DNA of 64,000 nt from Ruania rhizosphaerae (lineage in GTDB: Bacteria > Actinomycetota > Actinomycetes > Actinomycetales > Beutenbergiaceae): assembly GCF_009805705.1 (NCBI RefSeq), contig NZ_VSMB01000001.1, positions 186,001 through 250,000 of the forward strand. Reading direction: 5' to 3'. The notes under the pieces were generated by a model. The model was not told the origin of the DNA. It ran no database searches and saw nothing but the letters and a program-made list of their open reading frames with translations. Shown here piece by piece: positions 1-64,000 of this stretch. The translations under genes were made by a program, and so were the position numbers. The stretch's first letter is position 1; each line of letters starts with the position of its first letter.

Positions 1-879
1 AGCAGCGAGGTCGCCGGCGTCACCGTAGGAGAGCTCGACGTCCGGCGCCACACCGGCCTCGGCCATGTTGGCGGCGCCGAGATGCGCCTCGTCGGCGATG
101 GCGTCGCGGTGCTCCTCGGCGACGATCACCCGGTCGATCGGTCCGGCGAAAGCGCCCTCCGCCGCCTCGAACGACTGCACCGCGGGGATCGTCACCGGGA
201 AGCCGTTCTCCATCACGGGCATCTCGGCCCACGGTTCGGGCGCCTCGACCGGCGCGGCCACGGGTCCGATACGCGTGATCGAGAAGTCGTCGCAGTAGCC
301 GGCGCTGTCCATACTGGTGCTGAAGCAGTAGAGGTTGAGTTCGGTGGTGCGCGGACCGGTGGTCACCTGAAAGGTCGTCGTCTGCCATTCGGTTCCGTTG
401 CCGGGGGTGGCGACCCCATTGCTGTACCCACGGGCGGAGTCCCCCGTGGCGAGCCCGCGATAGTAGAGCGAGGCCTCGGTGTCGAAGGCTCCGTAGCGCA
501 TCTGCCGGCCCTTGACCGTGATCGAGACCTCGTACACGGTCTGCGGCTGGATGTTGCTGACGGTCTTGTTCACCATGCCGCGGACGGGGCCACCACCTCG
601 GATGGGCAGCGCGGTCCCCTCCGGCGCGAGTGAGTCACCCTCGAAGTTGAAGCCAACCTGCACGGCGGTTCCCGTGCCATCGGCACCTGGCGTGACGAAC
701 TGCGCATGGTTGTGCTGCGTCGTCGGGTCCCACTCGGCCGACTCGAACCCGGGATCAACGATCACCGGTTCATCGTCGGCGTAAGCCGGAGCGGCGCCGA
801 GGTCGCTGCCGACGACAAGGCCCGACATCACCAGTGCGGCAGTCACGCCGCCTACCATCCACGCTCGCAATGCTCGCAT
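1..879 (-). CDS. secreted GH20-like beta-N-acetylhexosaminidase, N-terminal part (gene cut by window edge)
   Basis: Only the first 293 codons are inside the window. The ATG at 879 follows a GGAGAG ribosome-binding site. Residues 1-35 look like a Sec signal peptide ending APAYA. Residues about 38-210 form a beta-rich, Asp/aromatic-rich domain (opening DPGFESAEWD, closing YCDDFSITRI) like CBM4/9-type carbohydrate-binding modules. From about residue 222 the pattern TIPAVQSFEAAEGAF, then RVIVAEEHRDAIADEA, resembles the small domain that precedes the GH20 barrel. The catalytic barrel is not visible, so GH20 is an inference from this N-terminal domain; another exo-glycosidase with the same front end is possible. 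A family member would remove terminal GlcNAc or GalNAc outside the cell. The upstream region carries an inverted repeat at 913-930. Confidence 0.6.
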   Translation of the reverse strand, partial: MRALRAWMVGGVTAALVMSGLVVGSDLGAAPAYADDEPVIVDPGFESAEWDPTTQHNHAQFVTPGADGTGTAVQVGFNFEGDSLAPEGTALPIRGGGPVRGMVNKTVSNIQPQTVYEVSITVKGRQMRYGAFDTEASLYYRGLATGDSARGYSNGVATPGNGTEWQTTTFQVTTGPRTTELNLYCFSTSMDSAGYCDDFSITRIGPVAAPVEAPEPWAEMPVMENGFPVTIPAVQSFEAAEGAFAGPIDRVIVAEEHRDAIADEAHLGAANMAEAGVAPDVELSYGDAGDLAA

Positions 880-912
880 CCTTGCTCTCCAGACATCGTT
901 GTGGTGATCAGT

Positions 913-930
913 AACTTATCCGGTTAAGTT
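913..930. promoter_or_regulatory. inverted repeat upstream of the GH20-like gene
   Basis: AACTTATCCGGTTAAGTT has AACTTA and TAAGTT arms around a 6-bp centre. It lies 34 bp upstream of the GH20-like start, in the 195-bp divergent region shared with the DUF2975-like gene. It is a candidate operator; the binding protein is unknown. Confidence 0.4.
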
Positions 931-1031
931 GGCGAGCGCAAGAGCGCGTCGCCCGGCGTCTGAGTGCGCCGGAAGCGATGACGAAACGACCAGAGACGGA
1001 CACTTGCGCCAGGCGATGACATCGCCTAAGT

Positions 1032-1046
1032 TATCGAATGTCGATA
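1032..1046. promoter_or_regulatory. perfect inverted repeat upstream of the membrane protein/Cro-like pair
   Basis: TATCGAATGTCGATA is a perfect 6-3-6 inverted repeat 28 bp before the ATG at 1075. A further CGATAA lies at 1058-1063, next to the AAGGAG ribosome-binding site. It is a natural candidate for autoregulation by the small HTH protein encoded at 1707-1940, but this is inference from position. Confidence 0.4.
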
Positions 1047-1074
1047 TTAACGAACAACGATAAGGAGTGAGCCG

Positions 1075-1710
1075 ATGTCCGAGCAACGCGTGCCCGACCG
1101 AGGGGACCGCTTCGCCCTGACAGCCGTCGCCATAGCGGCGGCGATCGTCGCCGTCGGATCGGTGGTGATGACGGTCCTACTCGCCGTCGAGGCCTTCGGC
1201 TCCACGAACCTGCTGATCTCGGGCTTCGAGGTCGAGAACGGATCCTCTCCTGACTTCCTGGCAGACGCCGCTGGTGTGATCGACTCCCACTACACCACGG
1301 TCACGCTGACCGTCGTCGAGCCAGGTGGCGTCGTCCGGCTGCTCTACTTCGTGAGCGGCTCCCTGCACCAGCTGATGGTGCTCGTCGTGGCCGGTGCCGT
1401 CTCCTGGCTGGCATGGCGCACCGCGACCGGTCGCCCGTTCGTCCGATCCGCCACGATCGCCGTCATGCTGGCGGCCGTCGCTGTCCTGGCAGGAGGCGCA
1501 TTCGGTGACCTCCTGCAAGGCATCACCCGCGCCGAGGTTGTCGCCGGGCTGGGCGAGAACGCCATCGCGACCGACACGAGCGAGGGCCTGCTCGCGCTGA
1601 TGGTCTCGTCCACACTTGGCTGGCTCGGATGGGGCCTCGCGCTCGGCGTCATCGCCCAGGTCCTCTGGATCGGTGAGCGCATGCAGAAGGACACGGAGGG
1701 GCTGGTATGA
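1075..1710 (+). CDS. DUF2975-like four-helix membrane protein
   Basis: 211 residues. ATG at 1075 follows AAGGAG at the usual distance. Four hydrophobic segments are visible at about residues 15-40, 88-108, 120-142 and 175-195. A polar extracytoplasmic stretch of roughly 45 residues lies between the first two. The next gene overlaps by 4 bp (ATGA) and encodes a Cro-like HTH protein. This pairing is the usual context of DUF2975 membrane proteins with YozG-like regulators. Biochemical function is unknown for the family; a sensor, or a partner that controls the small regulator, is only a suggestion. Sequence similarity to DUF2975 is judged from length, topology and neighbour rather than from a profile search. 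Confidence 0.6.
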   Translation: MSEQRVPDRGDRFALTAVAIAAAIVAVGSVVMTVLLAVEAFGSTNLLISGFEVENGSSPDFLADAAGVIDSHYTTVTLTVVEPGGVVRLLYFVSGSLHQLMVLVVAGAVSWLAWRTATGRPFVRSATIAVMLAAVAVLAGGAFGDLLQGITRAEVVAGLGENAIATDTSEGLLALMVSSTLGWLGWGLALGVIAQVLWIGERMQKDTEGLV

Positions 1711-1940
1711 CGCCCCGCCGCGCCGACGAGACCGAGCCGACGCTCATCCACTGCCGTCTCGACGAGTTACTCGCCGAACGCGGGATGACCCTCACGCAAC
1801 TGTCAGAGAACGTCGGGGTGAGCCTCGTGAACCTCTCGGTGCTCAAGAACGACCGGGCGAAGGCGATCCGCTACTCCACACTTGCCGCGATCTGCGACGC
1901 CCTGCAGTGCGACGTCGGCGACCTTCTCGTGCGGGCGTAG
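1707..1940 (+). CDS. small Cro/C1-type HTH regulator (YozG-like)
   Basis: 77 residues, almost entirely one XRE-type HTH domain: CRLDELLAERGMTLTQLSEN is helix 1-2, VGVSLVNLSVLKNDR the recognition region, and TLAAICDALQCDVGDLL the closing helices typical of YozG-like proteins. Translation is coupled to the membrane protein through an ATGA overlap. Residues 1-14 are a short polar extension. It probably binds near its own promoter; the perfect inverted repeat at 1032-1046 is the obvious candidate site. The convergent neighbour is the bkd operon. Confidence 0.85.
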   Translation: MTPRRADETEPTLIHCRLDELLAERGMTLTQLSENVGVSLVNLSVLKNDRAKAIRYSTLAAICDALQCDVGDLLVRA

Positions 1941-1986
1941 CGCGACCGGCGCTGGTTCCCGGCTGCGCGCCTCCAACCGGCCCGCA

Positions 1987-2007
1987 TAGGGCAGGTGCGG
2001 CGCCCTA
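1987..2007. terminator. weak hairpin between convergent genes
   Basis: TAGGGC (1987-1992) pairs with GCCCTA (2002-2007) across a 9-nt loop, between the ends of the HTH gene and the E2 gene. The stem is short and has no T-run, so it is a low-confidence bidirectional terminator. Confidence 0.3.
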
Positions 2008-3528
2008 CCCCCAGACCAGACCCTGACTCGGCTCCTCCATCACCCGCGCCACATCATGCAGCACCCGGGAGGCGAGCTCACCGTCCACGAGCCGGTGGTC
2101 CACGGAAAGCGCCAGTTGAGTCACCCAGCGCGGCTTGATCTTGCCCTTGTGCACCCACGGCCGCTGATCGATCGCCCCGAGCGCCAGGATCGCCGACTCC
2201 CCCGGGTTCAGGATCGGGGTTCCGGTGTCGATCCCAAAGATGCCCACATTCGTCACCGTCACGGTGCCGTCGGCCATGTCGGCAGGCTGCGTCTTGCCTG
2301 CCCGCGCGGTGGTGGTCAGGTTCGCGATCTCCACCGCGAGCTCGTGCAGCGAGAGCCGGTGCGCATCCTTGATGTTGGGCACGATCAGCCCCCGAGGCGT
2401 CGCCGCCGCGATACCGAGGTTGATGTAGTGCTTGTAGACGATCTCCTGCGTCTCGTCGTCCCACGCGGCACTGATCATCGGGTGCTGGCGGATCGCGAGC
2501 ACGAGCGCCTTGGCCGCGATCAGCAGCGGGGTCACGCGCACGTCGGCGAAGTCGCGATCACCCTTGAGCCGCTCCACCAGACGCATCGTCTTGGTCACGT
2601 CCACGGTCACGAAGACGGTCACGTGCGGCGCGGTGAACGCCGAGGCCACCATCGCCTCCGCCGTCCGTGCCCGCACACTGCGCACCGGCACGCGCGTCTG
2701 ACGCCCGTTGGCGGAGACCGTGCCGCCATCGAGCCAGGGCCGGTCATCGTCACGGTGCTTGACGTAGTTCTCCGGTGCGGACCGCTCGGCGGCCGAGAGC
2801 ACGTCGGCGCGGGTGATGATGCCGCCGGGCCCGGTGCCCGGCACGCGATTCAGGTCGAGGCCCAGATCCTTGGCGAGCTTACGCACCGGCGGCTTGGCCA
2901 GCACGTGCACCGAGCGCTCGGAGGCCCCCGACGGCGGAGCTTGCGCAGGCGCAGGTGCGCCCGGTGCGGTGCGTGGCTGGGCAGGCGAGGCCGGCGCAGC
3001 GGCAGCACCAGCAGTCGGCGGCGCTCCGGCTGACGACGTCGCGCCGTCCTCCGGCGCAGCGGCAGCGCTCTTCCTGGGTCGCCGGGTCGGCGACGCGGAC
3101 TTGGTGCCATAGCCCACGAGCACGCCACCGCTGGTCTCGTCCGCTTCCCCAGCGGGCGCCTGCTCACCCGTGGCAGAAGGTGAGACAGCAGCGTCGGAGG
3201 CTGCGCCGTCGGGCGCCTGCTCACCCGTAGCCTGGGTGAACTCCGAGGAATCGGAGGCTCCGCCGTCGGGGGCCTGGCCACCGGGATCGGTATCGACGGT
3301 GATGATCGGGGTGCCGACCTCCACGGTGTCGCCGACCTCGGCCAGGAGCTCGGTGACCACCCCGGCGTAGGGGCTGGGCAGCTCGACCAGGCTCTTCGCC
3401 GTCTCGATCTCGACGATGTTCTGGTTCACCGTGACGGTGTCCCCGACGGCAACCTGCCAGGCGACGATATCGGCCTCGGTGAGGCCCTCACCGACGTCGG
3501 GAAGGCGGAACTGCACGTACTGCGGCAT
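2005..3528 (-). CDS. bkdC: dihydrolipoamide acyltransferase (E2) of a branched-chain 2-oxoacid dehydrogenase
   Basis: 507 residues. Transfers the acyl group from E1-bound TPP via lipoyl-lysine to CoA. Residues 1-80 are one lipoyl domain with the lipoylated Lys in EIETAKSLVELP. A long Ala/Pro/Glu-rich linker (about 80-205) contains three copies of a 19-residue motif beginning GEQAPDG or GGQAPDG (DNA about 3150-3290). The E3/E1-binding domain is at about 210-250 (PPVRKLAKDLGLDLNRVPGT). The catalytic domain ends with the active-site DHRLVDG near residue 478. It is last of three genes; the 36-bp gap to E1beta suggests one transcript. No E3 (lipoamide dehydrogenase) gene follows, so E3 must come from elsewhere. 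A pyruvate-specific complex is the alternative, but this gene arrangement is the BCKDH-like one of actinobacteria. Confidence 0.88.
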   Translation of the reverse strand: MPQYVQFRLPDVGEGLTEADIVAWQVAVGDTVTVNQNIVEIETAKSLVELPSPYAGVVTELLAEVGDTVEVGTPIITVDTDPGGQAPDGGASDSSEFTQATGEQAPDGAASDAAVSPSATGEQAPAGEADETSGGVLVGYGTKSASPTRRPRKSAAAAPEDGATSSAGAPPTAGAAAAPASPAQPRTAPGAPAPAQAPPSGASERSVHVLAKPPVRKLAKDLGLDLNRVPGTGPGGIITRADVLSAAERSAPENYVKHRDDDRPWLDGGTVSANGRQTRVPVRSVRARTAEAMVASAFTAPHVTVFVTVDVTKTMRLVERLKGDRDFADVRVTPLLIAAKALVLAIRQHPMISAAWDDETQEIVYKHYINLGIAAATPRGLIVPNIKDAHRLSLHELAVEIANLTTTARAGKTQPADMADGTVTVTNVGIFGIDTGTPILNPGESAILALGAIDQRPWVHKGKIKPRWVTQLALSVDHRLVDGELASRVLHDVARVMEEPSQGLVWG

Positions 3529-3564
3529 GGTGTGGTCTCGTCTCCTCGGTCTGCGGGCGCTCGC

Positions 3565-4590
3565 TCAGTGTTGCAGCACCGAGTCGACGGCGTGGAGCAC
3601 CCGGTCCAGGTTCGGAAGATACTCCTCCTCGAGCTTGGAGACCGGGTACGGCGTGTGGAACCCGCCCACGCGCAGCACCGGCGCCTCCAAATGGTAGAAG
3701 CACTCCTCACTGATCCGGGCGGCGATCTCAGCGCCCGCGCCGAGGAACGTCGGTGCCTCATGCACGACCACGAGCCGCCCGGTCTTACGCACCGACTCCG
3801 CCACGGCGGGGATATCGATCGGGGAGATCGAGCGCAGGTCGATCACCTCGATACTGGTGCCCTCGCTCTCCGCGGCAGTGGCGGCGCGCAGCGCGGTGGT
3901 GACCGAGGGGCCGTACGCGGCGATAGTGACGTCGGTCCCGGCGCGGGCCACGACGGCACGGACGTCCCCGGGGGCGTCGAGCACCTGGTCGGCGGCCGTG
4001 ACGTCGACGTCCGCCTTGTCCCAGTAGCGCGCCTTCGGTTCGAAGAACAGCACCGGGTCCGGGGAAGCGATCGCCTGCTGGATCATGGTGAACGCGTCGG
4101 CGGGGGTGGCGGGGGTGATCACCCGGAGCCCAGCGGTGTGCGCGAAGAGCGCCTCGGGGGATTCCGAGTGGTGCTCGACCGCACCGATACCGCCGCCGTA
4201 GGGCACGCGGATGACCACGGGAACCTGGGACTTGCCGCGCGAGCGGTAGTGCATCTTGGCCAACTGGGTGGTGATCTGGTCGTAGGCGGGGAAGATGAAG
4301 CCGTCGAACTGGATCTCGCACACGGGCCGGTAGCCGGCCAGTGCCAACCCGATCGCGGTGCCGACGATGCCGGACTCGGCGAGCGGGGTGTCGACCACCC
4401 GGTCCGAACCGAAGTCCTTCTGCAGCCCATCGGTGACCCGGAAGACGCCCCCGAGGGGCCCGATGTCCTCACCCATGAGGAGCACCTTCGGGTCGCGTTC
4501 CATGGCGCGCCGCAGGCCGAGGTTGATCGCCTTGCCGAGGGTGATGCGCTGGGTGCCCTGCTCCTGGCTGCTCACGCTCTGCTCGTTCAT
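3565..4590 (-). CDS. bkdB: 2-oxoacid dehydrogenase E1 component, beta subunit
   Basis: 341 residues, transketolase-like beta subunit. Decarboxylates branched-chain 2-oxoacids with TPP together with E1alpha. The ATG at 4590 overlaps the E1alpha stop by 4 bp (ATGA); longer readings upstream would run into E1alpha and were rejected. Typical features: GEDIGPLGGVFRVTDGL near residue 40, TPLAESGIVGTAIGLALAGY near 70, the middle-domain EHHSESPEALFAHTAGL near 145, and the C-terminal transketolase domain (EVIDLRSISPIDIPAVAESV, VVHEAPTFLGAGAEIAA). Length is normal for the family. Confidence 0.9.
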   Translation of the reverse strand: MNEQSVSSQEQGTQRITLGKAINLGLRRAMERDPKVLLMGEDIGPLGGVFRVTDGLQKDFGSDRVVDTPLAESGIVGTAIGLALAGYRPVCEIQFDGFIFPAYDQITTQLAKMHYRSRGKSQVPVVIRVPYGGGIGAVEHHSESPEALFAHTAGLRVITPATPADAFTMIQQAIASPDPVLFFEPKARYWDKADVDVTAADQVLDAPGDVRAVVARAGTDVTIAAYGPSVTTALRAATAAESEGTSIEVIDLRSISPIDIPAVAESVRKTGRLVVVHEAPTFLGAGAEIAARISEECFYHLEAPVLRVGGFHTPYPVSKLEEEYLPNLDRVLHAVDSVLQH

Positions 4591-5732
4591 GAGGCCGCCT
4601 CCTCGAAGCCGGCAAGGTACTCGGTCAACCACGCCCGATCGCTGCTGATCTGTGCCTGTTCGGTGGCGTAGACGTCCTCGAAGATCCGCTCGATGGGCGG
4701 AGCGGGGATGGCGTGGCAGTAATCGCGGATCTCGGCGCCGAACTCTTCGGCTTCGTTCTCGAGGCCGGTGAAGAACTCCGGCGGCGTCCCCTCGCGCTCG
4801 AGCAGGATGCGCAGCCTGTCGATGGGGTCGCGCCGGCGCCAGGCCTCCTCATCCGCCCGGGTGCGGTAACGCGTGGGGTCGTCGGAGGTGGTGTGGGCGC
4901 CCATCCGGTAGGTGACGGCCTCGATGAAGGTGGGGCCGCCCCCGGATCTGGCGCGTTCGAGAGCTTCGGCGGTGACAGCGTAGCTGGCGAGGACGTCATT
5001 GCCGTCCACGCGCACCGAGGGGACCCCGAAACCGCGGCCGCGGTGGTACAGCGGGACGCGGCTCTGGCGCTGCGTCGGTTCGGAGATCGCCCAGTGGTTG
5101 TTCTGGCAGAAGAAGACCACGGGGGCGTCGTTGACGGAGGCGAAGGTCAGCGCCTCGCTGATATCGCCCTGGGCGGTGGCGCCGTCGCCGAAGTAGGCCA
5201 CGACGGCGCGATCGCGTCCGGGGTCGCCGGTGCCGACGTCTCCGTCGCGCTGGACGCCCATGGCGTATCCGGTCGCATGAAGTGCGTGAGAGCCGATGAC
5301 GAGGGTGTAGAGGTGGCAGTTGTGCTCGTTGGGATCCCAGCCGCCATGGTCTTCCCCGCGGAACAGGTGGAGGGTGGAGCGCAGGTCGACGCCGCGGGTC
5401 CACACCACGCCGAGCTCGCGATAGGAGGGGAAGGCGTAGTCGCGCGGCGCCATGGCCCGGCCGGAGCCGATCTGGGCGGCCTCCTGGCCGAGGCTGGGGG
5501 GCCACAGCCCCAGCTCGCCGTGGCGCTGGAGCGAGGTGGCTTCGGTGTCGAACCGGCGCACCAGCACCATGTCGCGGTACAGGCCTTCGAGGGCGACTCG
5601 GTCCAGGTGATCGACCCGGGGCGAGTAGCTCTGGTGATGCACACGCTCACCGTCGGGGGTGAGCAGTTGGATGAGGTCGTCATCCGTCTCTCCGACTGGG
5701 GCGTTGACCCCGTCTGCGCCGGGTGTGAACAC
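4587..5732 (-). CDS. bkdA: 2-oxoacid dehydrogenase E1 component, alpha subunit
   Basis: 381 residues from GTG at 5732, chosen because AAGGAG sits 7 nt upstream and the family homology begins soon after (LIQLLTPDGERVHHQ). A longer reading frame upstream to 5960 has no ribosome-binding site and non-homologous Ser/Arg-rich sequence. TPP-binding motif GDGATAQGDISEAL...CQNNHWA is present. Phosphorylation-loop-like YRMGAHTTSDDPTRYR follows near residue 300. It is first gene of the bkdABC operon. The usual divergent Lrp/AsnC regulator is absent; instead there is a 684-bp gene-free region upstream. Mycobacterial BkdA is the closest organisational parallel; substrate specificity cannot be read from sequence alone. 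Confidence 0.88.
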   Translation of the reverse strand: MFTPGADGVNAPVGETDDDLIQLLTPDGERVHHQSYSPRVDHLDRVALEGLYRDMVLVRRFDTEATSLQRHGELGLWPPSLGQEAAQIGSGRAMAPRDYAFPSYRELGVVWTRGVDLRSTLHLFRGEDHGGWDPNEHNCHLYTLVIGSHALHATGYAMGVQRDGDVGTGDPGRDRAVVAYFGDGATAQGDISEALTFASVNDAPVVFFCQNNHWAISEPTQRQSRVPLYHRGRGFGVPSVRVDGNDVLASYAVTAEALERARSGGGPTFIEAVTYRMGAHTTSDDPTRYRTRADEEAWRRRDPIDRLRILLEREGTPPEFFTGLENEAEEFGAEIRDYCHAIPAPPIERIFEDVYATEQAQISSDRAWLTEYLAGFEEAAS

Positions 5733-5960
5733 AGGCGAACTCCTTCGTGTGGTGGCCGTCCTCGCACAACTTACGCCAGCGTAGGCTACGCAACCGTAGG
5801 TCACAACGAGTGGAGCCGGACGAACAGCAGGGGGCGAGAGTTGTAGGAAACCTCCAAAGCTCGACGACGATGACGAGCAGCGGGATCGCCGCTGGGCCGC
5901 GTGAGAGCGGCACGCAGTCAGCGTCTCACTTTGTGGACAGGTTCGCGATCGAGGCGCCAC

Positions 5961-6013
5961 GAAGGGGCCGAAAGTTGTACACCCTGGCCGCTCAAGGGCC
6001 GAACTTTTGGCCC
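5961..6013 (+). repeat. dispersed palindromic intergenic repeat, copy 1
   Basis: The first 38 bp (5961-5998) are identical to 12478-12515. The outer arms GGGCCGAAAGTT and AACTTTTGGCCC pair as an imperfect stem, and an inner ACCCT/AGGG pairing is possible. Both copies are intergenic and in the same orientation. The size and palindromy fit a REP/BIME-like element. Confidence 0.7.
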
Positions 6014-6253
6014 ATGGACGGGGCTTCCCGCATCGCGCCCCGGCCGGGCACTGGGCACGTATTGAGTTCGTGACACGAAGTCATACGTGTCGAAGACTGC
6101 CGGTTCGCCTCACGTCAGCGACCCCGGAAACCGACCCACCGGGATCGACCCATCCCGGGATCGCTCCGGTCCAACGACCGGCTATCCCTTGATAATCAGG
6201 CGTTTGCGGAGAGCTTCCCCCATCACAACCAGGCCCCGTGACCATATCGTGAC

Positions 6254-6297
6254 CTGAGATTCGCTCAGAAGGCTTGACTTCAAGTCTCGAACTCAAG
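6254..6297. promoter_or_regulatory. inverted repeats upstream of the ChvE-type transporter
   Basis: CTGAG-N5-CTCAG at 6254-6268 is followed by CTTGA-CT-TCAAG at 6273-6284. The latter overlaps GACTT-C-AAGTC at 6276-6286, with another CTCAAG at 6292-6297. The sites lie 120-160 bp before the binding-protein gene. They are candidate operators, plausibly for the ROK repressor encoded downstream (inference). Confidence 0.35.
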
Positions 6298-6416
6298 CAC
6301 CGTATGGGTGCTCGGGGACCACATCGACGTGAAGGAATCCGAGCCACCCACGCCGGGCGAGCCAGCCAGCTCGTTGACCGGCCAAGCACTGCAGTTCATG
6401 GAGCGAAGGAGCCCAC

Positions 6417-7577
6417 ATGCGCAAGTACGGACTCGCGGCACTCGGCACGGCGGGGCTACTCGCCCTCTCAGCCTGTGCCGGAGGAGGAGCCGGCAGCGGA
6501 GAAGACGACGGCGGCGGTGGCGGCGGTGGCGACACCGAGGCGCCCGAAGAGGTCCTGGTCGGGGTCGCCATGCCCACCCAGACGTCAGAGCGGTGGATCG
6601 CCGACGGCGAAGCCGTCGAGGCGGGTCTGACCGACCTCGGATACGACGTCGATCTCCAGTTCGGGAACGACGACATCCCCACCCAGGCGCAGCAGATCGA
6701 TCAGATGATCACCAGCGGGGCAGACCTGCTCGTGATCGCCGCCATCGACGGCACCGCCCTGACCAGTCAGCTCGAGGCCGCGGCCGCTGCGAACATCCCG
6801 GTCGTCTCCTACGACCGGCTGATCCGCGACAGCGAGAACGTCGACTTCTACGTGACCTTCGACAACTACCAGGTGGGCGTCCAGCAAGCGACGTCCCTGC
6901 TCGTCGGGCTGGGCTTGCTGACCGAGGACGGCAGCGAAGGCGAGGCCACCGGCCCGTTCAACATCGAGCTCTTCGCCGGCTCCCTCGACGACAACAACGC
7001 GCACTTCTTCTGGGAAGGTGCGATCGAGACGCTCCAGCCCTACATCGACGACGGCACTCTGACCGTTCCCTCGGGCCAGACAGACATCGAGCAGGCTGCC
7101 ACACTGCGCTGGCAGCAGGAGACCGCACAGCGGCGGATGGAGGACCTGCTGACCTCCACCTACTCCGACGGCACCGAGCTGCACGGCGTCCTGTCCCCCT
7201 ACGACGGCCTCTCGCGGGGCATCATCACGGCCCTGCAGAACGCAGGCATGGGGCCGACCCTCGAGGAGGGACTACCCGTGGTCTCCGGCCAGGACGCCGA
7301 GATCGCCTCCGTGGCGCTGATCGACCAGGGCGTGCAGTTCGCGACCATCTTCAAGGACACACGCAAGCTGGCCGACCAGGCTGTGACGGCCGCCGAGGCC
7401 TACCTCGCGGGTGAGGAGCCGGAGGCCAACGACACCGAGACCTACGACAACGGGGTCCTCGTCGTGCCCTCGTACCTGCTCGAGTCGGACATCGTCTACG
7501 CGGGCAACATCACCTCGCTCCTGGTCGACTCCGGCTACTGGACGGCCGACGAGGTCGCCGCAGGCGTCGCCGAGTAA
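6417..7577 (+). CDS. chvE: sugar-binding lipoprotein of a CUT2 ABC transporter (ChvE/MmsC-like)
   Basis: 386 residues. ATG follows GAAGGAG. The signal peptide ends in lipobox LSAC (Cys20), then a Gly/Asp-rich flexible linker to about residue 45. The mature part is a periplasmic-binding-protein type I fold ([17 protein letters not shown], then [35 protein letters not shown]), close in pattern to ChvE, which binds several monosaccharides for the GguA/GguB or MmsA/MmsB transporter. The two genes that follow encode the matching double ATPase and permease, so the assignment rests on sequence and context. A strong hairpin follows the gene and may raise binding-protein mRNA over the transporter mRNA. 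The ligand is not known; arabinose, galactose, xylose or fucose are typical for this class. Confidence 0.88.
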
Positions 7578-7584
7578 TCCACTC

Positions 7585-7618
7585 CCCGGGGTGCGTCGCC
7601 CTCGCGGCGCACCCCGGG
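7585..7618 (+). terminator. intercistronic hairpin after the binding-protein gene
   Basis: CCCGGGGTGCG (7585-7595) pairs perfectly with CGCACCCCGGG (7608-7618). It sits in the 61-bp gap before mmsA, a usual place for a partial terminator or RNA-stabilising stem that makes binding protein more abundant than the membrane components. Confidence 0.7.
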
Positions 7619-7638
7619 CATGCGAGCAGGAGCATCCC

Positions 7639-9180
7639 ATGACTCAACCCATCCTCGAGATGCGGGAGATCACCAAGGCCTTTCCCGGCGTCAAGGCGTT
7701 GCAACAGGTCTCCTTGACCGTCGCGGCCGGAGAGATCCACGCCATCTGCGGTGAGAACGGCGCGGGCAAGTCGACCCTGATGAAGGTTCTCTCCGGTGTC
7801 TACCCCCATGGCAGCTACGACGGCGAGATCGTCCTCGACGGCGAATCAGTCGCCTTCGGCTCGATCAACGACAGCGAGGCCCGTGGCATCGTCATCATCC
7901 ACCAGGAGCTCGCGCTGATCCCCCACCTGAGCGTGGCCGAGAACATCTTCCTCGGCAACGAACGGCGTGGGCCACTCGGCCTGGTGGACTGGAACCGTGC
8001 GAACTCCGAGGCAGCGGAACTTCTCGCGCAGGTCGGTCTGCACGAGAATCCGACCACGCCGATCTCGGCCCTCGGCGTCGGGAAGCAGCAGTTGATCGAG
8101 ATCGCCAAAGCGTTGTCGAAGAACGTGCGGATCCTCATCCTCGACGAACCCACCGCCGCACTCAACGACAATGATTCCGAACACCTGCTGCACCTGCTGC
8201 GCACCCTCCAGGAGCGCGGCATCACCTCGATCATCATCTCCCACAAGCTGAACGAGGTGGAGGAGATCGCCGAACGCACCACGATCATCCGGGACGGTCG
8301 CACGATCGAGACGATCGACATGTCTGAAACCGGCGCCACCCAGGAACGCATCATCCGCGGGATGGTCGGCCGCGACCTCTCCCATCGCTTCCCCGAGCGT
8401 GACCACGCCATCGGTGATGAGGTGTTCCGTGTGGAGAACTGGACAGTCCACCACCCCACCCAGACCGGCCGGATCGTCGTCGACGACGCCAGCCTCAGCG
8501 TCCGGGCCGGAGAGGTGGTCGGTATCGCGGGCCTCATGGGTGCCGGACGCACCGAGCTTGCCATGAGCATCTTCGGCCGCTCGTACGGGCGGGACGTCAG
8601 CGGGCAGGCGTACATGCACGGCAGGCCCGTCTCGACGGCGAGCGTCCCCGAGGCGATCCGGCACGGTATCGCGTATGCGACGGAAGATCGCAAGGTGTAC
8701 GGGCTCAACCTGATCCAGGACGTCCGCAAGAACATCTCTGCCGCCGGCCTGCGCCAGTTGTCCTCCCGAGGGTGGGTGAACGGCAATGAGGAACTCGAGG
8801 TGGCTGAGAAGTACCGCGCGGACCTGAACATCAAGGCGCCCAGCGTGCTCTCCGTCGTCGGGCAGCTCTCCGGCGGGAACCAGCAGAAGGTCGTCCTCAG
8901 CAAATGGATCTACACCGATCCGGATGTGCTGATCCTCGACGAACCCACCCGGGGGATCGACGTCGGCGCCAAGTACGAGATCTACACCATCATCAACCGG
9001 ATGGTCGCAGCGGGGAAGGCGGTCATCGTCATCTCCTCCGAGCTGCCCGAACTGCTGGGCATCTGCGACCGCATCTATACCCTCGCCTTCGGCCGGATCA
9101 CCGGTGAGGTACCGATCGCCGAGGCCACCCAGGAGAACCTCATGCACCTGATGACCACGGAGAAGGAGCTGGTCTCATGA
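7639..9180 (+). CDS. mmsA: CUT2 sugar ABC transporter ATPase with two nucleotide-binding domains (MmsA/GguA)
   Basis: 513 residues from ATG 7639, which follows GAGCAGGAG; a longer upstream frame overlaps the previous gene and hairpin and was rejected. NBD1: Walker [10 protein letters not shown] near residue 40, signature-region [15 protein letters not shown], Walker [15 protein letters not shown]2: degenerate Walker [10 protein letters not shown] near 300, [26 protein letters not shown]. This is the RbsA/XylG/GguA architecture. Energises uptake by the permease encoded next, which overlaps by 4 bp (ATGA). Confidence 0.93.
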
Positions 9181-10355
9181 CCGGGATCGCCAACATCTGG
9201 GAGCTCGCGTCCCGGAACATGCGCCAGAGCGGCATCGTGGTGGCGTTCGTGGCCATCGTCGCGCTGTTCAGCCTACTCAATCCGACGTTCCTCTCCCCCG
9301 GGAACATCACGAACATCGTGTTGCAGTACTCCTACATCCTCATCCTGGCAATCGGGATGGTGATCGTGATCATCGGCGGTCACATCGACCTGTCGGTCGG
9401 GTCGTTGGTGGCACTGACCGGGTCGGTGGCGGCCGTGCTGGTCATCAAAGGTGGACAGCCCTGGTGGGTGGGAGTGATCGCCGCCCTCGTCGTCGGTCTG
9501 CTCGCCGGAGTCTGGCAGGGGTTCTGGGTCGCCTACGTCGGGATTCCCGCTTTCATCGTCACACTCGCCGGGATGCTGCTGTTCCGCGGCTTGACCTGGA
9601 TCGTGCTGGAGAGTATCTCCCTCTCGCCGTTCGGCGGGCCGTACTATCAGATAGCCAACGGGTTCCAGAACGGATTGCTCGGCGGGATGGGATTCGACGT
9701 CTTCACGTTGTTGATCTTCGCGTTCGGCGTCGTCGGATTCGCCGTGCTGCAGTGGCGTTCCCGCCTGGCGAAGCTGCGCTACCAGCAAGCAGTGGAGGCA
9801 CTGCCGTTCTTCGTCGCGAAGATCGTGCTGGTGGCAGCGGTCGTGATGTGGTTCGCCTGGCAGCTGGCGCACAGCCGGGGACTGCCGAACGTACTGATCC
9901 TGCTCGCGATCCTCATCATTGCCTACAGCCTCATCACCCAACGCTCCGTCTTCGGACGGCACGTGTACGCCATCGGTGGCAACCTCCATGCTGCCCAGCT
10001 GTCCGGTGTGAAGGTGAAGAAGGTCAACTTCTGGATCTTCGTCAACATGGGCTTCCTGGCCGCCGTCGCCGGTGTGGTGTACTCAGCCCGGATGAACGGT
10101 GCTCAACCCTCGGCGGGAGAGATGTTCGAACTCGACGCGATCGCCGCATGCTTCATCGGCGGCGCAGCGGTCACCGGCGGTGTCGGCCGCGTCACGGGCG
10201 CGATCGTCGGTGGCCTGATCATGGCCGTGATGAGCAACGGGATGCAGCTGATGGGCGTCGACCAATCGGTACAGCAGGTGGTCAAGGGCCTCGTACTGCT
10301 GTTGGCGGTCGCCTTCGACGTCTACAACAAGAAGCGGGCAAGCACGGCTCGCTGA
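9177..10355 (+). CDS. mmsB: CUT2 sugar ABC transporter permease (MmsB/GguB)
   Basis: 392 residues, about 10 membrane segments. BPD_transp_2-type features: [31 protein letters not shown] near residue 45-75 and [20 protein letters not shown] near 325. The length (about 390, longer than RbsC) and the polar loop near residues 195-215 fit the GguB/MmsB subfamily. It is translationally coupled to mmsA and is followed by a strong terminator hairpin. Confidence 0.93.
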
Positions 10356-10386
10356 TGCCGTCCGCCCATCCGCAACGTGCACGGCG

Positions 10387-10420
10387 CCCCGCCGCACCGG
10401 CCACAACCGGTGCGGCGGGG
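10387..10420 (+). terminator. strong rho-independent-like hairpin after mmsB
   Basis: A perfect 14-bp stem (10387-10400 with 10407-10420; CCCCGCCGCACCGG and its complement) with a 6-nt loop CCACAA, 31 bp after the mmsB stop. No T-run, as is common in high-GC actinobacteria. Confidence 0.85.
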
Positions 10421-10437
10421 TGCGCTGTCATCATCGA

Positions 10438-10443
10438 TAGACT
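10438..10443 (+). promoter_or_regulatory. -10 element of a probable leaderless promoter for the ROK gene
   Basis: TAGACT ends 6 nt before the GTG at 10450, and no Shine-Dalgarno sequence is present. The same TANNNT-6-start layout precedes the GntR, LacI, second ROK and DJ-1 genes of this window. Confidence 0.55.
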
Positions 10444-10449
10444 CGCGCC

Positions 10450-11622
10450 GTGAGCCGATGGCCGGCGGGATCGCAATCGGCGCTGCGCGAGGCCAACACT
10501 GCCCTCATCGTGGACGCCGTCAAGCAGTTCGGCGGGCTGACCCAGGTCGAGCTCGCCGATGCCACGGGCCTGTCCGCGGCTACGGTCTCGACCATCGTCA
10601 AGGAGCTCACCCAGACCGGGGTGGTCGATACCCGGCCCACCGCCCGCAGTGGGCGGCGCGCGACCATGGTGACGCTCGCCCGCAGCACCGGGATCGCCGC
10701 GGGGATCGTCGTCGGTCACCGCGGGCTGCAGGTTCTGCTCGGCGACTTCGCCCACGAGGTGCTGGCAGAACGCACCATGCCGCTGCCGCCGGACCACCCG
10801 TTGGACACCGTGCTCGACCGGATCGCGCTCCTCGTGGTCGACATGCTCGAGATTCTCGGGACCGACCTCACCGAACTGGCCGGCCTGGGGGTCGGCCTCC
10901 CCGCACCGGTGGAGGCCTCCACCGGGATGATCTCGGTACGCGGGATCATGCGCGGATGGGACGGTGAGCATGTGGGTAACGTCCTCGCCAAGCGGCTCGG
11001 CCGGCCCGTGCACGTGGAGAACGCTGCGAACCTCGGCGCGCTCGCCGAGGCCACGCTCGGGGCAGCCCGGCCCTACGCCGACAGTCTCTACGTGAGATCC
11101 TCGTTCACTGCGGGTGCGGGCATCATGCTCGGCGGACGCCTGCACCGCGGATATGCCGGTACCGCCGGGGAGATCGGGCACGTGCAGGTCGATCCACTCG
11201 GTCAGATCTGCCGCTGCGGTCGCCGGGGGTGCCTGGACACCGTCGTCGGAGCCGATGCCCTCCTCGCCTCGCTCCAGGTCAGCCACGGGTCGCTGACATT
11301 GCGTGACGTGATCGCCCGGGCGATCGACGGCGATCCGGGGTGTGCACGGGTCGTTGCGGACGCTGGGCGGGCCGTCGGCCTGGTGGTCTCGGGCGTGTGC
11401 CAGACCGTCAACCCACAGATCGTCACCGTCGGCGGGGAGCTGAGCGAGTGCGGAGAGGTCTTCCTGGCCCCGCTGCGTGAGACCCTGCGCGACCACACCC
11501 TGCCCAACCAGGTGGCTCCGATGGAAGTCCAGCCCGCCCTCCTCGGCACCGAGGCCGAGGTGATGGGCGCGCTGGTCCACGCGTTGCAGTCCACCGATGT
11601 GCGAATGCAGAGAGAACGCTGA
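10450..11622 (+). CDS. ROK-family transcriptional repressor
   Basis: 390 residues from GTG 10450. The N-terminal winged HTH (about residues 8-65: ALIVDAVKQFGGLTQVELAD, GLSAATVSTIVKELTQTGVV) is followed by a ROK sugar-kinase-like domain with the zinc motif CRCGRRGCLDT near residue 255 and GEIGH before it. NagC/XylR-type repressors bind DNA until a sugar ligand is present. It sits behind the ChvE-type transporter and overlaps the start of an ABC ATPase gene by 1 bp (TGATG), so it probably controls these genes in response to the transported sugar. Leaderless start is likely. Confidence 0.9.
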   Translation: MSRWPAGSQSALREANTALIVDAVKQFGGLTQVELADATGLSAATVSTIVKELTQTGVVDTRPTARSGRRATMVTLARSTGIAAGIVVGHRGLQVLLGDFAHEVLAERTMPLPPDHPLDTVLDRIALLVVDMLEILGTDLTELAGLGVGLPAPVEASTGMISVRGIMRGWDGEHVGNVLAKRLGRPVHVENAANLGALAEATLGAARPYADSLYVRSSFTAGAGIMLGGRLHRGYAGTAGEIGHVQVDPLGQICRCGRRGCLDTVVGADALLASLQVSHGSLTLRDVIARAIDGDPGCARVVADAGRAVGLVVSGVCQTVNPQIVTVGGELSECGEVFLAPLRETLRDHTLPNQVAPMEVQPALLGTEAEVMGALVHALQSTDVRMQRER

Positions 11623-12401
11623 TGACATCTCCGATCGATACCAGCGACACGACCACCGGGCCGGTGCTCTCCATGCACGGCATCACCAAACGATTCGGCG
11701 CCGTCGAGGCGCTCGTGGATGTGACCTTCGAGGTACGCCCACGGGAGGTGGTTGGACTGATCGGCGACAACGCCGCCGGCAAGTCCACGCTCGCGAAGAT
11801 CATCGCCGGTGCGTTGCAGCCAACTGCCGGCCTGATCGAGATCGACGGTGCCGGCGTCACCATCGGCTCCCCCTCGGCCGCGCATCGGTTAGGGATCGCG
11901 ACGGTGTTCCAAGATCTCGCCCTGTGCGAGAACCTGGACGTGAGTGCGAATCTCTTCCTGGGCCGCGAGCTCAACGCCACCGGATTCCTGCATGAGGGCC
12001 GGATGGCACAGCTCACCCGCTCGGTGCTGCGGGACCTTCGCGCACAGATCCCCTCGATCCACACCCCCTTACACCAGCTCTCCGGCGGTCAACGGCAAGC
12101 GGTGGCGATCGCCCGGACCCTCATCGGCGAGCCCCGCCTCGTCGTCCTCGATGAGCCGACGGCGTCCCTGTCGGTCGCGCAGACGGCCGAAGTCCTGACG
12201 CTCATCGAACGCCTGCGTGATCTCGGGCTCGGCGTGGTCTTCATCAGTCACAACCTCACCGACATCGGGGCCACCTGCGACCGCATCGAGGTGCTCCGGC
12301 ACGGCCGGAACAACGGCAGCTTCGCGGGGTCCTCGGTGCGGCAGGCCGACCTCATTGCCGCGATCACCGGTGCCCCGGGGTACGGGACCGCGCACAGCTG
12401 A
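11622..12401 (+). CDS. orphan single-domain CUT2-type ABC ATPase
   Basis: 259 residues with one complete nucleotide-binding domain: Walker A GDNAAGKST near residue 50, Q-loop region ATVFQDLALCENLDV, signature LSGGQRQ near 150, Walker B RLVVLDEPTASL, H-loop VVFISHN. The CUT2 hallmark LGRE and the C-terminal RHGRNNGSF pattern resemble the single-domain sugar ATPases such as FrcA. It is co-translated with the ROK repressor, but no second permease or binding protein accompanies it, and the neighbouring transporter already has a double ATPase. It may serve a permease elsewhere or have a regulatory role with the ROK protein (inference). Confidence 0.85.
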   Translation: MTSPIDTSDTTTGPVLSMHGITKRFGAVEALVDVTFEVRPREVVGLIGDNAAGKSTLAKIIAGALQPTAGLIEIDGAGVTIGSPSAAHRLGIATVFQDLALCENLDVSANLFLGRELNATGFLHEGRMAQLTRSVLRDLRAQIPSIHTPLHQLSGGQRQAVAIARTLIGEPRLVVLDEPTASLSVAQTAEVLTLIERLRDLGLGVVFISHNLTDIGATCDRIEVLRHGRNNGSFAGSSVRQADLIAAITGAPGYGTAHS

Positions 12402-12477
12402 TCGACCGGACCTCTCGCTGCGGGCTGCGCTCATCATCCAGCCGGTCCCGGGGCGGACCTGTGCGCCCAGGAACCGA

Positions 12478-12530
12478 GAAGGGGCCGAAAGTTGTACACC
12501 CTGGCCGCTCAAGGGTCGAGTATTCGGCCC
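12478..12530 (+). repeat. dispersed palindromic intergenic repeat, copy 2
   Basis: Identical to 5961-5998 over 38 bp (12478-12515). The 3' arm differs but the palindrome is kept: GGGCCGAA pairs with TTCGGCCC, and inner ACCCT pairs with AGGGT. The changes that preserve pairing argue that the fold matters. It lies between convergent genes, 77 bp after the orphan ATPase, so it may also act as a terminator. Confidence 0.75.
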
Positions 12531-12564
12531 GCGGAGCCGGGGCCGGACCACCCAGTCTTCACCC

Positions 12565-13884
12565 TCAGTCGCCGAGGCCCCGGATCGTCTCGAACAGGTC
12601 GACGTCCCCGACCTGGCCGCCCTTGAGCAGCAACTCGAGCCCGTCCACCGCCGGGTCAGCCGCATGCGCGCGCAGTAGCACCACGTTCCCGGTCGGGTTC
12701 GCGGCGATCGAGAGTGACTCCACTCCCAGGAGTGTGGTCACCCGGCTGGAGGTGTCACCCCCGCACACGATCGCCCGCCCGACGCCGGCCCTCACCGCAG
12801 CCTCGACCATCCCCGCCGCAGCGCTCGCCAAGGCGGGCAGCACCTCCTGCGCGGCCAATCCAGAGGTATCGGCGTCGTCGGAGCTCAGCGCGACGCTCTG
12901 CCCGGCCGCGAGCGCCGCGAGTACCCGCTCCCGGAGGCTGTGCTCACTCGCGCTGTGCTCAGCCGTGCTGTGTTCCGCCGTGCTGTGCTCACCACTGCCA
13001 GATCTGCCCACGACCAGCGGTGCGGTCATCCACCCCGCCCGGGCAGCGGCGTCGATCTGCCGTCGCGTCTGCGCCGACCGGCTCCCCGAGACCGCCAGCA
13101 CCGGCCCCCGGGCGGGTGTGGCCATCGGTACCGGGCCCGCCTGCCCCGGCTCGGCCGCAGCCAGTGCGTGGGAGAGCCCTCCGGAGCCGATCGCGAAGCC
13201 CCCCAGATCCAGCAGGGCCTGGCCGAGCAGGCGCAGGTGCTGCTCCCCGAGCGCATCCAGCACCAGACCCGCTACATCGGACTCCCTGATCTGCTGCGTC
13301 ACATCCGCCACGGAGCTGTAGGCCGTGAACGGCAGCGACCCGATACCGAGTTCTGTCTGCCGCCCCAGATGAACGGCCAGGTCGGACTCATCCATCGGCG
13401 TCACCGGATGGCTGGACATCGTCGGCTGCCGGTCAAGCCGATAGACGGTCTCGCCCTCCCGGGCGAAGTGGTGCCCGAACGCGGTGTACCGCCCGAAGTC
13501 GGGCTGGGCGAAGAGCATCGGCACCGGCTGCTCGCCCCGCGCTGTCTGCTGGCCCACCACCGCACGCCCGATCTCCAGCGCCCGGCCCAGGCTCCCCACG
13601 TGCGGCGAAGAATCCGCCGTCGAGCAGGCCTTGTACTGCAGCACCTGCGGGTCCAGGCTCGCCAGCGCCGTCAGCACCGGCCGCACCTCGGCCTCGAGCT
13701 GCTCGGTGGATAGTGACCTGGCAATCCCGGCGACCCCGACGGCGTCGCACCCCTGGGCGGCCGCCCGCAAGGTCTCCCTGTCCGGCAGCCGGGTGAACAA
13801 CCGCCCGGTCCACCCGCGCCGGGCCACCTGCAGCAGCACGTCAACGCTGCCGGTGAAGTCGTCCCCGTAAAACCCCAGCCGCAT
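12565..13884 (-). CDS. DUF1537 four-carbon acid sugar kinase (OiaK/OtnK-like)
   Basis: 439 residues from ATG 13884, 1 nt after the RuBisCO-like stop. The N-terminal substrate domain starts with the family motif FYGDDFTGS (residues 5-13). The C-terminal nucleotide domain has CGGDTSSRVTTLLG, PTGNVVLLRA and the closing LLKGGQVGDVDLFE. Family members phosphorylate sugar acids such as threonate, erythronate, 3-oxo-tetronate and 3-oxo-isoapionate with ATP. The pairing with a RuBisCO-like protein matches OiaK (3-oxo-isoapionate kinase) with OiaX, which argues for a branched 3-oxo acid substrate; specificity itself is inference. Odd feature: four 15-bp tandem units (12939-12998) encode a repeated AEHST-like stretch between the two domains. 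The gene ends 34 bp from repeat copy 2. Confidence 0.85.
   Translation of the reverse strand: MRLGFYGDDFTGSVDVLLQVARRGWTGRLFTRLPDRETLRAAAQGCDAVGVAGIARSLSTEQLEAEVRPVLTALASLDPQVLQYKACSTADSSPHVGSLGRALEIGRAVVGQQTARGEQPVPMLFAQPDFGRYTAFGHHFAREGETVYRLDRQPTMSSHPVTPMDESDLAVHLGRQTELGIGSLPFTAYSSVADVTQQIRESDVAGLVLDALGEQHLRLLGQALLDLGGFAIGSGGLSHALAAAEPGQAGPVPMATPARGPVLAVSGSRSAQTRRQIDAAARAGWMTAPLVVGRSGSGEHSTAEHSTAEHSASEHSLRERVLAALAAGQSVALSSDDADTSGLAAQEVLPALASAAAGMVEAAVRAGVGRAIVCGGDTSSRVTTLLGVESLSIAANPTGNVVLLRAHAADPAVDGLELLLKGGQVGDVDLFETIRGLGD
12939..12998 (-). repeat. 15-bp tandem repeat inside the DUF1537 kinase gene
   Basis: Four imperfect 15-bp units (12939, 12954, 12969, 12984; plus-strand unit like TGTGCTCAGCCGTGC) encode EHS-rich repeats (EHSTA, EHSTA, EHSAS, EHS). 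They fall in the linker between substrate and nucleotide domains, keep the frame, and could vary in number between strains. Confidence 0.75.
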
Positions 13885-13885
13885 G

Positions 13886-15142
13886 CTAGACACGCGCCGG
13901 ACCGAACCGCTCGACCGCCCGCCGCAGGGCTCCGGAGCTACGCAAGGCATCCTCTACGGTCTCACCTGCTGCCGCCGAGGCCCACGCCTGGCGCATGCTG
14001 TCCACACCGCCTCGGACGCCGTCAGGGTGGCCATGAATCCCGCCACCGGCGAGCACGAGCAGGTCCGTGCTGCCCACGGCTTCATAGGTGGCGTGCGCGA
14101 GCCCGCCCCACTGCCCGGAGGAGAGCACAGGAATCGCTGGGGTGGTGCTCAGCAGGGGCTCCTGGACGGCGGAGATCGCCGCCAGCACCTGGGCGTCTGA
14201 CTCGTAGAACTTGTTGGAGATGCCGTTGGTGTGCAGGTGGTCCACACCGCTCATGCGGGCCAGCTTCTGCCACGCCCGGAACGCGATGCCGACCTGCTCG
14301 GAGCGACTGATGGCTCCGAACCCGGCGCGATGGCCGTGGATGGGCAGCTGTGAGCGGCGGCGGATGTAGTCCAGCCCGGCGAGGCCGATGTTCGCGACGC
14401 ACACCATGATGCAGGTGCCGCCGGCCTCGAGGACCAGGTCGTGGTTGCGTTCGAGCTGGTCGATGTCGTCGGTGATGTTGAAGGCGTACATCGGCTTCAC
14501 CCCGGTGCGCTCGGCGTGACGGTTCAGTACCGGCATCACGGCCTTGATGCGCTCGGCCAGCGGCGCGTGCGGGCCGTTGCCCTGCAGCTCGTCGTCCTTG
14601 ATGAAGTCGATCCCGCCCTCGGCGAGGTCACCCACCAGCTCCGCGAGCTCGTCGGGCGTGAGGCCGATACTGGGCTTGACGATGGTCCCGAGCATCGCCC
14701 CCTCGGGGCGCGACATCAGCCGCCGCGTGCCCGCCACACCGAACTGCGGTCCGGGATAGCGGTCAGCGAAGGCATCCGGCAGGTCGATGTCGATCAGCTT
14801 GATCGCCGCGAGCTCCTTGATCTCGAACAAGTTCCCGGCCACGGCTGCCATCAGGTTCGGCAGCGAGGGTCCGAAGTTGCTCAGCGGGAACCGGATCTTC
14901 AGCCGGGCCCGCCGCCGTTCGTCGGTGTCCCCGACCGTCCCGGGCAGGGGCGAGGCACCGGTGAGGGGCAGCTCGTCCAGGCTCTCCACCTGCGCGGCAA
15001 ACTGGGCGCGCACCGAGTCCGATTCACGTTCGACGCGCACGAAGGTGCCGGTGGACTGCTCACCGGCGAGCACTTCGGCGGCCTGTTCCAGCGGCAGGGA
15101 CGTCTCGACGTGGTACGTGGCCACGACATGGTCGGCTCCCAT
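13886..15142 (-). CDS. RuBisCO-like protein (type IV large-subunit homologue), probable 3-oxo acid phosphate decarboxylase (OiaX-like)
   Basis: 418 residues from ATG 15142, which overlaps the GH127 stop by 1 bp (TGATG); GTG at 15148 is an alternative start. RuBisCO large-chain fold: GTIVKPSIGLTPDEL near residue 150, carbamate/metal motif FIKDDE with Lys182-Asp184-Glu185, HRAGFGAI, HLHTNGISNKF (loop-6 region) and VLSSGQWGG. The second Lys of the RuBisCO KPK motif is Ser here (KPS), so CO2-fixing carboxylase activity is not expected. Known RuBisCO-like enzymes of this size include OiaX, which decarboxylates 3-oxo-isoapionate 4-phosphate made by the DUF1537 kinase OiaK. The next gene is exactly such a kinase. 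The unusual partner is the upstream GH127 glycosidase in the same operon. Confidence 0.85.
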   Translation of the reverse strand: MGADHVVATYHVETSLPLEQAAEVLAGEQSTGTFVRVERESDSVRAQFAAQVESLDELPLTGASPLPGTVGDTDERRRARLKIRFPLSNFGPSLPNLMAAVAGNLFEIKELAAIKLIDIDLPDAFADRYPGPQFGVAGTRRLMSRPEGAMLGTIVKPSIGLTPDELAELVGDLAEGGIDFIKDDELQGNGPHAPLAERIKAVMPVLNRHAERTGVKPMYAFNITDDIDQLERNHDLVLEAGGTCIMVCVANIGLAGLDYIRRRSQLPIHGHRAGFGAISRSEQVGIAFRAWQKLARMSGVDHLHTNGISNKFYESDAQVLAAISAVQEPLLSTTPAIPVLSSGQWGGLAHATYEAVGSTDLLVLAGGGIHGHPDGVRGGVDSMRQAWASAAAGETVEDALRSSGALRRAVERFGPARV

Positions 15143-17127
15143 CACCACACCACCGGCAGCCAGACCGACATCTCCGACGGCCCGCGATTGCTCCAGGCGT
15201 AGTAGGGCACCAGCCGCACACTCGCCCGCCGCAACGGGGTCTCGTCGACGTCGCCGTAGAGCCCGTCGGTGGCGGGCGGCAGGATCGCCACCTCCGTCTC
15301 CAGCGCGGTCACCTGCTCTGCTCCGATGGTCATCTGCACCGGGTGGGGCTGGGCGCCGCGCGGCAACGCGATCTGCTCGAGCCGGACGCCGTCGGGAAGC
15401 TCATGGCTCTCCAGGCAGTAGACGACCGGGCCGCGCTGCACGGCCACCTGGTTCGTGATCTCCTCCGCCAGCCGGTGCCCGCGCACGATCCGGGCCGGCA
15501 TCGGCAGGTCGAGCGTGATCTCGTCCCCGGCCTGCCACTCCCGCTCGATGCGCGTGTAGCTGGAGGGTCCGCTCACCTCGAGCGGGGTCCCGTTGACGGC
15601 GGCCCTCGCCCCGCGCGCCCAGCCCGGGATGCGTAGGTGGACCGGCAAGGCACCAGCGGCCTCGGTGACGGTGAAGGTGATGGCGCCGTCCCAGGGATAC
15701 TGGGAGTTCTCGGTCAGCACCACCCGAGCCGCGTCGCGCTCGCCCCGGATCTCCGATCCTCCGTATTGGTGCACGTACAGGCCGTCCGGGCCGACCGAGG
15801 CGATGCGTTCGTGCATCTCGGAGAGGGTGCGGGCGATGTTCGGGGGGCAGCAGAAGCAGCTGAGGTAGGGCTGGCGCAGTCGTTCGTCCGAGGGCGGCGG
15901 CTCCGGCGTCGGACGCAGCGCGGTGTCCCCGGCGCGGCGCAGCGGGAAGGGCAGGTCGCGGACCTGGCGCAGCGGGTTGGTGTAGAAGTAGCTGGCTCCG
16001 TCGAGGCCGATGCTGGCGAGCAGGGCGTTGTAGGCGATGGTCTCGATCACGTCGGCGTAGCGCGCCTCGGGGCGCAGCGCCAGCATCCGCTCGGACCAGA
16101 AGATCATGCCGATGTGCGCGCACGACTCGTTGTGCGCCGTCGTGTTGGGCAGTTGATAGGCCCGGCCGTAGGCCTGGTGGACCCGGCTGATCTCCTTCTG
16201 CCAGGGGTAGCCGTCCGGGGAGGCGCCGTCGTAGAGGGCGCCGCAGCCGCCGGTCAGGTAGAGCTTGGTGTCGACCACGTCGTTCCACAGCCGTTCCAGC
16301 ACCGTCTGCAGTTCGCCGTCCCCGGTCTCGGCGACGAGGTCGCTCAGGCCCGCATAGAGGTAGTTCGCCCGGACCGCGTGGCCGGTGACGACTGTCTGCT
16401 CGCGGACGGGGATGCGGTCCTGATTGTCGTCGCCGCCTTCGTCGAACTCGTCGCGCACCCGCAGGAACGCCTCGGCGAGGCGCAGGTAACGGGGATTCGA
16501 GGTAGCGCGGTAGAGGTCGATGACGGCCATGTAGTGCGAGGGGCAGATCGCCGACTTGGCCAGTTCGGTGGGCTTGTCGGTGGCCAGCATCTCCAGGAAG
16601 CCCGCGGCCTTCTCGGCGACGTCCAGGAGGGTGGTCGAGCCGGTGACGGCGTGGTGGCGGACGGCCACGGTGATGAGGTGGCCGAGGTTGTAGGTCTCGA
16701 AGTTGAAGCGGTCGGCGAGGGCCTGGACCTGCTGCTGCCGGCGCTCGGCGATGGCGGTCGGGGTGTGCAGGTACCCGTCTTCGCGCTGCACCGAGGCGAT
16801 GAGGCGGCCGAGCTCCTCGATGCGGGTGGCGAGCTCGTCGTCCCACGCGAGTTCGAGTTGCACGACGGCGGACTCGAGCCACTTGTAGGTGTCACCGTCC
16901 ATGAACGGCGGGCCCTGGTGCTCCCCCTCCTCCAGCCCCGCAGCGATCTGGAAGTTCCGCACGCCGGGGCTGACAGCGGGATCGCGCAGCATGGCCTCCA
17001 TGCTGGGGACAGTGACCTCTCGGGTCCGACGCGCGACACCGGACCAGAAGCCACGTCGCCAGCGCGCACCGGCTGCCCCCAGAGGAGTCCAGGGCGCATG
17101 CGCACGGGTGGGGGATGTGGCCGTCAT
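15142..17127 (-). CDS. GH127-family glycosidase (DUF1680; beta-L-arabinofuranosidase-type)
   Basis: 661 residues from ATG 17127 (AAAGGAC upstream). No signal peptide, so it acts on imported oligosaccharides. The (alpha/alpha)6 barrel carries the GH127 zinc-thiolate site: Glu334 and Cys336 in NESCAHIG, and Cys426-Cys427 in SCFCCPPN, where the first Cys of the pair corresponds to the nucleophile in characterised enzymes. C-terminal beta domains follow (LRIPGWA, then GPVVYCLE). Most characterised GH127 enzymes release beta-L-arabinofuranose; a Bacteroides member is known to release aceric acid from RG-II. It is first gene of a three-gene operon with a RuBisCO-like protein and sugar-acid kinase, which hints that the released sugar may be a branched or acidic pentose (inference). 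Its promoter has the shared TGCAT box. Confidence 0.87.
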   Translation of the reverse strand: MTATSPTRAHAPWTPLGAAGARWRRGFWSGVARRTREVTVPSMEAMLRDPAVSPGVRNFQIAAGLEEGEHQGPPFMDGDTYKWLESAVVQLELAWDDELATRIEELGRLIASVQREDGYLHTPTAIAERRQQQVQALADRFNFETYNLGHLITVAVRHHAVTGSTTLLDVAEKAAGFLEMLATDKPTELAKSAICPSHYMAVIDLYRATSNPRYLRLAEAFLRVRDEFDEGGDDNQDRIPVREQTVVTGHAVRANYLYAGLSDLVAETGDGELQTVLERLWNDVVDTKLYLTGGCGALYDGASPDGYPWQKEISRVHQAYGRAYQLPNTTAHNESCAHIGMIFWSERMLALRPEARYADVIETIAYNALLASIGLDGASYFYTNPLRQVRDLPFPLRRAGDTALRPTPEPPPSDERLRQPYLSCFCCPPNIARTLSEMHERIASVGPDGLYVHQYGGSEIRGERDAARVVLTENSQYPWDGAITFTVTEAAGALPVHLRIPGWARGARAAVNGTPLEVSGPSSYTRIEREWQAGDEITLDLPMPARIVRGHRLAEEITNQVAVQRGPVVYCLESHELPDGVRLEQIALPRGAQPHPVQMTIGAEQVTALETEVAILPPATDGLYGDVDETPLRRASVRLVPYYAWSNRGPSEMSVWLPVVW

Positions 17128-17166
17128 TGGCTGTCCTTTCGCGTCATCACTGGATTGCGACTCTGC

Positions 17167-17217
17167 CGACAGGCTAGCCTGAGGGTGCAACTTCTCGCAA
17201 TCGTGAATCATTATGCA
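17167..17217 (-). promoter_or_regulatory. regulatory box and promoter of the GH127 operon (box 1)
   Basis: On the minus strand, TGCATAATGATTCA (17217-17204) is followed after 3 bp by a -35-like TTGCGA, an 18-bp spacer containing GTTGCACCCTCAG, and the -10-like TAGCCT. The box sits in the middle of the divergent region, so it can also influence the Asp/Glu-racemase-like gene. Closely similar arrangements occur at 46878-46923 and, reversed, at 33067-33118. Confidence 0.65.
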
Positions 17218-17270
17218 TGGTAAAACGGTTGCCCTGGCTTTCTCACCGACTCAAAGGAGAAGATCGGACC

Positions 17271-17969
17271 ATGACCTCCACTCCGCACGCACCGGCCGTC
17301 GCATCGACACCCACGCCCGCCACCCGAGTCGCCTTCCTGCACACCGGCGCCGTCGTCATCCCGCCCGTCATGGAACTGGTCGGCGAGCAGCTGCCCGGCC
17401 TGAGCACAGTCAACTACCTCGACGACCGGATCGTCGCCGACCTCGCCGATCCAGCCCGCCAGGACTCCGTGCCCGAACGCCTCGCCGACCTCGCCGCCGC
17501 CGCCAAGTCTGCCGGGGCGGACGTGCTGATGTTCACGTGCTCCTCGATCTCCCACCTGGCGACATCGACGGCGGAGCAGGCGGGGATCCCGGTGTTGCGC
17601 ATCGATGAGGCGATGGCGGATGAGGCCGTAGCCGGCGGCGGCCGGGTGACCGTGCTCGCGACCCTCCCGACGACGCTCAACCCGACCCTCGCGCTGCTGC
17701 GCGAGCGTGCCGGGATCGCCGGCACCGAGCCGGAACTGACCAGCGAGGTCATCCCGGGGGCGTTCGAGGCCGTCGCGGGCGGGGATCGCGCCACCCACGA
17801 CCAGCTGGTGGCGGAAGCCATCGAGCGTCACGCGCCGGAGAGTGACGTGGTGGTGCTCGCCCAGGCCTCGATGGCCTCGGCAGCCGAGGCGGCGCAGGTC
17901 ACGGTACCGGTGCTGACGAGCCTGCGGCCGGGGATCTCGCGCCTCGCCGAGCGGGTGCAGGCGGGCTAG
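17271..17969 (+). CDS. Asp/Glu racemase-superfamily enzyme with a single active-site cysteine
   Basis: 232 residues from ATG 17271; AAAGGAGA lies 11 nt upstream. Racemase-fold pattern: AFLHTGAVVIPPVMEL at the start, FTCSSISH with Cys90, PVLRIDEAMADEA, VTVLATLPTTLNPT, VVVLAQASMASAAEA. Classical two-base racemases have a second Cys in the last segment; here that position is Ala199 or Ser200. Members with one cysteine include the arylmalonate decarboxylase type and isomerases, so racemisation is unlikely. It is divergent from GH127 and shares its regulatory box, so it probably works in the same pathway, perhaps as an isomerase, decarboxylase or lyase on a sugar-acid intermediate (inference). Confidence 0.7.
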   Translation: MTSTPHAPAVASTPTPATRVAFLHTGAVVIPPVMELVGEQLPGLSTVNYLDDRIVADLADPARQDSVPERLADLAAAAKSAGADVLMFTCSSISHLATSTAEQAGIPVLRIDEAMADEAVAGGGRVTVLATLPTTLNPTLALLRERAGIAGTEPELTSEVIPGAFEAVAGGDRATHDQLVAEAIERHAPESDVVVLAQASMASAAEAAQVTVPVLTSLRPGISRLAERVQAG

Positions 17970-18112
17970 ATCGCCGCGAGGACAGCGCCCTCAACAGCTG
18001 GCGATGGCCAGAACGAACCCTCACGCGTGGTGAATCAGAAGGCGTGCGACCAGCCTCACGGCCGAGTGTCAGTATCCAACCCAAACGGGGGTCAGCGCGC
18101 GTCACGGCTGAG

Positions 18113-18142
18113 GCTACCTCGGGTCAGCTGACCCGAGGTAGC
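18113..18142. terminator. 30-bp perfect palindrome between convergent genes
   Basis: The half-site GCTACCTCGGGTCAG (18113-18127) is followed directly by its exact complement (18128-18142). It ends 8 bp before the stop of the isomerase gene and lies after the racemase-like gene, so it should act as a terminator for both strands. Confidence 0.8.
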
Positions 18143-18150
18143 AAGTCCGT

Positions 18151-18882
18151 TCACGCGCACTTCTGCAGGTACCCCAGACTGGTAGCGATGCCCTCGAAGA
18201 CGTCGCCGTCGTAGTCGTCGAACTCCACCACGCGGACCGCCTCCGGAGCTGCGGCCAGGATCGCCTCGACCGGGGCCTGACCGGCACCCGCGGGCAACTG
18301 CGCCTTGTTGTCACGCGTGAGCGGGCCGTCCTTGACATGAATGTGCGTGACCCGCGACCCGAGCCGCTCCAACAGCGCCGCAGCGGAGACGCCACCCACC
18401 TCGGCCCAGTACGTGTCGACCTCGAGAATCACCCGCTCATCGAGCGCAGCAGCGAAAATCTCCAGCGCGGGAGTGCCCTCGATCTCAGCAAGCTCCCACC
18501 AGTGGTTGTGATAGCCGATCCTCAAACCATAGTCCGCTCCCCGCACGGCAAGCTCATTGAGACGAGCAGCCAAGCCCTCCACGGACTCCCGGGACTCCCA
18601 CTTGTCACCGCCGAGCCCTGGCTCGATCACAGTGGTGATACCGACGGCTTCGGCCGCTTCGAAAGTCGCAACAGGATCGCTCGCCTCCAACAGACTTGCA
18701 TGGCCCGAGGAGATGTTTAATCCTGACACCCGCCGCGCCTCGCGGTACTCGTGAACCCTATCCACAAATCCGTATGCCTCTGCCGAGCGATACCCAATGT
18801 CGGCAACTCGGCGGAGCGTGGCGGCGATATCGATGGCCATTTCATTGCGCACAGAGTAGAGCTGTACAGAGATGCTATTCAT
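18151..18882 (-). CDS. sugar phosphate isomerase/epimerase (xylose-isomerase-like TIM barrel)
   Basis: 243 residues from ATG 18882 (AAGGAC upstream). AP-endonuclease-2/xylose-isomerase-like barrel: SVQLYSVRNEM at the start, RRVADIGYRSAEAYG, and the expected metal-binding segments TTVIEPGLGGD, IGYHNHWWEL, ILEVDTYWAEVGG and VTHIHVKDGPL. Family members isomerise, epimerise or dehydrate keto-sugars and inositols. It is last gene of the esterase/CUT1 operon, 90 bp after the aldo/keto reductase; together they may oxidise and isomerise a released monosaccharide. Substrate not identifiable. Confidence 0.8.
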   Translation of the reverse strand: MNSISVQLYSVRNEMAIDIAATLRRVADIGYRSAEAYGFVDRVHEYREARRVSGLNISSGHASLLEASDPVATFEAAEAVGITTVIEPGLGGDKWESRESVEGLAARLNELAVRGADYGLRIGYHNHWWELAEIEGTPALEIFAAALDERVILEVDTYWAEVGGVSAAALLERLGSRVTHIHVKDGPLTRDNKAQLPAGAGQAPVEAILAAAPEAVRVVEFDDYDGDVFEGIATSLGYLQKCA

Positions 18883-18972
18883 GCGGAGTCCTTGTCACGT
18901 TATTTATCGGCACTTTCCTGCAGGATCCGAGATCTAATCAGTCTGGGTCTGCGAGCATTGTCCAGACCAAAG

Positions 18973-19968
18973 TCACCGTCGCTCGGGAGGGTCCTGCCAC
19001 GTGCTGTCGTCCAACTCGACCTGCTCTAATTCTTCCCAGATCCGGTCCTCGATCACGACGTCGGCCAACTGCACCGTCTTTTCATGCTCTTCGACGCCGA
19101 GCATTCCGACCACCGTGGAGGTGACTCGCGGGTCACGAAGTGACCACTGCAGCGACGCCGCAGCGATCGGAACATCCGCCTCTTCAAGTAGCTGTCCAAT
19201 GATGTCGACCGCCGCCAGCAATGCTGGCGCAGCATCACCGTATGCGTAGCGCCTCCGCCGGCTGGGCCACGCAGCGAGCAGACCACCGCCGTAGGGCGCA
19301 GCGTTGTACACGCCGACACCCGCCGCTGCTGCCTCGTCGAGCAACAGATCCGCGGATCGATCCACCAGCGTGTAGCGATTGTGCGTCATCACCGCCTCGA
19401 AGTGGCCCGTGCCCAGGTACCGGCGGAGCAGACCTGCGGGCCCGCCGGAGATGCCGAGGTGGCCGATCGAGCCGGCATCACGCATCTCCAGGAGCGCGGC
19501 GAGCGGACCCTGAGGTTGCGTGATATCGCCCCAGCTCGCGTTCTCAGGGTCGTGGAGAAAGCACATGGGTATTCGGTCGAGCCCGAGGCGCTCACAACTC
19601 TCGCGGACGGATTCTTGCATGCGCTCGTACGAAAACGTCCCACTCACCCAGTCGCGATCTGCCTTGGTCTGTACCAGCACAGTTTCTGTGTCGGGATGGG
19701 TTCGCAGCGCGGCGCCAATGCGCCGCTCGCTCTCGCCGAAGCCGTAGTTGTTGGATGTGTCCAGTACACGCACCCCGCCGCCGGAGAGAATCAAGCTGGC
19801 TAACGCGGCGGTCTGCTCGGCGCTGGGGCCCGTGCCATCAGCGCGATCCTGCCAACCAGCAGTACCGGCTGTCACAGCGGTGACCTTCAGGCCCGTCGAG
19901 CCCAGCTCTCTGAGTGCGAACGCCCTCGGGGTCGCAGGACCAGGCATGACTTCTCGTTCGGCATTCAC
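18973..19968 (-). CDS. aldo/keto reductase, aldose 1-dehydrogenase-like
   Basis: 331 residues from GTG 19968, 9 bp after the permease stop, with a GGTGA upstream; ATG at 19947 is a second candidate. AKR tetrad visible: Asp and Tyr in VLDTSNNYGFGES, Lys in VLVQTKAD, His in CFLHDPE. C-terminal SLQWSLRDPRVTSTVVGMLG is the NADP-binding segment. The subfamily resembles D-threo-aldose (L-fucose/galactose) 1-dehydrogenases. In an uptake operon it probably oxidises the imported aldose. Confidence 0.8.
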   Translation of the reverse strand: MNAEREVMPGPATPRAFALRELGSTGLKVTAVTAGTAGWQDRADGTGPSAEQTAALASLILSGGGVRVLDTSNNYGFGESERRIGAALRTHPDTETVLVQTKADRDWVSGTFSYERMQESVRESCERLGLDRIPMCFLHDPENASWGDITQPQGPLAALLEMRDAGSIGHLGISGGPAGLLRRYLGTGHFEAVMTHNRYTLVDRSADLLLDEAAAAGVGVYNAAPYGGGLLAAWPSRRRRYAYGDAAPALLAAVDIIGQLLEEADVPIAAASLQWSLRDPRVTSTVVGMLGVEEHEKTVQLADVVIEDRIWEELEQVELDDSTWQDPPERR

Positions 19969-19977
19969 TACGTCAGA

Positions 19978-20907
19978 TCACCCCTTGATGGCGCCGGTCA
20001 GCATGCCTTTGGCGAAGTGCCGCTGGATGAATGGATACACAAGCAGAATGGGCAGCGTTGCCAACACCACCACCGCCATTTGCACCGACTGACTCGGAGG
20101 CGCGGGAATGTCGGTGCTCTGGAGATTTGCAAGCGACGATCCCTGAATCACATACTGATTCAATACCACCTGGATCGGCCACTTCGACGAATCATTGATA
20201 TATATCAGGGCGGTGAAGTAACTGTTCCAATAGTTCACGGCGTAGAAGAGCCCGATGACAGCAAGTACGGGCTTCGAAAGAGGCAGCACGATGCCCGCGA
20301 AGATCCTGAAGTCGCTCGCTCCGTCGATTCTCGCCGACTCGAGCAAGCTGTCCGGTATCCCCATAAAGAAGTTCCGAACCACAACCATATTGAAGCCGGA
20401 CAGAGCTACTGGCAGAATCAGCGCCCAGAGACTATCTAGTAGACCAAGAGACCGAACCAGAAGGTAGTTGGGGATGATACCGGCACTGAAAAACATTGTG
20501 AACAGCACCAGCAGTAGCACTGCTTTGGAGCCTGGTACGGCGCGAGTCCGGGAGAGTCCGTACGCTAGCGTGGTGGTGAGGAAGAGCGACAGCAGCGTGC
20601 CGACCACAGTGACAAGGACGGAGACCATCATTGCCCGGGTGACCACGTCTCCACTAAGAATCGCGCGATAGGCCTCCAGAGAGAAATCAGTTGGCCAGAA
20701 GCCACGCATCTGCGAGTTTCGAGACGCGAAGCTCATCGAGATGATATAGAGGAATGGGTACAGCATCACGACGACGATGGAGCAGATCACCGCCGCCTTC
20801 ACTGCCTGCATTCCTCTGGACGGTCGGCCAAGCCAGAGCGGCCGACGCGACAGCCTTCGCGATCGAGTGGATGCTTCGCTTCTCGCGGATGCCACGAGCT
20901 CCGCCAT
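19978..20907 (-). CDS. CUT1 ABC transporter permease (YtcP/AraQ-like)
   Basis: 309 residues with six membrane segments after a basic N-terminus. The EAA loop is ESARIDGASDFRIFAGIVLPLSKP near residue 200. The MLYPFLYIISMSFAS opening and FSAGIIPNYLLVRSLGL segment are typical of YtcP-type permeases that pair with LplB. The ATG at 20907 overlaps the previous stop by 1 bp (TGATG). It works with the LplB-like permease and the large binding protein of the same operon; the ATPase is presumably a shared MsmK-type protein encoded elsewhere. Confidence 0.88.
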   Translation of the reverse strand: MAELVASARSEASTRSRRLSRRPLWLGRPSRGMQAVKAAVICSIVVVMLYPFLYIISMSFASRNSQMRGFWPTDFSLEAYRAILSGDVVTRAMMVSVLVTVVGTLLSLFLTTTLAYGLSRTRAVPGSKAVLLLVLFTMFFSAGIIPNYLLVRSLGLLDSLWALILPVALSGFNMVVVRNFFMGIPDSLLESARIDGASDFRIFAGIVLPLSKPVLAVIGLFYAVNYWNSYFTALIYINDSSKWPIQVVLNQYVIQGSSLANLQSTDIPAPPSQSVQMAVVVLATLPILLVYPFIQRHFAKGMLTGAIKG

Positions 20908-21893
20908 CAGTAGACCCCTCCAGTACCCATGCGTTTGGCAAGTCTGTTAGCGGCGAGCACAAGCGCCGTGCCGAGAACGCCCTTCACGAGACCGGCTGCG
21001 CTCGCCAAGCCCCAGTCGCCTCCGATCACACCTCGAAAATAGACGAAGGTGTCGATCACCTGTGCGGCGTCGCGCCCAACAATCGGCTGCTGCAGTAGCA
21101 ACTGCTCGAATCCGACGGTGAGAACGTTGCCGACTGTGAGAACGAGAAGCAGGGAAATGACGGGCAGCATCCCGGGCAACGTGACGTGCCACATCTGCCG
21201 CATCGGCCGGGCACCATCAATCGCAGATGCCTCATAGAGTTCTTGCGGGATCGCCGAGATGGCCGCGAAGAAGATGATCGTCCCCCAGCCGATATCCTTC
21301 CACATCACCTGGGCGGTGACGAGCAGTTTGAACGTATCCGGATTGGACATGATGTTCACGCCTTCGAAACCGAGAGAAGCGAGAAGCGCCGCTACCGGAC
21401 CCGCTCCGCCCAGGATCTGCTGCCAGATCGAAATGACAATGACCCACGAGATGAAGTGAGGAAGATACACGACAGACTGGACCCAGCGCTTGATTTTGCT
21501 GGAGATGAGACTGTTCAGCAAGATGGCGAGCGCGATGGGCGCCGGAAACGTGAAGATGATCTGCAGGAGCGCGATCAGCAACGTGTTGACGATTGCGGTG
21601 CCCAGCTCAGGGTCGGTGAAGATGCGTGCGAAATTCTCAAGACCGATCCAAGGCGAGCCGCCGATCCCGAGGAACGGCGAGAACTGCTGGAATGCGACGA
21701 CGTTACCTGCGAGCGGAACATAAGCGAACAGAAGAACGAACGCAAGGCCGGGCAGGATGAACACATACATCTGGCGCTCGCGCCAGATGCGGGTGCGGAG
21801 CGCGGCCCTACGCCGCCGACGCGGCTGCCGGCGACCGTCGGACTGCGGCTCCGGCACCTTCGTCTGTGTCCGCTCGGTGACAGTCTCAGTCAT
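20907..21893 (-). CDS. CUT1 ABC transporter permease (LplB-like)
   Basis: 328 residues. ATG at 21893 chosen because the sequence upstream lies inside the binding-protein gene; the two genes overlap by 8 bp. Arg-rich cytoplasmic N-terminus (about residues 20-45), six membrane segments, EAA loop YEASAIDGARPMRQMWHVTLPGM near residue 215. LplB/YtcP transporters commonly import oligogalacturonides, rhamnogalacturonides or other complex oligosaccharides. A 22-bp near-perfect palindrome lies within the coding sequence at 21768-21789. Confidence 0.88.
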   Translation of the reverse strand: MTETVTERTQTKVPEPQSDGRRQPRRRRRAALRTRIWRERQMYVFILPGLAFVLLFAYVPLAGNVVAFQQFSPFLGIGGSPWIGLENFARIFTDPELGTAIVNTLLIALLQIIFTFPAPIALAILLNSLISSKIKRWVQSVVYLPHFISWVIVISIWQQILGGAGPVAALLASLGFEGVNIMSNPDTFKLLVTAQVMWKDIGWGTIIFFAAISAIPQELYEASAIDGARPMRQMWHVTLPGMLPVISLLLVLTVGNVLTVGFEQLLLQQPIVGRDAAQVIDTFVYFRGVIGGDWGLASAAGLVKGVLGTALVLAANRLAKRMGTGGVY

Positions 21894-23586
21894 TCGCGGC
21901 GAGCAGTTCTTCGAGTTCGGTCCGGATCTGGTCGCCGCCGGCGTTCCGCCACTCCTGTCGCCAGTCCTCAAGCGCGTCGAGGGGTGACCGACCGGAGACG
22001 ATCTGGTTGCGCCAGTCCTCGTGGATCTGGGTCAGCCTCGCTCCCATCGAGGCGCCGCTCGGAGGCGTCAGGCCCAGAACAGGGCTGTCGACAGCGGCAG
22101 AGGTCACGTGTTCCATCTGTGCCATCAAACCCTCGGCACGGTGGCCGTTGTCTTCATCGAGGGTGATGACTGAGGGTCCCTGGACACCGAGCCACGTCAA
22201 TCCCTGACGGTTGGTCTGCGCTGCCGCGTCATCGATCGGAACGATTTCGCCGTCCGCTCCCCGTTCCCAGTTGTAGCCTTCAACACCCATGCTGAGGAGC
22301 AGTTTCTCCTTCGTCCCGAATGGCGCCGCCCAGAAGTCGAGGACGCCGAGGAGTTCCCGCAGCCGATCAGGGTCGTCGGAGACCGACGCCGGGAATCCAC
22401 AGATTCCCCAGTAGCCGTTGCCAGCCGGAACGACGATCTCGCCTCCGTCGTGACCTGGCACCAGGAGGAACTCACACTGCGCGCCTTGGACGGTGAGTTC
22501 AGCCTGGTTCATCCCCTGGGTGGCCAACCAGGAGGCGTCATCGGCCTCGAAGAAGGTCTTGCCGTCCATGAAGAGTTGCTTGGCGTTGTTGCGTTGCGCG
22601 CCAGTTCCGAGGGCGAGGCCATCGGGATGGAACGACCCGTCGCTCCAGACTCCTGCCAGCCACTCGATCGCTGCGGCGTAAGCATCAGTCTCGACGAAGT
22701 TGACCAGTTTGCCTGAGCCGTCCAACTGCCAGTCGGTTCCCACCCGGAACATCCACCTGGCTGCCAACTCGATCTCGTAGGTGCCGAGCCCGGCGACGGG
22801 CCACAGGTCGAGGCCCTCCGCCTCGGCGTAGGCGGTGACCTCGGAGAACGCCTCACGCAACTCCGCGGCGTCAGCTGGCTGCCCGCTCAGGCCGATGGCG
22901 TCGGCAATATCGCGGCGCATCACCGTCGCCTTCGTGATTGTCGGGTCGGTCCTCGGGACTCCGAGGATTCGCCCTTGCTTCATCGAGTTCTTCCACGAGT
23001 GCGTGGGGATGTTGGCCAGGTTCGGGTAGTCGAGGACCCCGTCGCCTCCCAGCACTTCGCTCAGGTCGGCGAACGCGCCGTCGGTGATCGCCTGCTGGAC
23101 GGCAGGCTCGCCGTCCTGCAGAAACATGATGTCCGGGAGGTCACCGCTGGCGAGCGTCGTGGCGATCTTCTGCTGATAGTTCTCGCCCGACGCGTACCCA
23201 GGCTGGAAGTCGACGTTGAGGCGCTCGTTGAGCTCCTGCCACACCGGGTTCTCCGGCAGAGCGTCCGGCGGGGCGAACCACAGCATCTGCAAGGTCGTCA
23301 CGCTCTCACCGGACCCCGGGGGCTGCTCAACACTCTGCCAGTACTCCGCCGGCCGCGTCGTGTACACAGGCCGGATACCCGGGATGGAACTGTTGATGGC
23401 TTCGGCATCCGCCAGCGGCTGGGCCCGGTACGTCGGAACGGTGGCCGGCCCAGCGGCGGAACCATTGCCACTCGGCCCACCATTTCCGGAGCTGCTCCCA
23501 CAAGCGGTGAGTCCAAACGCGGTTGCGCCGGCCGCAGTCAGGCCGACACCGAGAAGGCTGCGGCGCGAGATGTTGCTGCTAATCAC
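21886..23586 (-). CDS. large CUT1 solute-binding lipoprotein, Tat-type signal
   Basis: 566 residues from GTG 23586, preceded by AAAGGAGAAGAACA. Signal SRRSLLGVGLTAAGATAFGLTAC combines a twin-arginine-like pair with lipobox LTAC, so it is probably exported folded and lipidated. Mature protein is a type-I/LipO-like binding protein (TTLQMLWFAPPDALPENPVWQ, NERLNVDFQPGYASGENY, GDLPDIMFLQDGEPAV). The 550-residue size is normal for LplA-like proteins that pair with LplB/YtcP permeases. Ligand likely an oligosaccharide. Confidence 0.87.
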   Translation of the reverse strand: MISSNISRRSLLGVGLTAAGATAFGLTACGSSSGNGGPSGNGSAAGPATVPTYRAQPLADAEAINSSIPGIRPVYTTRPAEYWQSVEQPPGSGESVTTLQMLWFAPPDALPENPVWQELNERLNVDFQPGYASGENYQQKIATTLASGDLPDIMFLQDGEPAVQQAITDGAFADLSEVLGGDGVLDYPNLANIPTHSWKNSMKQGRILGVPRTDPTITKATVMRRDIADAIGLSGQPADAAELREAFSEVTAYAEAEGLDLWPVAGLGTYEIELAARWMFRVGTDWQLDGSGKLVNFVETDAYAAAIEWLAGVWSDGSFHPDGLALGTGAQRNNAKQLFMDGKTFFEADDASWLATQGMNQAELTVQGAQCEFLLVPGHDGGEIVVPAGNGYWGICGFPASVSDDPDRLRELLGVLDFWAAPFGTKEKLLLSMGVEGYNWERGADGEIVPIDDAAAQTNRQGLTWLGVQGPSVITLDEDNGHRAEGLMAQMEHVTSAAVDSPVLGLTPPSGASMGARLTQIHEDWRNQIVSGRSPLDALEDWRQEWRNAGGDQIRTELEELLAAND

Positions 23587-23657
23587 TGTTCTTCTCCTTT
23601 GAAGGGTCCTGCATTCTCTATGGGGTGGGCTCAGTGGACGTGCGACATACGACACGT

Positions 23658-25178
23658 CTAGGTAGCGACCGGAGCGAGCTCGTGCTCTTCCGCGAGGATT
23701 CGTAGGCCTGCCAACGGGTCTTCGGTCGTGACAATCTCTTCGTCGAGCACAGCGGTTCTTCGCGCCTCTCCGTACTCTGGCCACGGCCGGCCGCGCGGCA
23801 GTGTCGGACGACCTTCGTGAACAAAGCCGGCCCATGCCTTGCTCATCGAATGCATCAAGGTCAGCGGGGGGTTCGACCCGACCTCGGCCGCGGCAGCCTC
23901 GGAGTCGTCAACGTGTCGAAAGATGAAGGGCAACTCGAGCGAGTGGCCCGCGCGACGAGCCCAGGCGTCCGTATCGGGGCGACTCCAGCGGAACAGGTAA
24001 CTATAGGTTCGTCCGGCTCCACTTGCTGCCCTCCGCGCGGACAGAAGACGATTCGTGGGTTGACGGTAGAGCAAGTCACTGTAAAGGGACTCCAAGGCGA
24101 CGACATCTGAGGCCGCCCCTCCCATCGCGGCCTTGTACGTGCCGGCTTCGGTGCCCGGGTACCGCTCCTGAAGCAGACGCTCCAGTTCGCGACCGGCGAG
24201 GTGCTCATCCGTGCTGCGAAGATCGACCTCTCCAGATCCCTCATTCAGGTTGGTACCTGCCAGGAGATCGACCTCTGAGCCAGCACCCTCGGCGATCGCC
24301 CGGAGCGGAATTGAAGGCAGGAGCCGACCGTCGACCATGGGCTGAAAGAGGATCCATGGGAGTCGGCGTTCGGTGCGACGTCGGTGGGTGATGGCTACCT
24401 GTGCCGCGATGATCTCCTCTGCCGGCAGGGCGAGAAGAGCTCCGGCATCTCGATCGTTCAACCGCAACTCATCCAGCAGCTGCGCAGTAGCATCGGCGGC
24501 TTCTTGCGGTAGGTGGACACGTTCAGCGAGAGAGCTCTGTGCGATCACTCCCCGGAACAGGCTTCCGGCCGTCTCGGTCGAGAGCAAAGCGTCGACAACG
24601 GCGCCGCCGGAGGACTGACCCATGATCGTGACGCGCTGATCGTCGGCGCCCAGCGCTGTCGCGTTTGCGTGAATCCACGACAGGGCGAGCATGACGTCGT
24701 GCAGGGCCAAGTTTCCGGCGTCGGCAAAGTCGTCCCCGAGCAGATGGTCGAGTCGCAGATGACCGAGTGCACCCAATCGGTAGTTCGGTGCGACCACGAT
24801 CATGTCGTGCGCTGCGGCCAGTCTTCCGCCATCACACAAGGGATGCGCGTTGGATCCGTACATGTGTGCGCCCCCATGGATCCACACCAGTACTGGAAGC
24901 GGCCCGCTCGCTCCGACCGGGCGCCACACATTGAGGTTCAGCGCGCCCACCTCTGAAACACGCGCCGAACCCACGCGTGCAGGATCTTGCGGCGAAACTG
25001 CGCCAGGCGACATGGCGGACCGGGTGCCCGCCCAGCCCTCATGGAGGTGTGCGCGTCGAAAACGAAGACCATCACCCTCGGGTGCGCCATAGGGCACACC
25101 CAAGAGGGCCAGCACCTTGCCATCCTCGGTGTCGCGAACGGCTCCTTCAACATCACCCGCAGCCAACTTGGTGCGCAT
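23658..25178 (-). CDS. type-B carboxylesterase/lipase family protein
   Basis: 506 residues from ATG 25178 with GGAGGA upstream. Alpha/beta hydrolase: oxyanion segment VLVWIHGGAHMYGS near residue 100, nucleophile Ser in TIMGQSSGGAVVD near 190 (family usually GESAG). The candidate acid is in the LLAGTNLNEGSGEVDL region and the His in AGHSLELPFIF. No signal peptide, hence cytoplasmic. It is first gene of the transporter operon, 71 bp before the binding-protein gene, so it may remove acyl groups (acetyl or feruloyl esters) from imported oligosaccharides. Divergent from the GntR regulator. Confidence 0.82.
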   Translation of the reverse strand: MRTKLAAGDVEGAVRDTEDGKVLALLGVPYGAPEGDGLRFRRAHLHEGWAGTRSAMSPGAVSPQDPARVGSARVSEVGALNLNVWRPVGASGPLPVLVWIHGGAHMYGSNAHPLCDGGRLAAAHDMIVVAPNYRLGALGHLRLDHLLGDDFADAGNLALHDVMLALSWIHANATALGADDQRVTIMGQSSGGAVVDALLSTETAGSLFRGVIAQSSLAERVHLPQEAADATAQLLDELRLNDRDAGALLALPAEEIIAAQVAITHRRRTERRLPWILFQPMVDGRLLPSIPLRAIAEGAGSEVDLLAGTNLNEGSGEVDLRSTDEHLAGRELERLLQERYPGTEAGTYKAAMGGAASDVVALESLYSDLLYRQPTNRLLSARRAASGAGRTYSYLFRWSRPDTDAWARRAGHSLELPFIFRHVDDSEAAAAEVGSNPPLTLMHSMSKAWAGFVHEGRPTLPRGRPWPEYGEARRTAVLDEEIVTTEDPLAGLRILAEEHELAPVAT

Positions 25179-25370
25179 CGCTCCTCCAAACCTTCGACAG
25201 CCAACCTAGAAGATGTCGTACTTCTTTGCAAGCCTTCGCCCCTTGCGGGGTTCGCGATGTCGGATGTTGTGGCCATATGGGCCAGATCGTCGCAGCTCCG
25301 ACCCAATCACTCCGCCTCAACCTGTCGGACACCTTTTGTCGAAATGATCACGATGTTCACAGTCAGTTGC

Positions 25371-25376
25371 TAGTCT
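25371..25376 (+). promoter_or_regulatory. -10 element of a probable leaderless promoter for the GntR gene
   Basis: TAGTCT ends 6 nt before ATG 25383; no Shine-Dalgarno sequence lies between. Same spacing as the ROK, LacI and DJ-1 genes. Confidence 0.55.
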
Positions 25377-25382
25377 GCGAAC

Positions 25383-26207
25383 ATGCCGAACGAGAGTGCT
25401 CCACCACGGGTAGATCAGGTCGTACGTCTCTTGCACGAGGCAATCGCGGACGAACTCCAGTTCGACGACCGCCTGCCTTCTGAAGCTGACCTGGCTGCGG
25501 AGTACTCGGTGTCGCGGGCCACGATCAGAGAGGCGATGAAGGTCCTGGCGGGTCGCGGCCTGATCTCCCTCGGACGAGGCAGGCGAGCGACGGTGAAGCG
25601 GCCGTCTCCCGAGTTGCTCGGAGACCATCTCTCAGCGATGACCCGTCGGGACCCGGCACGTCTGCTCGAGCTGATGAGTGTGAACGACAATCTCGGTGTG
25701 TATGTGGCCGAGCTCGCGGCAAACTCACGCACCGCCGCGCGCGAAGCAGCACTCAGCATGGCAGAACGCGCTTGCGAACTGATGGAGTCCGCGCCTGACC
25801 TTCAACGGTTCCGCGTGGCGAACGTCGAGTTCCATCATGCTCTGGTAGCGGCCTCAGGTAATGAGATGCTTCGCTTCGTCCTCGAGGCGATGGACTCGGC
25901 GCTTGGTTCAACAGTGAATTCCGCCTACCGGGGCCAATTGTCACTCGGCGAACTACCCGATTCAGGCTCAGTAGCAATCCATCGGGACCTACTCGAGGCG
26001 ATTCGCGGCCGCCGGGTAGCCGAGGCGAGACATCTCGCACTCGAACACGCACGACGCGTGAGATCTGGCGCGCACCAGCGCGTCGCCACGGTGATGGCGG
26101 GCGGCATCGACCCGGGAGAGGTCACGCACGCCCGCCCTCACGGCGAACCGCTAGCTGAGGGACACCAGGTCGTTGAGAGCGCGCAGGACGGGACGCCTGC
26201 CCAATGA
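25383..26207 (+). CDS. GntR/FadR-family transcriptional regulator
   Basis: 274 residues. N-terminal winged HTH (RLPSEADLAAEYSVSRATIREAMKVLAGRGLIS, about 28-62) and a C-terminal FCD ligand domain with FHHALVAASGNEM and VAIHRDLLEAIRGRR, where the metal-binding His residues are expected. FadR-type regulators respond to organic acids or sugar acids. It is transcribed divergently from the esterase/CUT1 operon across 204 bp and is the natural candidate to control it. The 3' end overlaps the convergent beta-mannosidase-like gene by 57 bp; the last 40 residues are therefore poorly conserved and may be a read-through tail. Confidence 0.88.
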   Translation: MPNESAPPRVDQVVRLLHEAIADELQFDDRLPSEADLAAEYSVSRATIREAMKVLAGRGLISLGRGRRATVKRPSPELLGDHLSAMTRRDPARLLELMSVNDNLGVYVAELAANSRTAAREAALSMAERACELMESAPDLQRFRVANVEFHHALVAASGNEMLRFVLEAMDSALGSTVNSAYRGQLSLGELPDSGSVAIHRDLLEAIRGRRVAEARHLALEHARRVRSGAHQRVATVMAGGIDPGEVTHARPHGEPLAEGHQVVESAQDGTPAQ

Positions 26208-28685
26208 CCCCTCGAGCCCGGACGGTAGTCCACTGACGACCACCTCGGTGCGCTCCCCTGGCAGCAGCGTGATCAACGCTTCAGAGGCGGTGGCGTCAGG
26301 ATGGAGACGGTCCGGGAAGATCACCAGATCAACGATGAGCGATCGTGCGGTCACACTCACGATCACATCGTCCTTCTCACGAATCGTCGCGGCTAGGACG
26401 TCGACCGGCGGCAAGGCAAGGTCTCGCGGTTCGGCGTACAGGTGCGTCGCTCTCAGCCCACTTGCCGTCTCGACAACGAGGATCTCCGCAGTTTTGTCTG
26501 CAGCCTCTGCGACATCTGCGGGTATGGGAAGAGTCGTGGCACCAAACCGATCGACGACCAAGCGCGTTTCCATCCTCGCGAGCTCCGTGCCGTCGAATCG
26601 GTGCCTTGTCACGGTGACAGACTCGCGCCACGTAGATCCCAGGTCGTTCACACAGGTCACTTCGTACCCCGCCCCGGCGTCCCGGGGGTGCACGGTGACA
26701 AGCCGTGGGGCGCCGGCTGCGCGCAGCGCGAACCATAGCGGCTTCGCACGACCATAGCCGTCGACCGCAGCCCAGGAGGTGACCGGCCAACAGTCGTTCA
26801 ACTGCCAGACGATGTACCCCTGGTTCCGAGGACGACGGGATCGGAAATGCTCGATCCCGAATCGGATGGCATGTGCCTGATTGAGTTGCATGGCCCAGTG
26901 CCAGTCGTCGATGGACGTCGGAACATCGAGGTGGGGCCTGAGTCCGCGCTCCAGTTTGCCGTTGCCGTCCTCCGCCTTCTGGTGGTGGAGCATTCCCGGC
27001 GAGTCGGGAGTCAACGGCTCATCCCGGATGGACTGGGTCATGGTCGCCCAGGTCGGCGGGCCCTGCCAGCCGAACTCCGACACGAATCGTGCATCATAGT
27101 TAGCGTAGTGACGCCAGCTCGCGCTGTTCCAGACATCCCAGATGTGCGTGCAACCGTGCGCAGGATCATTGGGGTGGATGCCTTCGCTCCCGGAGTACGG
27201 GCTACCGGGCCAGTAGGGGCGAGTCGGGTCGACCTCAGCAACAACAGCCGGTAGATCCCTCAGGTAATAGCCGCGCCCCCACGTCCTGTCTTCCAGCTTG
27301 GGCTGCCAGCCCCAGTCGTGCCAGCCCCAGATGTTCTCGTTGTTTCCGTTCCACAGGATCAAGCTCGGGTGAGCCATCAGTCGGGCGACGTTGTCCTCAG
27401 CTTCAGCGATCACCTCGCTGCGCAGCGGCTCTTCCTCGGGGTAGGCGGCGCAAGCGAACAAGAAGTCCTGCCACACCATGATGCCACGGGCGTCGCACTC
27501 AGTGTAGAAGGCGTCGCTCTCGTACACGCCACCACCCCAGACTCGCAGAAGGTTCAGATTCGCACCCACGGCCTGATCCAGGCGCTGGCGCAATCGCTGC
27601 GGAGTGACCCTGGGCAGAAAGCAGTCGTCAGGAATCCAGTTCGCGCCACGCACCGGCACCGTGACGCCGTTGACCGCGACAGCAAAGCCAGTGCCTGTGT
27701 CATCGGCCTCCGTCAGGAGCTCCACCGTTCGGAACGCGAGCTCGCTGGACCAGTCGTCGAGTGGCCCAGCGTCGCTTTCGAGTGTGAGTGATGCTCGGTA
27801 CAGTGGTTGGTCTCCGAGGTCGACGGGCCACCACAGGCGCGGATTCTTCACGGTCAGCTGCACAGTCGCCCGCGCTGTCCGGCTCTTGTCGTCGGGCTCC
27901 ACGAGGAGACTGGCAGTCTGCCCCGCGATCTCGCCCACCAGCCGCACCGGGCTCGGCTCGGATGTGATCCAGTCGAGGTCGACCGAGAGATCGACAGTAC
28001 CCGTATCGCCGCTGACTCTCACGATGGGTCGAACCTGAGAGATCCACACCTGCTGGTGCCGGACCACGCGAGCTTCGCGCCAGATTCCTGCGGTGACGAG
28101 CGTCGGACCCCAGTCCCAACCGAAGTTCGAGGCGTTCTTGCGGACGAGGTTGAATGGGGTGGGGTACGCATTGGGGCGTTCGCCGACCTGCTGAGCAACC
28201 CGTGCCGCATAGTCCCAAACCGAGTCGAAGCGGACCACGAGCTCGTTGTTACCAGGACGTAGCGCCGGGGCGACGTCGATGATCCACCGGCGATGCATGT
28301 TGGCTGTCTTCGCCAGCTCGATACCGTTCAGCAGGACCGTGGCCACCGTGTCGAGCCCATCGAACTCGAGTTGCACACGGGTCCCGGCCGTCAGAGTGTC
28401 GTCATCGAACCACTCGGCCGGCGCTTCCAGTACACGCGTGTACGACCACGAGGTTCGACCGACCCAATCGAGAGTGAGTTCGTTCCGATCGATGTAGGGG
28501 TCGCAGATCAGACCATGCCGTAGGAGATCGGTGTGCACGGTCCCGGGGGTATCCGCCTCGACCGGCAGCGCGTCGCGGACGCGATCCGGAACCTCAGTGC
28601 CGGCGGAGGGGTCGGTGAGCTCGAGGACCCATCCGCGGTCAAGGACGGTCGTATGTGAGGCGCTGGCTACCGGTGGAGTCGTCAT
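26151..28685 (-). CDS. GH2 beta-mannosidase-like glycosidase
   Basis: 844 residues, no signal peptide. Classic GH2 order: sugar-binding domain (about 20-195), immunoglobulin-like domain, TIM barrel from about 315. Acid/base Glu450 in WNGNNENIWGW; nucleophile Glu537 in FVSEFGWQGPP. The NEN and SEFG contexts are those of the beta-mannosidase branch rather than LacZ. It hydrolyses beta-linked mannose or a similar terminal sugar from imported oligosaccharides. The start ATG 28685 has no Shine-Dalgarno sequence but a TAAAGT -10 lies 7 nt upstream, overlapping a LacI-type operator. A LacI regulator gene ends 32 bp upstream on the same strand. Confidence 0.87.
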   Translation of the reverse strand: MTTPPVASASHTTVLDRGWVLELTDPSAGTEVPDRVRDALPVEADTPGTVHTDLLRHGLICDPYIDRNELTLDWVGRTSWSYTRVLEAPAEWFDDDTLTAGTRVQLEFDGLDTVATVLLNGIELAKTANMHRRWIIDVAPALRPGNNELVVRFDSVWDYAARVAQQVGERPNAYPTPFNLVRKNASNFGWDWGPTLVTAGIWREARVVRHQQVWISQVRPIVRVSGDTGTVDLSVDLDWITSEPSPVRLVGEIAGQTASLLVEPDDKSRTARATVQLTVKNPRLWWPVDLGDQPLYRASLTLESDAGPLDDWSSELAFRTVELLTEADDTGTGFAVAVNGVTVPVRGANWIPDDCFLPRVTPQRLRQRLDQAVGANLNLLRVWGGGVYESDAFYTECDARGIMVWQDFLFACAAYPEEEPLRSEVIAEAEDNVARLMAHPSLILWNGNNENIWGWHDWGWQPKLEDRTWGRGYYLRDLPAVVAEVDPTRPYWPGSPYSGSEGIHPNDPAHGCTHIWDVWNSASWRHYANYDARFVSEFGWQGPPTWATMTQSIRDEPLTPDSPGMLHHQKAEDGNGKLERGLRPHLDVPTSIDDWHWAMQLNQAHAIRFGIEHFRSRRPRNQGYIVWQLNDCWPVTSWAAVDGYGRAKPLWFALRAAGAPRLVTVHPRDAGAGYEVTCVNDLGSTWRESVTVTRHRFDGTELARMETRLVVDRFGATTLPIPADVAEAADKTAEILVVETASGLRATHLYAEPRDLALPPVDVLAATIREKDDVIVSVTARSLIVDLVIFPDRLHPDATASEALITLLPGERTEVVVSGLPSGLEGSLGRRPVLRALNDLVSLS

Positions 28686-28692
28686 GCCGAGA

Positions 28693-28706
28693 ACTTTACC
28701 GGTAAA
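28693..28706 (-). promoter_or_regulatory. LacI-type operator overlapping the -10 of the mannosidase-like gene
   Basis: TTTACCGGTAAA (28695-28706) is a perfect 12-bp palindrome with the central CG usual for LacI-family operators. On the minus strand it runs into the -10-like TAAAGT (28698-28693), 7 nt before the ATG at 28685. A bound repressor would block the promoter. The adjacent LacI gene is the likely binder. Confidence 0.7.
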
Positions 28707-28717
28707 TGCGCGATGGG

Positions 28718-29746
28718 TCAGGTCGTTTCGCCAACGACAAGTTGTGGTCGGGAATAGTCCTCCCCTGAAGCCAACAGGAATCCGCTTCCAGGCGCGCTCG
28801 GGGTTCGCAGCAACTCCTCCGCTGCTCGGGAGCCGAGTGCGCCGATGTCGCGCCGGATGGTTGTCAGGCGGGGGCGGATCGCGTCAGCCAGCGCAGAACC
28901 GTCCCACGACACGACACCGACGTCGTCGGGAATGCGCCGACCAGCGATCCGGATCGCTTCGACCCCACCGAGTGCGAGCAAGTCGTTTTCGTAGACAATG
29001 GCCAGCCGACCCGGCTCCGCCTCAAGCACCTCGCGCGTGACACCGCGACCCGCCTCGGCGCCAGCAGCCGACGACACGACACCGGCGTCGACACCCGATT
29101 CGGACGCGGTTGAAAGGAAGGCCTCTGTACGCGTGCTGGTGTAACTGAAGTCGAAGTCGCCGGCGACCCGGATCAATCTCTCGAATCCACGATCCTTCAG
29201 GTGCTCGACCACCTGGCGGATCGGACCAAGTTCGTCTGCATGAAGCGTGGCGAAGGCCGTTCCGGGCCCGCCGAGTGCCACGGTGGGCATCTTGAGCTCG
29301 GCGAGCAGGCTGGAGCGGCGATCGTCCAGTGCGACATCGGTCACCAGAACGGCATCGACACTCCGGCGACGCGCAAGCGACCGATAGGTCGAGTCCTCAC
29401 TCGCTTCGTCTGCAGCGACGTGCAGCGCCAACGATGCGCCGGACGCGCCGAGCCTGCCGCTGACTGCGGCAAAAAGTTGCATATAGAATGTATCAAGCGC
29501 CAGGTCGGCCACAGTGCGCCTGAGTACTAGGCCGACCGAATCAGCGCGTCCGCCGGCAAGGACACGGGCGGCCGGATCTGGCTCCCATCCCATCTCTGCA
29601 GCGGCACGACGGATCCGCTCGCGGGTTGCTTCGGAGACGCCGGGCCGGCCATTCATCGCCAGCGACACCGCCATCTTGGAGACCCCAACTGCGGTGGCGA
29701 CGTCGGCCATAGTCGGCGAGCCGCGGTGCCGGTCCTGTGAACTCAC
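28718..29746 (-). CDS. LacI-family transcriptional regulator
   Basis: 342 residues from GTG 29746. HTH and hinge helix at residues 12-65 (MADVATAVGVSKMAVSLAMN, GRPGVSEATRERI), then a type-I periplasmic-binding-like ligand domain (LALHVAADEASEDSTYRSL, VGVVSWDGSALADAIRP). The neighbouring GH2 gene has a perfect palindromic operator in its promoter. Ligand unknown, probably a mannose- or glucose-related sugar released by that enzyme. ATG 13 codons in is an alternative start, but the -10 spacing favours the GTG. Confidence 0.9.
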   Translation of the reverse strand: MSSQDRHRGSPTMADVATAVGVSKMAVSLAMNGRPGVSEATRERIRRAAAEMGWEPDPAARVLAGGRADSVGLVLRRTVADLALDTFYMQLFAAVSGRLGASGASLALHVAADEASEDSTYRSLARRRSVDAVLVTDVALDDRRSSLLAELKMPTVALGGPGTAFATLHADELGPIRQVVEHLKDRGFERLIRVAGDFDFSYTSTRTEAFLSTASESGVDAGVVSSAAGAEAGRGVTREVLEAEPGRLAIVYENDLLALGGVEAIRIAGRRIPDDVGVVSWDGSALADAIRPRLTTIRRDIGALGSRAAEELLRTPSAPGSGFLLASGEDYSRPQLVVGETT

Positions 29747-29752
29747 GCCTGA

Positions 29753-29758
29753 ATGCTA
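29753..29758 (-). promoter_or_regulatory. -10 element of a probable leaderless promoter for the LacI gene
   Basis: TAGCAT on the minus strand lies 6 nt before GTG 29746, with no ribosome-binding site between. Confidence 0.5.
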
Positions 29759-29811
29759 GGCGAACTGGTGGCACGAGAGCGCGTCTCGACGCCACCCTGG
29801 TGCTACCCAGA

Positions 29812-30999
29812 TCATCCCCGCAGCCGCAGCGGCCGGACCACCAACCACAGGATGGCGACTCCGAGGAGTTGCGTACCCACCATCACGACGGCCAACGTGC
29901 TGACCGCCACTGAGCCCAGCGCTGCCGGCAGCGGGGTACTCACCGCACCCAGACTCTGCCTCGTGGCATTCAGCAATCCGGCGGCGGCACCAGCGGAGTC
30001 AGCATGGCGGCTCAACGCGAGTGTCTGGATGCATGGAGTGTTGAGCCCAAGAAAGAAGGTGAACACCCACAAAGGGATCAGGAAGCCAATGAGGTTCGCG
30101 GAGCCTGCGAGCGACACCACGAGCATCGAGGCCGTACTCAGCGTGAGACCGGAGGTGGAGATCACGACCACGTGAGGAATCGAAACCCTGGAAACGAGCC
30201 GCGCGCCGAGTTGCGTCCCACCGAGCATCAGTAGGGCATGGCTTGCAAAGACGATGCCGTACTGCGTGGCACTCAGTTGGTACACACTCTGAAACACGAA
30301 CGAGGACGACGCGAGGTAGGTGTACATCGCAGCCCACGCACACCCCGTTACCAGGATGAGGCCGACGAATATTCGGTCTCGAAGGAACAACCGAAACTGT
30401 CGCGCACGCTGCGGCAGACCTCCCCTCTGGCGACGCTCGAGCGGGAGTGTCTCGCCTACGACCAGATAGGCGATCGTGCCGAGCAGCAATCCGTAGCTTG
30501 CGAGTGCCACGAAGACTCCGCGCCAGCTCAGGACCTGCAGGAGTAGTGATCCGAGCAGTGGCCCCGCTGCGATCGCCGCGCCGGAGACAAGCGCCATCGT
30601 TGCAAGCATCCGCAGCATCCGTGCACCCGTGTGGAGGTCGCGGACTTGCGCGAGTGCAACAGTGCCGATAGCCGCCGATGCTAGACCCTGTGCGAACCGG
30701 GCGAGAGTGAGAACGCCCACGTTCGGCGCCACCGCGCACACCACCGAGGCACTCGCGTGAAGCACGATCGCCAGCACGATCGGCAAGCGTCTGCCTACCT
30801 GATCGCTCCACGACCCGACGAGTAGTTGTCCGACGACCATGCCGCACATCGCGGACGTGAAGGTGAACTGTACCTGCGCCGGATCTGCACCCAGATCGGC
30901 TGCGATCTCAGGAAAGGCGGGAAGATAGACATCGATTGTCAACGTGCTCAGGGTCAGCAGCAGTCCGAGCGACAGTACATACAGACGTGGCCGACTCAC
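29812..30999 (-). CDS. Bcr/CflA-type MFS transporter
   Basis: 395 residues with 12 predicted membrane segments. Starts at GTG 30999, overlapping the ROK stop by 4 bp (GTGA). Early signatures fit the Bcr/CflA drug:H+ antiporter group: TIDVYLPAFPEIAADLGAD, the loop GSWSDQVGRRLPIVL, then LARFAQGLASAAIG. Co-transcription with a ROK repressor and absence of a resistance context suggest export or import of a small metabolite, perhaps a sugar, but this cannot be told from sequence. Confidence 0.85.
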   Translation of the reverse strand: MSRPRLYVLSLGLLLTLSTLTIDVYLPAFPEIAADLGADPAQVQFTFTSAMCGMVVGQLLVGSWSDQVGRRLPIVLAIVLHASASVVCAVAPNVGVLTLARFAQGLASAAIGTVALAQVRDLHTGARMLRMLATMALVSGAAIAAGPLLGSLLLQVLSWRGVFVALASYGLLLGTIAYLVVGETLPLERRQRGGLPQRARQFRLFLRDRIFVGLILVTGCAWAAMYTYLASSSFVFQSVYQLSATQYGIVFASHALLMLGGTQLGARLVSRVSIPHVVVISTSGLTLSTASMLVVSLAGSANLIGFLIPLWVFTFFLGLNTPCIQTLALSRHADSAGAAAGLLNATRQSLGAVSTPLPAALGSVAVSTLAVVMVGTQLLGVAILWLVVRPLRLRG

Positions 31000-32183
31000 G
31001 ATCCATCCGCCGTAGCGATCGTTGGCGAAGGGTCCTCCAGCAGTGAGGCGAACCCGATGTCAGATGCGCCGATGTGGAGTTGCTGACTACCGAGCGTCGG
31101 TTCGACGACTCGGACAGCGTCTCGCGCCACATCTAGGTTCGTGTGGGCCAGCGCTCCAGCAACTCGAGTGCCCGCAACGTTAAGGAATCCGGTCAACGCG
31201 CCCGCAAGAACGATGACGTCCGGGTCAAACACCGCAACGACCGTGCGTAGGCCACGCGTGAGTTGGGCGGCCAGGCGCTGCATCACTGGATGGTCAGCGC
31301 CGAGGTCAGCCATCCTCTCGGCGAGGCTCGCTGCGCTCCGCTCCACACCGTTGCCGCCGATGGCTGCATCGAGCGCCGCAGCGGACAGGTGGGTCGTCAA
31401 GCAACCGTGAGCTCCGCAGTAGCACAATGGCCCGTCGTCGGAGACAGCAACGTGAGCGAGGCGCCCTGCCAACTCATGTGAACCTCGCAGCAGGCTTCCC
31501 GCGCTGATGATGCCTGCACCGACGCCACCTGGACCGGCGTACAGGTAGATGAGGTCGTTCGTCTCCCGGCCGGTGCCCCAGCGCCACTCGGCGAGTGCTC
31601 CTGCATGGCCATCGTGCGCCAGTTCGGAAGGCAGCCCAGTTGCCTCGGCGAGCGCCGTTGCCAGCGCGACGCGCTGCCATTGAAGGTGCGGGGCGTTCAC
31701 CACCAGCCCCTCATCGCTCTTCACACGGCCTGGCACCACCGCGACCACACGCAGAACCCGACTTATCCCATTGAATGGGACAAGGAGGCGATCGAGTAGC
31801 CGCGCGGCCTCACCCACAACCCACTCGGGATCGCGCACCGACGAATTCGTCGCCGCTACTGCCAGGATTCGTCCCCCAAGCCCACAAAGCGCGACCTCAA
31901 CACCGGTCACGTCGACGTAGACGGTCGCGACCAGGTGCTGATCTGTCGGCTCGACCACGGGCGATGGGCGGCCACCACCAGAGCCCTGGCGGGCCTTGCC
32001 GACAGTCACCAGCCCCGCCGACGCGAGGGTGGACAGGACAAGTCCTACTGTGGGTCGACTCAGCCCACTCCGCACGGTCAGGTCCGCCCGAGACGTCGGT
32101 CCATCGCGATGAATGAACTGAAGCACTTTCGCGAGGTTGGTCCGACGAAGACCTTCTGACGTCGATGGTTCGCGGTTCGGCAC
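30996..32183 (-). CDS. ROK-family transcriptional repressor
   Basis: 395 residues from GTG 32183. A longer frame to 32231 would overlap the divergent ThuA start codon, and the GTG is preceded by TACCGT with 6-nt spacing, the leaderless pattern of this window. HTH at about 12-70 (NLAKVLQFIHRDGPTSRADL, GLSRPTVGLVLSTLASAGLV). ROK domain with zinc motif CYCGAHGCLTT near residue 260; the usual GEIGH before it is altered to GRLAH, keeping the His but losing the Glu. It probably represses itself, the MFS gene and the divergent ThuA gene via the operator at 32199-32219. Confidence 0.88.
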   Translation of the reverse strand: MPNREPSTSEGLRRTNLAKVLQFIHRDGPTSRADLTVRSGLSRPTVGLVLSTLASAGLVTVGKARQGSGGGRPSPVVEPTDQHLVATVYVDVTGVEVALCGLGGRILAVAATNSSVRDPEWVVGEAARLLDRLLVPFNGISRVLRVVAVVPGRVKSDEGLVVNAPHLQWQRVALATALAEATGLPSELAHDGHAGALAEWRWGTGRETNDLIYLYAGPGGVGAGIISAGSLLRGSHELAGRLAHVAVSDDGPLCYCGAHGCLTTHLSAAALDAAIGGNGVERSAASLAERMADLGADHPVMQRLAAQLTRGLRTVVAVFDPDVIVLAGALTGFLNVAGTRVAGALAHTNLDVARDAVRVVEPTLGSQQLHIGASDIGFASLLEDPSPTIATADGS

Positions 32184-32189
32184 GTCAGC

Positions 32190-32219
32190 ACGGTAGCGTT
32201 TATTAGACCCACTAACAAA
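32190..32219. promoter_or_regulatory. ROK-type operator and -10 in the ROK/ThuA divergent region
   Basis: TTTATTAG (32199-32206) and CTAACAAA (32212-32219) form a 7/8 inverted repeat with a 5-bp centre, like XylR/ROK operators. TACCGT (32195-32190, minus strand) is the likely -10 of the leaderless ROK gene. The intergenic region is only 46 bp, so one site can control both directions. Confidence 0.6.
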
Positions 32220-32229
32220 TGGAGGCGAC

Positions 32230-32898
32230 ATGGCAGATGTGCGAGTGCTCTCGGGGGCGGGACGATACGCGGACCCTTACCACGCCTTTCCGGACACCAC
32301 GAAGCGACTGGAGCAGCTGCTCCACACGGAGGGTCACCGAGTTGAGGTCACTGAGGAGGTAGAGACTGGATTGGCAGACCTGCGCGGCGTCGACCTTCTC
32401 GTCGTCAATGTCGGCAAGCCGGCAGAGTCCGAAGCCAGCAGCGCGAGAGACGCGGCAGCATTGGGGCTCCGTGATCACATCGCGCGGGGCGGCGCCTTGT
32501 TGGCTGTCCACGTCTCAGCCACTTCCTTTCCCGGTATGGACGCCTGGGAGGAGTGCCTGGGCGGACGATGGGTCGCCGGACAGTCCATGCATCCTCCACA
32601 CGGTCTGGCGGATGTCGTGGTGCACACGGGTACGCACCCCATCGTCGAGGAGACACCTGACTTCACGGTCTGGGATGAGCGCTACAGTTTTCTCCGCTAC
32701 TCACCTGACGTCCACGTACTCGCGCATCATGTTCATGACGGCGTGCAGCATCCCTTGCTCTGGGCCCTAGAGCATGGGCACCGGCAAGGACGTGTGGTCT
32801 ACAGCGCACTTGGGCACGACGTGCGCTCCTACGACTCTGAAGAGCACCTCGAGATTCTCCGGCAGTCCACACGGTGGCTTCTTCACGAAACCGCATAG
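32230..32898 (+). CDS. ThuA-domain protein (trehalose-utilisation family)
   Basis: 222 residues from ATG 32230 with GGAGG 4 nt upstream. Class-I glutamine-amidotransferase-like fold: VRVLSGAGRYADPYHAFPDT at the start, GVDLLVVNVGKPAES, RGGALLAVHVSATSFPG, then HPIVEETPDFTVWDERY and GRVVYSALGHDVRSYDSEEH near the end. The nucleophile-elbow Cys of amidotransferases is absent, as usual in ThuA. These proteins occur in sugar (often keto-sugar) utilisation operons; the reaction is not firmly known. Divergent from and probably controlled by the ROK repressor. Confidence 0.82.
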   Translation: MADVRVLSGAGRYADPYHAFPDTTKRLEQLLHTEGHRVEVTEEVETGLADLRGVDLLVVNVGKPAESEASSARDAAALGLRDHIARGGALLAVHVSATSFPGMDAWEECLGGRWVAGQSMHPPHGLADVVVHTGTHPIVEETPDFTVWDERYSFLRYSPDVHVLAHHVHDGVQHPLLWALEHGHRQGRVVYSALGHDVRSYDSEEHLEILRQSTRWLLHETA

Positions 32899-33217
32899 CC
32901 GCGGACCAAGAGCGCGCTCGTCTCAACGTGGCCAGAATCACTCCGGCACAAGCGCGGCATCGAGATAGCTTCCTCACTACCCGAGCCGCGGCTGAAATCG
33001 GTGTGCGCACCCGGCAATGTGCGCTTAGTCCGCTGCCCACATCACTGAAATGCGTTGCGACACTGCCCCGACGAGCTACCCTGAAGTGGAACCACTGTCA
33101 GTGCTGCATAATCATGCATCGATCTGACAGTCATATGAGCAACACTCACCGGCCGGACGAGCGGGCGGGCCGGCTGAGGAGGTGGCCCACCCGCGCTTCT
33201 CACGTTCGGAGTTGAGC
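32899..33217. other. 319-bp intergenic region with reversed promoter-like arm (box 3)
   Basis: No credible gene. TGCATAATCATGCA lies at 33105-33118. Read leftward on the minus strand, the box is followed by CTGACA, a 17-bp spacer with GTTCCACTTCAGG, and TAGCTC (33072-33067). It matches the GH127 promoter arm closely, including sequence after the -10. No minus-strand gene follows it. To the right lie the GGAG and ATG of the GH-A clan enzyme at 33218. Confidence 0.55.
33105..33118. promoter_or_regulatory. shared regulatory box TGCATAATCATGCA (box 3)
   Basis: Identical over 14 bp to the site at 46878-46891, and 11/14 identical to 17204-17217 in the same orientation. TGCAT and ATGCA arms make it palindromic, as expected for a dimeric regulator. 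It is 100 bp upstream of the GH-A clan enzyme that opens the 33-52 kb glycosidase block. Confidence 0.7.
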
Positions 33218-35383
33218 ATGAGCGACATCCCCCTCGCCCCGTTCGTCATCGACCACCACCAGCGCGAACCGTCCGCAGCCAATCTGTCGTTCCTGCTGGA
33301 CGCCCCGGCCGGGCGGGACGGTTTCATCCGGGTCCAGGACGGGCACCTGGTCACCCCCGACGGCGAGCGCCTGCGCATCTGGGGTGTGAACCTCACCGGC
33401 TGGACCAGCGGCTCCACGCTGCTGCCACCCAAGGACGAAGCGCCCGTCTGGGCGGACACCCTGGCCCGATTCGGCATCAACTGCGTGCGCTTCCACTTCC
33501 TGGATCTGCCCCGGCGGAACGAGGCCGACACCCGGCCCAGTGGGCTGATCGACCCTGGGCCCGATCACACCCAGTCCTTCGACCCCGAACAGCTGGACCG
33601 GCTCGACTTCTTCGTCGCCGAGCTCAAACAGCGCGGGATCTACACCAACCTCAACCTCAACGTCGGCCGCACCTACAAGGCCGGCGACCACGTGCCCGAC
33701 GGTGAGGCGGTGAGGATCTGGAAGGGCATGACCTTCATCGGCGAGCGCCTGATCGAGCTGCAGAAGGACTACGCCCGCGACCTGCTCACACACCACAACC
33801 CCTACACCGGCAACGAGTACGCGCACGAGCCCGCGGTGGCGATCGTGGAGATCGTGAACGAGAACTCCCTGCAGGAGTTCTGGATGCGCAACTGGCTCCG
33901 GGGCGAACGGACCACCGACAGCCCGGACATCCAGCTCGACTTCCCGCCGTTCTACGCCCGCCAGCTCGATGCGATGTATCAGGGGTGGCTGGCCGAGAAC
34001 CGCTCGGAAGCCCAACTGGCCGAGCTGCGAGACCTCGCCGGGGTCGCGGCAGGTGAGGTGATCCCGCGGCTGCGCGTGGAGCAGTTCGCCGAGGCACCCA
34101 CGTCGCTGTTCCACGCCGAGGGGGAGTTCTACGGCGCCGTCGAACGCACCTTCTTCCTCGACATGAAGCGCTACCTCACCGACGAGTTGGGCGTCGAGTC
34201 GGTGATCGTCGGCTGTGCCGATCACACCTACTGGATTCCGAACCAGCCGATCATCGCCGGCACCTCCGAGCTCGATGTGGTCGACGGTCACGTGTACTGG
34301 CAACACCCGGCGATCTGGGGCGCGCGCAACACTCCGATGGTCGATGACCCGCTGGACTCCACCATCGTCAAGCTCAGCCGCTCCCCGGTGGCCGGCAAGC
34401 CGTTCACGGTGAGCGAGGTCAATCACCCGAACCCGAACTCTTCCGCGGCCGAGATGATCCCGGTCCTCGCCGCCTATGCCGCCTTCCAGGACTGGGACGG
34501 CATCTTCTTCTACACCTTCGAGCCGAAGCTGCAGGGTCAGTACCAGCCCCATGTGGCCGACAATTTCGACATCACGCTCGATCCGGTGAAGATGATCCAG
34601 ATGGCGGCCGGGGCGCTGATCTTCTCCCGGGCCGACGTGCAGCCCGCGCGGGAGACCGTCAGCCGTTCCTACTCGGCCGAACAGGTGCTGGAGAGCATGC
34701 GGCTGCCGGAATCGGCCCGCCCCTACTTCACGCCGGGATTCCCGGTCTCGACGGCGTTGCGGCATGGGCTCCGGATCTCCTCCCTCGACGGCGAGCCCAC
34801 CGCCGACCACGGACCGGAGCAACCCGGCCCCTACCTCGCCGACACCGGCGAGCTCGGCTGGTACGTCGAGGACGAGCGCGGCGGCCTGGTGACGATCGAC
34901 ACCGACCGCACTCAGGCCCTGGTCGGGCACGTGAAGGCCCACGGGCGCAGCACGCGCCACCTGAGCGCCGACGTCGTCAACGAGTTCTGCGCGATCACCC
35001 TCAGCGCGCTGGATGATCAACCGATCCCTCGCAGTGAACGGCTGCTTCTCACGGTGTGCTCCCGCATCGAGAACACCGGCGCCCAGTGGAACGCCCGCCG
35101 CACACTCTGGGAGACCTGGGGCGAGGGCCCGACGCTGATCGAACCCGTGACGGGCTGGCTGGTGCTGACCGACCTGCAGGGTCCGATCGACATCCAGGTC
35201 ACCCCTCTCGACGGCTCGGACCGGCCGATCGGCGAGCCGCTGCACGCCCGCCGGCTGGAGATCGGGTGGGAGATCCCACTCGGCGACCCCGCCACCACCC
35301 AGTACCTGCTGCACCCGGTGCGCTCGGCCGAGCAGGCCCAGCGCCTCGCTCAAGGCGGACAGCAGTGGGAGTTCTTCGGCTGA
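33218..35383 (+). CDS. clan GH-A (GH5-like) glycosidase, cytoplasmic
   Basis: 721 residues from ATG 33218 with GGAG 6 nt upstream; the GTG at 33182 has no ribosome-binding site. TIM barrel: GVNLTGWTSGS, FGINCVRFHFLDLPRR, acid/base Glu215 in VEIVNENS and nucleophile Glu400 in FTVSEVNHPNP, the clan GH-A arrangement. The C-terminal 250 residues form beta-rich accessory domains. Cellulase-like in fold, but the large size, lack of a signal peptide and context suggest an exo-acting enzyme on an imported oligosaccharide. Specific GH family uncertain. It is followed after 78 bp by GH95 on the same strand. Confidence 0.75.
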   Translation: MSDIPLAPFVIDHHQREPSAANLSFLLDAPAGRDGFIRVQDGHLVTPDGERLRIWGVNLTGWTSGSTLLPPKDEAPVWADTLARFGINCVRFHFLDLPRRNEADTRPSGLIDPGPDHTQSFDPEQLDRLDFFVAELKQRGIYTNLNLNVGRTYKAGDHVPDGEAVRIWKGMTFIGERLIELQKDYARDLLTHHNPYTGNEYAHEPAVAIVEIVNENSLQEFWMRNWLRGERTTDSPDIQLDFPPFYARQLDAMYQGWLAENRSEAQLAELRDLAGVAAGEVIPRLRVEQFAEAPTSLFHAEGEFYGAVERTFFLDMKRYLTDELGVESVIVGCADHTYWIPNQPIIAGTSELDVVDGHVYWQHPAIWGARNTPMVDDPLDSTIVKLSRSPVAGKPFTVSEVNHPNPNSSAAEMIPVLAAYAAFQDWDGIFFYTFEPKLQGQYQPHVADNFDITLDPVKMIQMAAGALIFSRADVQPARETVSRSYSAEQVLESMRLPESARPYFTPGFPVSTALRHGLRISSLDGEPTADHGPEQPGPYLADTGELGWYVEDERGGLVTIDTDRTQALVGHVKAHGRSTRHLSADVVNEFCAITLSALDDQPIPRSERLLLTVCSRIENTGAQWNARRTLWETWGEGPTLIEPVTGWLVLTDLQGPIDIQVTPLDGSDRPIGEPLHARRLEIGWEIPLGDPATTQYLLHPVRSAEQAQRLAQGGQQWEFFG

Positions 35384-35461
35384 CCGGCCCACGACTCCCA
35401 TCCCCACCAGGACAACCCTGGCGAGAACCTCTTCCTATCCCGTGAGAAAGCGGAGCACATC

Positions 35462-37885
35462 GTGACCACCCCGGACGACGACCTCACCCTCTGGTACACC
35501 ACCCCTGCCCGAACCTGGCAGGAGACGTTGCTGCTGGGCAACGGCCACCTCGGCGCCAGCGTGTGGGGTGGCGTGGAACAGGAGGTGATCGACCTCAACG
35601 AGGACACCCTCTGGACCGGCGAGCCCGGGTACGAGCCCAACCCGAAGGCACCGGGCGCCCTGCCCGAGGTGCGCCGACTGCTGCTTGCCGGCGAGTACGC
35701 CCGCGCACAGGAGCTCGCCGCAGACGCCCTCGGCGGGATCGGCGGCACGGGGCTGTACATGCCGCTGGGCCGGCTCACGCTCGACCTTCCCTTCGGTGAG
35801 GTGAGCGGCTATCGCCGCCAGCTCGATCTTTCTGCGGCGACGGCGCAGGTCACCTTCACCCATGACGGCGTCACCTACCGCCGGGAGGTCTTCGCGTCGC
35901 ATCCGGCCGGTGCGCTGGTCGTGCGGCTGAGTGCGGACCGCCCGGGGATGGTTTCGTTCCGGGCGTCGCTGTCCAGCCAGCTGCGGCACGAGACCGGCAC
36001 AGTGGCCGGCAGGGATGGCCCGGTGCTGCGGATGTCCGGCCGTGCCCCGATGCGTGCGTTCGACTACTCGGGGCAGACCCGCGAGCCGGAGTATGACGAC
36101 GGCCCCGAACAACGGGGAATGCGATGGGAAGCGCGACTCGCAGCCATCGCCGAGGGCGGCACGGTGGCGATCAGCGAGGACGCTGACGTCGTGATCGCCG
36201 ACGGGTGTGACGCCGTGACACTCATCGTGGCCGCGCGCACGAGCTACGCCGGCCCGCACGCGAGTCCGAGCCAGGCCGGCCTGGACGAGAAGGCGCTGGT
36301 CGAGGCGGACGTGAGGGACGCCGTCGGGAGGGACTACGAAGCCCTGCACGGCGAGCACGTGAGTGATCATGCCAACCTGTTCGGCCGGGTCCGGCTGGAC
36401 CTGGGACGCTCGGAAGCGGAGGCGCTGCCGACCGACGAGCGCGTGGCGGCGTATGTAGCGGGCAGCGGTGAAGATCCGGGGCTGGCGGCGCTGTACTACC
36501 AGTTCGGGCGGTACATCCTCATCGCCACCTCCCGGCCGGGCAGTCAGCCGGCGAATCTGCAGGGAATCTGGAACCCCTCGATCAACCCGGCGTGGGGGTC
36601 AAATTGGACAATCAACTGCAACGCCCAGATGAACTACTGGCCGGTGGAGGCGGCGAATCTGGCCGAATGCCATGAGCCGCTACTGGAACTGACGCGCGAG
36701 TTGAGTGAGAACGGGGCGCGGGTGGCGCGCGACCACTACGGCGCCCGCGGCTGGGTCTCGCACCAGGGCACCGACGTCTGGCGCTACGCTCAGCCGGTGG
36801 GCAGCAATCCACAATGGTCGAACTTCGTCGCCAGCAACGCCTGGCTGTGCCAGCACCTGTGGGAGCACTACGCGTTCTCAGGTGATCTCGATCAGCTTCG
36901 CCACGCGTGGCCGACACTTCGGGACGCTGCGGCCTTCCACCTGGACCTGCTCGTCGAGGAACCGGAGCACGGCTGGCTGGTGACGGCCCCGGACATCAAC
37001 TTCGAGAACATCTGGGTGGCACCGGATGGCACCACTGGCTCGCTGGCGATGGGCACCACGCCGACGACGCAGATGGTGCGCGAGCTGTTCACGAATGTTC
37101 TGACCGCATCCCGGCTGCTGGAGGAGAGGGCAGAGCTGGAGGACGAGGCAGCGGGTGTGTGCGAGGAGATCGCGGCGGCCCTGCCGCGGCTGGCGCCGAT
37201 GCAGATCAGCCCGACCACCGGGCAGCTGCAGGAGTACCTGGAGGACTGGGGGCGCACGATGAAGGCGGAGGTACTCTCCAGCTGGGGCGCGGTGTGTAGT
37301 GCGCAGATCCACCCGCGCCGCACGCCCGAGCTGGCGGCAGCGTTGCGGCGGATCTTCGACACCGAGCGCTGGTGGGAGGAGAAGGAAGATCCGCTCAAGG
37401 GCTCGTGCCTGGGCAGCTGGGAGGGCGGGTTCCAGTCGATGGCCTACGCCCGGCTCGGCGACGGGGATGCGGCACTACGAGTGTTCGACCTCCACCTGCA
37501 GAAGGCGGTGCAGCCCAACCTCGGATCGAAGTTCATCGGGCACTCCCCGACGAACCCGATGTTCCAGATCGACGGCAACCTCGGCCAGACCAGCGCTGTG
37601 AACGAGATGCTGCTGCAGAGCCACGTACATGAGGGCGGCGTGTACGAGTTCGACCTGCTGCCGGCACTGCCGGGCCAGTGGTCCGACGGCTCGGTTGCCG
37701 GCCTGCGCGGGCGCGGCGGCGTCGAGGTGGACCTGCGCTGGCGCGGCGGGGCGCTCGAATCCGCCACCATCCGGTCGGTCACGGGCACGACCACCCGGGT
37801 GCGCTACGGGGAGCGCACACGCGACCTGGCTCTGGCGCCGGGTGAGCAGATCCGTCTCGACCGGGATCTGGCGACCGCGGAGTGA
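35462..37885 (+). CDS. GH95 alpha-L-fucosidase/alpha-L-galactosidase
   Basis: 807 residues from GTG 35462 (GCGGAG upstream). N-terminal beta-sandwich with the family opening [23 protein letters not shown] and [13 protein letters not shown]. Catalytic (alpha/alpha)6 domain with [32 protein letters not shown] near residues 370-403, and [19 protein letters not shown] near 700. No signal peptide. GH95 enzymes remove alpha-1,2-L-fucose or, in RG-II degradation, alpha-L-galactose. Neighbouring GH78 and DUF4038 genes make plant cell-wall side chains the more likely target than host glycans (inference). Confidence 0.93.
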
Positions 37886-37916
37886 CCGCGCCATCCGAGC
37901 GGCGAGGGCGGCCCCA

Positions 37917-37959
37917 GTGTCGCTCGGAGCGCGAGATTCGACACTCACACCACCCTCGC
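37917..37959 (+). repeat. intergenic palindromic repeat, second family, copy 1
   Basis: 43 bp opening GTGTCG and containing CGACAC, with 38 of 43 bases identical to 39342-39384 in the same orientation. GTGTCG/CGACAC arms can pair. It lies 31 bp after GH95, just beyond the 3' end of the DUF4143 ATPase gene. Confidence 0.75.
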
Positions 37960-37968
37960 GATCGCTGC

Positions 37969-39222
37969 TCAGTGCTCCCAGAGGGTGGCCAGCGGCAACG
38001 CCCAGAGCCGGTCACCGAAGGGCACGGCACGTGTTCCCGTATACAGGACCACCCCGGCGACGAACCGCTCACCCACCTTGTCGCGGAGAAGTTCCAGACC
38101 ACGGAAATCACCCGCTCCGACCGTCGCAGCAGACTTCACCTCGACGCCGACCACCTCGCGGCGACGATCTTCGAGCACGATGTCGACCTCACGACCGTGG
38201 TTGTCACGGTAGTGGGACAGCGAGTAGGACTTCTGCGACCAAGCACGCTGTTTCACCAGCTCACCGACCACGAAGCCCTCGACGAATCCACCGGTCAACG
38301 TCGAGGACACCTCGCGCTCGAGGCCGTCGACGTCGACTCCGGCGAGATGGGCCGCAAGACCAGTGTCGCTCAGATACACCTTCGGCGTCCGCACCGCGCG
38401 AGTTGCTCGGTTGTTCGACCAGCCCGGGACTACGCGGATCAGGTAGACCGATTGCATCGCCCGGAGGTAGGCGGGCACGGAACGTTCCGGTATGTCGACC
38501 TCTCGCGCGGCTCGCGCTGTGACGAACTCGCTGCCGTTGCGGGCGGCGAGAACGTCGAGCAGCGGTCCGAGCCGATCCAGATGCGTGATCCCGGAGACAT
38601 CGGTGGTGTCCTTCGAGAGCACACGATCGGCGTAGTTCTCCAACCAGCGGCCGCGCGCACGGGCGGACGCCTCGCGGAGTTCCGGGAATGCGGGGGCAGC
38701 CGCGATCTCCAGGTAGTCGCGGCGGGTGTACGCGGGTCGATCTGCGGGCACCCCGGCCGGTAGCCTCCAGGCATACGCAGCGAAGTCCTCGACCCGCTCT
38801 GCCACCTCCCCCCGACTGAGGCCCTCGAGCGGAATGGTCTGCGCCCGGCCTGCCAGCGATTCCTGCGCTCCTCGCAGTGACAGCAGATCAGCCGAACCTG
38901 TGACGATGAAACGGCCTGGTCGTCGGTCCTGATCGACCGCTGCCTTCAATGACGTGAGCAGCGCAGGGACTCGCTGGATCTCGTCGATGGCGAGCAGACC
39001 GTCCGGATACTGCATCGCGAACCCGTCTGGGTCCCGCTCAGCGGCTGCGCGGTCCACGGCGAGATCGAGGTTGATCGTCCGCGCATCTCTGTCCGAGATG
39101 AGTTGCTGCATCAAGGTGCTCTTGCCGACCTGCCGGGCTCCGCTGATCACCGTGACCGGAGTGTCAGCAAGCGTCTCTTCCGCGAGATCACTCACGTTCC
39201 GATGGACGAGATGGGGCGCCAT
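37969..39222 (-). CDS. DUF4143-type AAA ATPase
   Basis: 417 residues from ATG 39222, which has a TAGCCT -10 at 39235-39230, 7 nt upstream; ATG 39228 is an alternative. AAA core: Walker A SGARQVGKSTL near residue 30, Walker B LLAIDEIQRVP near 80, sensor region FIVTGSADLLSL. C-terminal DUF4143 region with VYLSDTGLAAHLAG and a PD-(D/E)xK-like segment REVDIVLEDRRREVVGVEVKSA. Widespread family of unknown role, often accessory and sometimes in defence contexts. It stands alone, interrupts the glycosidase block, lies between two copies of an intergenic repeat and has 22-bp tandem repeats just upstream, all signs of a mobile or recently gained gene. Confidence 0.85.
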   Translation of the reverse strand: MAPHLVHRNVSDLAEETLADTPVTVISGARQVGKSTLMQQLISDRDARTINLDLAVDRAAAERDPDGFAMQYPDGLLAIDEIQRVPALLTSLKAAVDQDRRPGRFIVTGSADLLSLRGAQESLAGRAQTIPLEGLSRGEVAERVEDFAAYAWRLPAGVPADRPAYTRRDYLEIAAAPAFPELREASARARGRWLENYADRVLSKDTTDVSGITHLDRLGPLLDVLAARNGSEFVTARAAREVDIPERSVPAYLRAMQSVYLIRVVPGWSNNRATRAVRTPKVYLSDTGLAAHLAGVDVDGLEREVSSTLTGGFVEGFVVGELVKQRAWSQKSYSLSHYRDNHGREVDIVLEDRRREVVGVEVKSAATVGAGDFRGLELLRDKVGERFVAGVVLYTGTRAVPFGDRLWALPLATLWEH

Positions 39223-39229
39223 AGGCATC

Positions 39230-39235
39230 AGGCTA
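39230..39235 (-). promoter_or_regulatory. -10 element of a probable leaderless promoter for the DUF4143 ATPase
   Basis: Minus-strand TAGCCT ends 7 nt before ATG 39222. No Shine-Dalgarno sequence is present. Confidence 0.4.
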
Positions 39236-39246
39236 GCGTTGGTTCT

Positions 39247-39323
39247 GCGGATTCGCCAGGCTACGGTTGCGGATTCGCCGGATCGCCGTTGCGGATTCGC
39301 CAGGTCTTCGTTGCGGATTCGCC
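39247..39323. repeat. 22-bp tandem repeat array upstream of the DUF4143 ATPase
   Basis: GCGGATTCGCC occurs at 39247, 39269, 39291 and 39313, exactly 22 bp apart, with partly conserved spacers. It starts 25 bp upstream of the ATPase start and 12 bp upstream of its -10. Regular spacing of two helical turns could place four protein dimers on one DNA face. Confidence 0.8.
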
Positions 39324-39341
39324 CCGGCGACGGTGGCCTGG

Positions 39342-39384
39342 GTGTCGTTCAGAGCGCGAGATTCGACACTCAAGCCACCTTCGC
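39342..39384 (+). repeat. intergenic palindromic repeat, second family, copy 2
   Basis: Matches 37917-37959 at 38 of 43 positions, same orientation. With copy 1 it brackets the DUF4143 ATPase gene and its tandem-repeat array; it ends 20 bp before the GH78 stop. Confidence 0.75.
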
Positions 39385-39403
39385 CGGGCGGGCCGCGCTC
39401 AGT

Positions 39404-41986
39404 TCAGGTCCGCATCCGGCGATGCCGCCCGTGCCCGAGTAGCTCCGGCTCCGAGTCCGGCAGCTCCAGGATCGCCTCGGCACCCACGGGTACCGTCACG
39501 TCGACCACGAGTTCGCCCCGGGCGATCCGCCACGAGATCGCGGCCTCGCCGTAGGGGGTGAGGTGCCGCGCCGAGGCGTGGGTGAGCCCACCACCGGGCC
39601 GCGGGGCGAATCGGATCCGGCGATATCCAGGCTCAGCCGGAGCGAGCCCGGCCACCACCCGGTGCAGCCAGTCCGCCACGGCGCCCAGGGCGTAGTGGTT
39701 GAACGAGGTCATCTTCCCCGGGTTCACGGTGCCGTCGGGCAGCATCGAGTCCCACCGCTCCCACACCGTGGTCGCGCCCTGCTCCACCTGATACAGCCAG
39801 CTGGGGCACTCCCGCTCCTGCAGCAGTCCGTAGGCGGTCTCCAGCTCCCCGGCCGAGGTCAACGCATCGGTCACCAGCGGCGTCCCAACGAACCCGGTCG
39901 CGATCCGATGCCCGGCCTCGCGCACCAGCTCGGCCAGCCGCCGCCCGGCGACCTCCCGCTGCTCAGGCGTGAGCAGGTCGAACTCCAGCCCCAGGGCATA
40001 GGCGGTGACGGCGTCGCTGGTCATCCGCCCGTCGCCCAGTACGTAGGTGGCCCGGAAGGCCTCGGCGACGGCGTCCGCGAGCCGCCCGTAGCGGGCGGCG
40101 TCCTCCGCCTTGCCCAGTCTCTCGGCGGTCTGAGCCATCAAACGCGAGGACCGCGCGAAGTAGGCGGTCGCCACCAGGTAGCGGTCGGTGCGCGCATCGG
40201 CCGGATCGTCCGGTGGGGCGGCCGGGTCGAGCCAGTCGCCGAGTTGGAAGCCCTCGTCCCACAGGTGATCGTCGCCGGCGAGCCGGTCCACCAGATCCAC
40301 CCACCGGCTGGCGCTGCCGTACTGGGTCTCGAGCACCCCCGCGTCGCCGAAGCGCTGGTACAGGGTCCACGGCAGCATCGTGGCCACATCTCCCCAGGCG
40401 GCACCGGGGCGGATCGGGGTCCACATCCGGTGCGCCGGGATCACCGGCACGTACCAGGGCACAGTGCCGTCCGGGAGCTGATCAGCCTCGACGTCGCGCA
40501 GCCAGCCGGCGAGCATGCCGGAGACGTCGTACAGGTAGGAGGCCGTGGGCCCGAACACCTGGATGTCCCCGGTCCACCCGGCGCGCTCGTCGCGCTGGGG
40601 GCAGTCGGTGGGCACGTCGACGAAGTTGGAGCGCATCCCCCAGACGATGTTCTCGTGCAGCTTGGTCACGAACTCGTCGGAGCACTCGAACCAGCCGGTG
40701 CGCTCGGCATCGGTGTGCAGCACCCGCGCCACCAGGGCGCCGTCGGCCACATCGGCGTCGAGATCGCCGGGCCACCCGTCCACCTCCACGTAGCGGAACC
40801 CGTGAAAAGTGAACCGCGGCTCCCACTGCTCGGTCTCGCGCCCGGCCAGGGTGTAGTGGTCGGTGGAGCGCGCCGAACGCAAGGGTCGCGTGTACAGCTC
40901 ACCCTCCTGCAGCACCTCGGCCGTACGCAGCCGCACTGTCGTCCCCTCCGGGCCACTCACCCGGATCCGCACCCGCCCGGCGAGGTTCTGCCCGAAGTCG
41001 AGGATGCGATTCCCGGCCGGGGAGGTGAGCACCTCAACAGGCCTGATTTCTTCGGTGCAGCGCACCGGGGGCGCCGTCGGGGCGACCAGCGTGGCGAGGT
41101 CGCGGTAACGCACGGCCACCTGCTCCCACGCGCCATCGTCGAACCCGGGCGTCGACCAGCCGGGCCGTCCCAGCCGGGCGTCGTGATCCTCGCCGTCGTA
41201 GATGCCCGAGCGCAGGATCGGACTCGGCGCGGTGCGCCAGCTACGGTCGGTCGCGATGGTCTCGACCCGCCCGTCGGTGTAGGTCACCTCGAGCTGGCCG
41301 ATGAAGGACAGGTCCTCCCCGAAGACGTTCCGGAACCCCTCGTACCAGCCGATTCGCCCGCGGTACCAACCGTCCGCCAGCCAGGCCCCGACGGCGTTCT
41401 GGCCCGGGTGCACCAGCTCGGTGACGTCGTAGGTGTAGTACCGCAGCCGGGTGTTGTAAGAGGTCCAGCCCGGCGAGAGCGTGTCGGTACCGACCCGGGC
41501 GCCGTTGATCTCGGCCTCGTAGAGCCCATGGGCACTGGCGTACAGGCGGGCGCCGGCGATGTCGCCGTCGAGAGAGAACTCCCGGCGCACCAGCGAGGGG
41601 CGGCGGGAATCGGAATCGCGCGGTTCCAGCGATCGGGCGCCGACCGGCCGGGCCTGCCAGTCCGCGGGGGCCAGCAGACCGGCCTCCAGGACCGTCGGCT
41701 CAGACGGGTCCGACCAGTGCCCGTCCTCACCGCGGACCTGCACGCGGACTGTCGCGACCTCCCGGGACGAGAGGGGTTCCAGCGGCCACGGCACGAGGAT
41801 CTGCTCGGCCGAGTCGACCTCCACGGCGTGCTCGTCGCCACCGCGGGCCATGAGCAGCCGGTAACCGACCTGCCGCCACCCAGGCGCTGCGGAGCGGACT
41901 CGCCAGGAGATCCGCGGGCTCGCCTCGCCGATGCCCAGGGGCTCGCGGTGATGTTCGATCGTGGGGGCGTCGACAATGACGCTCAT
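39404..41986 (-). CDS. GH78 alpha-L-rhamnosidase
   Basis: 860 residues from ATG 41986, preceded by AAGGTGG; a longer frame would run through the operator and was rejected. Family order: N-terminal Fn3-like and beta-sandwich carbohydrate domains (PRISWRVRSAAPGWRQ; ARLYASAHGLYEAEINGARV; GWTSYNTRLRYYTYDVT), then an (alpha/alpha)6 barrel with the catalytic segment DCPQRDERAGWTGD near residues 460-472. Intracellular, releases L-rhamnose. Its promoter contains overlapping LacI-type palindromes. Divergent from the DUF4038 enzyme and pointing toward the DUF4143 insertion. Confidence 0.93.
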   Translation of the reverse strand: MSVIVDAPTIEHHREPLGIGEASPRISWRVRSAAPGWRQVGYRLLMARGGDEHAVEVDSAEQILVPWPLEPLSSREVATVRVQVRGEDGHWSDPSEPTVLEAGLLAPADWQARPVGARSLEPRDSDSRRPSLVRREFSLDGDIAGARLYASAHGLYEAEINGARVGTDTLSPGWTSYNTRLRYYTYDVTELVHPGQNAVGAWLADGWYRGRIGWYEGFRNVFGEDLSFIGQLEVTYTDGRVETIATDRSWRTAPSPILRSGIYDGEDHDARLGRPGWSTPGFDDGAWEQVAVRYRDLATLVAPTAPPVRCTEEIRPVEVLTSPAGNRILDFGQNLAGRVRIRVSGPEGTTVRLRTAEVLQEGELYTRPLRSARSTDHYTLAGRETEQWEPRFTFHGFRYVEVDGWPGDLDADVADGALVARVLHTDAERTGWFECSDEFVTKLHENIVWGMRSNFVDVPTDCPQRDERAGWTGDIQVFGPTASYLYDVSGMLAGWLRDVEADQLPDGTVPWYVPVIPAHRMWTPIRPGAAWGDVATMLPWTLYQRFGDAGVLETQYGSASRWVDLVDRLAGDDHLWDEGFQLGDWLDPAAPPDDPADARTDRYLVATAYFARSSRLMAQTAERLGKAEDAARYGRLADAVAEAFRATYVLGDGRMTSDAVTAYALGLEFDLLTPEQREVAGRRLAELVREAGHRIATGFVGTPLVTDALTSAGELETAYGLLQERECPSWLYQVEQGATTVWERWDSMLPDGTVNPGKMTSFNHYALGAVADWLHRVVAGLAPAEPGYRRIRFAPRPGGGLTHASARHLTPYGEAAISWRIARGELVVDVTVPVGAEAILELPDSEPELLGHGRHRRMRT

Positions 41987-41998
41987 GGGAACCACCTT

Positions 41999-42014
41999 CG
42001 TTTCGAAACGTTTC
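41999..42014. promoter_or_regulatory. overlapping LacI-type palindromes in the GH78/DUF4038 divergent region
   Basis: CGTTTCGAAACG (41999-42010) and GAAACGTTTC (42005-42014) are perfect overlapping palindromes, giving three alternating GTTTC/GAAAC half-sites 13 bp upstream of GH78. A further CGTTTCAC is at 42063-42070. A LacI-family repressor is the likely binder, but this site differs from the TTTACCGGTAAA at 28695. Confidence 0.65.
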
Positions 42015-42138
42015 ACTCTCATCGTAGTAGACGCTAGATTGGTGGTCTGACGCAACTGAGCACGTTTCACATGCCCTGGCACGCAGCGCCCGGGCAAGCG
42101 AGAGCCCGTCGATGTGCGGGACGACGAGGAGGTCGGGT

Positions 42139-43689
42139 ATGCCGCAGCAGACAGCGCACGTGAACCAGCCGCACGAGATCGAGCTCACCGGACCGGAGCA
42201 GCCGATCCGCGCCGATCGCGTGCCGTTCCAGGCCACGTTCACCCACGAGGGCGGCCGGTCCATGACCGTGCTGGGCTTCTGGGACGGCGAGCGCCGCTAC
42301 CTCGCCCGCATCGCTCCCCCGCTCACCGGAACCTGGACGTGGCGCACCACCAGTGACGCTGCCGAGCTGGATGACCGATCCGGCGAGTTCACCGCTGAGC
42401 CTGCTGAGCCCGCTGAATCCGACAACTCCCGCCCCGCCCACGGAGTCGTGCGGGTCAACTCTCGTTTCCACTTCGCCCATGAGGACGGCACCCCGTTCCG
42501 CCCGGTGGGGGCCACCGTCTACAACTGGATCCATCAGGACGAGCCGCTGCGCACCGAGACGGTGGCCTCGCTCAGCGAGGCCGGCCTGAACAAGCTCCGC
42601 TTCATGGTCTTCCCGCAGGCCGGCGGCTACGTCGAGCACGTCCCCGAGCTGATGCCGTTCGAGGAGACAGCGGACGGCTGGGACGTGAGCCGCCCGAACA
42701 TCGAGTTCTTCCGCCGCCTCGACTCCCTCGTCGCGGACCTGGGTAGCCGCGGCATCGAGGCCGATGTACTGATCTTCGACGCCTACGATCGCGGCGTGTT
42801 CGGCCTGAACGAGCTCACCGAGTCCCAGGACGCCGCCTACCTGCGCTACCTGGTGGCACGGCTCGGCGCCTACCCGAACGTGTGGTGGTCGCTGTGCAAC
42901 GAGTTCGACCAGATGACCGACCGACCCACCGAACGCTGGACGCGCGCCGGTGAGCTGCTTGCCGAGATCGACGCGCACGATCACCTGCGTTCGATCCACA
43001 ACTGGATCGAGCTCTACGACTACAACCAGCCATGGGTCACGCACGTCTCGATCCAGAACGGCTTCGCGACTGAGGCGCTCGGTCGCGCGAGCCTGTACCG
43101 GGACGTCTACGGCAAGCCGGTCGTGCTGGATGAGATCAAGTACGAGGGCGATTGCCCCGAACGCTGGGGCCAGCTCAGCGGGCAGGAGCTGGTGGACCGG
43201 TTCTGGATCACCACCAGCTCGGGCTGCTACGCCTCACACGGGGAGAGCTTCGTCACCGAGTCCGGCAGCCTGCACATCGTCGAGGGCGGCCGGCTGCGCG
43301 GTGAGAGCCCCGTACGCCTGGGATTCCTACGCGAGGTGCTGGAGGGACTGAACGTCCCCGGCTTGGACCCGATCGACAAGTGGGACGACCCGGCCTGCGT
43401 CGTCGGCGAGCCCCGCGAGCAGTACCTGGTCTACCTCGGCCGCGAAGCCCCTGCCGAGTGGACGTTCCGGCTGCCTCAGGGCCACGGCGGCGACCGGCTC
43501 GAGGTGGGAGACGCCTTCGCTGTGGAGATCATCGACACCTGGAACATGACGCGCACCCCGGCTCCGGAGTCGTTCACGCTGACAGACGTGCAGCGCAACG
43601 ATGCCTACGCCACCGGCAACCCCCCGCTCAGCCTGCCCGAGGGCGAGGCAATCGCCCTGCTGATCACCCGCGTCCCCAGTACCGCCTGA
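42139..43689 (+). CDS. DUF5060-DUF4038-DUF5605 glycosidase (GH140-like barrel)
   Basis: 516 residues from ATG 42139 with AGGAGG upstream. N-terminal DUF5060 beta-sandwich (residues 8-110: VPFQATFTHEGGRSMTVLGF, GTWTWRTTSDAAEL). Then a DUF4038 TIM barrel (PFRPVGATVYNWIHQDE; LNKLRFMVFPQAGG) with Glu255 in WWSLCNEFDQM and Glu332 in VVLDEIKYEGD as catalytic pair. The C-terminal DUF5605 beta domain starts about residue 425. Barrel and catalytic context resemble GH140, whose founding member is an apiosidase acting on RG-II, but the flanking domains differ and the true substrate is unknown. 48 bp before the LacZ-type GH2 gene. Confidence 0.75.
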   Translation: MPQQTAHVNQPHEIELTGPEQPIRADRVPFQATFTHEGGRSMTVLGFWDGERRYLARIAPPLTGTWTWRTTSDAAELDDRSGEFTAEPAEPAESDNSRPAHGVVRVNSRFHFAHEDGTPFRPVGATVYNWIHQDEPLRTETVASLSEAGLNKLRFMVFPQAGGYVEHVPELMPFEETADGWDVSRPNIEFFRRLDSLVADLGSRGIEADVLIFDAYDRGVFGLNELTESQDAAYLRYLVARLGAYPNVWWSLCNEFDQMTDRPTERWTRAGELLAEIDAHDHLRSIHNWIELYDYNQPWVTHVSIQNGFATEALGRASLYRDVYGKPVVLDEIKYEGDCPERWGQLSGQELVDRFWITTSSGCYASHGESFVTESGSLHIVEGGRLRGESPVRLGFLREVLEGLNVPGLDPIDKWDDPACVVGEPREQYLVYLGREAPAEWTFRLPQGHGGDRLEVGDAFAVEIIDTWNMTRTPAPESFTLTDVQRNDAYATGNPPLSLPEGEAIALLITRVPSTA

Positions 43690-43737
43690 GACGACCGCCC
43701 ACCTGCACGCGCCCCAGGGCCACAAGGAGAGAACAGC

Positions 43738-46700
43738 ATGAGTACCGCCCGCTACTGGGAGTCCTATGCCCCGGGTGAGGGACGCCGTCGGCCTCGTGCC
43801 GAGGCACGCACGGATGCCCGCACCCTCACCTTGAACGGCACCTGGCGGTTCCGGCTGTGCCCGACGGCGGAGGGCACCGGGGCAGGTTTCCTCGCCGAGG
43901 ACTTCGACGACAGCGGGTGGGACGAGATCCGCGTGCCCTCGCACTGGGTGCTCCAGGACGTCACGCCGCTGGCCGGTGGCGAGCCACGGTCGCTGCGAGG
44001 GACGGCCGAGGGACCGCTGTACACGAACACCGCGTTCCCGATCCCGATCGACCCGCCCCGGGTTCCGACCGAGAACCCGACCGGCGACTACCGGCTCGTC
44101 TTCGACGCCCCGGCGGACTGGGGCGCCTCGATCCTGCGGCTGCGCGGGGCTGACTCCTGCGCGAAGGTATGGCTGAACGGGGTCGAGATCGGTTGGTCCA
44201 CCGGGAGCCGCCTGCCGGTGGAGTACGACGCCCCGGTGCGCCCCGGCCGGAACGTGCTGTGCGTCCGGGTGCACCGCTGGTCGGCGGGCACCTACCTGGA
44301 GGACCAGGACATGTGGTGGCTGCCCGGGATCTTCCGGGACGTGGACGTGATCGAGCGCCCGGCCGCCGCGATCGAGGACCACTTCGTTCACGCTGATTAC
44401 GACCACACCACCGGTATCGGCACGCTCCGGGTGGACGCCGAGGTGACCGACGGGTCACCCGCCCGGGTGCAGGTGCCCGAGCTCGGGATCGACGTCCCGG
44501 CCGGGGAGACTGTCACCGCCGCGGTCACGCCGTGGAGCGCGGACCGCCCACGCCTGTACCGCGGCACCCTCGCGACGGCGGAGGAGACCATCGAGCTGGC
44601 GATCGGTTTCCGCCGGGTCGAGATCGCCGACGGCGTCCTGCTCGCCAACGGTGCACCGTTGCGTTTTCACGGCGTGAACCGGCACGAGCATGACCCGGCC
44701 ACCGGCCGCACCCAGGACCGGGCCACGATGATCCGCGACATCGAGATCATGAAGCGCGCCAACATCGACGCCGTCCGCACCAGCCACTATCCCCCGCACC
44801 CGGACTTCCTGAGCCTGTGCGACGAGTACGGGCTGTGGGTGGTCGAGGAATGCGACCTGGAGACCCACGGGTTCATCTACGCCGGCTGGGAGAACAACCC
44901 GCCCGACGACCCCGCCTGGTTCGGCGCCCTGCAGGACCGCATCGAGCGGATGGTCGAACCGGACAAGAACCACCCGAGCGTGGTGATCTGGTCGATGGCG
45001 AACGAGAGCTGGACCGGCGCCGGATTCGACCTGCTCGAGCAGTGGATCCGCGAGCGCGACCCCTCGCGCCCGGTGCTCTACGAACGCGATCCCTCCTATC
45101 GCAACTCCGACTTCTACTCCTGCATGTACCCCGAGCTGGACGCCCTGGAGGCGATCGGACGGCGCGAGGAGCCGCGACCCGACAACGTCACCGACGCCGA
45201 GGACGCCCGCCGCCGCACCCTGCCGTTCCTGCTGGTGGAGTACGCGCACGCGATGGGCAACGGCCCCGGCTCGCTGCAGGACTACCAGCACATCCTGGAG
45301 AGCTCGGACCGCTTCTGCGGCGGCTTCGTCTGGGAGTGGATCGACCACGGCTTCGATGCCCGCACCGCCGACGGCACACCGTTCACCCTGCACGGTGGCG
45401 CGGTCGATTTCCGGCCCACCGGCGGCCGGTTCTGCCTGGACGGGCTCGTCTTCGCCGACCGCACCCCCAGCCCCGGCCTGACCCAACTGGCCAAGGCCTA
45501 CGAGCCGGTACGGATCGCGATCGGGGACGCGATCACGGTGTCGAACCGGCGCCATGCCACCGACACCGCGGACCTGCAGTGGCGCTGGGAGCTGCTCGTG
45601 GACGGCCGGCAGATCGCCGAGGGCGGGCTCGAGGTCCCCGCGGTCCCCGCCGGAGGCACCGTCGAGGTGGCCCTCCCTGGGGCCATGCCCGAACTGCCCG
45701 GCGACGGCGAACCTCACCTGAGCGTCGAGGCCCGCCTCGCGTACAACACCGCCTGGGCCGTGGCGGGCCACGTGGTCTCGTGGGGCCAGCACCAGCTGCG
45801 CTCCGGTGGATCGCGCGTTCAGACAGCACCCGCGGGCACAGGCTCAGGCGCTGGAAACACGGTGGCGCCCGAGGCAGCCCGGACGACCGGCGCCCGAGGC
45901 GAGGGAGACATCCGGGCGCACGGGACGCCGTCGGGAATCGTGCTCGGACCGGCCACCTTCGAGGGCGAGACCGGACGCCTGGTGCGCCTGGGAGACCTCG
46001 AGCTGGAGGGGCCGTGGCTGGATGTGCACCGCGCCCCCACCGAGAACGACCGGGGCCAGGGAGGCCGCAACGACCTCTCGGCGGCGTGGTCCGCCGTCGG
46101 GATCGATCGGATGCTGCACCGTACGCTGGACGTGCAGGCGGACGGCGATCGGGTGCGCGTGAACGGACGGGTCGCCGCAGCCACGCATCCGCACGCGTTG
46201 GAGTACCAGCTCGACTGGTCCCTGCACGCCGGCCTGCTGTGGCTGGACGCGCAGGTCGACTTCGCCGGGCCGTGGGACTCGACGCCCCTCAAGGGGCTGG
46301 AGATCGTGATTCCGCGGTTGGGGTTGTTGTTCAGGCTGCCGGGTGGCTACGGGCGCGCCGCGTGGTTCGGGCGCGGCCCGGGTGACAGCTACGCGGACTC
46401 CTTCGCGGGAACCCGGGTGGGCCGGTGGCAGGCGGCGATCGACGATCTGCAGGTCCACTATCCGGTGCCGCAGGAGAACGGCAACCACGTGCACACGCGC
46501 GAGTTGACGGTCTCGGGACCCGGGGTGCCAGACCTGCGCGCGGTGGGCGATCCACTGTTCGACTTCACCACCCGCCGCTGGACGTCGAAAGATCTACAGC
46601 AGGCGCGCTTCCCGCACGAGCTGCGCGATTCCGGGCACGTCTGGCTGAACCTGGACTATGGGCAACTCGGCCTGGGATCGGCCTCCGTGGGGCCGGCACT

Positions 46701-46770
46701 TCCGGAGCGGTATCGAGTGGCACGCACCGCGACCTCGTTCCGGATGGGGCTCGGGGTGGACTCCGCCTGA
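43738..46770 (+). CDS. GH2 LacZ-type beta-galactosidase
   Basis: 1010 residues from ATG 43738 (AAGGAGAGAACAGC upstream), close to E. coli LacZ in length. Five-domain GH2 layout: jelly-roll (45-215, GNVLCVRVHRWSAGTYLEDQ-type segment split near 190), Ig-like domain, barrel with RFHGVNRHEHDP, acid/base Glu423 in WSMANESWTG and nucleophile Glu501 in LVEYAHAMGNGPGS. The C-terminal Bgal_small_N domain (about 725-1010) has DVHRAPTENDRG and YPVPQENGNH. Intracellular; cleaves beta-galactosides or related beta-linked residues from imported fragments. Likely same operon as the DUF4038 gene. Confidence 0.9.
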   Translation: MSTARYWESYAPGEGRRRPRAEARTDARTLTLNGTWRFRLCPTAEGTGAGFLAEDFDDSGWDEIRVPSHWVLQDVTPLAGGEPRSLRGTAEGPLYTNTAFPIPIDPPRVPTENPTGDYRLVFDAPADWGASILRLRGADSCAKVWLNGVEIGWSTGSRLPVEYDAPVRPGRNVLCVRVHRWSAGTYLEDQDMWWLPGIFRDVDVIERPAAAIEDHFVHADYDHTTGIGTLRVDAEVTDGSPARVQVPELGIDVPAGETVTAAVTPWSADRPRLYRGTLATAEETIELAIGFRRVEIADGVLLANGAPLRFHGVNRHEHDPATGRTQDRATMIRDIEIMKRANIDAVRTSHYPPHPDFLSLCDEYGLWVVEECDLETHGFIYAGWENNPPDDPAWFGALQDRIERMVEPDKNHPSVVIWSMANESWTGAGFDLLEQWIRERDPSRPVLYERDPSYRNSDFYSCMYPELDALEAIGRREEPRPDNVTDAEDARRRTLPFLLVEYAHAMGNGPGSLQDYQHILESSDRFCGGFVWEWIDHGFDARTADGTPFTLHGGAVDFRPTGGRFCLDGLVFADRTPSPGLTQLAKAYEPVRIAIGDAITVSNRRHATDTADLQWRWELLVDGRQIAEGGLEVPAVPAGGTVEVALPGAMPELPGDGEPHLSVEARLAYNTAWAVAGHVVSWGQHQLRSGGSRVQTAPAGTGSGAGNTVAPEAARTTGARGEGDIRAHGTPSGIVLGPATFEGETGRLVRLGDLELEGPWLDVHRAPTENDRGQGGRNDLSAAWSAVGIDRMLHRTLDVQADGDRVRVNGRVAAATHPHALEYQLDWSLHAGLLWLDAQVDFAGPWDSTPLKGLEIVIPRLGLLFRLPGGYGRAAWFGRGPGDSYADSFAGTRVGRWQAAIDDLQVHYPVPQENGNHVHTRELTVSGPGVPDLRAVGDPLFDFTTRRWTSKDLQQARFPHELRDSGHVWLNLDYGQLGLGSASVGPALPERYRVARTATSFRMGLGVDSA

Positions 46771-46877
46771 CCGATGCCTAGGCGGCTGATCCCAGGCGTC
46801 CATGCCCGCAATCAACCACATTGCAGGGTGACGATCGCGATGGGCGCATCGATTCCCCACTGTCCGGGGCACCACTG

Positions 46878-46923
46878 TGCATAATCATGCAGGCTTGATT
46901 CTGTAGTTACCCTCAGTTAGGCT
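46878..46923 (+). promoter_or_regulatory. regulatory box and promoter of the CUT1 transporter operon (box 2)
   Basis: TGCATAATCATGCA (46878-46891) is followed after 3 bp by TTGATT (46895-46900), a 17-bp spacer containing GTTACCCTCAG, and TAGGCT (46918-46923). The layout and the spacer sequence match the GH127 promoter (minus strand, 17217-17167). Confidence 0.7.
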
Positions 46924-46982
46924 CACTGCGAGCCACACAGCGGGCCGCGCCTCGGTGCGCGACCCTCGTCAAGGAGGACGTC

Positions 46983-48341
46983 ATGAACATTCGTCACCGG
47001 CGGCGCACCGTCGTCACTGCGAGCGCACTGCTCGCCACATCACTGACCCTCGCCGCCTGTTCCGGCGGAGAGGACACCGATTCCGGATCAGGTTCGGACA
47101 CCGGCTCGGACTCCGATGCAGGGTCGAGCATCGGCACCGACCCGGACAGCTTCGAGGTGATGAGCTCGAACGAGAACCCCACCCTGCGCGACCAACTCGA
47201 CGCCCTCGCGGCGAACCAGTGCTCGGCCGAGAACGAGGCGCTCCCGCTGGAGCACCGCACCATCGCCCAGGCCGACACGGTGCAGCAGATCACATTGCTC
47301 GCCAGCCAGGGTGCGCTCCCCTCGCACTTCATCGCCGGCACCGATCAGGTCCGGCCCACGGGCGATCTCGGTGGTAGCGAGCTGGTGCTCGACTACCAGG
47401 AGGCCTTCACCGAGTCCGGCGCCTGGGAGAACGTGCTCCCCGCCGCCGCCTCGACGATCGAGTCGGTCTACGGCCAGATGGTCTCGATGCCGTACCAGTA
47501 CAACCTCGAAGGCTTCTGGTACAACAAGGAGATCCTCGCCGAGCTCGGCCTCGAGGAGCCGCAGAGCTACGACGAGCTCGTCGACGCTGCGGACGCCGCC
47601 GCCGAGGCCGGCTACATCCCGATCGCCCAGGCCGGAGCTGACGGCTGGCCGCTGACCCGGCTGATGGGTCTGTACATCTTCCGCAACGTCGGCCCCGACG
47701 CCATGGCTGCCGTGCGCGACGGTGAGGCGAGCCTGACCGATCCGGAGTACGTGGCCGGTGCCCAGGCACTGCAGGATCTCGCTCTGGGCGGCGCACTCGG
47801 GGAGGGCTTCATCTCCCGCACCGGCGACCAGGCCACGGCCGCCCTGCTGAGCGGACAGGCGCTGATGAAGTACGACGGCACCTGGCTGCTGAGCGCCGTC
47901 AATGACCCGGAGCGCAACGAGGTCGGCGAAGAGAACATCGGCTTCATGCCGTTCCCGGACGTCTCCGGGGGCGCCGGCAGCGCCGACCAGTACCCCGCGA
48001 ACGCCGGTGCTGCGATGGCGATCAACCCCGAGACCTACGGCCCTCTGACAGCCGACTGGTTCGCCTGCATCGCTGAGAACTACGGCCAGCAGGCCCTCAG
48101 CGACGCCGGTGTGCTCTCGGGCTTCGCCGTGAACGGTGACGTCGGGGACATCCCGGCCGCTACCGCCGACATCCAGGAGCGGATGTCCTCCATCGACGAG
48201 ACCGTGCTGTGGTTCGAGGCGCTGCTCGACTCCGAGAGCAACTCCCTCGCTTCGACGAACGCGTCGCTGCTGGTCAACGGCGACATGAGCGCCGAGGAGT
48301 ACATGACGCAGCTGCAGGACAGCATCGACTCCAACCGCTGA
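46983..48341 (+). CDS. CUT1 ABC transporter sugar-binding lipoprotein
   Basis: 452 residues, ATG after CAAGGAGGACGTC. Signal peptide with lipobox LAAC, then a Ser/Asp/Gly-rich linker to about residue 55. The mature region is an SBP_bac_1 type protein (TVQQITLLASQGALPSHFIAG, MPYQYNLEGFWYNKEIL, GLEEPQSYDELVDAADAAAE, DGTWLLSAVNDPE). First gene of a three-gene transporter with two permeases. A hairpin follows it. Regulated through box 2, shared with the GH127 operon, so its cargo probably includes the oligosaccharide that GH127 trims (inference). Confidence 0.9.
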   Translation: MNIRHRRRTVVTASALLATSLTLAACSGGEDTDSGSGSDTGSDSDAGSSIGTDPDSFEVMSSNENPTLRDQLDALAANQCSAENEALPLEHRTIAQADTVQQITLLASQGALPSHFIAGTDQVRPTGDLGGSELVLDYQEAFTESGAWENVLPAAASTIESVYGQMVSMPYQYNLEGFWYNKEILAELGLEEPQSYDELVDAADAAAEAGYIPIAQAGADGWPLTRLMGLYIFRNVGPDAMAAVRDGEASLTDPEYVAGAQALQDLALGGALGEGFISRTGDQATAALLSGQALMKYDGTWLLSAVNDPERNEVGEENIGFMPFPDVSGGAGSADQYPANAGAAMAINPETYGPLTADWFACIAENYGQQALSDAGVLSGFAVNGDVGDIPAATADIQERMSSIDETVLWFEALLDSESNSLASTNASLLVNGDMSAEEYMTQLQDSIDSNR

Positions 48342-48349
48342 CGCGAGCT

Positions 48350-48378
48350 CGCCGGCCCTACCCCGGGTGGGGCCGGCG
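48350..48378 (+). terminator. intercistronic hairpin after the CUT1 binding-protein gene
   Basis: CGCCGGCCC (48350-48358) pairs with GGGCCGGCG (48370-48378) across an 11-nt loop, 24 bp before the permease start. Same position and likely role as the hairpin at 7585-7618. Confidence 0.65.
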
Positions 48379-48402
48379 ACGTCTGCACGAAAGGATCACG
48401 CG

Positions 48403-49284
48403 ATGTCGCGCGTCTTCGGGGACAAGAAGACCATCCTCATCCTTCTGCTCCCCACTCTCTCGATCTACGTCCTGCTGAAGGTCATCCCGGTCGCCTGGTC
48501 GCTCGGACTGTCCTTCTTCCAGGGCAACACCCTGCGAGGGTTCGAGTTCGTCGGGCTGGACAACTTCCGGGAGTTCGCCGGCGACTCCGCGGCCCTGAAC
48601 TCGGTATGGGTGAGCGTCAGCTTCGCCGTCATCGTGACCGTCGCGCAGGTAACTTTCGGCTACCTGCTCGCTCTGCTGTACGTCTTCGTGCTGCGCAAGG
48701 GATCGGCGTTCGTGCGCACCGCCGTCTTCTTCCCGATGGTGCTGCCCACCGTGGCGGTGGCGCTGCTGTTCAAGAGCCTGATCGCCGTCGGAGAGAACCA
48801 GGGCCCGGTCAACGACGCCATCAACGCCTTCGGCGGCGAGAGCATCGAGTTCCTCGCCTCCACCGCCGGCACGATGACCATCGCGGTGATCATGACCCTG
48901 TGGAGCTCGATGGGCTTCTACGCGGTGCTGCTCTACACGGGCCTGCTGGACATCCCCGAGGAAGTGGTGGAGTCGGCACGGATGGACGGCGCCACCGGTC
49001 CTCGCCTCGTGGGGTACATCATCATCCCGCTCTCGCTGCCGATCCTGCTCTCGTCGATCATCTTCAGCCTGAACGCCACGCTCAAGGTGTTCGACAGCCT
49101 GCTCGCCCTGAACAACGGCGGGCCCGGCACCACCACCGCACCTCTCACCCTGTACATGTACCGGACCGCCTTCGAGTACGCCGAGTACGGCTACGGCAGC
49201 ACGATCGCCCTCGCACTGACGCTGCTGTGCCTGGTGTTCACGCTGGTGGTCTTCCGGCCCTCGAGCAAGCGCGTGGAGGACTGA
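48403..49284 (+). CDS. CUT1 ABC transporter permease (MalF/UgpA-like)
   Basis: 293 residues from ATG 48403 with AAAGGA upstream. Six membrane segments; EAA loop ESARMDGATGPRLVGYIIIPLSLP near residue 190. Typical ILLLPTLSIYVLLKVIPVAWSLGLSF opening split by helix 1. Works with the following permease and the binding protein; no ATPase gene is present, so a shared MsmK/UgpC-type ATPase is expected elsewhere. One base separates it from the next gene. Confidence 0.9.
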   Translation: MSRVFGDKKTILILLLPTLSIYVLLKVIPVAWSLGLSFFQGNTLRGFEFVGLDNFREFAGDSAALNSVWVSVSFAVIVTVAQVTFGYLLALLYVFVLRKGSAFVRTAVFFPMVLPTVAVALLFKSLIAVGENQGPVNDAINAFGGESIEFLASTAGTMTIAVIMTLWSSMGFYAVLLYTGLLDIPEEVVESARMDGATGPRLVGYIIIPLSLPILLSSIIFSLNATLKVFDSLLALNNGGPGTTTAPLTLYMYRTAFEYAEYGYGSTIALALTLLCLVFTLVVFRPSSKRVED

Positions 49285-49285
49285 C

Positions 49286-50191
49286 ATGACCACCGCACCG
49301 AGCACTGCGCCCGTTCAGCTCCCCACTCCGCGTCCGCAAGCCCGGCCGGCTCGGCGTGCGGCACGCCGTATCGTGCGCCGCCTTCCTGTCTGGCTCCTGG
49401 TCACAGTGCTGCTGGTGGTGATGCTCTACCCGCAGTTCTGGATGATCATGGGCTCGTTCAAGACCCAGACGGAGTTCTTTGCGAACCCCACCTGGGCGCT
49501 GCCGGAGCAGTTCAACCTCGACAACTACATCGACGCATTCACGCGTGGCAACGTCGGGATCAACTACCGCAACTCCATGCTGGTCACACTGCCCTCGGTG
49601 GCACTGATCGTGCTCGCCGGTCTCGCGGCCGGGTACGCCCTGGAGATCATGATCTGGAAGGGCCGCCGGCAGGTCCTGCTGTTCGTGATGGGCGGGATCA
49701 TGGTGCCCGGGCAGATGATCCTGGTGCCGCTGTTCACCGTGTACTTCAAGATCGGCATCACCGACAGCCTGCTGCCGATGATCCTCACCTATACGGCGAT
49801 GGGGATCCCGCTGACGACGTTCCTGATGGCGGCCTATTTCCGGGCCATACCCAGGGAGATCTTCGAAGCCGCCACGGTGGACGGCTGCGGGCCGCTGCGC
49901 TCGTTCTTCGTGATCGCGATGCCGTTGATGAAGAACTCGATGCTGACGATCGCGCTGATCCAGTTCTTCAGCGTGTTCAACGATCTGCTCATCGCGCTGA
50001 CGTTCACCACGCGCCCGGAACTGGCCACCATCCAGGTGGGGCTGCTCAGCCTGTCGGACCAGTACGGGTCGACTCAGTACGGTGCGTTGTTCGCGGCCAT
50101 CAGTATCAACATCATCGTGCTGCTGATCGTGTTCGTCTTCCTGAACAAGAAGATCATGGCGGGCCTCGCGGCCGGTTCGGTGAAGGGCTGA
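49286..50191 (+). CDS. CUT1 ABC transporter permease (MalG/UgpE-like)
   Basis: 301 residues. Pro/Arg-rich cytoplasmic N-terminus (1-35), six membrane segments, MLYPQFWMIMGSFKTQTEFF near residue 50 and EAA loop EAATVDGCGPLRSFFVIAMPLMK near 195. Ends the transporter operon before a strong terminator at 50216-50250. Confidence 0.9.
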   Translation: MTTAPSTAPVQLPTPRPQARPARRAARRIVRRLPVWLLVTVLLVVMLYPQFWMIMGSFKTQTEFFANPTWALPEQFNLDNYIDAFTRGNVGINYRNSMLVTLPSVALIVLAGLAAGYALEIMIWKGRRQVLLFVMGGIMVPGQMILVPLFTVYFKIGITDSLLPMILTYTAMGIPLTTFLMAAYFRAIPREIFEAATVDGCGPLRSFFVIAMPLMKNSMLTIALIQFFSVFNDLLIALTFTTRPELATIQVGLLSLSDQYGSTQYGALFAAISINIIVLLIVFVFLNKKIMAGLAAGSVKG

Positions 50192-50215
50192 CGCCCCACG
50201 AGGCGTCCGGGCGGC

Positions 50216-50250
50216 GGCGCCCGATCGAGGTCTGGGCTCGGTCGGGCGCC
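50216..50250 (+). terminator. terminator hairpin after the CUT1 operon
   Basis: GGCGCCCGATCGAG (50216-50229) pairs with CTCGGTCGGGCGCC (50237-50250) with one mismatch and a 7-nt loop, 24 bp after the permease stop. Confidence 0.8.
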
Positions 50251-50444
50251 GGACTCACTGCATCGCCGCCACAATGCGGCCCTCACCTCCATGGCGCAGG
50301 ACACCGAGTTGGCGACCAGTTGCTGCACGTCTACTGCGCTGTGCGCCGGCTGGCTGAGCCGGTCACGGTTGGTGATCGGACGATCGGTGAGCGGACCGCA
50401 TCTGAACACCGGGGAATTGGCCTGGCGTGGTCGGAGGTGACCCC

Positions 50445-52574
50445 ATGACCACGGGACCCTCTGCGCGGAGGCGAGGTACGCCGTCGGGAAGCATCGATCG
50501 CGAGGCGGTGGTGCGCCGGCATAACGTGCGCTACGCGGCCCCGTGCCCGGAGGCCCCGCTCTCGGTGGGCAACGGCGAGTTCGCGGTGACGGTGGACCAC
50601 ACCGGGCTGCAGACCTTCGGCGAGCGCTACGAGCGGGGTGCCGCCCGTGCTCGCGGGGAGGCTGCGACGCCGCTGGGGATGCAGGCGCAGTGGGGGTTCC
50701 ACTGGTCGCCGAACCCGCGCGGGTACACCCTGGCCGACACGATGGAGAGCTTCGAGAGCCCCCGCGGGCCGGTGGAGTATCCGACGGCGTACGACTTCCG
50801 CGAGTCGCGCGAGGAGTCCGAGGCCGCCGGGCGTGGGGCCGGGTACTACTACTGGACGAATCCGCAGCGCCTGCATCTGGCGCAGGTGGGGCTGCTGCTG
50901 GACGGGCGGGTGCCGCTGTGGGAGCAGGTCGAGGGCGTGGGCCAGGAGCTGGACCTGTGGACCGGGGTGGTCATCAGCCGGTTCCTGATCGAGGGGCACG
51001 CGGTGCAGGTCCGGACGGCGGTCGATCCGGAGCGGGACTGCCTCGCCTTCGAGATGGAGTCGGCTGCGGAGGTGGCGGAGCGTCTCGCGGTACGGGTCGC
51101 CTTCCCGTACGTGGAGGAGAGCTTCGAGGCACCGCCGGTGTGGGACCAGCCGGAGGCGCACAGGACCGACTATCGGGCCGACGGCGGAGCCCACCTGTGG
51201 GAGCGCACCGTGGACGAGGCGCGCTATCAGGTGCGGGCGATGGGCACGTTCTCGGTGAGCGGGAACGGGCACGCGTGGGTGCTGCAGTCGACGGAGCCGG
51301 TGCTGCGCTGTGCGGTGGAGTTCGCTCCGGAGCTGCCCGCCGACCCGATCTCCGCCCCCGGCGAGGTTCTGGCGGGTTCGGCGCGCGGGTGGGAGGACTT
51401 CTGGCGCCGCGGTGCGGCCGTGGACCTGGGGGCCAGTACCGCCGAGGGGGCGCATGAGCTGGAGCGCCGGATCGTGCTCTCGCAGTACCAGACGCGGGTG
51501 CACTGTTCGGGGTCAACCCCGCCGCAGGAGACGGGTCTGGTGTGCAACAGCTGGGGCGGCACGTTCCACCTGGAGATGCACTGGTGGCACGCGGCGCACT
51601 TCCCGGCGTGGGGGCGCCCGGAGCTGCTCGAGCGGAGTCTGGCTTGGTATGCGTCCATCTTGCCGGTGGCACGGGCGGGGGCGACCGCGCAGGGGTTCAG
51701 GGGTGCGCGCTGGCCCAAGCATGTGGGGCCGGAGGGGATCGAGAGTCCGAACGAGATCGGGCCGCTGCTGATCTGGCAGCAGCCGCACGTGATCAGCTAC
51801 GCCGAGTTGTTGCGCACCGGTTCTGCGGACGAGGCGGCGGTGCGGGAGCAGTACCGGGTGCTGGTGGACGAGACGGCGGAGTTCCTGGCGTCGTTCGCGC
51901 TGGCGGAAGAAGGTGGCGCGTCCAGTGCTTGCCACCTGCCGCCGCCGCTGATGCCCGCACAGGAGGTCTACGGCGCTGTGGATACGTGGGATCCGCTGTT
52001 CGAGGTGGCCTATGTGCGGTGGGCGCTACTGACGGCGCTGGCGTGGCGGCGGGCGGACGGCCGGGAGGAGCCGGAGCTGTGGAGGCAGGTGGCTGACGGG
52101 CTGCGGCCGGTGGTCAGCGAGGACGGTCACTACGACGCCGTGCAACGCCCGCCGCGGACGGCTTATACCGATCACCCGGCGATGCTCGGCGCCCTCGGGG
52201 TGGTGCCGGACACTGGCGCGATCGACCACGAGGCGATGCTGCGCACCCTGGAGCGGGCCTGCGAGAAGTGGAACTGGCGCAGCGCCTGGGGCTGGGACTT
52301 CCCGATGATCGCGATGTGCGCCACCCGGCTGGGGCGGGCGGACATTGCGCTGGCGGCCTTGCTGCGCGCCGAGGACAAGAACACGCATCTGCCGAACGGG
52401 CACAACCGGCAGGTTCCGCACCGGATGCCGCTATACCTGCCGGGCAATGGCGGCCTGCTGATGGCTACGGCCCTCCTGTTCGGAGGGTGGGTGGAGCCCG
52501 ACGGCGTTCATCGCCGGGTGGAGCTGCCGGAAGGGTGGTCAGTGGTCGCCGAGGGGTTCCCGCCGCGGCCATAA
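50445..52574 (+). CDS. GH65-like (alpha/alpha)6-barrel glycosidase of unclear specificity
   Basis: 709 residues from ATG 50445 with GGAGGT upstream. No signal peptide. N-terminal beta-sandwich with LSVGNGEFAVTVDHTGLQTF, MQAQWGFHW. Catalytic barrel-like half contains NSWGGTFHLEMHWWH near residue 367, GFRGARWPKHVGPEGIESPN near 420, LIWQQPHVISYAELL near 440 and RSAWGWDFPMIAM near 610, the pattern of GH65-type and related inverting enzymes. I do not recognise a characterised relative with certainty. It stands after the CUT1 operon terminator on the same strand, so it probably acts on the imported oligosaccharide. Confidence 0.65.
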   Translation: MTTGPSARRRGTPSGSIDREAVVRRHNVRYAAPCPEAPLSVGNGEFAVTVDHTGLQTFGERYERGAARARGEAATPLGMQAQWGFHWSPNPRGYTLADTMESFESPRGPVEYPTAYDFRESREESEAAGRGAGYYYWTNPQRLHLAQVGLLLDGRVPLWEQVEGVGQELDLWTGVVISRFLIEGHAVQVRTAVDPERDCLAFEMESAAEVAERLAVRVAFPYVEESFEAPPVWDQPEAHRTDYRADGGAHLWERTVDEARYQVRAMGTFSVSGNGHAWVLQSTEPVLRCAVEFAPELPADPISAPGEVLAGSARGWEDFWRRGAAVDLGASTAEGAHELERRIVLSQYQTRVHCSGSTPPQETGLVCNSWGGTFHLEMHWWHAAHFPAWGRPELLERSLAWYASILPVARAGATAQGFRGARWPKHVGPEGIESPNEIGPLLIWQQPHVISYAELLRTGSADEAAVREQYRVLVDETAEFLASFALAEEGGASSACHLPPPLMPAQEVYGAVDTWDPLFEVAYVRWALLTALAWRRADGREEPELWRQVADGLRPVVSEDGHYDAVQRPPRTAYTDHPAMLGALGVVPDTGAIDHEAMLRTLERACEKWNWRSAWGWDFPMIAMCATRLGRADIALAALLRAEDKNTHLPNGHNRQVPHRMPLYLPGNGGLLMATALLFGGWVEPDGVHRRVELPEGWSVVAEGFPPRP

Positions 52575-52598
52575 CCCCGTGGCGACATCTCGCGCACC

Positions 52599-52668
52599 GA
52601 ATCCCCTTCCGGCCGCGGAACCACCCTCCGGGTGTCCGCAGGAGGATTCCGCGGCGGACAGGGGATTC
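52599..52668. terminator. bidirectional terminator between GH65-like and DJ-1/PfpI genes
   Basis: GAATCCCC and CCGCGGAA in 52599-52620 pair with TTCCGCGG and GGGGATTC in 52647-52668, giving a long interrupted stem. It lies between convergent genes. Confidence 0.7.
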
Positions 52669-52723
52669 GACAGGTCAGGAATCGAGTGTCTGACCTTGAC
52701 CGCATGCGGCCGGTCGCCGGTTC

Positions 52724-53323
52724 CTAGATCGGAGGCGCGGGGTCGTACTGGATCCCTCGCCGGACTTCTCGCGCCCGGTCGCCGCCGGCCAGCCTGCTCA
52801 CCAGATGGAGCGCCATGTCGATCCCGGCGGAGATTCCTGCTGACGTGATGATGTCGCCATGGTCGACGAACCGTTCCTCGGGCCGGACATCGATTGTCGG
52901 GTCCAACTGGGCGAGCGTGTCCAGTGAGGCCCAGTGCGTCGTGGCAGGGCGGCCGGTGAGCAGGCCGGCCGCGGCATAGACGAGTGAGCCGGTACACACA
53001 CTCGTCATCAACGGCACCTGCTCGCGCTGGCGGCGCACCCATTCCAGTTGGGTGTCATCGTGAAGTTGGGGCCGGGTTCCCATCCCGCCCGGATAGACCA
53101 GAACGTCCAGGGGTGGAGCATCGGCATAGGAGTGGTGTGCCTGCACGGTGAGGCCCTTCGCGCAGTGCACCAACCCACCAGAGCGGGAGAGGCACGAGAC
53201 CGTGTAGCCGTCCTCGGGGAAGCTGCGCGCCCAGAAGGCCAGGACTTCCCAGGGCCCGATCGCATCGAGTTCCTCGACGTCCGGGAAGAGGAGGATTCCA
53301 ATGTGCTTCTGTCCGTTGGTCAC
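52724..53323 (-). CDS. DJ-1/PfpI-family protein
   Basis: 199 residues from GTG 53323, chosen over ATG 53326 because a TAGAGT -10 lies exactly 6 nt upstream as in the other leaderless genes. Pattern: IGILLFPDVEELDAIGPWEV, DVLVYPGGMGTRP, nucleophile-elbow Cys110 in MTSVCTGSLVYAAAGLL, then ATTHWASLDTL and TSAGISAGIDMALHLV. It resembles the ligand-domain half of GlxA-type regulators and isonitrile hydratase-like proteins without an HTH domain. Physiological role unknown. Confidence 0.82.
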   Translation of the reverse strand: MTNGQKHIGILLFPDVEELDAIGPWEVLAFWARSFPEDGYTVSCLSRSGGLVHCAKGLTVQAHHSYADAPPLDVLVYPGGMGTRPQLHDDTQLEWVRRQREQVPLMTSVCTGSLVYAAAGLLTGRPATTHWASLDTLAQLDPTIDVRPEERFVDHGDIITSAGISAGIDMALHLVSRLAGGDRAREVRRGIQYDPAPPI

Positions 53324-53329
53324 CATGTC

Positions 53330-53335
53330 ACTCTA
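53330..53335 (-). promoter_or_regulatory. -10 element of a probable leaderless promoter for the DJ-1/PfpI gene
   Basis: Minus-strand TAGAGT, 6 nt before GTG 53323; no ribosome-binding site. Confidence 0.45.
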
Positions 53336-53359
53336 GGTCGGCACGTTGATACGCACCCC

Positions 53360-53860
53360 TCACATCGTCACGGATGCCAAGTCAGTGTGGAGCTGGACCA
53401 TGTGCGGCCGATCGATTCCCCGGTCATGGCGGGATGGAGCAGTATGCAAGCGAGCTGCTTCGCGAGGGGGGAAAGTGCTGTAGTCAGCGCACAGTACGGT
53501 TCGCCTGGCTTCACGTGGATAGGTGCGCGCCCAACCCGCAGGCGCGACGAATGCCTCACGATAGGGCAGCTCGCGGTGGCGGCGTTCGGACTCGATCGCG
53601 GCGTGGAGCGCAGTTCCGTCAATCTGGTGCGTCTGCGCAATCACGACGAGGTCTACCAGGTCGCGGACCCGCCCGGACGGGTGGCCACCATAGGTCGACT
53701 CCGTCGCAGCTACCTTGTCGGCGATGTGATCGACGACGGGATGGGCCGTGACGGCCACGGGGGTAGGTGGGGAATGAGATCGACACCTTCGGAGATCACT
53801 GGCTCCGGGTCGGTGGTCATCTCGGCACCGACCACCACACCACCTAACCAGACCGAGGGG
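53360..53860 (-). pseudogene. AbiEii-type nucleotidyltransferase toxin, truncated and frameshifted
   Basis: Two reading frames together give the C-terminal part of an AbiEii/AbiGii nucleotidyltransferase: GVVVGAEMTTDPEPVISEG and VDLIPHLPP in one frame. After a frameshift at the C-run near 53764-53768, PVVDHIADKVAATESTYGGH and SGRVRDLVDLVVIAQTHQID follow in another, then the Arg/Glu-rich C-terminal helices. The catalytic N-terminal half is missing, replaced by the IS3 remnant. No AbiEi antitoxin gene is present. A remnant of a type IV toxin-antitoxin module. Confidence 0.7.
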
Positions 53861-53954
53861 CCGATCCATGCATGCCCAGTGCGCTCTCGGCCCCTCGGCC
53901 CGCAACGGGGTAAGGCCCGCGTCGATCGCGGACCAGAATGATGGTCCTTGCGGG

Positions 53955-54290
53955 TAGAGGTCGAGCAGTGTGTTCGCGGCGTGGGCGTCAGCCACCTCCT
54001 GTGCGGAGGGGCCGCGGGTCTTTGCCACGCAGTGGGAGCTCGCGGCGATCTCATCCCCGTGCTCGGCCAGCGCGGTAGCAGATCGGCGCGACGCCGAACC
54101 GATGCCGGTAGGCGTCGATGTAGTCGATGATGACGCGAGGAGGCGGTCTTGAGGATCTCGTTCACCCGTTTCAACTCAACATTCTCCTTGCGGAGCTTGA
54201 GCAGCTCTGCGTTCTCCGTAGTGCTCACCCAGGGCTGCTCGTCGCACCTCATGCCCTTTTGTCCGCTCGCACAACGGAATGCTCCGCAAT
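53955..54290 (-). mobile_element. IS3-family transposase remnant (orfA end fused to orfB start)
   Basis: Minus-strand frames show the C-terminal end of OrfA (VSTTENAELLKLRKENVELK, RVNEILKTAS, from 54252). After an internal deletion comes an OrfB N-terminus, VIIDYIDAYRHRFGVAPIC, and in a shifted frame ALAEHGDEIAASSHCVAKTR. The IS3 OrfB wording is clear, but both genes are truncated and frameshifted and no terminal inverted repeats were found. It lies between the AbiEii remnant and the amidase gene. Confidence 0.75.
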
Positions 54291-54332
54291 GCGTACCTGC
54301 GGCCAGGGCCCCGGGCTGCTCCGAAAGACAGT

Positions 54333-55775
54333 ATGTGGACCATGACCATCCGGCCGGTGAACCTATTTGACGACCAGCGCGGACTCACCGCCGACTCGAG
54401 CGCCTGCGACCAGGCGATCGCCGTCCGTGCCGGGGAGATCTCGGCGCGTGAGCTCCTCGAGCTCCACCTCGACCGCATCGCGGAGCGCAATCCCGAGCTC
54501 AACGCCATCGTCTCGCTCGACGCGGAGCGGGCACGGGCCGCGGCCGCGGCCGCCGACCAAGCGCTGGCCTCGGGCGAGGAACCGGGTCCTCTTCACGGCC
54601 TGCCCTTCGCGGTGAAGGACACCCACGCGCTGAAGGGCTGGCGCAGGACCTACGGCTCGCCGATCTTCGCCGACTCCGTCGCCGACTACGACGATCTCCT
54701 CGTGGAGCGGATCCGCGCTGCCGGCGCGGTCTTCATCGGCAAGACCAACGTGCCGGAGTTCGCGGCCGGTTCGCACACCTTCAACACCGTCTTCGGCGTC
54801 ACTCGGAACCCGGTCGACCCGAGGCGCTCGGCGGGAGGATCCAGCGGGGGTGCGGCGAGCGCGCTCGCCTCCGGAATGGTGCCGTTGGCGGACGGATCGG
54901 ACATGGGGGGGTCGCTACGCAACCCGGCGTCGTTCTGCGGGGTGGTGGGCATGCGACCCTCGCTCGGGCGGGTGCCTGAGTGGCCCGTCGCCAACCACTG
55001 GGAGAGTATGTCGGTCAGCGGGCCCATGGCACGCAACGTCGGCGACGTCGCCCTCCTTCTCTCGGTGATCGCCGGCCCCGACCCCCGGGCTCCGTTCGCG
55101 CTCGCCGAGGCGGGGGCGTCCTTTGCACCGCCACTGACCCCGACTCCGCTGGCCGACCTGCGCGTGGCGGTGAGCGTCGACATGGGTGGGTCATTGGACG
55201 TCGATCCCCACGTTGCGCACGTCGTTCGCACCACGGCTGGGCTGCTGTCCGACCACGGTGCCGGCGTCGCCGAGGCACACCCGGACCTCTCCTTGGCGGA
55301 GGACACCTTCCGCACGCTGCGCGCCTGGCAGTTCCACACGTCCTTCGGCGAACTACTGGCGGCGCACCCGACATCGTTCAAGGCTTCGCTCGAGTCCAAC
55401 GTCCGAGCGGGGGAGGCCCTCACGGGCGCGGACGTGGCGCGGGGCTACCTCCAGCGCACTGCGCTGTCGGAGACGACACGACGCTTCTTCGAGGACTACG
55501 ACGTGCTGCTGCTGCCGACGTCGCAGGTGCCGCCTTTCCCTGTCGAGCAGGAGTATCCCCCGTCGATCGAGGGTCGGTCGGTGGGCGACTACCTCGCGTG
55601 GATGGCTTCCACCTACTTCGTCACCGTCACCGGCTGCCCGGCGATCTCGATCCCGGCCGGCACAACGCCCGAGGGGCTTCCGGTGGGAGTGCAACTCGTC
55701 GCCCCCCACGGCGCCGATCGGCGGCTCCTCGAGATCGCGGCGGTGCTCGAGGCGGCTTTGGGGGGCTCGCGCTGA
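54333..55775 (+). CDS. amidase-signature family amidase
   Basis: 480 residues from ATG 54333; ATG 54342 is equally possible and neither has a clear ribosome-binding site. Amidase-signature catalytic triad: Lys in LPFAVKDTHALKG near residue 90, cis-Ser in RSAGGSSGGAASALASG near 170 and nucleophile Ser in DGSDMGGSLRNPAS. C-terminal TGCPAISIPAGTTPEGLPVG is the family closing segment. Hydrolyses carboxamides. It begins directly after the IS3 remnant and opens the cluster with M14 peptidase, PucR regulator and peptide transporter, suggesting a role in amide or peptide nitrogen use. Confidence 0.88.
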   Translation: MWTMTIRPVNLFDDQRGLTADSSACDQAIAVRAGEISARELLELHLDRIAERNPELNAIVSLDAERARAAAAAADQALASGEEPGPLHGLPFAVKDTHALKGWRRTYGSPIFADSVADYDDLLVERIRAAGAVFIGKTNVPEFAAGSHTFNTVFGVTRNPVDPRRSAGGSSGGAASALASGMVPLADGSDMGGSLRNPASFCGVVGMRPSLGRVPEWPVANHWESMSVSGPMARNVGDVALLLSVIAGPDPRAPFALAEAGASFAPPLTPTPLADLRVAVSVDMGGSLDVDPHVAHVVRTTAGLLSDHGAGVAEAHPDLSLAEDTFRTLRAWQFHTSFGELLAAHPTSFKASLESNVRAGEALTGADVARGYLQRTALSETTRRFFEDYDVLLLPTSQVPPFPVEQEYPPSIEGRSVGDYLAWMASTYFVTVTGCPAISIPAGTTPEGLPVGVQLVAPHGADRRLLEIAAVLEAALGGSR

Positions 55776-55847
55776 AGAGACGGGGCTACCGGGCACGATC
55801 TCCGCGACGGGGGGACCGCTGGACACGGCGACGTCGCCGCCCTCTCC

Positions 55848-57239
55848 TTACAGCGTGCCCGCCAACTGGGCGGCGGCCGCGACGATAGCGGCGTACTGCA
55901 CGGTGACGAGGTTGCGGATCGGGATGGCGTCGTGCTGGATCGCGGCGGCGTCTTCGGCGAGCCAGGCGTCATACGTCGTCGCGAGGGAGGCCGCGTGCCG
56001 ACGGAGGGGCTCGCGCACGTTGCCGAGCGCCACCTCGCCCTCGAGGGCGCGCAGCAACATGCCGCCGTAGCGCAATCGCCACGCATGGAGGTTGTGGGCG
56101 ATCGAGGCAGCCTCTGCAACCGTGGCCTCGCGGTCAGACTTCGGCTGCTGCGACCGCTCGAGCGCCATCGAGCCGTACTTCACCGTCGCGCGGCCGAAGG
56201 CGCAGCCGGCCTTCCACAGCGGCGAGGTCGGCGCGACCAGCAGTTCTTCGACCTCGTCGATCGCCGCGGTGAAGAGTTGGCCTGCGTCGGAGAGTCCCCG
56301 GGCGTAGGCGGCAAGCGCATCGGCGTAGCGGACACCGGAGGGCGAGCTGTCCGCGGCCGACGGATCCGACCAGTACGGAAGCTCAGAGAGGATGGTCAAC
56401 GTGCCGTGGCGTGCGGCGTACATCGACGTGCTGCCGCCGTGCGGGGGCCACTTCCTACCGCTCGCCCGCAGTCGGGCGTAGAACGCTTCGGCGTCGCCCG
56501 CGGCGAAGATCGCGTCGTCGAAGGTGACCATGTGTGCGGCCTCAGGTTCACCGCGGTCGAGTGGGATCCCGACGGACTCCGGCACGGCCTGGAGCACCGC
56601 GTGCAACGGCGGCTCGGGTCGGCTGAGGTAGTAGTAGGCGCCACCGAGCTCGCTGTTGTGCAGCGAGGCGAGCAGCGCCGGCTCGTGGTGGTCGATCAGC
56701 CGCATCAGGGCCTGGGTCTCGGCGATCGCGTCGTCGTAGTAGACGTCGCCCACTGACACCGGAAACGTCCACTCCACCTGCTCGACGCCGGCAGGGCGGT
56801 AGAAGTTGCGGGCGTAGGTGGTGCGGTCGAACGGGCCGGCCAGCCATCCCTCGTTGAGCCGCAGACCGTCTGGATCGACACAGGCGACGACGTGCCAGCG
56901 GTGCCCGAGCCGGCCACGCAGATCGGCGTCGGCGCACACCCGGGCGGCGAGGTGGAGTGCCGTCAGCCCGCCGATCGGCTCGTTCGGGTGCGGCAGGCCG
57001 ACGACGAGGGCGTCGGGGGTGGCTTCGTCATGTGCGGTGTCGGCGATCGTCAGGCACCACAGCGCCTCGCCCTGACGGGACGTGCCTACCCGGCGCAGGG
57101 TGGCCAGGTCTGGATGGGCGGCTGCGATTACCCCCAGCGCGTCGACCAGTGCGTCGACTCCGAGGAAGGCGTCGTAGGACGGAACGGTGGCGAGCTCGTC
57201 GGACAACCAGGCGGGGATCGCGTCGGTCATGACTCCCAT
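55848..57239 (-). CDS. M14-family zinc carboxypeptidase
   Basis: 463 residues from ATG 57239; ATG 57230 is an alternative. Zinc ligands His and Glu in VVGLPHPNEPIGGL near residue 88 and His in LLASLHNSELGG near 180; catalytic Glu in TILSELPYW near 285. The HPNE form of the HxxE motif and the YYLSRPEPPLH region are those of M14-like peptidases found in actinobacterial peptide-use loci. A C-terminal alpha-helical tail of about 140 residues follows the catalytic core. No signal peptide. Divergent from the PucR regulator. Confidence 0.8.
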   Translation of the reverse strand: MGVMTDAIPAWLSDELATVPSYDAFLGVDALVDALGVIAAAHPDLATLRRVGTSRQGEALWCLTIADTAHDEATPDALVVGLPHPNEPIGGLTALHLAARVCADADLRGRLGHRWHVVACVDPDGLRLNEGWLAGPFDRTTYARNFYRPAGVEQVEWTFPVSVGDVYYDDAIAETQALMRLIDHHEPALLASLHNSELGGAYYYLSRPEPPLHAVLQAVPESVGIPLDRGEPEAAHMVTFDDAIFAAGDAEAFYARLRASGRKWPPHGGSTSMYAARHGTLTILSELPYWSDPSAADSSPSGVRYADALAAYARGLSDAGQLFTAAIDEVEELLVAPTSPLWKAGCAFGRATVKYGSMALERSQQPKSDREATVAEAASIAHNLHAWRLRYGGMLLRALEGEVALGNVREPLRRHAASLATTYDAWLAEDAAAIQHDAIPIRNLVTVQYAAIVAAAAQLAGTL

Positions 57240-57448
57240 GGTCCCCGACCGCCGCGCTCGCAGCCTTGTCCGCTCGAACAGGGAGGAGTGAGATGCGTGA
57301 TCTGCCCGCACAATATTCGCCGCGCCCGGATGGCCGCAGCCCGGTAGCTTGCCGAACCGCGCCCACTGGCGGAGAATTCGCTCACTACGCCCCTGCCGGA
57401 GATCGCCGGCATCGAGGTGGTCGCGACGCCGATGGAGGGAGAATACAG

Positions 57449-59152
57449 GTGGCATCGCAGCGAGCAGCGGACGCAGGCGCAGGGGGAGCGAACACGGCCG
57501 AGCCAGCGGTGACCTTCCCGACCGGCCGCTACCCCCAGTTGCCCGATGACCCGGGCCAGACGCTCTCGGTCGTGCTCGCCCAACTCGGTCCCCAGGTCGT
57601 CACGGTGCTGCATGACAGCGGCACGGACGGACTCGTCGGCGAGGTCATGATCGGCGGGCCCGGTGAGCCGGTCCCGTCCGGTGACGGCGTCGTACTGCTC
57701 CTGCCGGGCGTCGACCATCCCACGGAGCGCACCAACCAATTGCTTCGCGCGGCCGCTGCCTCGGGATGCACCGCGGTGGTGGTGAAGGGAGACCCGAGTC
57801 GCCTCGACGAGCTCGCGACGGTAGCCGTCGAGGCCGGCCTGACGTTGCTCGGCGTACCGGCCGACATGGCCTGGCGACACCTCGAGTCGCTGTTCGAGGC
57901 CGGCCGCAGTGCCGCCGGGCAGGGAGCAGACGCCTCCTACGACCACGTCGGCGCGGGGGACGTCTTCTCGTTGGCCAACGCGATCGCCTCGGCGGTCGGC
58001 GGAGCCGTCACCATCGAGGACACCGAGCGCCATGTCATCGCCTATTCCAACATCCCGGGTCAAGAGATCGACAATGTCCGTCGCGACGGCATCCTCGGGC
58101 GGGTCGGCCCGGAAGGTCAGCGCACGACGGCGACCTATCGCGCAGTAACCGACAGCGAGACCGCCCTGGTGATCCCGTCGCCGCTACCTGACGTGGCCGA
58201 GCGGCTCGCCGTCGCTGTGCGGGTCGGCACCCAAGTCATCGGCACAATCTGGGCCATCTCCGACCGACCGCCGCTCCAGCCGGGTGCCGCGCAGTTCATG
58301 GTCGCTGCCGCCCGCACTGCCGCCATCCACCTCATGCGCGCCCGCGCCCAAGTAGACCCGGACCGGCTGGCCCGCTCAGAACTGCTGCGCTCCTTGCTCG
58401 ACGGATCCGGGCCCACCAGGGGCGTCCGGGCCCAGCTCGGCCTCCGCCGGGGCGCCCCCGCCTGTGTGTTCGCCGTTTGCGCTGGCAACGACCTCGCCGA
58501 GCGCCGGCTCCACGCGGCTCGGATGGTCGATCTCGTGGACCTCTATGTCGGCGCCTGGCACCCGTCGGCCGTCTCGGTCGTCGAGTCCGGAACGGTCTAC
58601 GCGCTGCTGCCACTGCAGTCGACGCAGTCCCGCGAGCGACTGATGGGCCTTGCCGCCGACATCGCTCGCGCCGTCGAGCGCTCGGCCGGCGTCGAGCCAC
58701 TCGTCGCGGTCGGTCCCGCCGCCCATGCGATGCGCGACGTCCAAGGCGCCCGCACGATGGCAGACCGGATGCTGCAGGTGCTCGAGCACGTCCACCCAGA
58801 CACTCTCGGGCGCGAGGGTCTCCGCCTCGCCTCGGCTGAGGAGATGCGGGCAAGCCTCGTCCTTCAGGCACTGAGCGAGCAAGCGCTGGTCACCGACCAA
58901 CTACGCCTCGACCCCGTCACCGCGATCATGGACCACGACGCCGAGCAGGGCACCGACTACGCCGCCACCCTGCTCGCGTGGTTCAGCAGCTTCGGAGACG
59001 CGGCCAGAGTCGCCGACGAGTTGGTCGTCCACGTGAACACCGTGCGCTACCGCATCCGCCGCGCCCAAGAGATGTTCGGCCTCGACTTCCGAGACCCCGA
59101 CCAACTGCTCTGCACCTGGCTGCAGTTGCGGCTCCTCGTCGGGCGCGACTGA
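57449..59152 (+). CDS. PucR-family transcriptional regulator
   Basis: 567 residues from GTG 57449, preceded by GGAGGGAG; the frame continues upstream without family homology. N-terminal PucR-like domain (about 20-150: QTLSVVLAQLGPQVVTVLHD), a GAF-like or linker middle (GDVFSLANAIASAVGGAVTI), GGDEF-like central region, and C-terminal HTH_30 with RVADELVVHVNTVRYRIRRA and LDFRDPDQLLCTWLQLRLL. PucR/CdaR proteins usually activate nitrogen-compound catabolism. It lies between the M14 gene (divergent) and the Dpp/Opp transporter (convergent), and probably controls the cluster. Confidence 0.9.
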   Translation: MASQRAADAGAGGANTAEPAVTFPTGRYPQLPDDPGQTLSVVLAQLGPQVVTVLHDSGTDGLVGEVMIGGPGEPVPSGDGVVLLLPGVDHPTERTNQLLRAAAASGCTAVVVKGDPSRLDELATVAVEAGLTLLGVPADMAWRHLESLFEAGRSAAGQGADASYDHVGAGDVFSLANAIASAVGGAVTIEDTERHVIAYSNIPGQEIDNVRRDGILGRVGPEGQRTTATYRAVTDSETALVIPSPLPDVAERLAVAVRVGTQVIGTIWAISDRPPLQPGAAQFMVAAARTAAIHLMRARAQVDPDRLARSELLRSLLDGSGPTRGVRAQLGLRRGAPACVFAVCAGNDLAERRLHAARMVDLVDLYVGAWHPSAVSVVESGTVYALLPLQSTQSRERLMGLAADIARAVERSAGVEPLVAVGPAAHAMRDVQGARTMADRMLQVLEHVHPDTLGREGLRLASAEEMRASLVLQALSEQALVTDQLRLDPVTAIMDHDAEQGTDYAATLLAWFSSFGDAARVADELVVHVNTVRYRIRRAQEMFGLDFRDPDQLLCTWLQLRLLVGRD

Positions 59153-59186
59153 GCCCCCGGGCAGCGCTCTACCTCGACTGCCGACC

Positions 59187-60911
59187 TCAGGGCCGGAGCA
59201 CTGCGGCCAACAGCTGGCTGGTGTAGGGGTGGCGCGGGTCGTCCTCGATCTGCGCCACCGGGCCCTCCTCGACCACACGCCCGCCGTTCATCACCAGCAC
59301 ACGATGCGACATGTGGCCGACGACGCCGAGGTCGTGGGAGATGAAGACATAGGCCAGGTCGAGCTCGCGCTGGAGCCGCATCAGCAAGTTGACCACCTGC
59401 GCCTGCACCGAGACATCGAGCGCGGAGACCGGTTCGTCGAGGACCAGTAGCCGGGGCTCGAGAGCGAGCGCGCGGGCCACCTCGACGCGCTGGCGCTGCC
59501 CCCCGGAGAACTGGTGTGGCAAGCGGTTCGCGTGATCGGGGTCGAGACCCACGAGATCGAGCAGTTCGAGGACCCGGGCCCGACGTGAAGCGGTGTCACC
59601 GACGCCGTGCACGACCAGCGGCTCAGCGATCGCGGCGCCGGCGCTCAGGCGCGGGTCGAGCGACGACGACGGATCCTGGTGCACGAGTTGCACGTCGCGC
59701 AGCACCTCCAGCCGTTCACCCCGAGTCAGTGCGGACAAGTCACGGCCGAGAACCTCGACCCGACCGCGGGTGGGTGCCAAGCCACCGGTCAGCATCCGCG
59801 CGAGGGTGGACTTGCCACACCCGGACTCACCGACGACGCCGAGCGTCTCACCGGCATGGACGGTCAGGTCGACCTCGTGCACGGCGGTCGTTCTCCCCGC
59901 CCGTCCCGGGCGCCACCAGTCGCCACCGCTGGCGAGGGAGAAATCCCTGCCTACGCCCTGTGCCCGGACTACGACGTCGTTCCCAGGGCGGGAGAGTACC
60001 TCGACGTCCGACTCCGGCTCGATGACCTCGACCACCTCGCCACGCCCGACTCCGGCGGCGACGACCGGCAACTCACGGCCACGGTTGTCCGCGCTCGGCA
60101 CCGACTCGAGAAGGGCGCGGGTGTAGGCGTGCTCGGGTGCGTGAAGCACCTGGTCGCGGGTGCCGCGCTCAAGCACATGGCCGTCGTACATCACGAGCAC
60201 CTCGTCGGCGATCGTCGCGACCACACCCATATCGTGGGTGATGAACATCAAGGCCAGCCCGCGCTCGTCGCGCAGGTCGAGCATCAGTTGAAGGATCTGG
60301 GACTGCACGGTGACGTCCAGTGCGGTGGTCGGCTCGTCGGCGATGAGCACCTCGGGGTCGATAGCCAGGGCGCCGGCGATCATCACCCGCTGCCGCATCC
60401 CTCCCGAGAATTGGTGGGGGAAGCGATCGACCGCCCGTCGGGGATCCGCGATGCCGACCCTGTCCAGCAGGTCGATGGCCAGCTCACGACCTGCCTTGCG
60501 TGACATGCCGCGGTGGGCGCGGGCGCCCTCGGCGATCTGATAGCCGACGGGCAACACCGGGTTGAGCGCCGATTGTGCGTCCTGGAAGACCATGCCGACG
60601 ACGGGGCCCCGGACGCGGCGTTGCTCCTTCGGTCGCATGGCCAGCAGGTCGACGCCGTGCACCTCGACGGTGCCGCTGGTGACGCTACCCCCGGGCGGCA
60701 GCACGCCCATGATCGCGCGCGCGGTGGCGCTCTTGCCCGAGCCGGACTCACCGAGCACGGCGAGGGTACGGCCCGGGTGGAGGTCGAGGTCCATCTTCTT
60801 CACCGCGGTCGAGCGGCCGCTGCGGGTCGCGAACTCGATGCTGAGGTCGCGCACGCGGACGACGGGGGTCGCGAGGTCGGTGGTCGCAGTGGTGGCCTGC
60901 ACCGATGTCAT
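59187..60911 (-). CDS. fused peptide ABC transporter ATPase (DppD-DppF in one chain)
   Basis: 574 residues from ATG 60911, overlapping the DppC stop by 4 bp (ATGA). Two full nucleotide-binding domains: NBD1 with GESGSGKSA near residue 45, FSGGMRQRV and VLIADEPTTAL; NBD2 with GESGCGKST near 355, FSGGQRQRV and LLVLDEPVSAL. Oligopeptide-transporter C-terminal motif HPYTRALL-like (EHAYTRALLESVP) after NBD1 and RHPYTSQLLAAVL at the end. In most bacteria these are two genes. Energises uptake of oligopeptides or similar solutes by the DppB/DppC permeases. Confidence 0.92.
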   Translation of the reverse strand: MTSVQATTATTDLATPVVRVRDLSIEFATRSGRSTAVKKMDLDLHPGRTLAVLGESGSGKSATARAIMGVLPPGGSVTSGTVEVHGVDLLAMRPKEQRRVRGPVVGMVFQDAQSALNPVLPVGYQIAEGARAHRGMSRKAGRELAIDLLDRVGIADPRRAVDRFPHQFSGGMRQRVMIAGALAIDPEVLIADEPTTALDVTVQSQILQLMLDLRDERGLALMFITHDMGVVATIADEVLVMYDGHVLERGTRDQVLHAPEHAYTRALLESVPSADNRGRELPVVAAGVGRGEVVEVIEPESDVEVLSRPGNDVVVRAQGVGRDFSLASGGDWWRPGRAGRTTAVHEVDLTVHAGETLGVVGESGCGKSTLARMLTGGLAPTRGRVEVLGRDLSALTRGERLEVLRDVQLVHQDPSSSLDPRLSAGAAIAEPLVVHGVGDTASRRARVLELLDLVGLDPDHANRLPHQFSGGQRQRVEVARALALEPRLLVLDEPVSALDVSVQAQVVNLLMRLQRELDLAYVFISHDLGVVGHMSHRVLVMNGGRVVEEGPVAQIEDDPRHPYTSQLLAAVLRP

Positions 60912-61804
60912 CGCACGCTCCGTTGGTGGCTTGGGTCGAGGCGGCGCCTGATCGCTTCGCCGAAGACGACGAAGGACAGCACCGTCACGGACAGGAACAG
61001 GGCAGGCGCGAGCAGCAGATGCAGGTGCTGGCGGAAGCCCGCCTGCGCGGAGTTGAGCTGGACCCCCCAGGAGATGGCCGGCTGCTGCAGGCCGATGCCG
61101 AGGAAGGTCAGCGCCGACTCGGCGGTGATCATGGTCCCGACCGCAAGGCTGGCGAGCACGAGTACCGGCGCGATCGCGTTGGGCACGACATGTCGCCACA
61201 TCACCCGCCACGACGAGGCACCGTAACCACGGGCGGCATCGGCGTAGTCGCGATCGACCACTGCCAGCGCAGAACCGCGCATCACCCTCGTCATGCCGGG
61301 CCAGCCGAACAGTATGAGCACAGCCGAGACGGTGAAGGCGTTGCGCTGCCCGATCGTGGTGAGGACGACGACCATGCCGACAAGTGCCGGGAAGCCGAGC
61401 ACGATGTCCAGGGACCGGCTGACGAGCATGTCGACCCAGCGCCTGAAGTACGCCGCCAGCGTGCCGAGCACGATCGCGATGATGAGCACCCCGAGGGTGA
61501 CCAGGATGCCGATCAGCACCGAGGAGCGGGTGCCCCACACGACATTGGCCCACAGGTCGCACCCCTGCACGTCGAAGCCGAAGGGGTGACCCGGTCGCGG
61601 GTCGGCCCGGCTGTTCGCGAGGTCGCACACGCGCGGGTCGCCGTTGCCGAAGATGCCGGCGAACGGGCCGGGGGCGATCGCCACGACCAGGATGAGCGCA
61701 ACCGGCAGCGCGGGCAGCACCAGCCACCACGGCGTCCGCCGTCCCGGCCGCGGCGGTCCGGCGGACGATGCCGTGACCGCTGCCGGCTCAGCCCCGGCGG
61801 TCAA
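60908..61804 (-). CDS. peptide ABC transporter permease (DppC-like)
   Basis: 298 residues from a TTG start at 61804, with CGAGGGTGA just upstream and 17-bp overlap with dppB. No ATG or GTG lies between it and the first membrane helix. Six membrane segments; external loop GHPFGFDVQGCDLWANVVWG holds a Cys that may pair with the earlier VCDL. EAA loop DAARGYGASSWRVMWRHVVPNAI near residue 190. Second permease of the Dpp/Opp system. Confidence 0.9.
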   Translation of the reverse strand: MTAGAEPAAVTASSAGPPRPGRRTPWWLVLPALPVALILVVAIAPGPFAGIFGNGDPRVCDLANSRADPRPGHPFGFDVQGCDLWANVVWGTRSSVLIGILVTLGVLIIAIVLGTLAAYFRRWVDMLVSRSLDIVLGFPALVGMVVVLTTIGQRNAFTVSAVLILFGWPGMTRVMRGSALAVVDRDYADAARGYGASSWRVMWRHVVPNAIAPVLVLASLAVGTMITAESALTFLGIGLQQPAISWGVQLNSAQAGFRQHLHLLLAPALFLSVTVLSFVVFGEAIRRRLDPSHQRSVR

Positions 61805-62726
61805 GGCTCACCCTCGGGTCGAGCACGCCGTACATCAGGTCGACGAGCAGGTTGACTCCCAAGAACACCAGCACCACCAGGCTTCCTATTCCGACGACCA
61901 CCGGGCCGTTTTGCTGACCGATCGCGGTGAAGATCGCGTACCCGAGGCCGGGCACATTGAAGATCCCCTCGACCAGGACGGCCCCGCCTAGCAGGCCACC
62001 GAGGCTGAGTCCGAGCATCGACACCACCGGGATGAGGGAGGTGCGCAGGACGTGCCGGACGGCGATCCGCATCGGGGAGAGCCCCTTCGCCACCGCTGCG
62101 TGCACGTAGTCGGCGTATCGGTTCTCCAGGATGCTGGCGCGGGTCAGCCGGGCCAGCTCAGGGACGCCGAAGATGGCCAGGGACGCAGCCGGCAGCACGT
62201 ACGAGAGCGGCCAGCCGTCGCGGGTCCCCGACGTCGGGAACCAGCCGAACTCGAGCCCGAACACGATCTGCCCGACGTAGGCGACGACGAAGAACGGAAT
62301 ACCGATCAGCACCGTCGTCGCGGCCAGGACCGCTCCGTCGACGACCCCGCCGGGGCGCAGGCCCGCGATGGCGCCGAGGCCGATGCCGAAGACGGCCATG
62401 AGCACCCACGCGGTGAGGGCGAGGAGGACGGTCGTAGGCCAGGCGCGGGCGATCACGTAGGACACCTCGACCCCGCGGAAGTCCACGCCGAAGTCGCCGA
62501 CGAAGAGGCCGGTGAGGTAGTTGACGTACTGGACGAGCAGCGGGTCGTCGAGGCCGTAACGCTCAGTGAGCTCCCGGCGCACGGCCGGCGAGATCGTCTG
62601 ATCCTCGCCGGCCAGCGCCGTGATCGGGTCGCCGGGCAATGCGTAGACGGCGACGAAGATCAGGAACGTCGTACCCAGCAGCACCGGCACGGAGGCCAGC
62701 AACCGGCGGACGATGTAGCCGAGCAT
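61788..62726 (-). CDS. peptide ABC transporter permease (DppB-like)
   Basis: 312 residues from ATG 62726, overlapping the binding-protein stop by 1 bp (TGATG). Opening LGYIVRRLLASVPVLLGTTF and FLIFVAVYALPGDPITAL are the DppB signature. Polar periplasmic region with LTERYGLDDPLLVQYVNYL; EAA loop YVHAAVAKGLSPMRIAVRHVL near residue 210. Confidence 0.93.
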   Translation of the reverse strand: MLGYIVRRLLASVPVLLGTTFLIFVAVYALPGDPITALAGEDQTISPAVRRELTERYGLDDPLLVQYVNYLTGLFVGDFGVDFRGVEVSYVIARAWPTTVLLALTAWVLMAVFGIGLGAIAGLRPGGVVDGAVLAATTVLIGIPFFVVAYVGQIVFGLEFGWFPTSGTRDGWPLSYVLPAASLAIFGVPELARLTRASILENRYADYVHAAVAKGLSPMRIAVRHVLRTSLIPVVSMLGLSLGGLLGGAVLVEGIFNVPGLGYAIFTAIGQQNGPVVVGIGSLVVLVFLGVNLLVDLMYGVLDPRVSLDRRG

Positions 62727-64000
62727 CAGCCACGCTCGATGGCCGCAATGTTGACCCCGCCGAGAAGTTCGGCCTGGATGTTGGTCAGGCCCTCGGAGTG
62801 CACGATACCGGCGGACGGGTAGAAGATCGGGGTGATCGGTGCCTCCGCGAGGCCGATCTCCGCCGCGTCAGCGGCCTGCTGCGCCGCCTGCTCCAGGTCT
62901 GCCGCGGCCTTGGCGCCGGAGAGTGCCTCGTCGAAGGCAGGGTCGGAGAACTTCGTCATGTTGAGGCCACCGGTGGTCGCCATCAGCGCGTTGGCCTGGG
63001 CGTAGACGTGAGGGTAGGCGGCGCCCGAGTAGAGGAGGAACGGGCCGTCCGACTCCTCCGCCCGCAGGTTGTCGTAGACCTGGCCGATCGGGGCGGTGCT
63101 CATCGTCGCGTCGATGCCGAGGTTGTCGCTCAGCTGGTTGGCGATGGCCTGCAGCACCATCTCGTTGACCGGGTCGGCGTAGGTCTGCAGCTCGAGTGGG
63201 CCGTCCCATCCGCCCGCCGACTCGAGCAGGTCGGCCGCACCCTCCGGATCGTAGACACAGGTCGGGCAGTCCACCTGGTCGGCGCCGGCGAGCACGTCGG
63301 GGGACAGGCCCGTGGCGGCGGTGCCATGACCCTCGAGCAACTGGTCGACGATGGCGTCGCGGTCGATTGCGGTGGCGATCGCGGTGCGCACGTCGACATC
63401 GGCGAAGCGGTCGTCCCACGTCGGGAAGCCGAGGTAGATCAGCGCGGGGAGAGTCACCTCGACGACCTCGCCCGATGAGTTCTCCTCGGCCGCGGTCAGG
63501 TCGTTGGCCTCGATCAGCGCGACGTCGACCTGGCCACTCTGGAAGTCGGTGTAGGTGCTGCTCGGGTCCTGGTAGATCCGGAGCTGGATCTGCTCGAGGC
63601 CCGCAGCGTCGCCACTGTAGTCCTCGAAGCGGGTGAGCGTGACGTCCTGCGCGCCGAGCTCCCACCCTTCCTCGACCATGAAGGGACCGTTGCCGATGGG
63701 AGCCCTGGCGAACTCCGCCGGGTCCGCGGCGGTCTCCTCGGTGATCGGGGAGAAAGCCGTCGAGGAGAGCCGGTAGGGCAGCAACTGATTGGGCTCGGTG
63801 AGCGTGACCTCGAGCGTCAGGTCGTCGACCACCTCGACGCCGGAGAGTTCCGTCGCGGTCGGCTCCCCCTCCACGGGGTTGAGCTCGTCGTAGCCCTCGA
63901 AGATCACCATCTGGCCGTTGTTGTCCATGGCGTTGGCCGGGTCTGCCGCGAGGTTCCACGAGTCCGCGAAGGACTGTGCGGTCACAGGTGAGCCGTCGTG
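62726..64000 (-). CDS. family-5 solute-binding protein of the peptide transporter (N-terminus beyond window)
   Basis: 425 codons visible; the gene runs off the right edge, so signal peptide and start are not seen. The first visible residues HDGSPVTAQSFADSWN match the SBP_bac_5 segment that follows the N-terminal lobe. Later segments: FARAPIGNGPFMVEEGW, FQSGQVDVALIEANDL, DVRTAIATAIDRDAIVDQL, YDPEGAADLLESAGG. Binds oligopeptides or related solutes for the DppB/C and fused ATPase system. Confidence 0.9.
   Translation of the reverse strand, partial: HDGSPVTAQSFADSWNLAADPANAMDNNGQMVIFEGYDELNPVEGEPTATELSGVEVVDDLTLEVTLTEPNQLLPYRLSSTAFSPITEETAADPAEFARAPIGNGPFMVEEGWELGAQDVTLTRFEDYSGDAAGLEQIQLRIYQDPSSTYTDFQSGQVDVALIEANDLTAAEENSSGEVVEVTLPALIYLGFPTWDDRFADVDVRTAIATAIDRDAIVDQLLEGHGTAATGLSPDVLAGADQVDCPTCVYDPEGAADLLESAGGWDGPLELQTYADPVNEMVLQAIANQLSDNLGIDATMSTAPIGQVYDNLRAEESDGPFLLYSGAAYPHVYAQANALMATTGGLNMTKFSDPAFDEALSGAKAAADLEQAAQQAADAAEIGLAEAPITPIFYPSAGIVHSEGLTNIQAELLGGVNIAAIERG

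Follow-up and report, generated by a model that had tools for sequence, protein, structure and literature searches.

L-Aceric acid (3-C-carboxy-5-deoxy-L-xylose) and apiose both belong to the same side chain of rhamnogalacturonan II (RG-II). In the OtnI–OtnK–OtnC pathway of 3-oxo-tetronate breakdown, an isomerase, a DUF1537 kinase and a decarboxylase act in series, and a D-apionate pathway with the kinase OiaK and the RuBisCO-like OiaX was reportedly worked out by Carter and co-workers in 2018. The OiaK/OiaX pathway of D-apionate is also mentioned in a passage of PMC6302742. For the RG-II sugar aceric acid itself a hydrolase is known, the GH127 enzyme BT1003 (described in passages of PMC10850190), and no catabolic route for this sugar was found in the titles, abstract openings and selected passages that made up the literature searched.

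Gene organization and conservation of the locus

The window, a stretch of 64,000 nucleotides from Ruania rhizosphaerae (contig NZ_VSMB01000001.1), carries three consecutive genes on the minus strand: a 661-residue glycosidase with three Pfam GH127 domains that resembles aceric acid hydrolase (15142–17127), a RuBisCO-like protein (RLP) with both RuBisCO large-chain domains that matches the OiaX profile and is a candidate OiaX-type decarboxylase (13886–15142), and a DUF1537 acid-sugar kinase whose best-scoring named family is OiaK (12565–13884). The GH127 stop codon overlaps the RLP start codon by 1 bp (TGATG) and a single nucleotide separates the RLP stop from the kinase start (TAG-c-ATG), exactly the compact layout that the original prediction had described. 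A fourth gene lies on the plus strand (17271–17969; alternative start 17217) and encodes a protein of the Asp/Glu-racemase fold (Pfam Asp_Glu_race), a candidate aldose–ketose isomerase; it begins ∼140 bp from the GH127 start, or ∼90 bp with the alternative start. The unstranded region between the two divergent genes (17128–17270), which presumably holds their promoters, resembles that of four sibling genomes, with matches of 82–96% to a 600-base query around it (loci L095–L098). This fourth gene and the conserved RG-II-type neighbours described below had been overlooked in the original prediction.

Among the 80 nearest RLP loci that were kept, 35 carry this GH127, including all 31 in which the RLP is at least 70% identical, which argues that the adjacency is not a matter of chance. 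The racemase-like gene is present in 34 of the 35 GH127 loci, as is the kinase gene, the locus without the latter (L034) ending inside the RLP. A sample of 396 genomes of the order was covered by whole-genome searches that scored the first few candidates per genome only (3, 4 or 7, depending on the search). RLPs of at least 60%, GH127s of at least 45% and racemase-like proteins of at least 55% identity turned up in one identical set of 13 genomes; as only two of the sampled families are represented among these 13, p values treating genomes as independent overstate the association. All three orthologues are jointly absent from three genomes (G016, G010 and G012) whose congeners possess them, and in one of the 13 (G114) the racemase-like match is interrupted by an internal stop. 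Both the 31 close loci and the co-occurrence in 13 genomes bear out the expectation that the GH127, RLP and kinase genes are conserved neighbours.

At lower coordinates than the operon lie five genes on the plus strand. The first three encode a monosaccharide ABC transporter, consisting of the sugar-binding protein ChvE (6417–7577; 506.1 bits against an NCBIfam cut-off of 460), the ATPase GguA (7633–9180; 853 bits, cut-off 810) and the permease GguB (9177–10355; 519.4 bits, cut-off 450). They are followed by a ROK-family regulator with a MarR-type HTH (10450–11622; Pfam ROK, 167.4 bits), which adjoins both the transporter and the operon, and by a single ABC ATPase, whose gene converges on that of the kinase (11622–12401; Pfam ABC_tran, 102.5 bits). 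The GguA gene adjoins the operon in siblings L095–L097 and was not seen in L098; the genes for GguB, the regulator and the single ATPase are likewise present in L095–L097. Farther away are a GH78 rhamnosidase (39404–42097, minus strand; Pfam Bac_rhamnosid6H, 417.4 bits) and a LacZ-type GH2 β-galactosidase (43738–46770, plus strand; Pfam Glyco_hydro_2_C, 286.3 bits). In the window, ∼21 kb separate the GH78 gene from the racemase-like gene, and in sibling L097 the GH78 gene lies directly beyond it; GH78 occurs in 23 of the 35 GH127 loci, in six of the 45 others (all Kribbella) and in none of 24 ApnO loci. The corresponding counts for GH2 are 21, zero and zero. The two glycosidases fit the order of sugars in RG-II chain B, the chain that holds aceric acid.

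Two further genes of the window were considered and set aside. For a TIM-barrel protein (18151–18882), considered as an isomerase, none of the 80 loci holds a match of 60 bits within 10 kb, and an aldo-keto reductase (18973–19968), considered as an aldose dehydrogenase, has relatives of 36–42% identity in just six of the 35 GH127 loci and is therefore not part of the core set.

The GH127, RuBisCO-like and kinase proteins

The zinc-thiolate residues of the GH127 protein (Glu334, Cys336, Cys426 and Cys427) are all present, as predicted; of 28 operon proteins, at least 27 have them too, as do the chain of PDB entry 5mqo and all of 16 other GH127s. In the tree, the protein falls in a clade with the 5mqo chain (support 100/100; 45% identity), apart from the β-L-arabinofuranosidases. 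We take 5mqo to be BT1003, which is supported by its score of 1083.8 bits against the NCBIfam aceric acid hydrolase model (NF049879; cut-off 950). The window protein reaches 747.1 bits, below the cut-off, and its orthologues in L030 and L063 reach 773.5 and 619.3 bits; one β-L-arabinofuranosidase chain scores 522 and one actinobacterial paralogue 481 bits. Moreover, 28 residues are common to the operon GH127s and 5mqo and are found in none of the 16 other GH127s, while the two arabinofuranosidase chains, counted in this way, have 0 and 1 such residues. These comparisons support placing the window GH127 with aceric acid hydrolase and not with the β-L-arabinofuranosidases. No signal peptide was seen on inspection of its N-terminus by eye.

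The RLP is the only PF00016 match in the genome. Its best score, 424.1 bits, is to the NCBIfam OiaX model (NF042437), below the cut-off of 700; this cut-off does not discriminate, since another RLP, whose locus carries an ApnL above its own cut-off, reaches no more than 415.5 bits. The comparison with characterized OiaX and OiaT was made through this profile only. Scores against two models of MtnW-type enolases are far lower (202 bits, cut-off 409; 158.9 bits for TIGR03332, cut-off 513.6) and indicate that the protein is not MtnW. The motif changes that had been noted are also found, with KDDE retained at residues 182–185 and KPS in place of KPK at 156–158; as all 23 RLPs of ApnO type in the tree set share KPS, the serine marks an RLP subfamily rather than this operon. 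In a quick tree, whose root is meaningless because the outgroup branch (L014) is 10 changes per column long, the window RLP belongs to an actinobacterial group that is separate from the RLPs linked to ApnO.

The kinase matches both Pfam domains of its family above their gathering scores (SBD_N, 144.3 bits; NBD_C, 65 bits). Its best score is to NCBIfam OiaK (NF042436; 255.8 bits, cut-off 700), for which the kinase of locus L092 gives 448.3 bits, and it reaches 132.9 bits against the 3-oxo-tetronate kinase model (cut-off 350). Sequence kinship thus supports a relationship of the kinase and RLP to OiaK and OiaX, enzymes acting on a branched 3-oxo acid, and it is quite likely that the two act in series on such a compound here.

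A proposed route for aceric acid and the racemase-like protein

We propose that the operon serves to free L-aceric acid from oligosaccharides of RG-II and to degrade it, a reading to which we assign a probability of roughly 0.55; that aceric acid is the substrate of the operon appears somewhat likely. From the comparisons above we infer the substrate, steps 2–5 and the order of steps. GH127 would cut the aceric acid glycoside (step 1). The free aldose, OHC-CHOH-C(OH)(COO-)-CHOH-CH3, would be isomerized, with the racemase-fold protein as the likeliest enzyme, to HOCH2-CO-C(OH)(COO-)-CHOH-CH3 (step 2), and the CH2OH group would be phosphorylated by the DUF1537 kinase (step 3). The RLP would then decarboxylate the branched β-keto acid to CO2 and a 5-deoxypentulose 1-phosphate (step 4), by analogy with OiaX and 3-oxo-isoapionate-4-phosphate. 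A class II aldolase encoded elsewhere in the genome would yield DHAP and acetaldehyde (step 5); the operon contains no dedicated aldolase, and RhaD, from the rhamnose operon, could fill this role. RhaI and RhaD both pass their cut-offs elsewhere in the genome, where a rhamnulokinase-like gene reaches 442 of 528.

The 2-ketose of aceric acid is the OiaK substrate 3-oxo-isoapionate with a hydroxyethyl group in place of hydroxymethyl. Aldose–ketose isomerization therefore already gives an OiaK-like substrate and oxidation is unnecessary. The original prediction of release and breakdown of a branched acid sugar is supported in part, by the grouping of GH127 with aceric acid hydrolase, by the best matches of the RLP and kinase to OiaX and OiaK and by the conserved adjacency, while the oxidation step that it included is dropped in favour of the fourth gene as candidate isomerase.

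The racemase-like protein scores 68.9 bits against Pfam Asp_Glu_race (PF01177; threshold 31). Its AlphaFold2 model has a pLDDT of 95.7, and the best matches in a fold search of the PDB are Asp/Glu racemases and arylmalonate decarboxylase. Invariant residues in 30 aligned sequences are Cys90, Ser91, Ala197, Gln198, Ser200 and Met201. Asp/Glu racemases have two catalytic cysteines; Cys90 is the sole invariant cysteine of the 30 sequences, in which the second site reads AQ-SM. By sequence and predicted structure, the protein is a divergent member of the Asp/Glu-racemase fold. We know of no aldose–ketose isomerase in this fold, and an isomerase function, which we suggest by analogy, is a conjecture held at somewhat less than even odds.

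The gene order of one distant locus suggests a role ahead of the kinase. In this locus, L153, the racemase-like gene is followed by a 3-oxo-tetronate kinase (409.9 bits, cut-off 350) and then by a 3-oxo-tetronate 4-phosphate decarboxylase (254.1 bits, cut-off 250), so that it occupies the position expected of an isomerase that supplies the kinase. A DUF1537 kinase adjoins the racemase-like gene in four of 20 distant loci; tblastn with three kinases found none in the 1.5 kb flanks of the other 16, the kinase at L167 having been found by other means. Two of the four kinase-flanked loci (L131/L153 and L132) belong to genomes with an RLP elsewhere (L055 and L050). Some relatives of the racemase-like gene lie in RLP clusters without GH127, and a close racemase-like protein is missing from two of six Kribbella genomes that have the RLP and kinase.

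One alternative, compatible with the aceric acid route and affecting a single step, is that the racemase-fold protein is a C3-epimerase acting on the decarboxylated product, or is itself a decarboxylase, and that isomerization falls to a general enzyme such as RhaI. The fold neighbours named above and the presence of RhaI in the genome, within 10 kb of the operon in five of the 35 GH127 loci, are consistent with this. The gene order of L153 argues against it, and a decarboxylase in particular is disfavoured by the invariant N-terminal cysteine, since arylmalonate decarboxylase uses a C-terminal one; we regard this alternative as possible but doubtful. Taken as a whole, the locus could encode the first complete aceric acid pathway, a redox-free four-gene cassette with a racemase-fold isomerase and RG-II glycosidases that peel the chain in order, a picture we offer only tentatively.

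Alternative substrates and comparison with known systems

A second alternative is that the RLP and kinase are ordinary apionate enzymes, OiaX and OiaK, that GH127 merely unblocks apiose, and that free aceric acid is unused or is used elsewhere. Their best matches fit this, as does the common origin of the two sugars in one RG-II side chain. The original prediction had seen no apiose dehydrogenase or isomerase of the known pathways here; nothing in the window genes scanned contradicts this, and no ApnO was found next to the operon, but the genome has a cluster of apionate type (ApnL-like, ApnO-like and TIM-barrel genes) ∼63 kb from the RLP. ApnO-like genes of this type occur in 30 of 31 GH127 genomes examined, 8–21 kb from the RLP in 15 of the 30, and are positively associated with the RLP in the order sample (seven of 13 RLP genomes versus 34 of 383 others; Fisher p = 8e-5). 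An apparent mutual exclusion of GH127 and ApnO, which rested on a 10 kb window and a distant ApnO query, was accordingly discarded. The ApnO label of L092:8977–9801 and its relatives is itself a probable assignment from PF16896 and KARI_N matches and a place beside ApnL and the RLP/kinase genes; none matched an ApnO model.

Against this alternative, the ApnO-like gene adjoins a TIM-barrel protein in 28 of the 30 loci. We presume this protein to be an OiaC-type decarboxylase, although there was no match to an OiaC model, and such an enzyme would make the RLP and kinase unnecessary for apionate. Furthermore, a search that scored the first 6 candidates per genome found a close ApnO-like gene in 41 genomes of the order, of which 34 lack an RLP orthologue; six of the 13 RLP genomes lack a close ApnO-like gene (one of them, G018, has a 35% match), and GH127 and ApnO labels lie together within 10 kb in just one of 80 loci. 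The RLP/GH127/racemase-like module is separable from ApnO, and we consider this alternative unlikely.

Nor do we think it probable that the substrate is another branched or carboxylated sugar, or that 3-oxo acids from apiose and aceric acid pass through one shared kinase and RLP. Locus L076, in which racemase-like, RLP, DUF1537 and ApnO genes occur together, the small difference of one group between the two proposed 3-oxo acids and the ApnO-like genes of most GH127 genomes examined all speak for it; the 28 residues that GH127 has in common with the aceric acid hydrolase chain alone and the separability from ApnO speak against it. That GH127 is an ordinary β-L-arabinofuranosidase with incidental neighbours is very improbable given the tree, the residue counts and the same 13 genomes, even though, according to passages of PMC10850190, the tree of that source has arabinofuranosidases as nearly all of its characterized GH127/GH146 enzymes.

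If the aceric acid route is correct, the RuBisCO superfamily would gain a new substrate, decarboxylation of a 2-carboxy-3-keto sugar phosphate would mirror RuBisCO carboxylation in reverse and the racemase fold might gain a new reaction. Compared with BT1003, the window GH127 shares the clade, the zinc site and the 28 diagnostic residues, but is 45% identical, scores below the equivalog cut-off and adjoins catabolic genes. MtnW, the RuBisCO-like enolase, has the RuBisCO fold in common with the window RLP, which differs in its low MtnW scores and its context. With the D-apionate pathway the locus shares a DUF1537 kinase and an RLP, both as best-scoring models, and a proposed step in which a branched 3-oxo acid loses CO2 after phosphorylation; it differs in having GH127 and a racemase-fold gene and no ApnO in the operon, an RLP whose actinobacterial group is distinct from the ApnO-linked ones, and RG-II glycosidases as neighbours. 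The proposed series of isomerase, DUF1537 kinase and decarboxylase is that of OtnI, OtnK and OtnC, except that an RLP would replace the class II aldolase-type decarboxylase, a racemase fold would replace that of OtnI and the substrate would be branched.

Organization and conservation of the module

The operon lies on the reverse strand and encodes a GH127 glycosidase (15142–17127), a RuBisCO-like protein (RLP; 13886–15142) and a DUF1537 kinase (12565–13884). The original prediction was borne out: the three genes share a strand, GH127 and RLP overlap by 1 bp, RLP and kinase are 1 nt apart, the zinc-thiolate residues of GH127 are intact, and in the RLP KDDE is retained while KPS replaces KPK. 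Since KPS is also present in 23/23 ApnO-type RLPs of the RLP tree set, we regard it as a subfamily trait and not as a sign of lost function.

The best 80 of at least 544 confirmed RLP relatives in genome contigs were taken with 10 kb per side, contig permitting, and GH127 was scored as present at 400 bits or more. It was found in 35 of the 80 loci: 31/31 at an RLP identity of at least 70%, 4/14 at 55–70% and 0/35 below 55%. The ten loci of the middle band without GH127 are six from Kribbella together with L051, L054, L055 and L056; the contigs of L051 and L054 stop less than 1 kb from the RLP, and in the genome of L051 (G402) a racemase-like gene adjoins an operon-type GH127 on a different contig. 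Families among the GH127 loci include Microbacteriaceae, Jiangellaceae, Promicromonosporaceae, Propionibacteriaceae and Ruaniaceae. A fourth conserved gene, absent from the original prediction, is located at 17271–17969 on the forward strand; an Asp/Glu-racemase fold is predicted for its product and is well supported by the model (pLDDT 95.7) and a fold search. This gene is present in 34/35 GH127 loci versus 5/45 others, and the sole exception, L029, starts inside GH127. Two neighbours of the racemase-like gene were rejected as module members, the adjacent TIM barrel being conserved in 0/35 GH127 loci and a nearby AKR in only 6/35.

Among 396 genomes drawn from the order, orthologues of the RLP (at least 60% identity), GH127 (at least 45%) and the racemase-like protein (at least 55%) occur in 13 genomes each, and these are the identical 13; the nominal Fisher value of 1e-24 is not to be taken at face value because they stem from two families of the sample. 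The 55 GH127 matches listed comprise 13 of operon type and 42 paralogues at 35–41% identity. In G009 the module is split over two contigs, both ending inside the kinase gene, and the racemase-like match of G114 has one internal stop. None of the three orthologues occurs in G016, G010 or G012, although their congeners hold them; matches at 37% are present in two of these genomes, a GH127 paralogue in G010 and a racemase-like relative in G012. We conclude that the conserved four-gene module is real.

Relationships of the enzymes and their neighbours

The GH127 tree combines 28 operon GH127s (a subset of 27 loci plus the window) with three chains of solved structure and 14 of the 42 paralogues. 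A branch with 100/100 support sets the operon GH127s and the PDB chain 5mqo apart from the other sequences, in a tree with a long-branch warning for several rows, PDB chains included. Common to at least 27/28 operon GH127s and 5mqo are 28 positions that occur in 0/16 others; the same kind of count gives 0 and 1 for the two arabinofuranosidase chains. We take 5mqo to be BT1003, the known GH127 aceric acid hydrolase, as supported by its score of 1083.8 on the aceric acid hydrolase model (cut-off 950), on which the beta-L-arabinofuranosidase chain 4qjy reaches 522 and one paralogue 481. The window GH127 scores 747.1, below the cut-off and between 5mqo and the latter two.

The top NCBIfam models for the window RLP and kinase are OiaX (424.1) and OiaK (255.8), the apionate-pathway decarboxylase and kinase, both below the cut-off of 700. 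The RLP (415.5) and kinase (448.3) of L092, a locus with an ApnL-type D-apionate lactonase over its cut-off (825 versus 750), also fall below these cut-offs of 700. In the RLP tree (94 rows), rows labelled GH127 (46) and ApnO (23) occupy separate parts: one 37-row set is all GH127 (support 99), a 13-row set holds nine GH127 and no ApnO (support 99), and the ApnO rows fall in a 37-row set without GH127 (support 87, not starred). L053, which fits both labels (an ApnO-like gene at 40%, 8 kb off), was counted as GH127. The two groups differ consistently at eleven positions, at ten of which the Kribbella RLPs match the GH127 group. L037, from a record titled Planococcus sp. APC 4015, groups among Microbacterium, and that record may be misnamed or contaminated. 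Bacillota RLP–DUF1537 clusters (L058, L062, L068, L071 and L084) include a class II aldolase gene, and ApnO, racemase-like and GH127 genes are all absent from the stretches covered; these clusters may encode a further acid-sugar route.

Several genes are found within 10 kb at GH127 loci versus others: GH78 (23/35 versus 6/45), GH2 beta-galactosidase (21/35 versus 0/45), ABC permease p1 (29/35 versus 2/45), a SorC-type regulator (21/35 versus 1/45), GH140-like (3/35 versus 7/45) and L-rhamnose isomerase with bifunctional rhamnulose-1-phosphate aldolase, both over cut-off (5/35 versus 0/45). As the stem of RG-II chain B runs Gal–aceric acid–Rha–apiose, the neighbouring glycosidases could strip it residue by residue. 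The transporter near the operon in the window is ChvE–GguAB, over all three cut-offs. The sibling locus L097 carries GH78, a GH140-like gene and GH2 beyond the racemase-like gene, which directly adjoins GH78 there and lies within ∼5 kb of it in L096. In the window, these two genes are separated by 18151–38763 (TIM barrel, AKR, CUT1 transporter, carboxylesterase, GH2, regulators and GH95), in all probability an insertion or rearrangement. Kribbella clusters (L046–L050 and L090) with RLP, DUF1537, GH78 and GH140-like genes look like RG-II loci; L046 has a pectinesterase/GDSL protein, L090 a protein with weak similarity to GH127M (21.2 bits, short of the cut-off), and 4/6 genomes a 60–61% racemase-like protein elsewhere.

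Aceric acid or apionate as substrate

We consider that the four-gene module probably serves aceric acid. The kinase and RLP may be shared between aceric acid and apionate sugars, or may serve apionate instead. ApnO-like genes (an inferred name, with no ApnO model match) were sought in 38 genomes: 31 with GH127 (4 of the 35 GH127 loci left out), six Kribbella and one Leucobacter. A gene 67–88% identical to the window genome's own ApnO-like gene occurs in 30/31 GH127 genomes and 0/7 others; it lies 8–21 kb from the RLP in 15/30 and 47 kb to 5 Mb away in four more with the same contig number. Because of this near-constant presence, the apionate alternative needed a harder test. Across the 396 genomes, 34 of the 41 with a close ApnO-like gene (at least 58%) have no RLP orthologue and 6/13 RLP genomes have no close ApnO-like gene, although the two modules are still associated in the order (Fisher p 8e-5). 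A TIM-barrel protein adjoins the ApnO-like gene in 28/30 loci of the 38-genome search and 28/30 order-census loci, two sets that may overlap, and this adjacency points to a possible apionate route without an RLP in bacteria with the pair. A second branched-sugar cluster in the window's own genome, at L119:3238–11137 (C11, ∼257–265 kb), combines genes for a SorC-type regulator, an SDR and a LacI protein (the last recognized by eye) with ApnL-like, ApnO-like and TIM-barrel genes, and possibly encodes an RLP-free apiose/apionate route. One AAA_14/DUF4143 ATPase gene lies close to each sugar cluster (37969–39228 and L119:6321–7562).

A possible route for aceric acid

No aceric acid catabolic route was found in the literature searched, which is weak evidence as most subscription journals are outside its coverage. 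In the apionate route the tertiary carboxyl is a product of ApnO, and aceric acid already bears one. Aldose–ketose isomerization of aceric acid would give HOCH2-CO-C(OH)(COO-)-CHOH-CH3, on which the kinase and then the RLP could act in the manner of OiaK and OiaX. The RLP product would be a 5-deoxypentulose 1-phosphate, which could be split into DHAP and acetaldehyde. PMC6302742 describes decarboxylation of 3-oxo-isoapionate-4-phosphate by RLPs and proposes the same kind of cleavage for 5-deoxyribulose-1-phosphate.

The racemase-fold protein is a candidate isomerase by elimination and by a kinase-adjacency pattern, an assignment that is not well supported. A DUF1537 kinase adjoins the racemase-like gene in 4/20 distant loci (L131–L133 and L167–L183), namely L131, L132 and L169 by tblastn and L167 by Pfam; the lack of a kinase in the 1.5 kb flanks at the other 16/20 counts against this role, as do RLPs elsewhere (L055 and L050) in the genomes of L131 and L132. 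In L153, which is L131 read further, the two genes directly after the racemase-like gene exceed the cut-offs for 3-oxo-tetronate kinase and for 3-oxo-tetronate 4-phosphate decarboxylase, and no RLP or TIM-barrel (two queries) match occurs within 19 kb. Racemase-like, DUF1537 kinase and class II aldolase-type genes are consecutive in L153:9353–11953 and L169, possibly a tetronate pathway with a racemase-fold isomerase.

The 2-ketose of aceric acid differs from the 3-oxo-isoapionate of the apionate route in carrying CHOH-CH3 in place of CH2OH. The module would represent a known kinase/RLP pair in a new role.

Follow-up and report, generated by a model that had tools for sequence, protein, structure and literature searches.

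Glycosidase genes that crowd around a sugar importer raise the question of which plant glycan they take apart, and whether they do so on their own. The genes considered here lie in the 4.43-Mb genome (43 contigs) of Ruania rhizosphaerae, in a stretch of 64 kb (G000:C11:186001-250000) that is referred to below as the window. One candidate substrate is rhamnogalacturonan II (RG-II), which is among the most complex of plant glycans and whose breakdown is known mainly from Bacteroides. The whole case made here is comparative: gene content, linkage, conservation, an operator-like box and patterns of co-occurrence are seen directly, and from these we infer every reaction. The enzyme families are known ones; their arrangement is unusual and conserved.

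The glycosidase set and its importer

The initial annotation had listed a GH-A clan enzyme, GH95, GH78, a DUF4038/GH140-like enzyme, a LacZ-type GH2, a GH65-like enzyme and a CUT1 importer. With Pfam calls taken above curated cut-offs, GH95, GH78, the LacZ-type GH2 and the importer are borne out. The GH95 gene (35462-37885, plus strand) belongs to its family by the catalytic domain (PF22124, 414.8 bits; PDB 7kmq, E=1.4e-148). The GH78 alpha-L-rhamnosidase (39404-42097, minus strand; PF17389, 417.4 bits; PDB 6gsz, E=4.1e-249) has an open reading frame whose start is placed too far upstream, and the LacZ-type GH2 (43738-46770, plus strand; PF02836, 286.3 bits; PDB 1yq2, E=3.3e-212) is a candidate galactosidase for Gal-aceric acid. 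The importer comprises a solute-binding lipoprotein, SBP1 (46983-48341, plus strand; PF01547), and two permeases (48367-49284 and 49286-50191, both plus strand and PF00528), with no ATPase gene among these three (46983-50191). The DUF4038/GH140-like call stands in part: the protein concerned (42112-43689, plus strand), in which an apiosidase-like domain lies between DUF5060 and DUF5605, matches PF13204 at 61.4 bits (cut-off 26.5), and is at most a candidate for GH140 proper, the sole PDB match at E<=0.01 being 4n0r (E=2.1e-86), itself labelled putative.

Two further calls are weak. Placing the 733-aa putative glycosidase (33182-35383, plus strand), possibly of clan GH-A, goes back to weak GH5 matches at E of about 0.1 (Pfam Cellulase, E=0.14; a PDB GH5 mannanase, E=0.06); the protein has no Pfam match at 0.001 and no NCBIfam match at 0.1, and its family occurs in 6 of 59 relatives (its own genome included) and, among 396 genomes of the phylum, in the window's own only. 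The GH65-like label of the 715-aa putative six-hairpin glycosidase (50427-52574, plus strand) goes back to a GH65m match at E=0.1; there is no Pfam match at 0.001 and no PDB match at E<=10, the structure model has a pLDDT of 35, and a relative (44% in the alignment) is found at locus L131. The set is interrupted by a DUF4143 ATPase gene (37969-39228) that is missing at that place in the relatives G004 and G005 and is found in G001.

As had been claimed, the glycosidases seem to lack signal peptides: inspection by eye of the seven N-termini finds no evident export signal, and SBP1 has a lipoprotein-type signal at its N-terminus. Since no export signals are evident, trimming in the cytoplasm after import would be compatible with what is seen. 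Among the genes of the set, none was recognised as coding for an extracellular depolymerase.

One cluster, now split, and its likely target

Elsewhere in the window, genes for a GH127 enzyme (15142-17211; likely start an internal ATG near 17127), a RuBisCO-like protein (RLP; 13886-15148) and a DUF1537-type (four-carbon acid sugar) kinase (12565-13950) lie closely packed on the minus strand, and the gene for an Asp/Glu-racemase-fold protein (17217-17969, plus strand; likely start near 17268) diverges from GH127. Between this quartet and the set lies a block of ~15.2 kb (17968-33197) that does not belong to the system. It is lower in third-position GC and is missing from G004, on comparison with the empty site; gene order shows it to be missing from G005 and G001 as well. 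These three congeners have the 733-aa gene, and after it the remainder of the set, straight behind the racemase gene, and in G002 it is GH78 that comes next to the racemase gene, so that quartet and set abut in all four. Identity between the window and G004, G005 and G001 is 84-96% for the five named glycosidases of the set and 90-98% for GH127. Since the block is missing in relatives and the set then abuts the quartet, the two belong together: judged by gene order, they are one ancestral cluster with a common operator-like box. Two groups of neighbouring genes were considered as members of the system and dropped. Those at 18-33 kb (a second CUT1 system, GH2, LacI, GntR and MFS) are missing there in relatives, and a CUT2/ChvE-type importer (6417-12401), whose solute-binding protein passes the multiple-monosaccharide ChvE cut-off (506 versus 460), is not found in G001's region.

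The box, which had been proposed to link the set to GH127, proves to be real. At <=2 mismatches, TGCATAATNATGCA occurs at three places in the 64 kb (17204, 33105 and 46878), which makes six strand hits against 0.15 expected. The first, TGCATAATGATTCA (17204-17217, minus strand), lies between GH127 and the racemase-fold gene and precedes both; TGCATAATCATGCA stands before the 733-aa gene (33105-33118, plus strand) and again before SBP1 (46878-46891, plus strand). When the whole genome is scanned with a looser pattern, 31 hits are obtained versus 10 for a reversed control, and the three boxes of the window account for the single site without a mismatch and for two of the three sites with one. 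Variants precede SBP1 in G001, G002, G004 and G005; before the 733-aa gene of G004 no box is found at <=1 mismatch. Upstream of GH127 in relatives, box-like inverted repeats score above the shuffled 95% level in 21 of 27 regions, an overestimate since the weight matrix was refitted on the same regions that it scored; the six misses are loci with GH127 after the racemase gene and GH78 in the operon. A stricter pattern (<=2 mismatches) finds any site in 10 of the 28 listed loci of group A (defined below). A SorC-type regulator, conserved in 17 of 48 clustered RLP loci, may bind this box; the relative in this genome (63%) is encoded outside the window, at G000:C11:257240-258199.

The GH127 protein says most about the target. 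It scores 747.1 bits (residues 42-687) with the aceric acid hydrolase model NF049879, below the equivalog cut-off of 950, and the GH127 Pfam domains themselves are found; its closest solved relative is 5mqo (594 bits), which we take to be BT1003, with 4qjy (352) as runner-up. GH127 proteins from five further RLP loci (five of the eight proteins submitted) score 616-758 bits with the same model. GH127-domain proteins of Croceibacterium and acidobacterial loci reach only 87 and 93 bits over ~220 residues, and by these scores the aceric type itself is evident in Actinobacteria only. A second indication is the remnant of a GH137-like gene (50243-50443, plus strand), in which good alignment is confined to residues 81-103 and 296-336 of 337. 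The gene is intact in G004 (L021:15535-16548), encoding a 337-aa propeller protein that scores 60.5 bits with the GH137 half of a BT0996-type model (best PDB match 5mt2, E=1.4e-13); the corresponding values for GH137 of the Sphingobacterium locus L132 are 480.8 bits and, with 5mt2, E=2.9e-111. Our literature search found nothing on GH137 in Gram-positives.

Side chain B of RG-II contains apiose, rhamnose, aceric acid (3-C-carboxy-5-deoxy-L-xylose), galactose, 2-O-methylfucose and arabinopyranose, to which many plants add rhamnose and arabinofuranose (PMC8218411). The Bacteroides GH2 enzyme BT_0993 is described as cleaving Gal-beta-1,2-aceric acid (PMC11739564). Side chain B is favoured because the aceric-type GH127 and, in relatives, its GH137-like neighbour occur together with GH78, GH95, a LacZ-type GH2 and the apiosidase-like protein, and on this gene content we hold use of side chain B, taken alone, to be likely. 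We also lean, with more reserve, to the wider reading that the window holds most of a single ancestral cluster for RG-II utilisation, directed at side chain B and including an aceric-acid module. The RG-II loci of Bacteroides thetaiotaomicron (with side chain B enzymes such as BT0996, BT0993 and BT1003) likewise combine an aceric-type GH127, a GH137-like enzyme, GH78, a GH2 galactosidase and GH95. Unlike them, the window is actinobacterial, relies on ABC import, shows no evident export signals and has a linked kinase/RLP/racemase-fold module.

The quartet in other genomes

Kinase (PF07005/PF17042) and RLP (PF00016; best PDB match 3nwr) had been described as an OiaK/OiaX-like pair. The pair is present, but its scores of 255.8 bits with the OiaK model NF042436 and 424.1 with the OiaX model NF042437 are far below the equivalog cut-offs (700 for each), so that it need not act on apiose. 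Plain OiaK and OiaX were set aside as identities for that reason, although the OiaX model is narrow: the RLP from the ApnL/ApnO locus L096 misses its cut-off as well (440.1). The resemblance is to the oxidative D-apiose pathway that Carter et al. are said to have described in 2018 (cited in PMC6302742), where a DUF1537 kinase and an RLP also stand side by side and the proposed substrate is a beta-keto acid phosphate; the window differs, beyond the scores, in that the pair shares an operon with GH127 and is linked to a racemase-fold gene, not to ApnO.

The racemase-fold protein (PF01177; model pLDDT 95.1; Foldseek matches 3ojc, E=1.8e-09, and 3ixm, E=4.2e-09) shares the fold of the Asp/Glu racemase superfamily, arylmalonate decarboxylase included. 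It differs in having one invariant Cys only, in alignments of 23 and of 17 sequences, where two-base racemases have two catalytic cysteines (the place of the second was judged from motif order), and it is for that reason unlikely to be a two-base racemase.

Within the order, RLP is found in 14 of 396 genomes, with a single match (E<=1e-100) in each. In the regions read, which covered all of these genomes except G007, the whole quartet is contiguous in G020, G017, G021, G014, G003, G002, G001, G004 and G005. In G114 the racemase gene lies ~3.4 kb off, past the importer; in G010 the contig stops inside the kinase gene; and G028, whose RLP is 45% identical, has RLP and kinase only. When public genomes were scanned with eight aligned RLPs, each taken from a GH127-linked locus, 435 loci matched, of which 80 were listed. 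Group A denotes the 28 loci at >=71% identity among the matches listed, viewed with flanks of <=10 kb on each side. GH127 lies <=72 bp from RLP on the same strand in all 28, and 27 have the racemase-fold gene, which stands beside GH127 in seven and beside a CUT1 permease in 20; the exception, L070, has only 1.1 kb upstream of RLP. SBP1 accompanies them in 25, GH78 in 19 and LacZ in 18, and the GH95, 733-aa, 715-aa and GH137-like families in none, within the same flanks.

All 28 loci fall in one clade of 33 rows and are not independent, and the distant lineages are therefore the more telling. Two Sphingobacterium loci have racemase, RLP, kinase, GH78, GH137-like and GH2 genes; in L132 the order, on one strand, is racemase, a 445-aa gene, RLP, kinase, GH78, GH137 and GH2. 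An acidobacterium combines racemase, RLP, a GH137-like gene and a weakly GH127-like protein. A Croceibacterium plasmid carries a GH127-domain protein, RLP, kinase and a GH137-like gene and, elsewhere, a DUF5060 protein beside a racemase gene. On a Rufibacter plasmid RLP, kinase and racemase genes adjoin a pectinesterase gene, and a related racemase gene on one Rhizobium plasmid has no RG-II context (three of the 40 records matching in this plasmid search with the racemase were examined). When loci that have a racemase, GH127 or GH137-like gene and no ApnO beside it are marked on an RLP tree (93 rows), 11 changes are needed, some of which may stem from cut flanks; by this mapping, the association of RLP with racemase, GH127 or GH137-like genes probably arose more than once.

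Aceric acid or apiose

How might such a cluster work? Oligosaccharides would enter through the CUT1 importer and be trimmed in the cytoplasm. A GH137-like enzyme, its gene lost in the window, would remove arabinofuranose, GH78 would take rhamnose, GH95 (methyl)fucose and the apiosidase-like protein apiose; the LacZ-type GH2 would cut galactose from aceric acid and GH127 would release the latter. The 733-aa and 715-aa proteins would be left, by elimination, for arabinopyranose and the rhamnose-apiose bond. Eight bonds can in this way be matched to eight enzymes, two of them by elimination. The quartet would then be the aceric-acid module. Aceric acid would be isomerised to the 2-ketose HOCH2-CO-C(OH)(COOH)-CHOH-CH3, whose CH2OH the kinase would phosphorylate. 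The RLP might decarboxylate the product to a 5-deoxypentulose 1-phosphate, from which an aldolase would yield DHAP and acetaldehyde, or it might transcarboxylate and hydrolyse it to 3-phosphoglycerate and lactate.

The attraction of this scheme is chemical. When the two structures are set side by side, the aceric 2-ketose is 3-oxo-isoapionate with CHOH-CH3 replacing CH2OH, and thus of the same chemotype. On 3-oxo-isoapionate 4-phosphate, the RLPs that belong to the apiose pathway act either as decarboxylases or by transcarboxylation and hydrolysis (PMC6302742). A lactate product would suit the FAD/Fe-S oxidase of glycolate/lactate dehydrogenase type (by Pfam domains) whose gene lies near the module in 10 of 48 clustered loci, with an overlap of 4 bp between it and the kinase gene in L057 and L058; its Ruania homologue (51%) is encoded on a different contig. 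The least certain step is the isomerase: no gene of a known aldose-ketose isomerase type is conserved among the module genes, and we know of no precedent for such an isomerase in the Asp/Glu-racemase fold. An aceric-acid role for RLP and kinase has, on comparative grounds, what we would call an even chance; the full sequence, in which the aldose-ketose isomerase would be the racemase-fold protein with its one conserved Cys, and kinase and RLP would go on to cleave the aceric-acid beta-keto acid, is offered tentatively.

The chief rival, strong as it is, we consider rather improbable. It also sees an RG-II locus, but has kinase and RLP serve apiose as OiaK and OiaX, with GH127 beside RLP merely through common use of RG-II; apiose would pass by way of apionolactone and apionate to 3-oxo-isoapionate (SDR, ApnL and ApnO) and only then to kinase and RLP. 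ApnL-like and ApnO-like genes do occur in the window's genome, ~23-26 kb past the set, with the SorC-type regulator in between, and the RLP shares 50-54% identity with its counterparts at L096, L124, L126 and L130, all of them loci with ApnL homologues (that of L126, the only one scored, reaches 816 bits; cut-off 750). An impression from 10-kb flanks that ApnO is missing from the window's group was overturned by a genome-wide search (E<=1e-20), which found ApnO-like genes in 33 of 46 genomes chosen for holding RLP (a proteobacterial one was still found at 39% identity) and in 23 of 24 group A genomes searched, so that most module carriers could also use apiose. Against this, five of the 13 genomes without ApnO-like genes have the full quartet (G003, G014, G017, G020 and L081), the first four being 99-100% complete with the quartet contiguous, and ApnO has no match near RLP in any of the 28 listed group A loci (<=10 kb each side, five contigs shorter). 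Among 43 listed distant loci, the racemase gene accompanies 7 of the 16 without ApnO-like genes versus 3 of the 27 with them, and GH137-like genes three and none. Apiose may also have a route of its own. In six regions of Microbacterium and Promicromonospora (L181-L185 and L187), ApnO lies amid most of an MFS carrier, a DhaK-type kinase and RpiB-like, TIM-like and TIM-barrel proteins, in a run that is RLP-free; in L183 the kinase (751.9 bits, cut-off 492) and the RpiB-like protein (203.6, cut-off 168.2) pass, the TIM-like protein (160.2) is under its cut-off and the TIM-barrel protein, presumably a 3-oxo-isoapionate decarboxylase, has no match. Over the 16.8 kb displayed, Erwinia sp. E602 has a similar ApnO set with a SorC-type regulator and neither an RLP nor a DUF1537 kinase. 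In the window's genome this branch is incomplete near ApnO, which favours the rival: TIM-barrel and ApnO-like genes are adjacent, and the best DhaK homologue (59%; copies in ApnO-less genomes 52-56%) is on another contig. Since the DhaK-type kinase lies elsewhere, kinase and RLP could still serve apiose here.

That a single kinase and a single RLP serve both branched sugars, which converge on the same beta-keto acid chemotype, strikes us as improbable to a greater degree; the one RLP match in each of the 14 genomes, several of them with both ApnO-like genes and the GH127 quartet, speaks for it, and the RLP-free apiose-type run in several carriers against. Least probable of all is that the cluster serves arabinogalactan, RG-I or flavonoid glycosides and only incidentally resembles an RG-II system. 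Other plant glycans are substrates, too, of each of the families GH78, GH95, GH2 and GH127, but the RLP, kinase and racemase genes are paired with GH137-like genes in other phyla, and the GH127 subtype and its GH137-like partner likewise speak against such use. Where the initial annotation had kept RG-II or RG-I side chains in view, with arabinogalactan or flavonoid glycosides as the alternative, the comparison supports RG-II and, more specifically than that annotation, side chain B; RG-I and the alternative alike leave an aceric-type GH127 together with GH137 unexplained.

The RLP-based pathway for aceric acid is thus a plausible proposal that faces a strong rival in apiose. A search of the open-access literature, to the extent that its texts were accessible and with the 2018 apiose-pathway and 2017 Bacteroides RG-II papers outside it, found no catabolic route for aceric acid and nothing that ties RLPs to RG-II apart from a remark on apiose in a review; among the matches listed for apionate or OiaC there was no paper on the pathway. 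The four-gene module is conserved in Actinobacteria and three-gene versions occur in other phyla, which makes the question testable with few proteins. If the proposal is true, the fate of aceric acid, one of the rarest sugars of RG-II, would be accounted for, RLPs would gain a further natural substrate and the RuBisCO superfamily could gain a reaction.

Gene blocks between and beside the quartet and the glycosidase set

Direct repeats of 67 nt (84%; 5952-6018 and 12469-12535) stand on either side of the CUT2/ChvE-type importer block, which was not found in the corresponding region of relative G001; there, the E1 genes adjoin the gene of the OiaK-like kinase. Judged from its flanking repeats and this absence, the importer block looks like a movable cassette. 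Approximately 15 kb of lower third-position GC (17968-33197) separate the quartet from the glycosidase set and encode a second CUT1 importer, a carboxylesterase, GH2, LacI, GntR, ROK, MFS and ThuA-like proteins, with no transposase or integrase among the Pfam matches of the ORFs scanned in it. Near the corresponding position in relative G004, at the L020/L021 junction leading from the racemase gene to that of the 733-aa putative glycosidase, a long inverted repeat, GCTTGTGGTG...CACCACAAGC, was read by eye; it is possibly a terminator or an operator.

Variable and decayed genes within the glycosidase set

The DUF4143 ATPase gene lies between 60-nt direct repeats (83%; 37900-37959 and 39325-39384), and next to it are repeated units starting TGCGGATTCGCC, at a spacing of 22 nt (39246-39323). 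The gene is missing from the corresponding place in relatives G004 and G005, the G001 copy is 94% identical, and another DUF4143-like gene is found elsewhere, at L141:11320-12561. A remnant of a GH137-like gene persists at 50243-50443; set against the intact G004 counterpart, it indicates that the window has lost this gene from the cluster.

Other settings of the RuBisCO-like protein and kinase

The L078 locus, from a record titled Planococcus, resembles those of Microbacterium, and its RuBisCO-like protein (RLP; 76%) falls within the actinobacterial clade: the assembly is mislabelled or contaminated, or the locus was transferred. Four Kribbella loci (L085-L087 and L122) combine RLP and kinase with two DUF5060-type proteins and GH78, without matches to GH127 or the racemase, L085 additionally encoding GH28, together with a protein that weakly resembles GH127; these are perhaps a variant RG-II locus. 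In five Bacillota loci (L093, L098, L103, L106 and L117), with no matches to ApnO or the racemase, RLP and kinase occur with two other enzymes, an aldolase of class II and an alcohol dehydrogenase, a third context for this RLP group.
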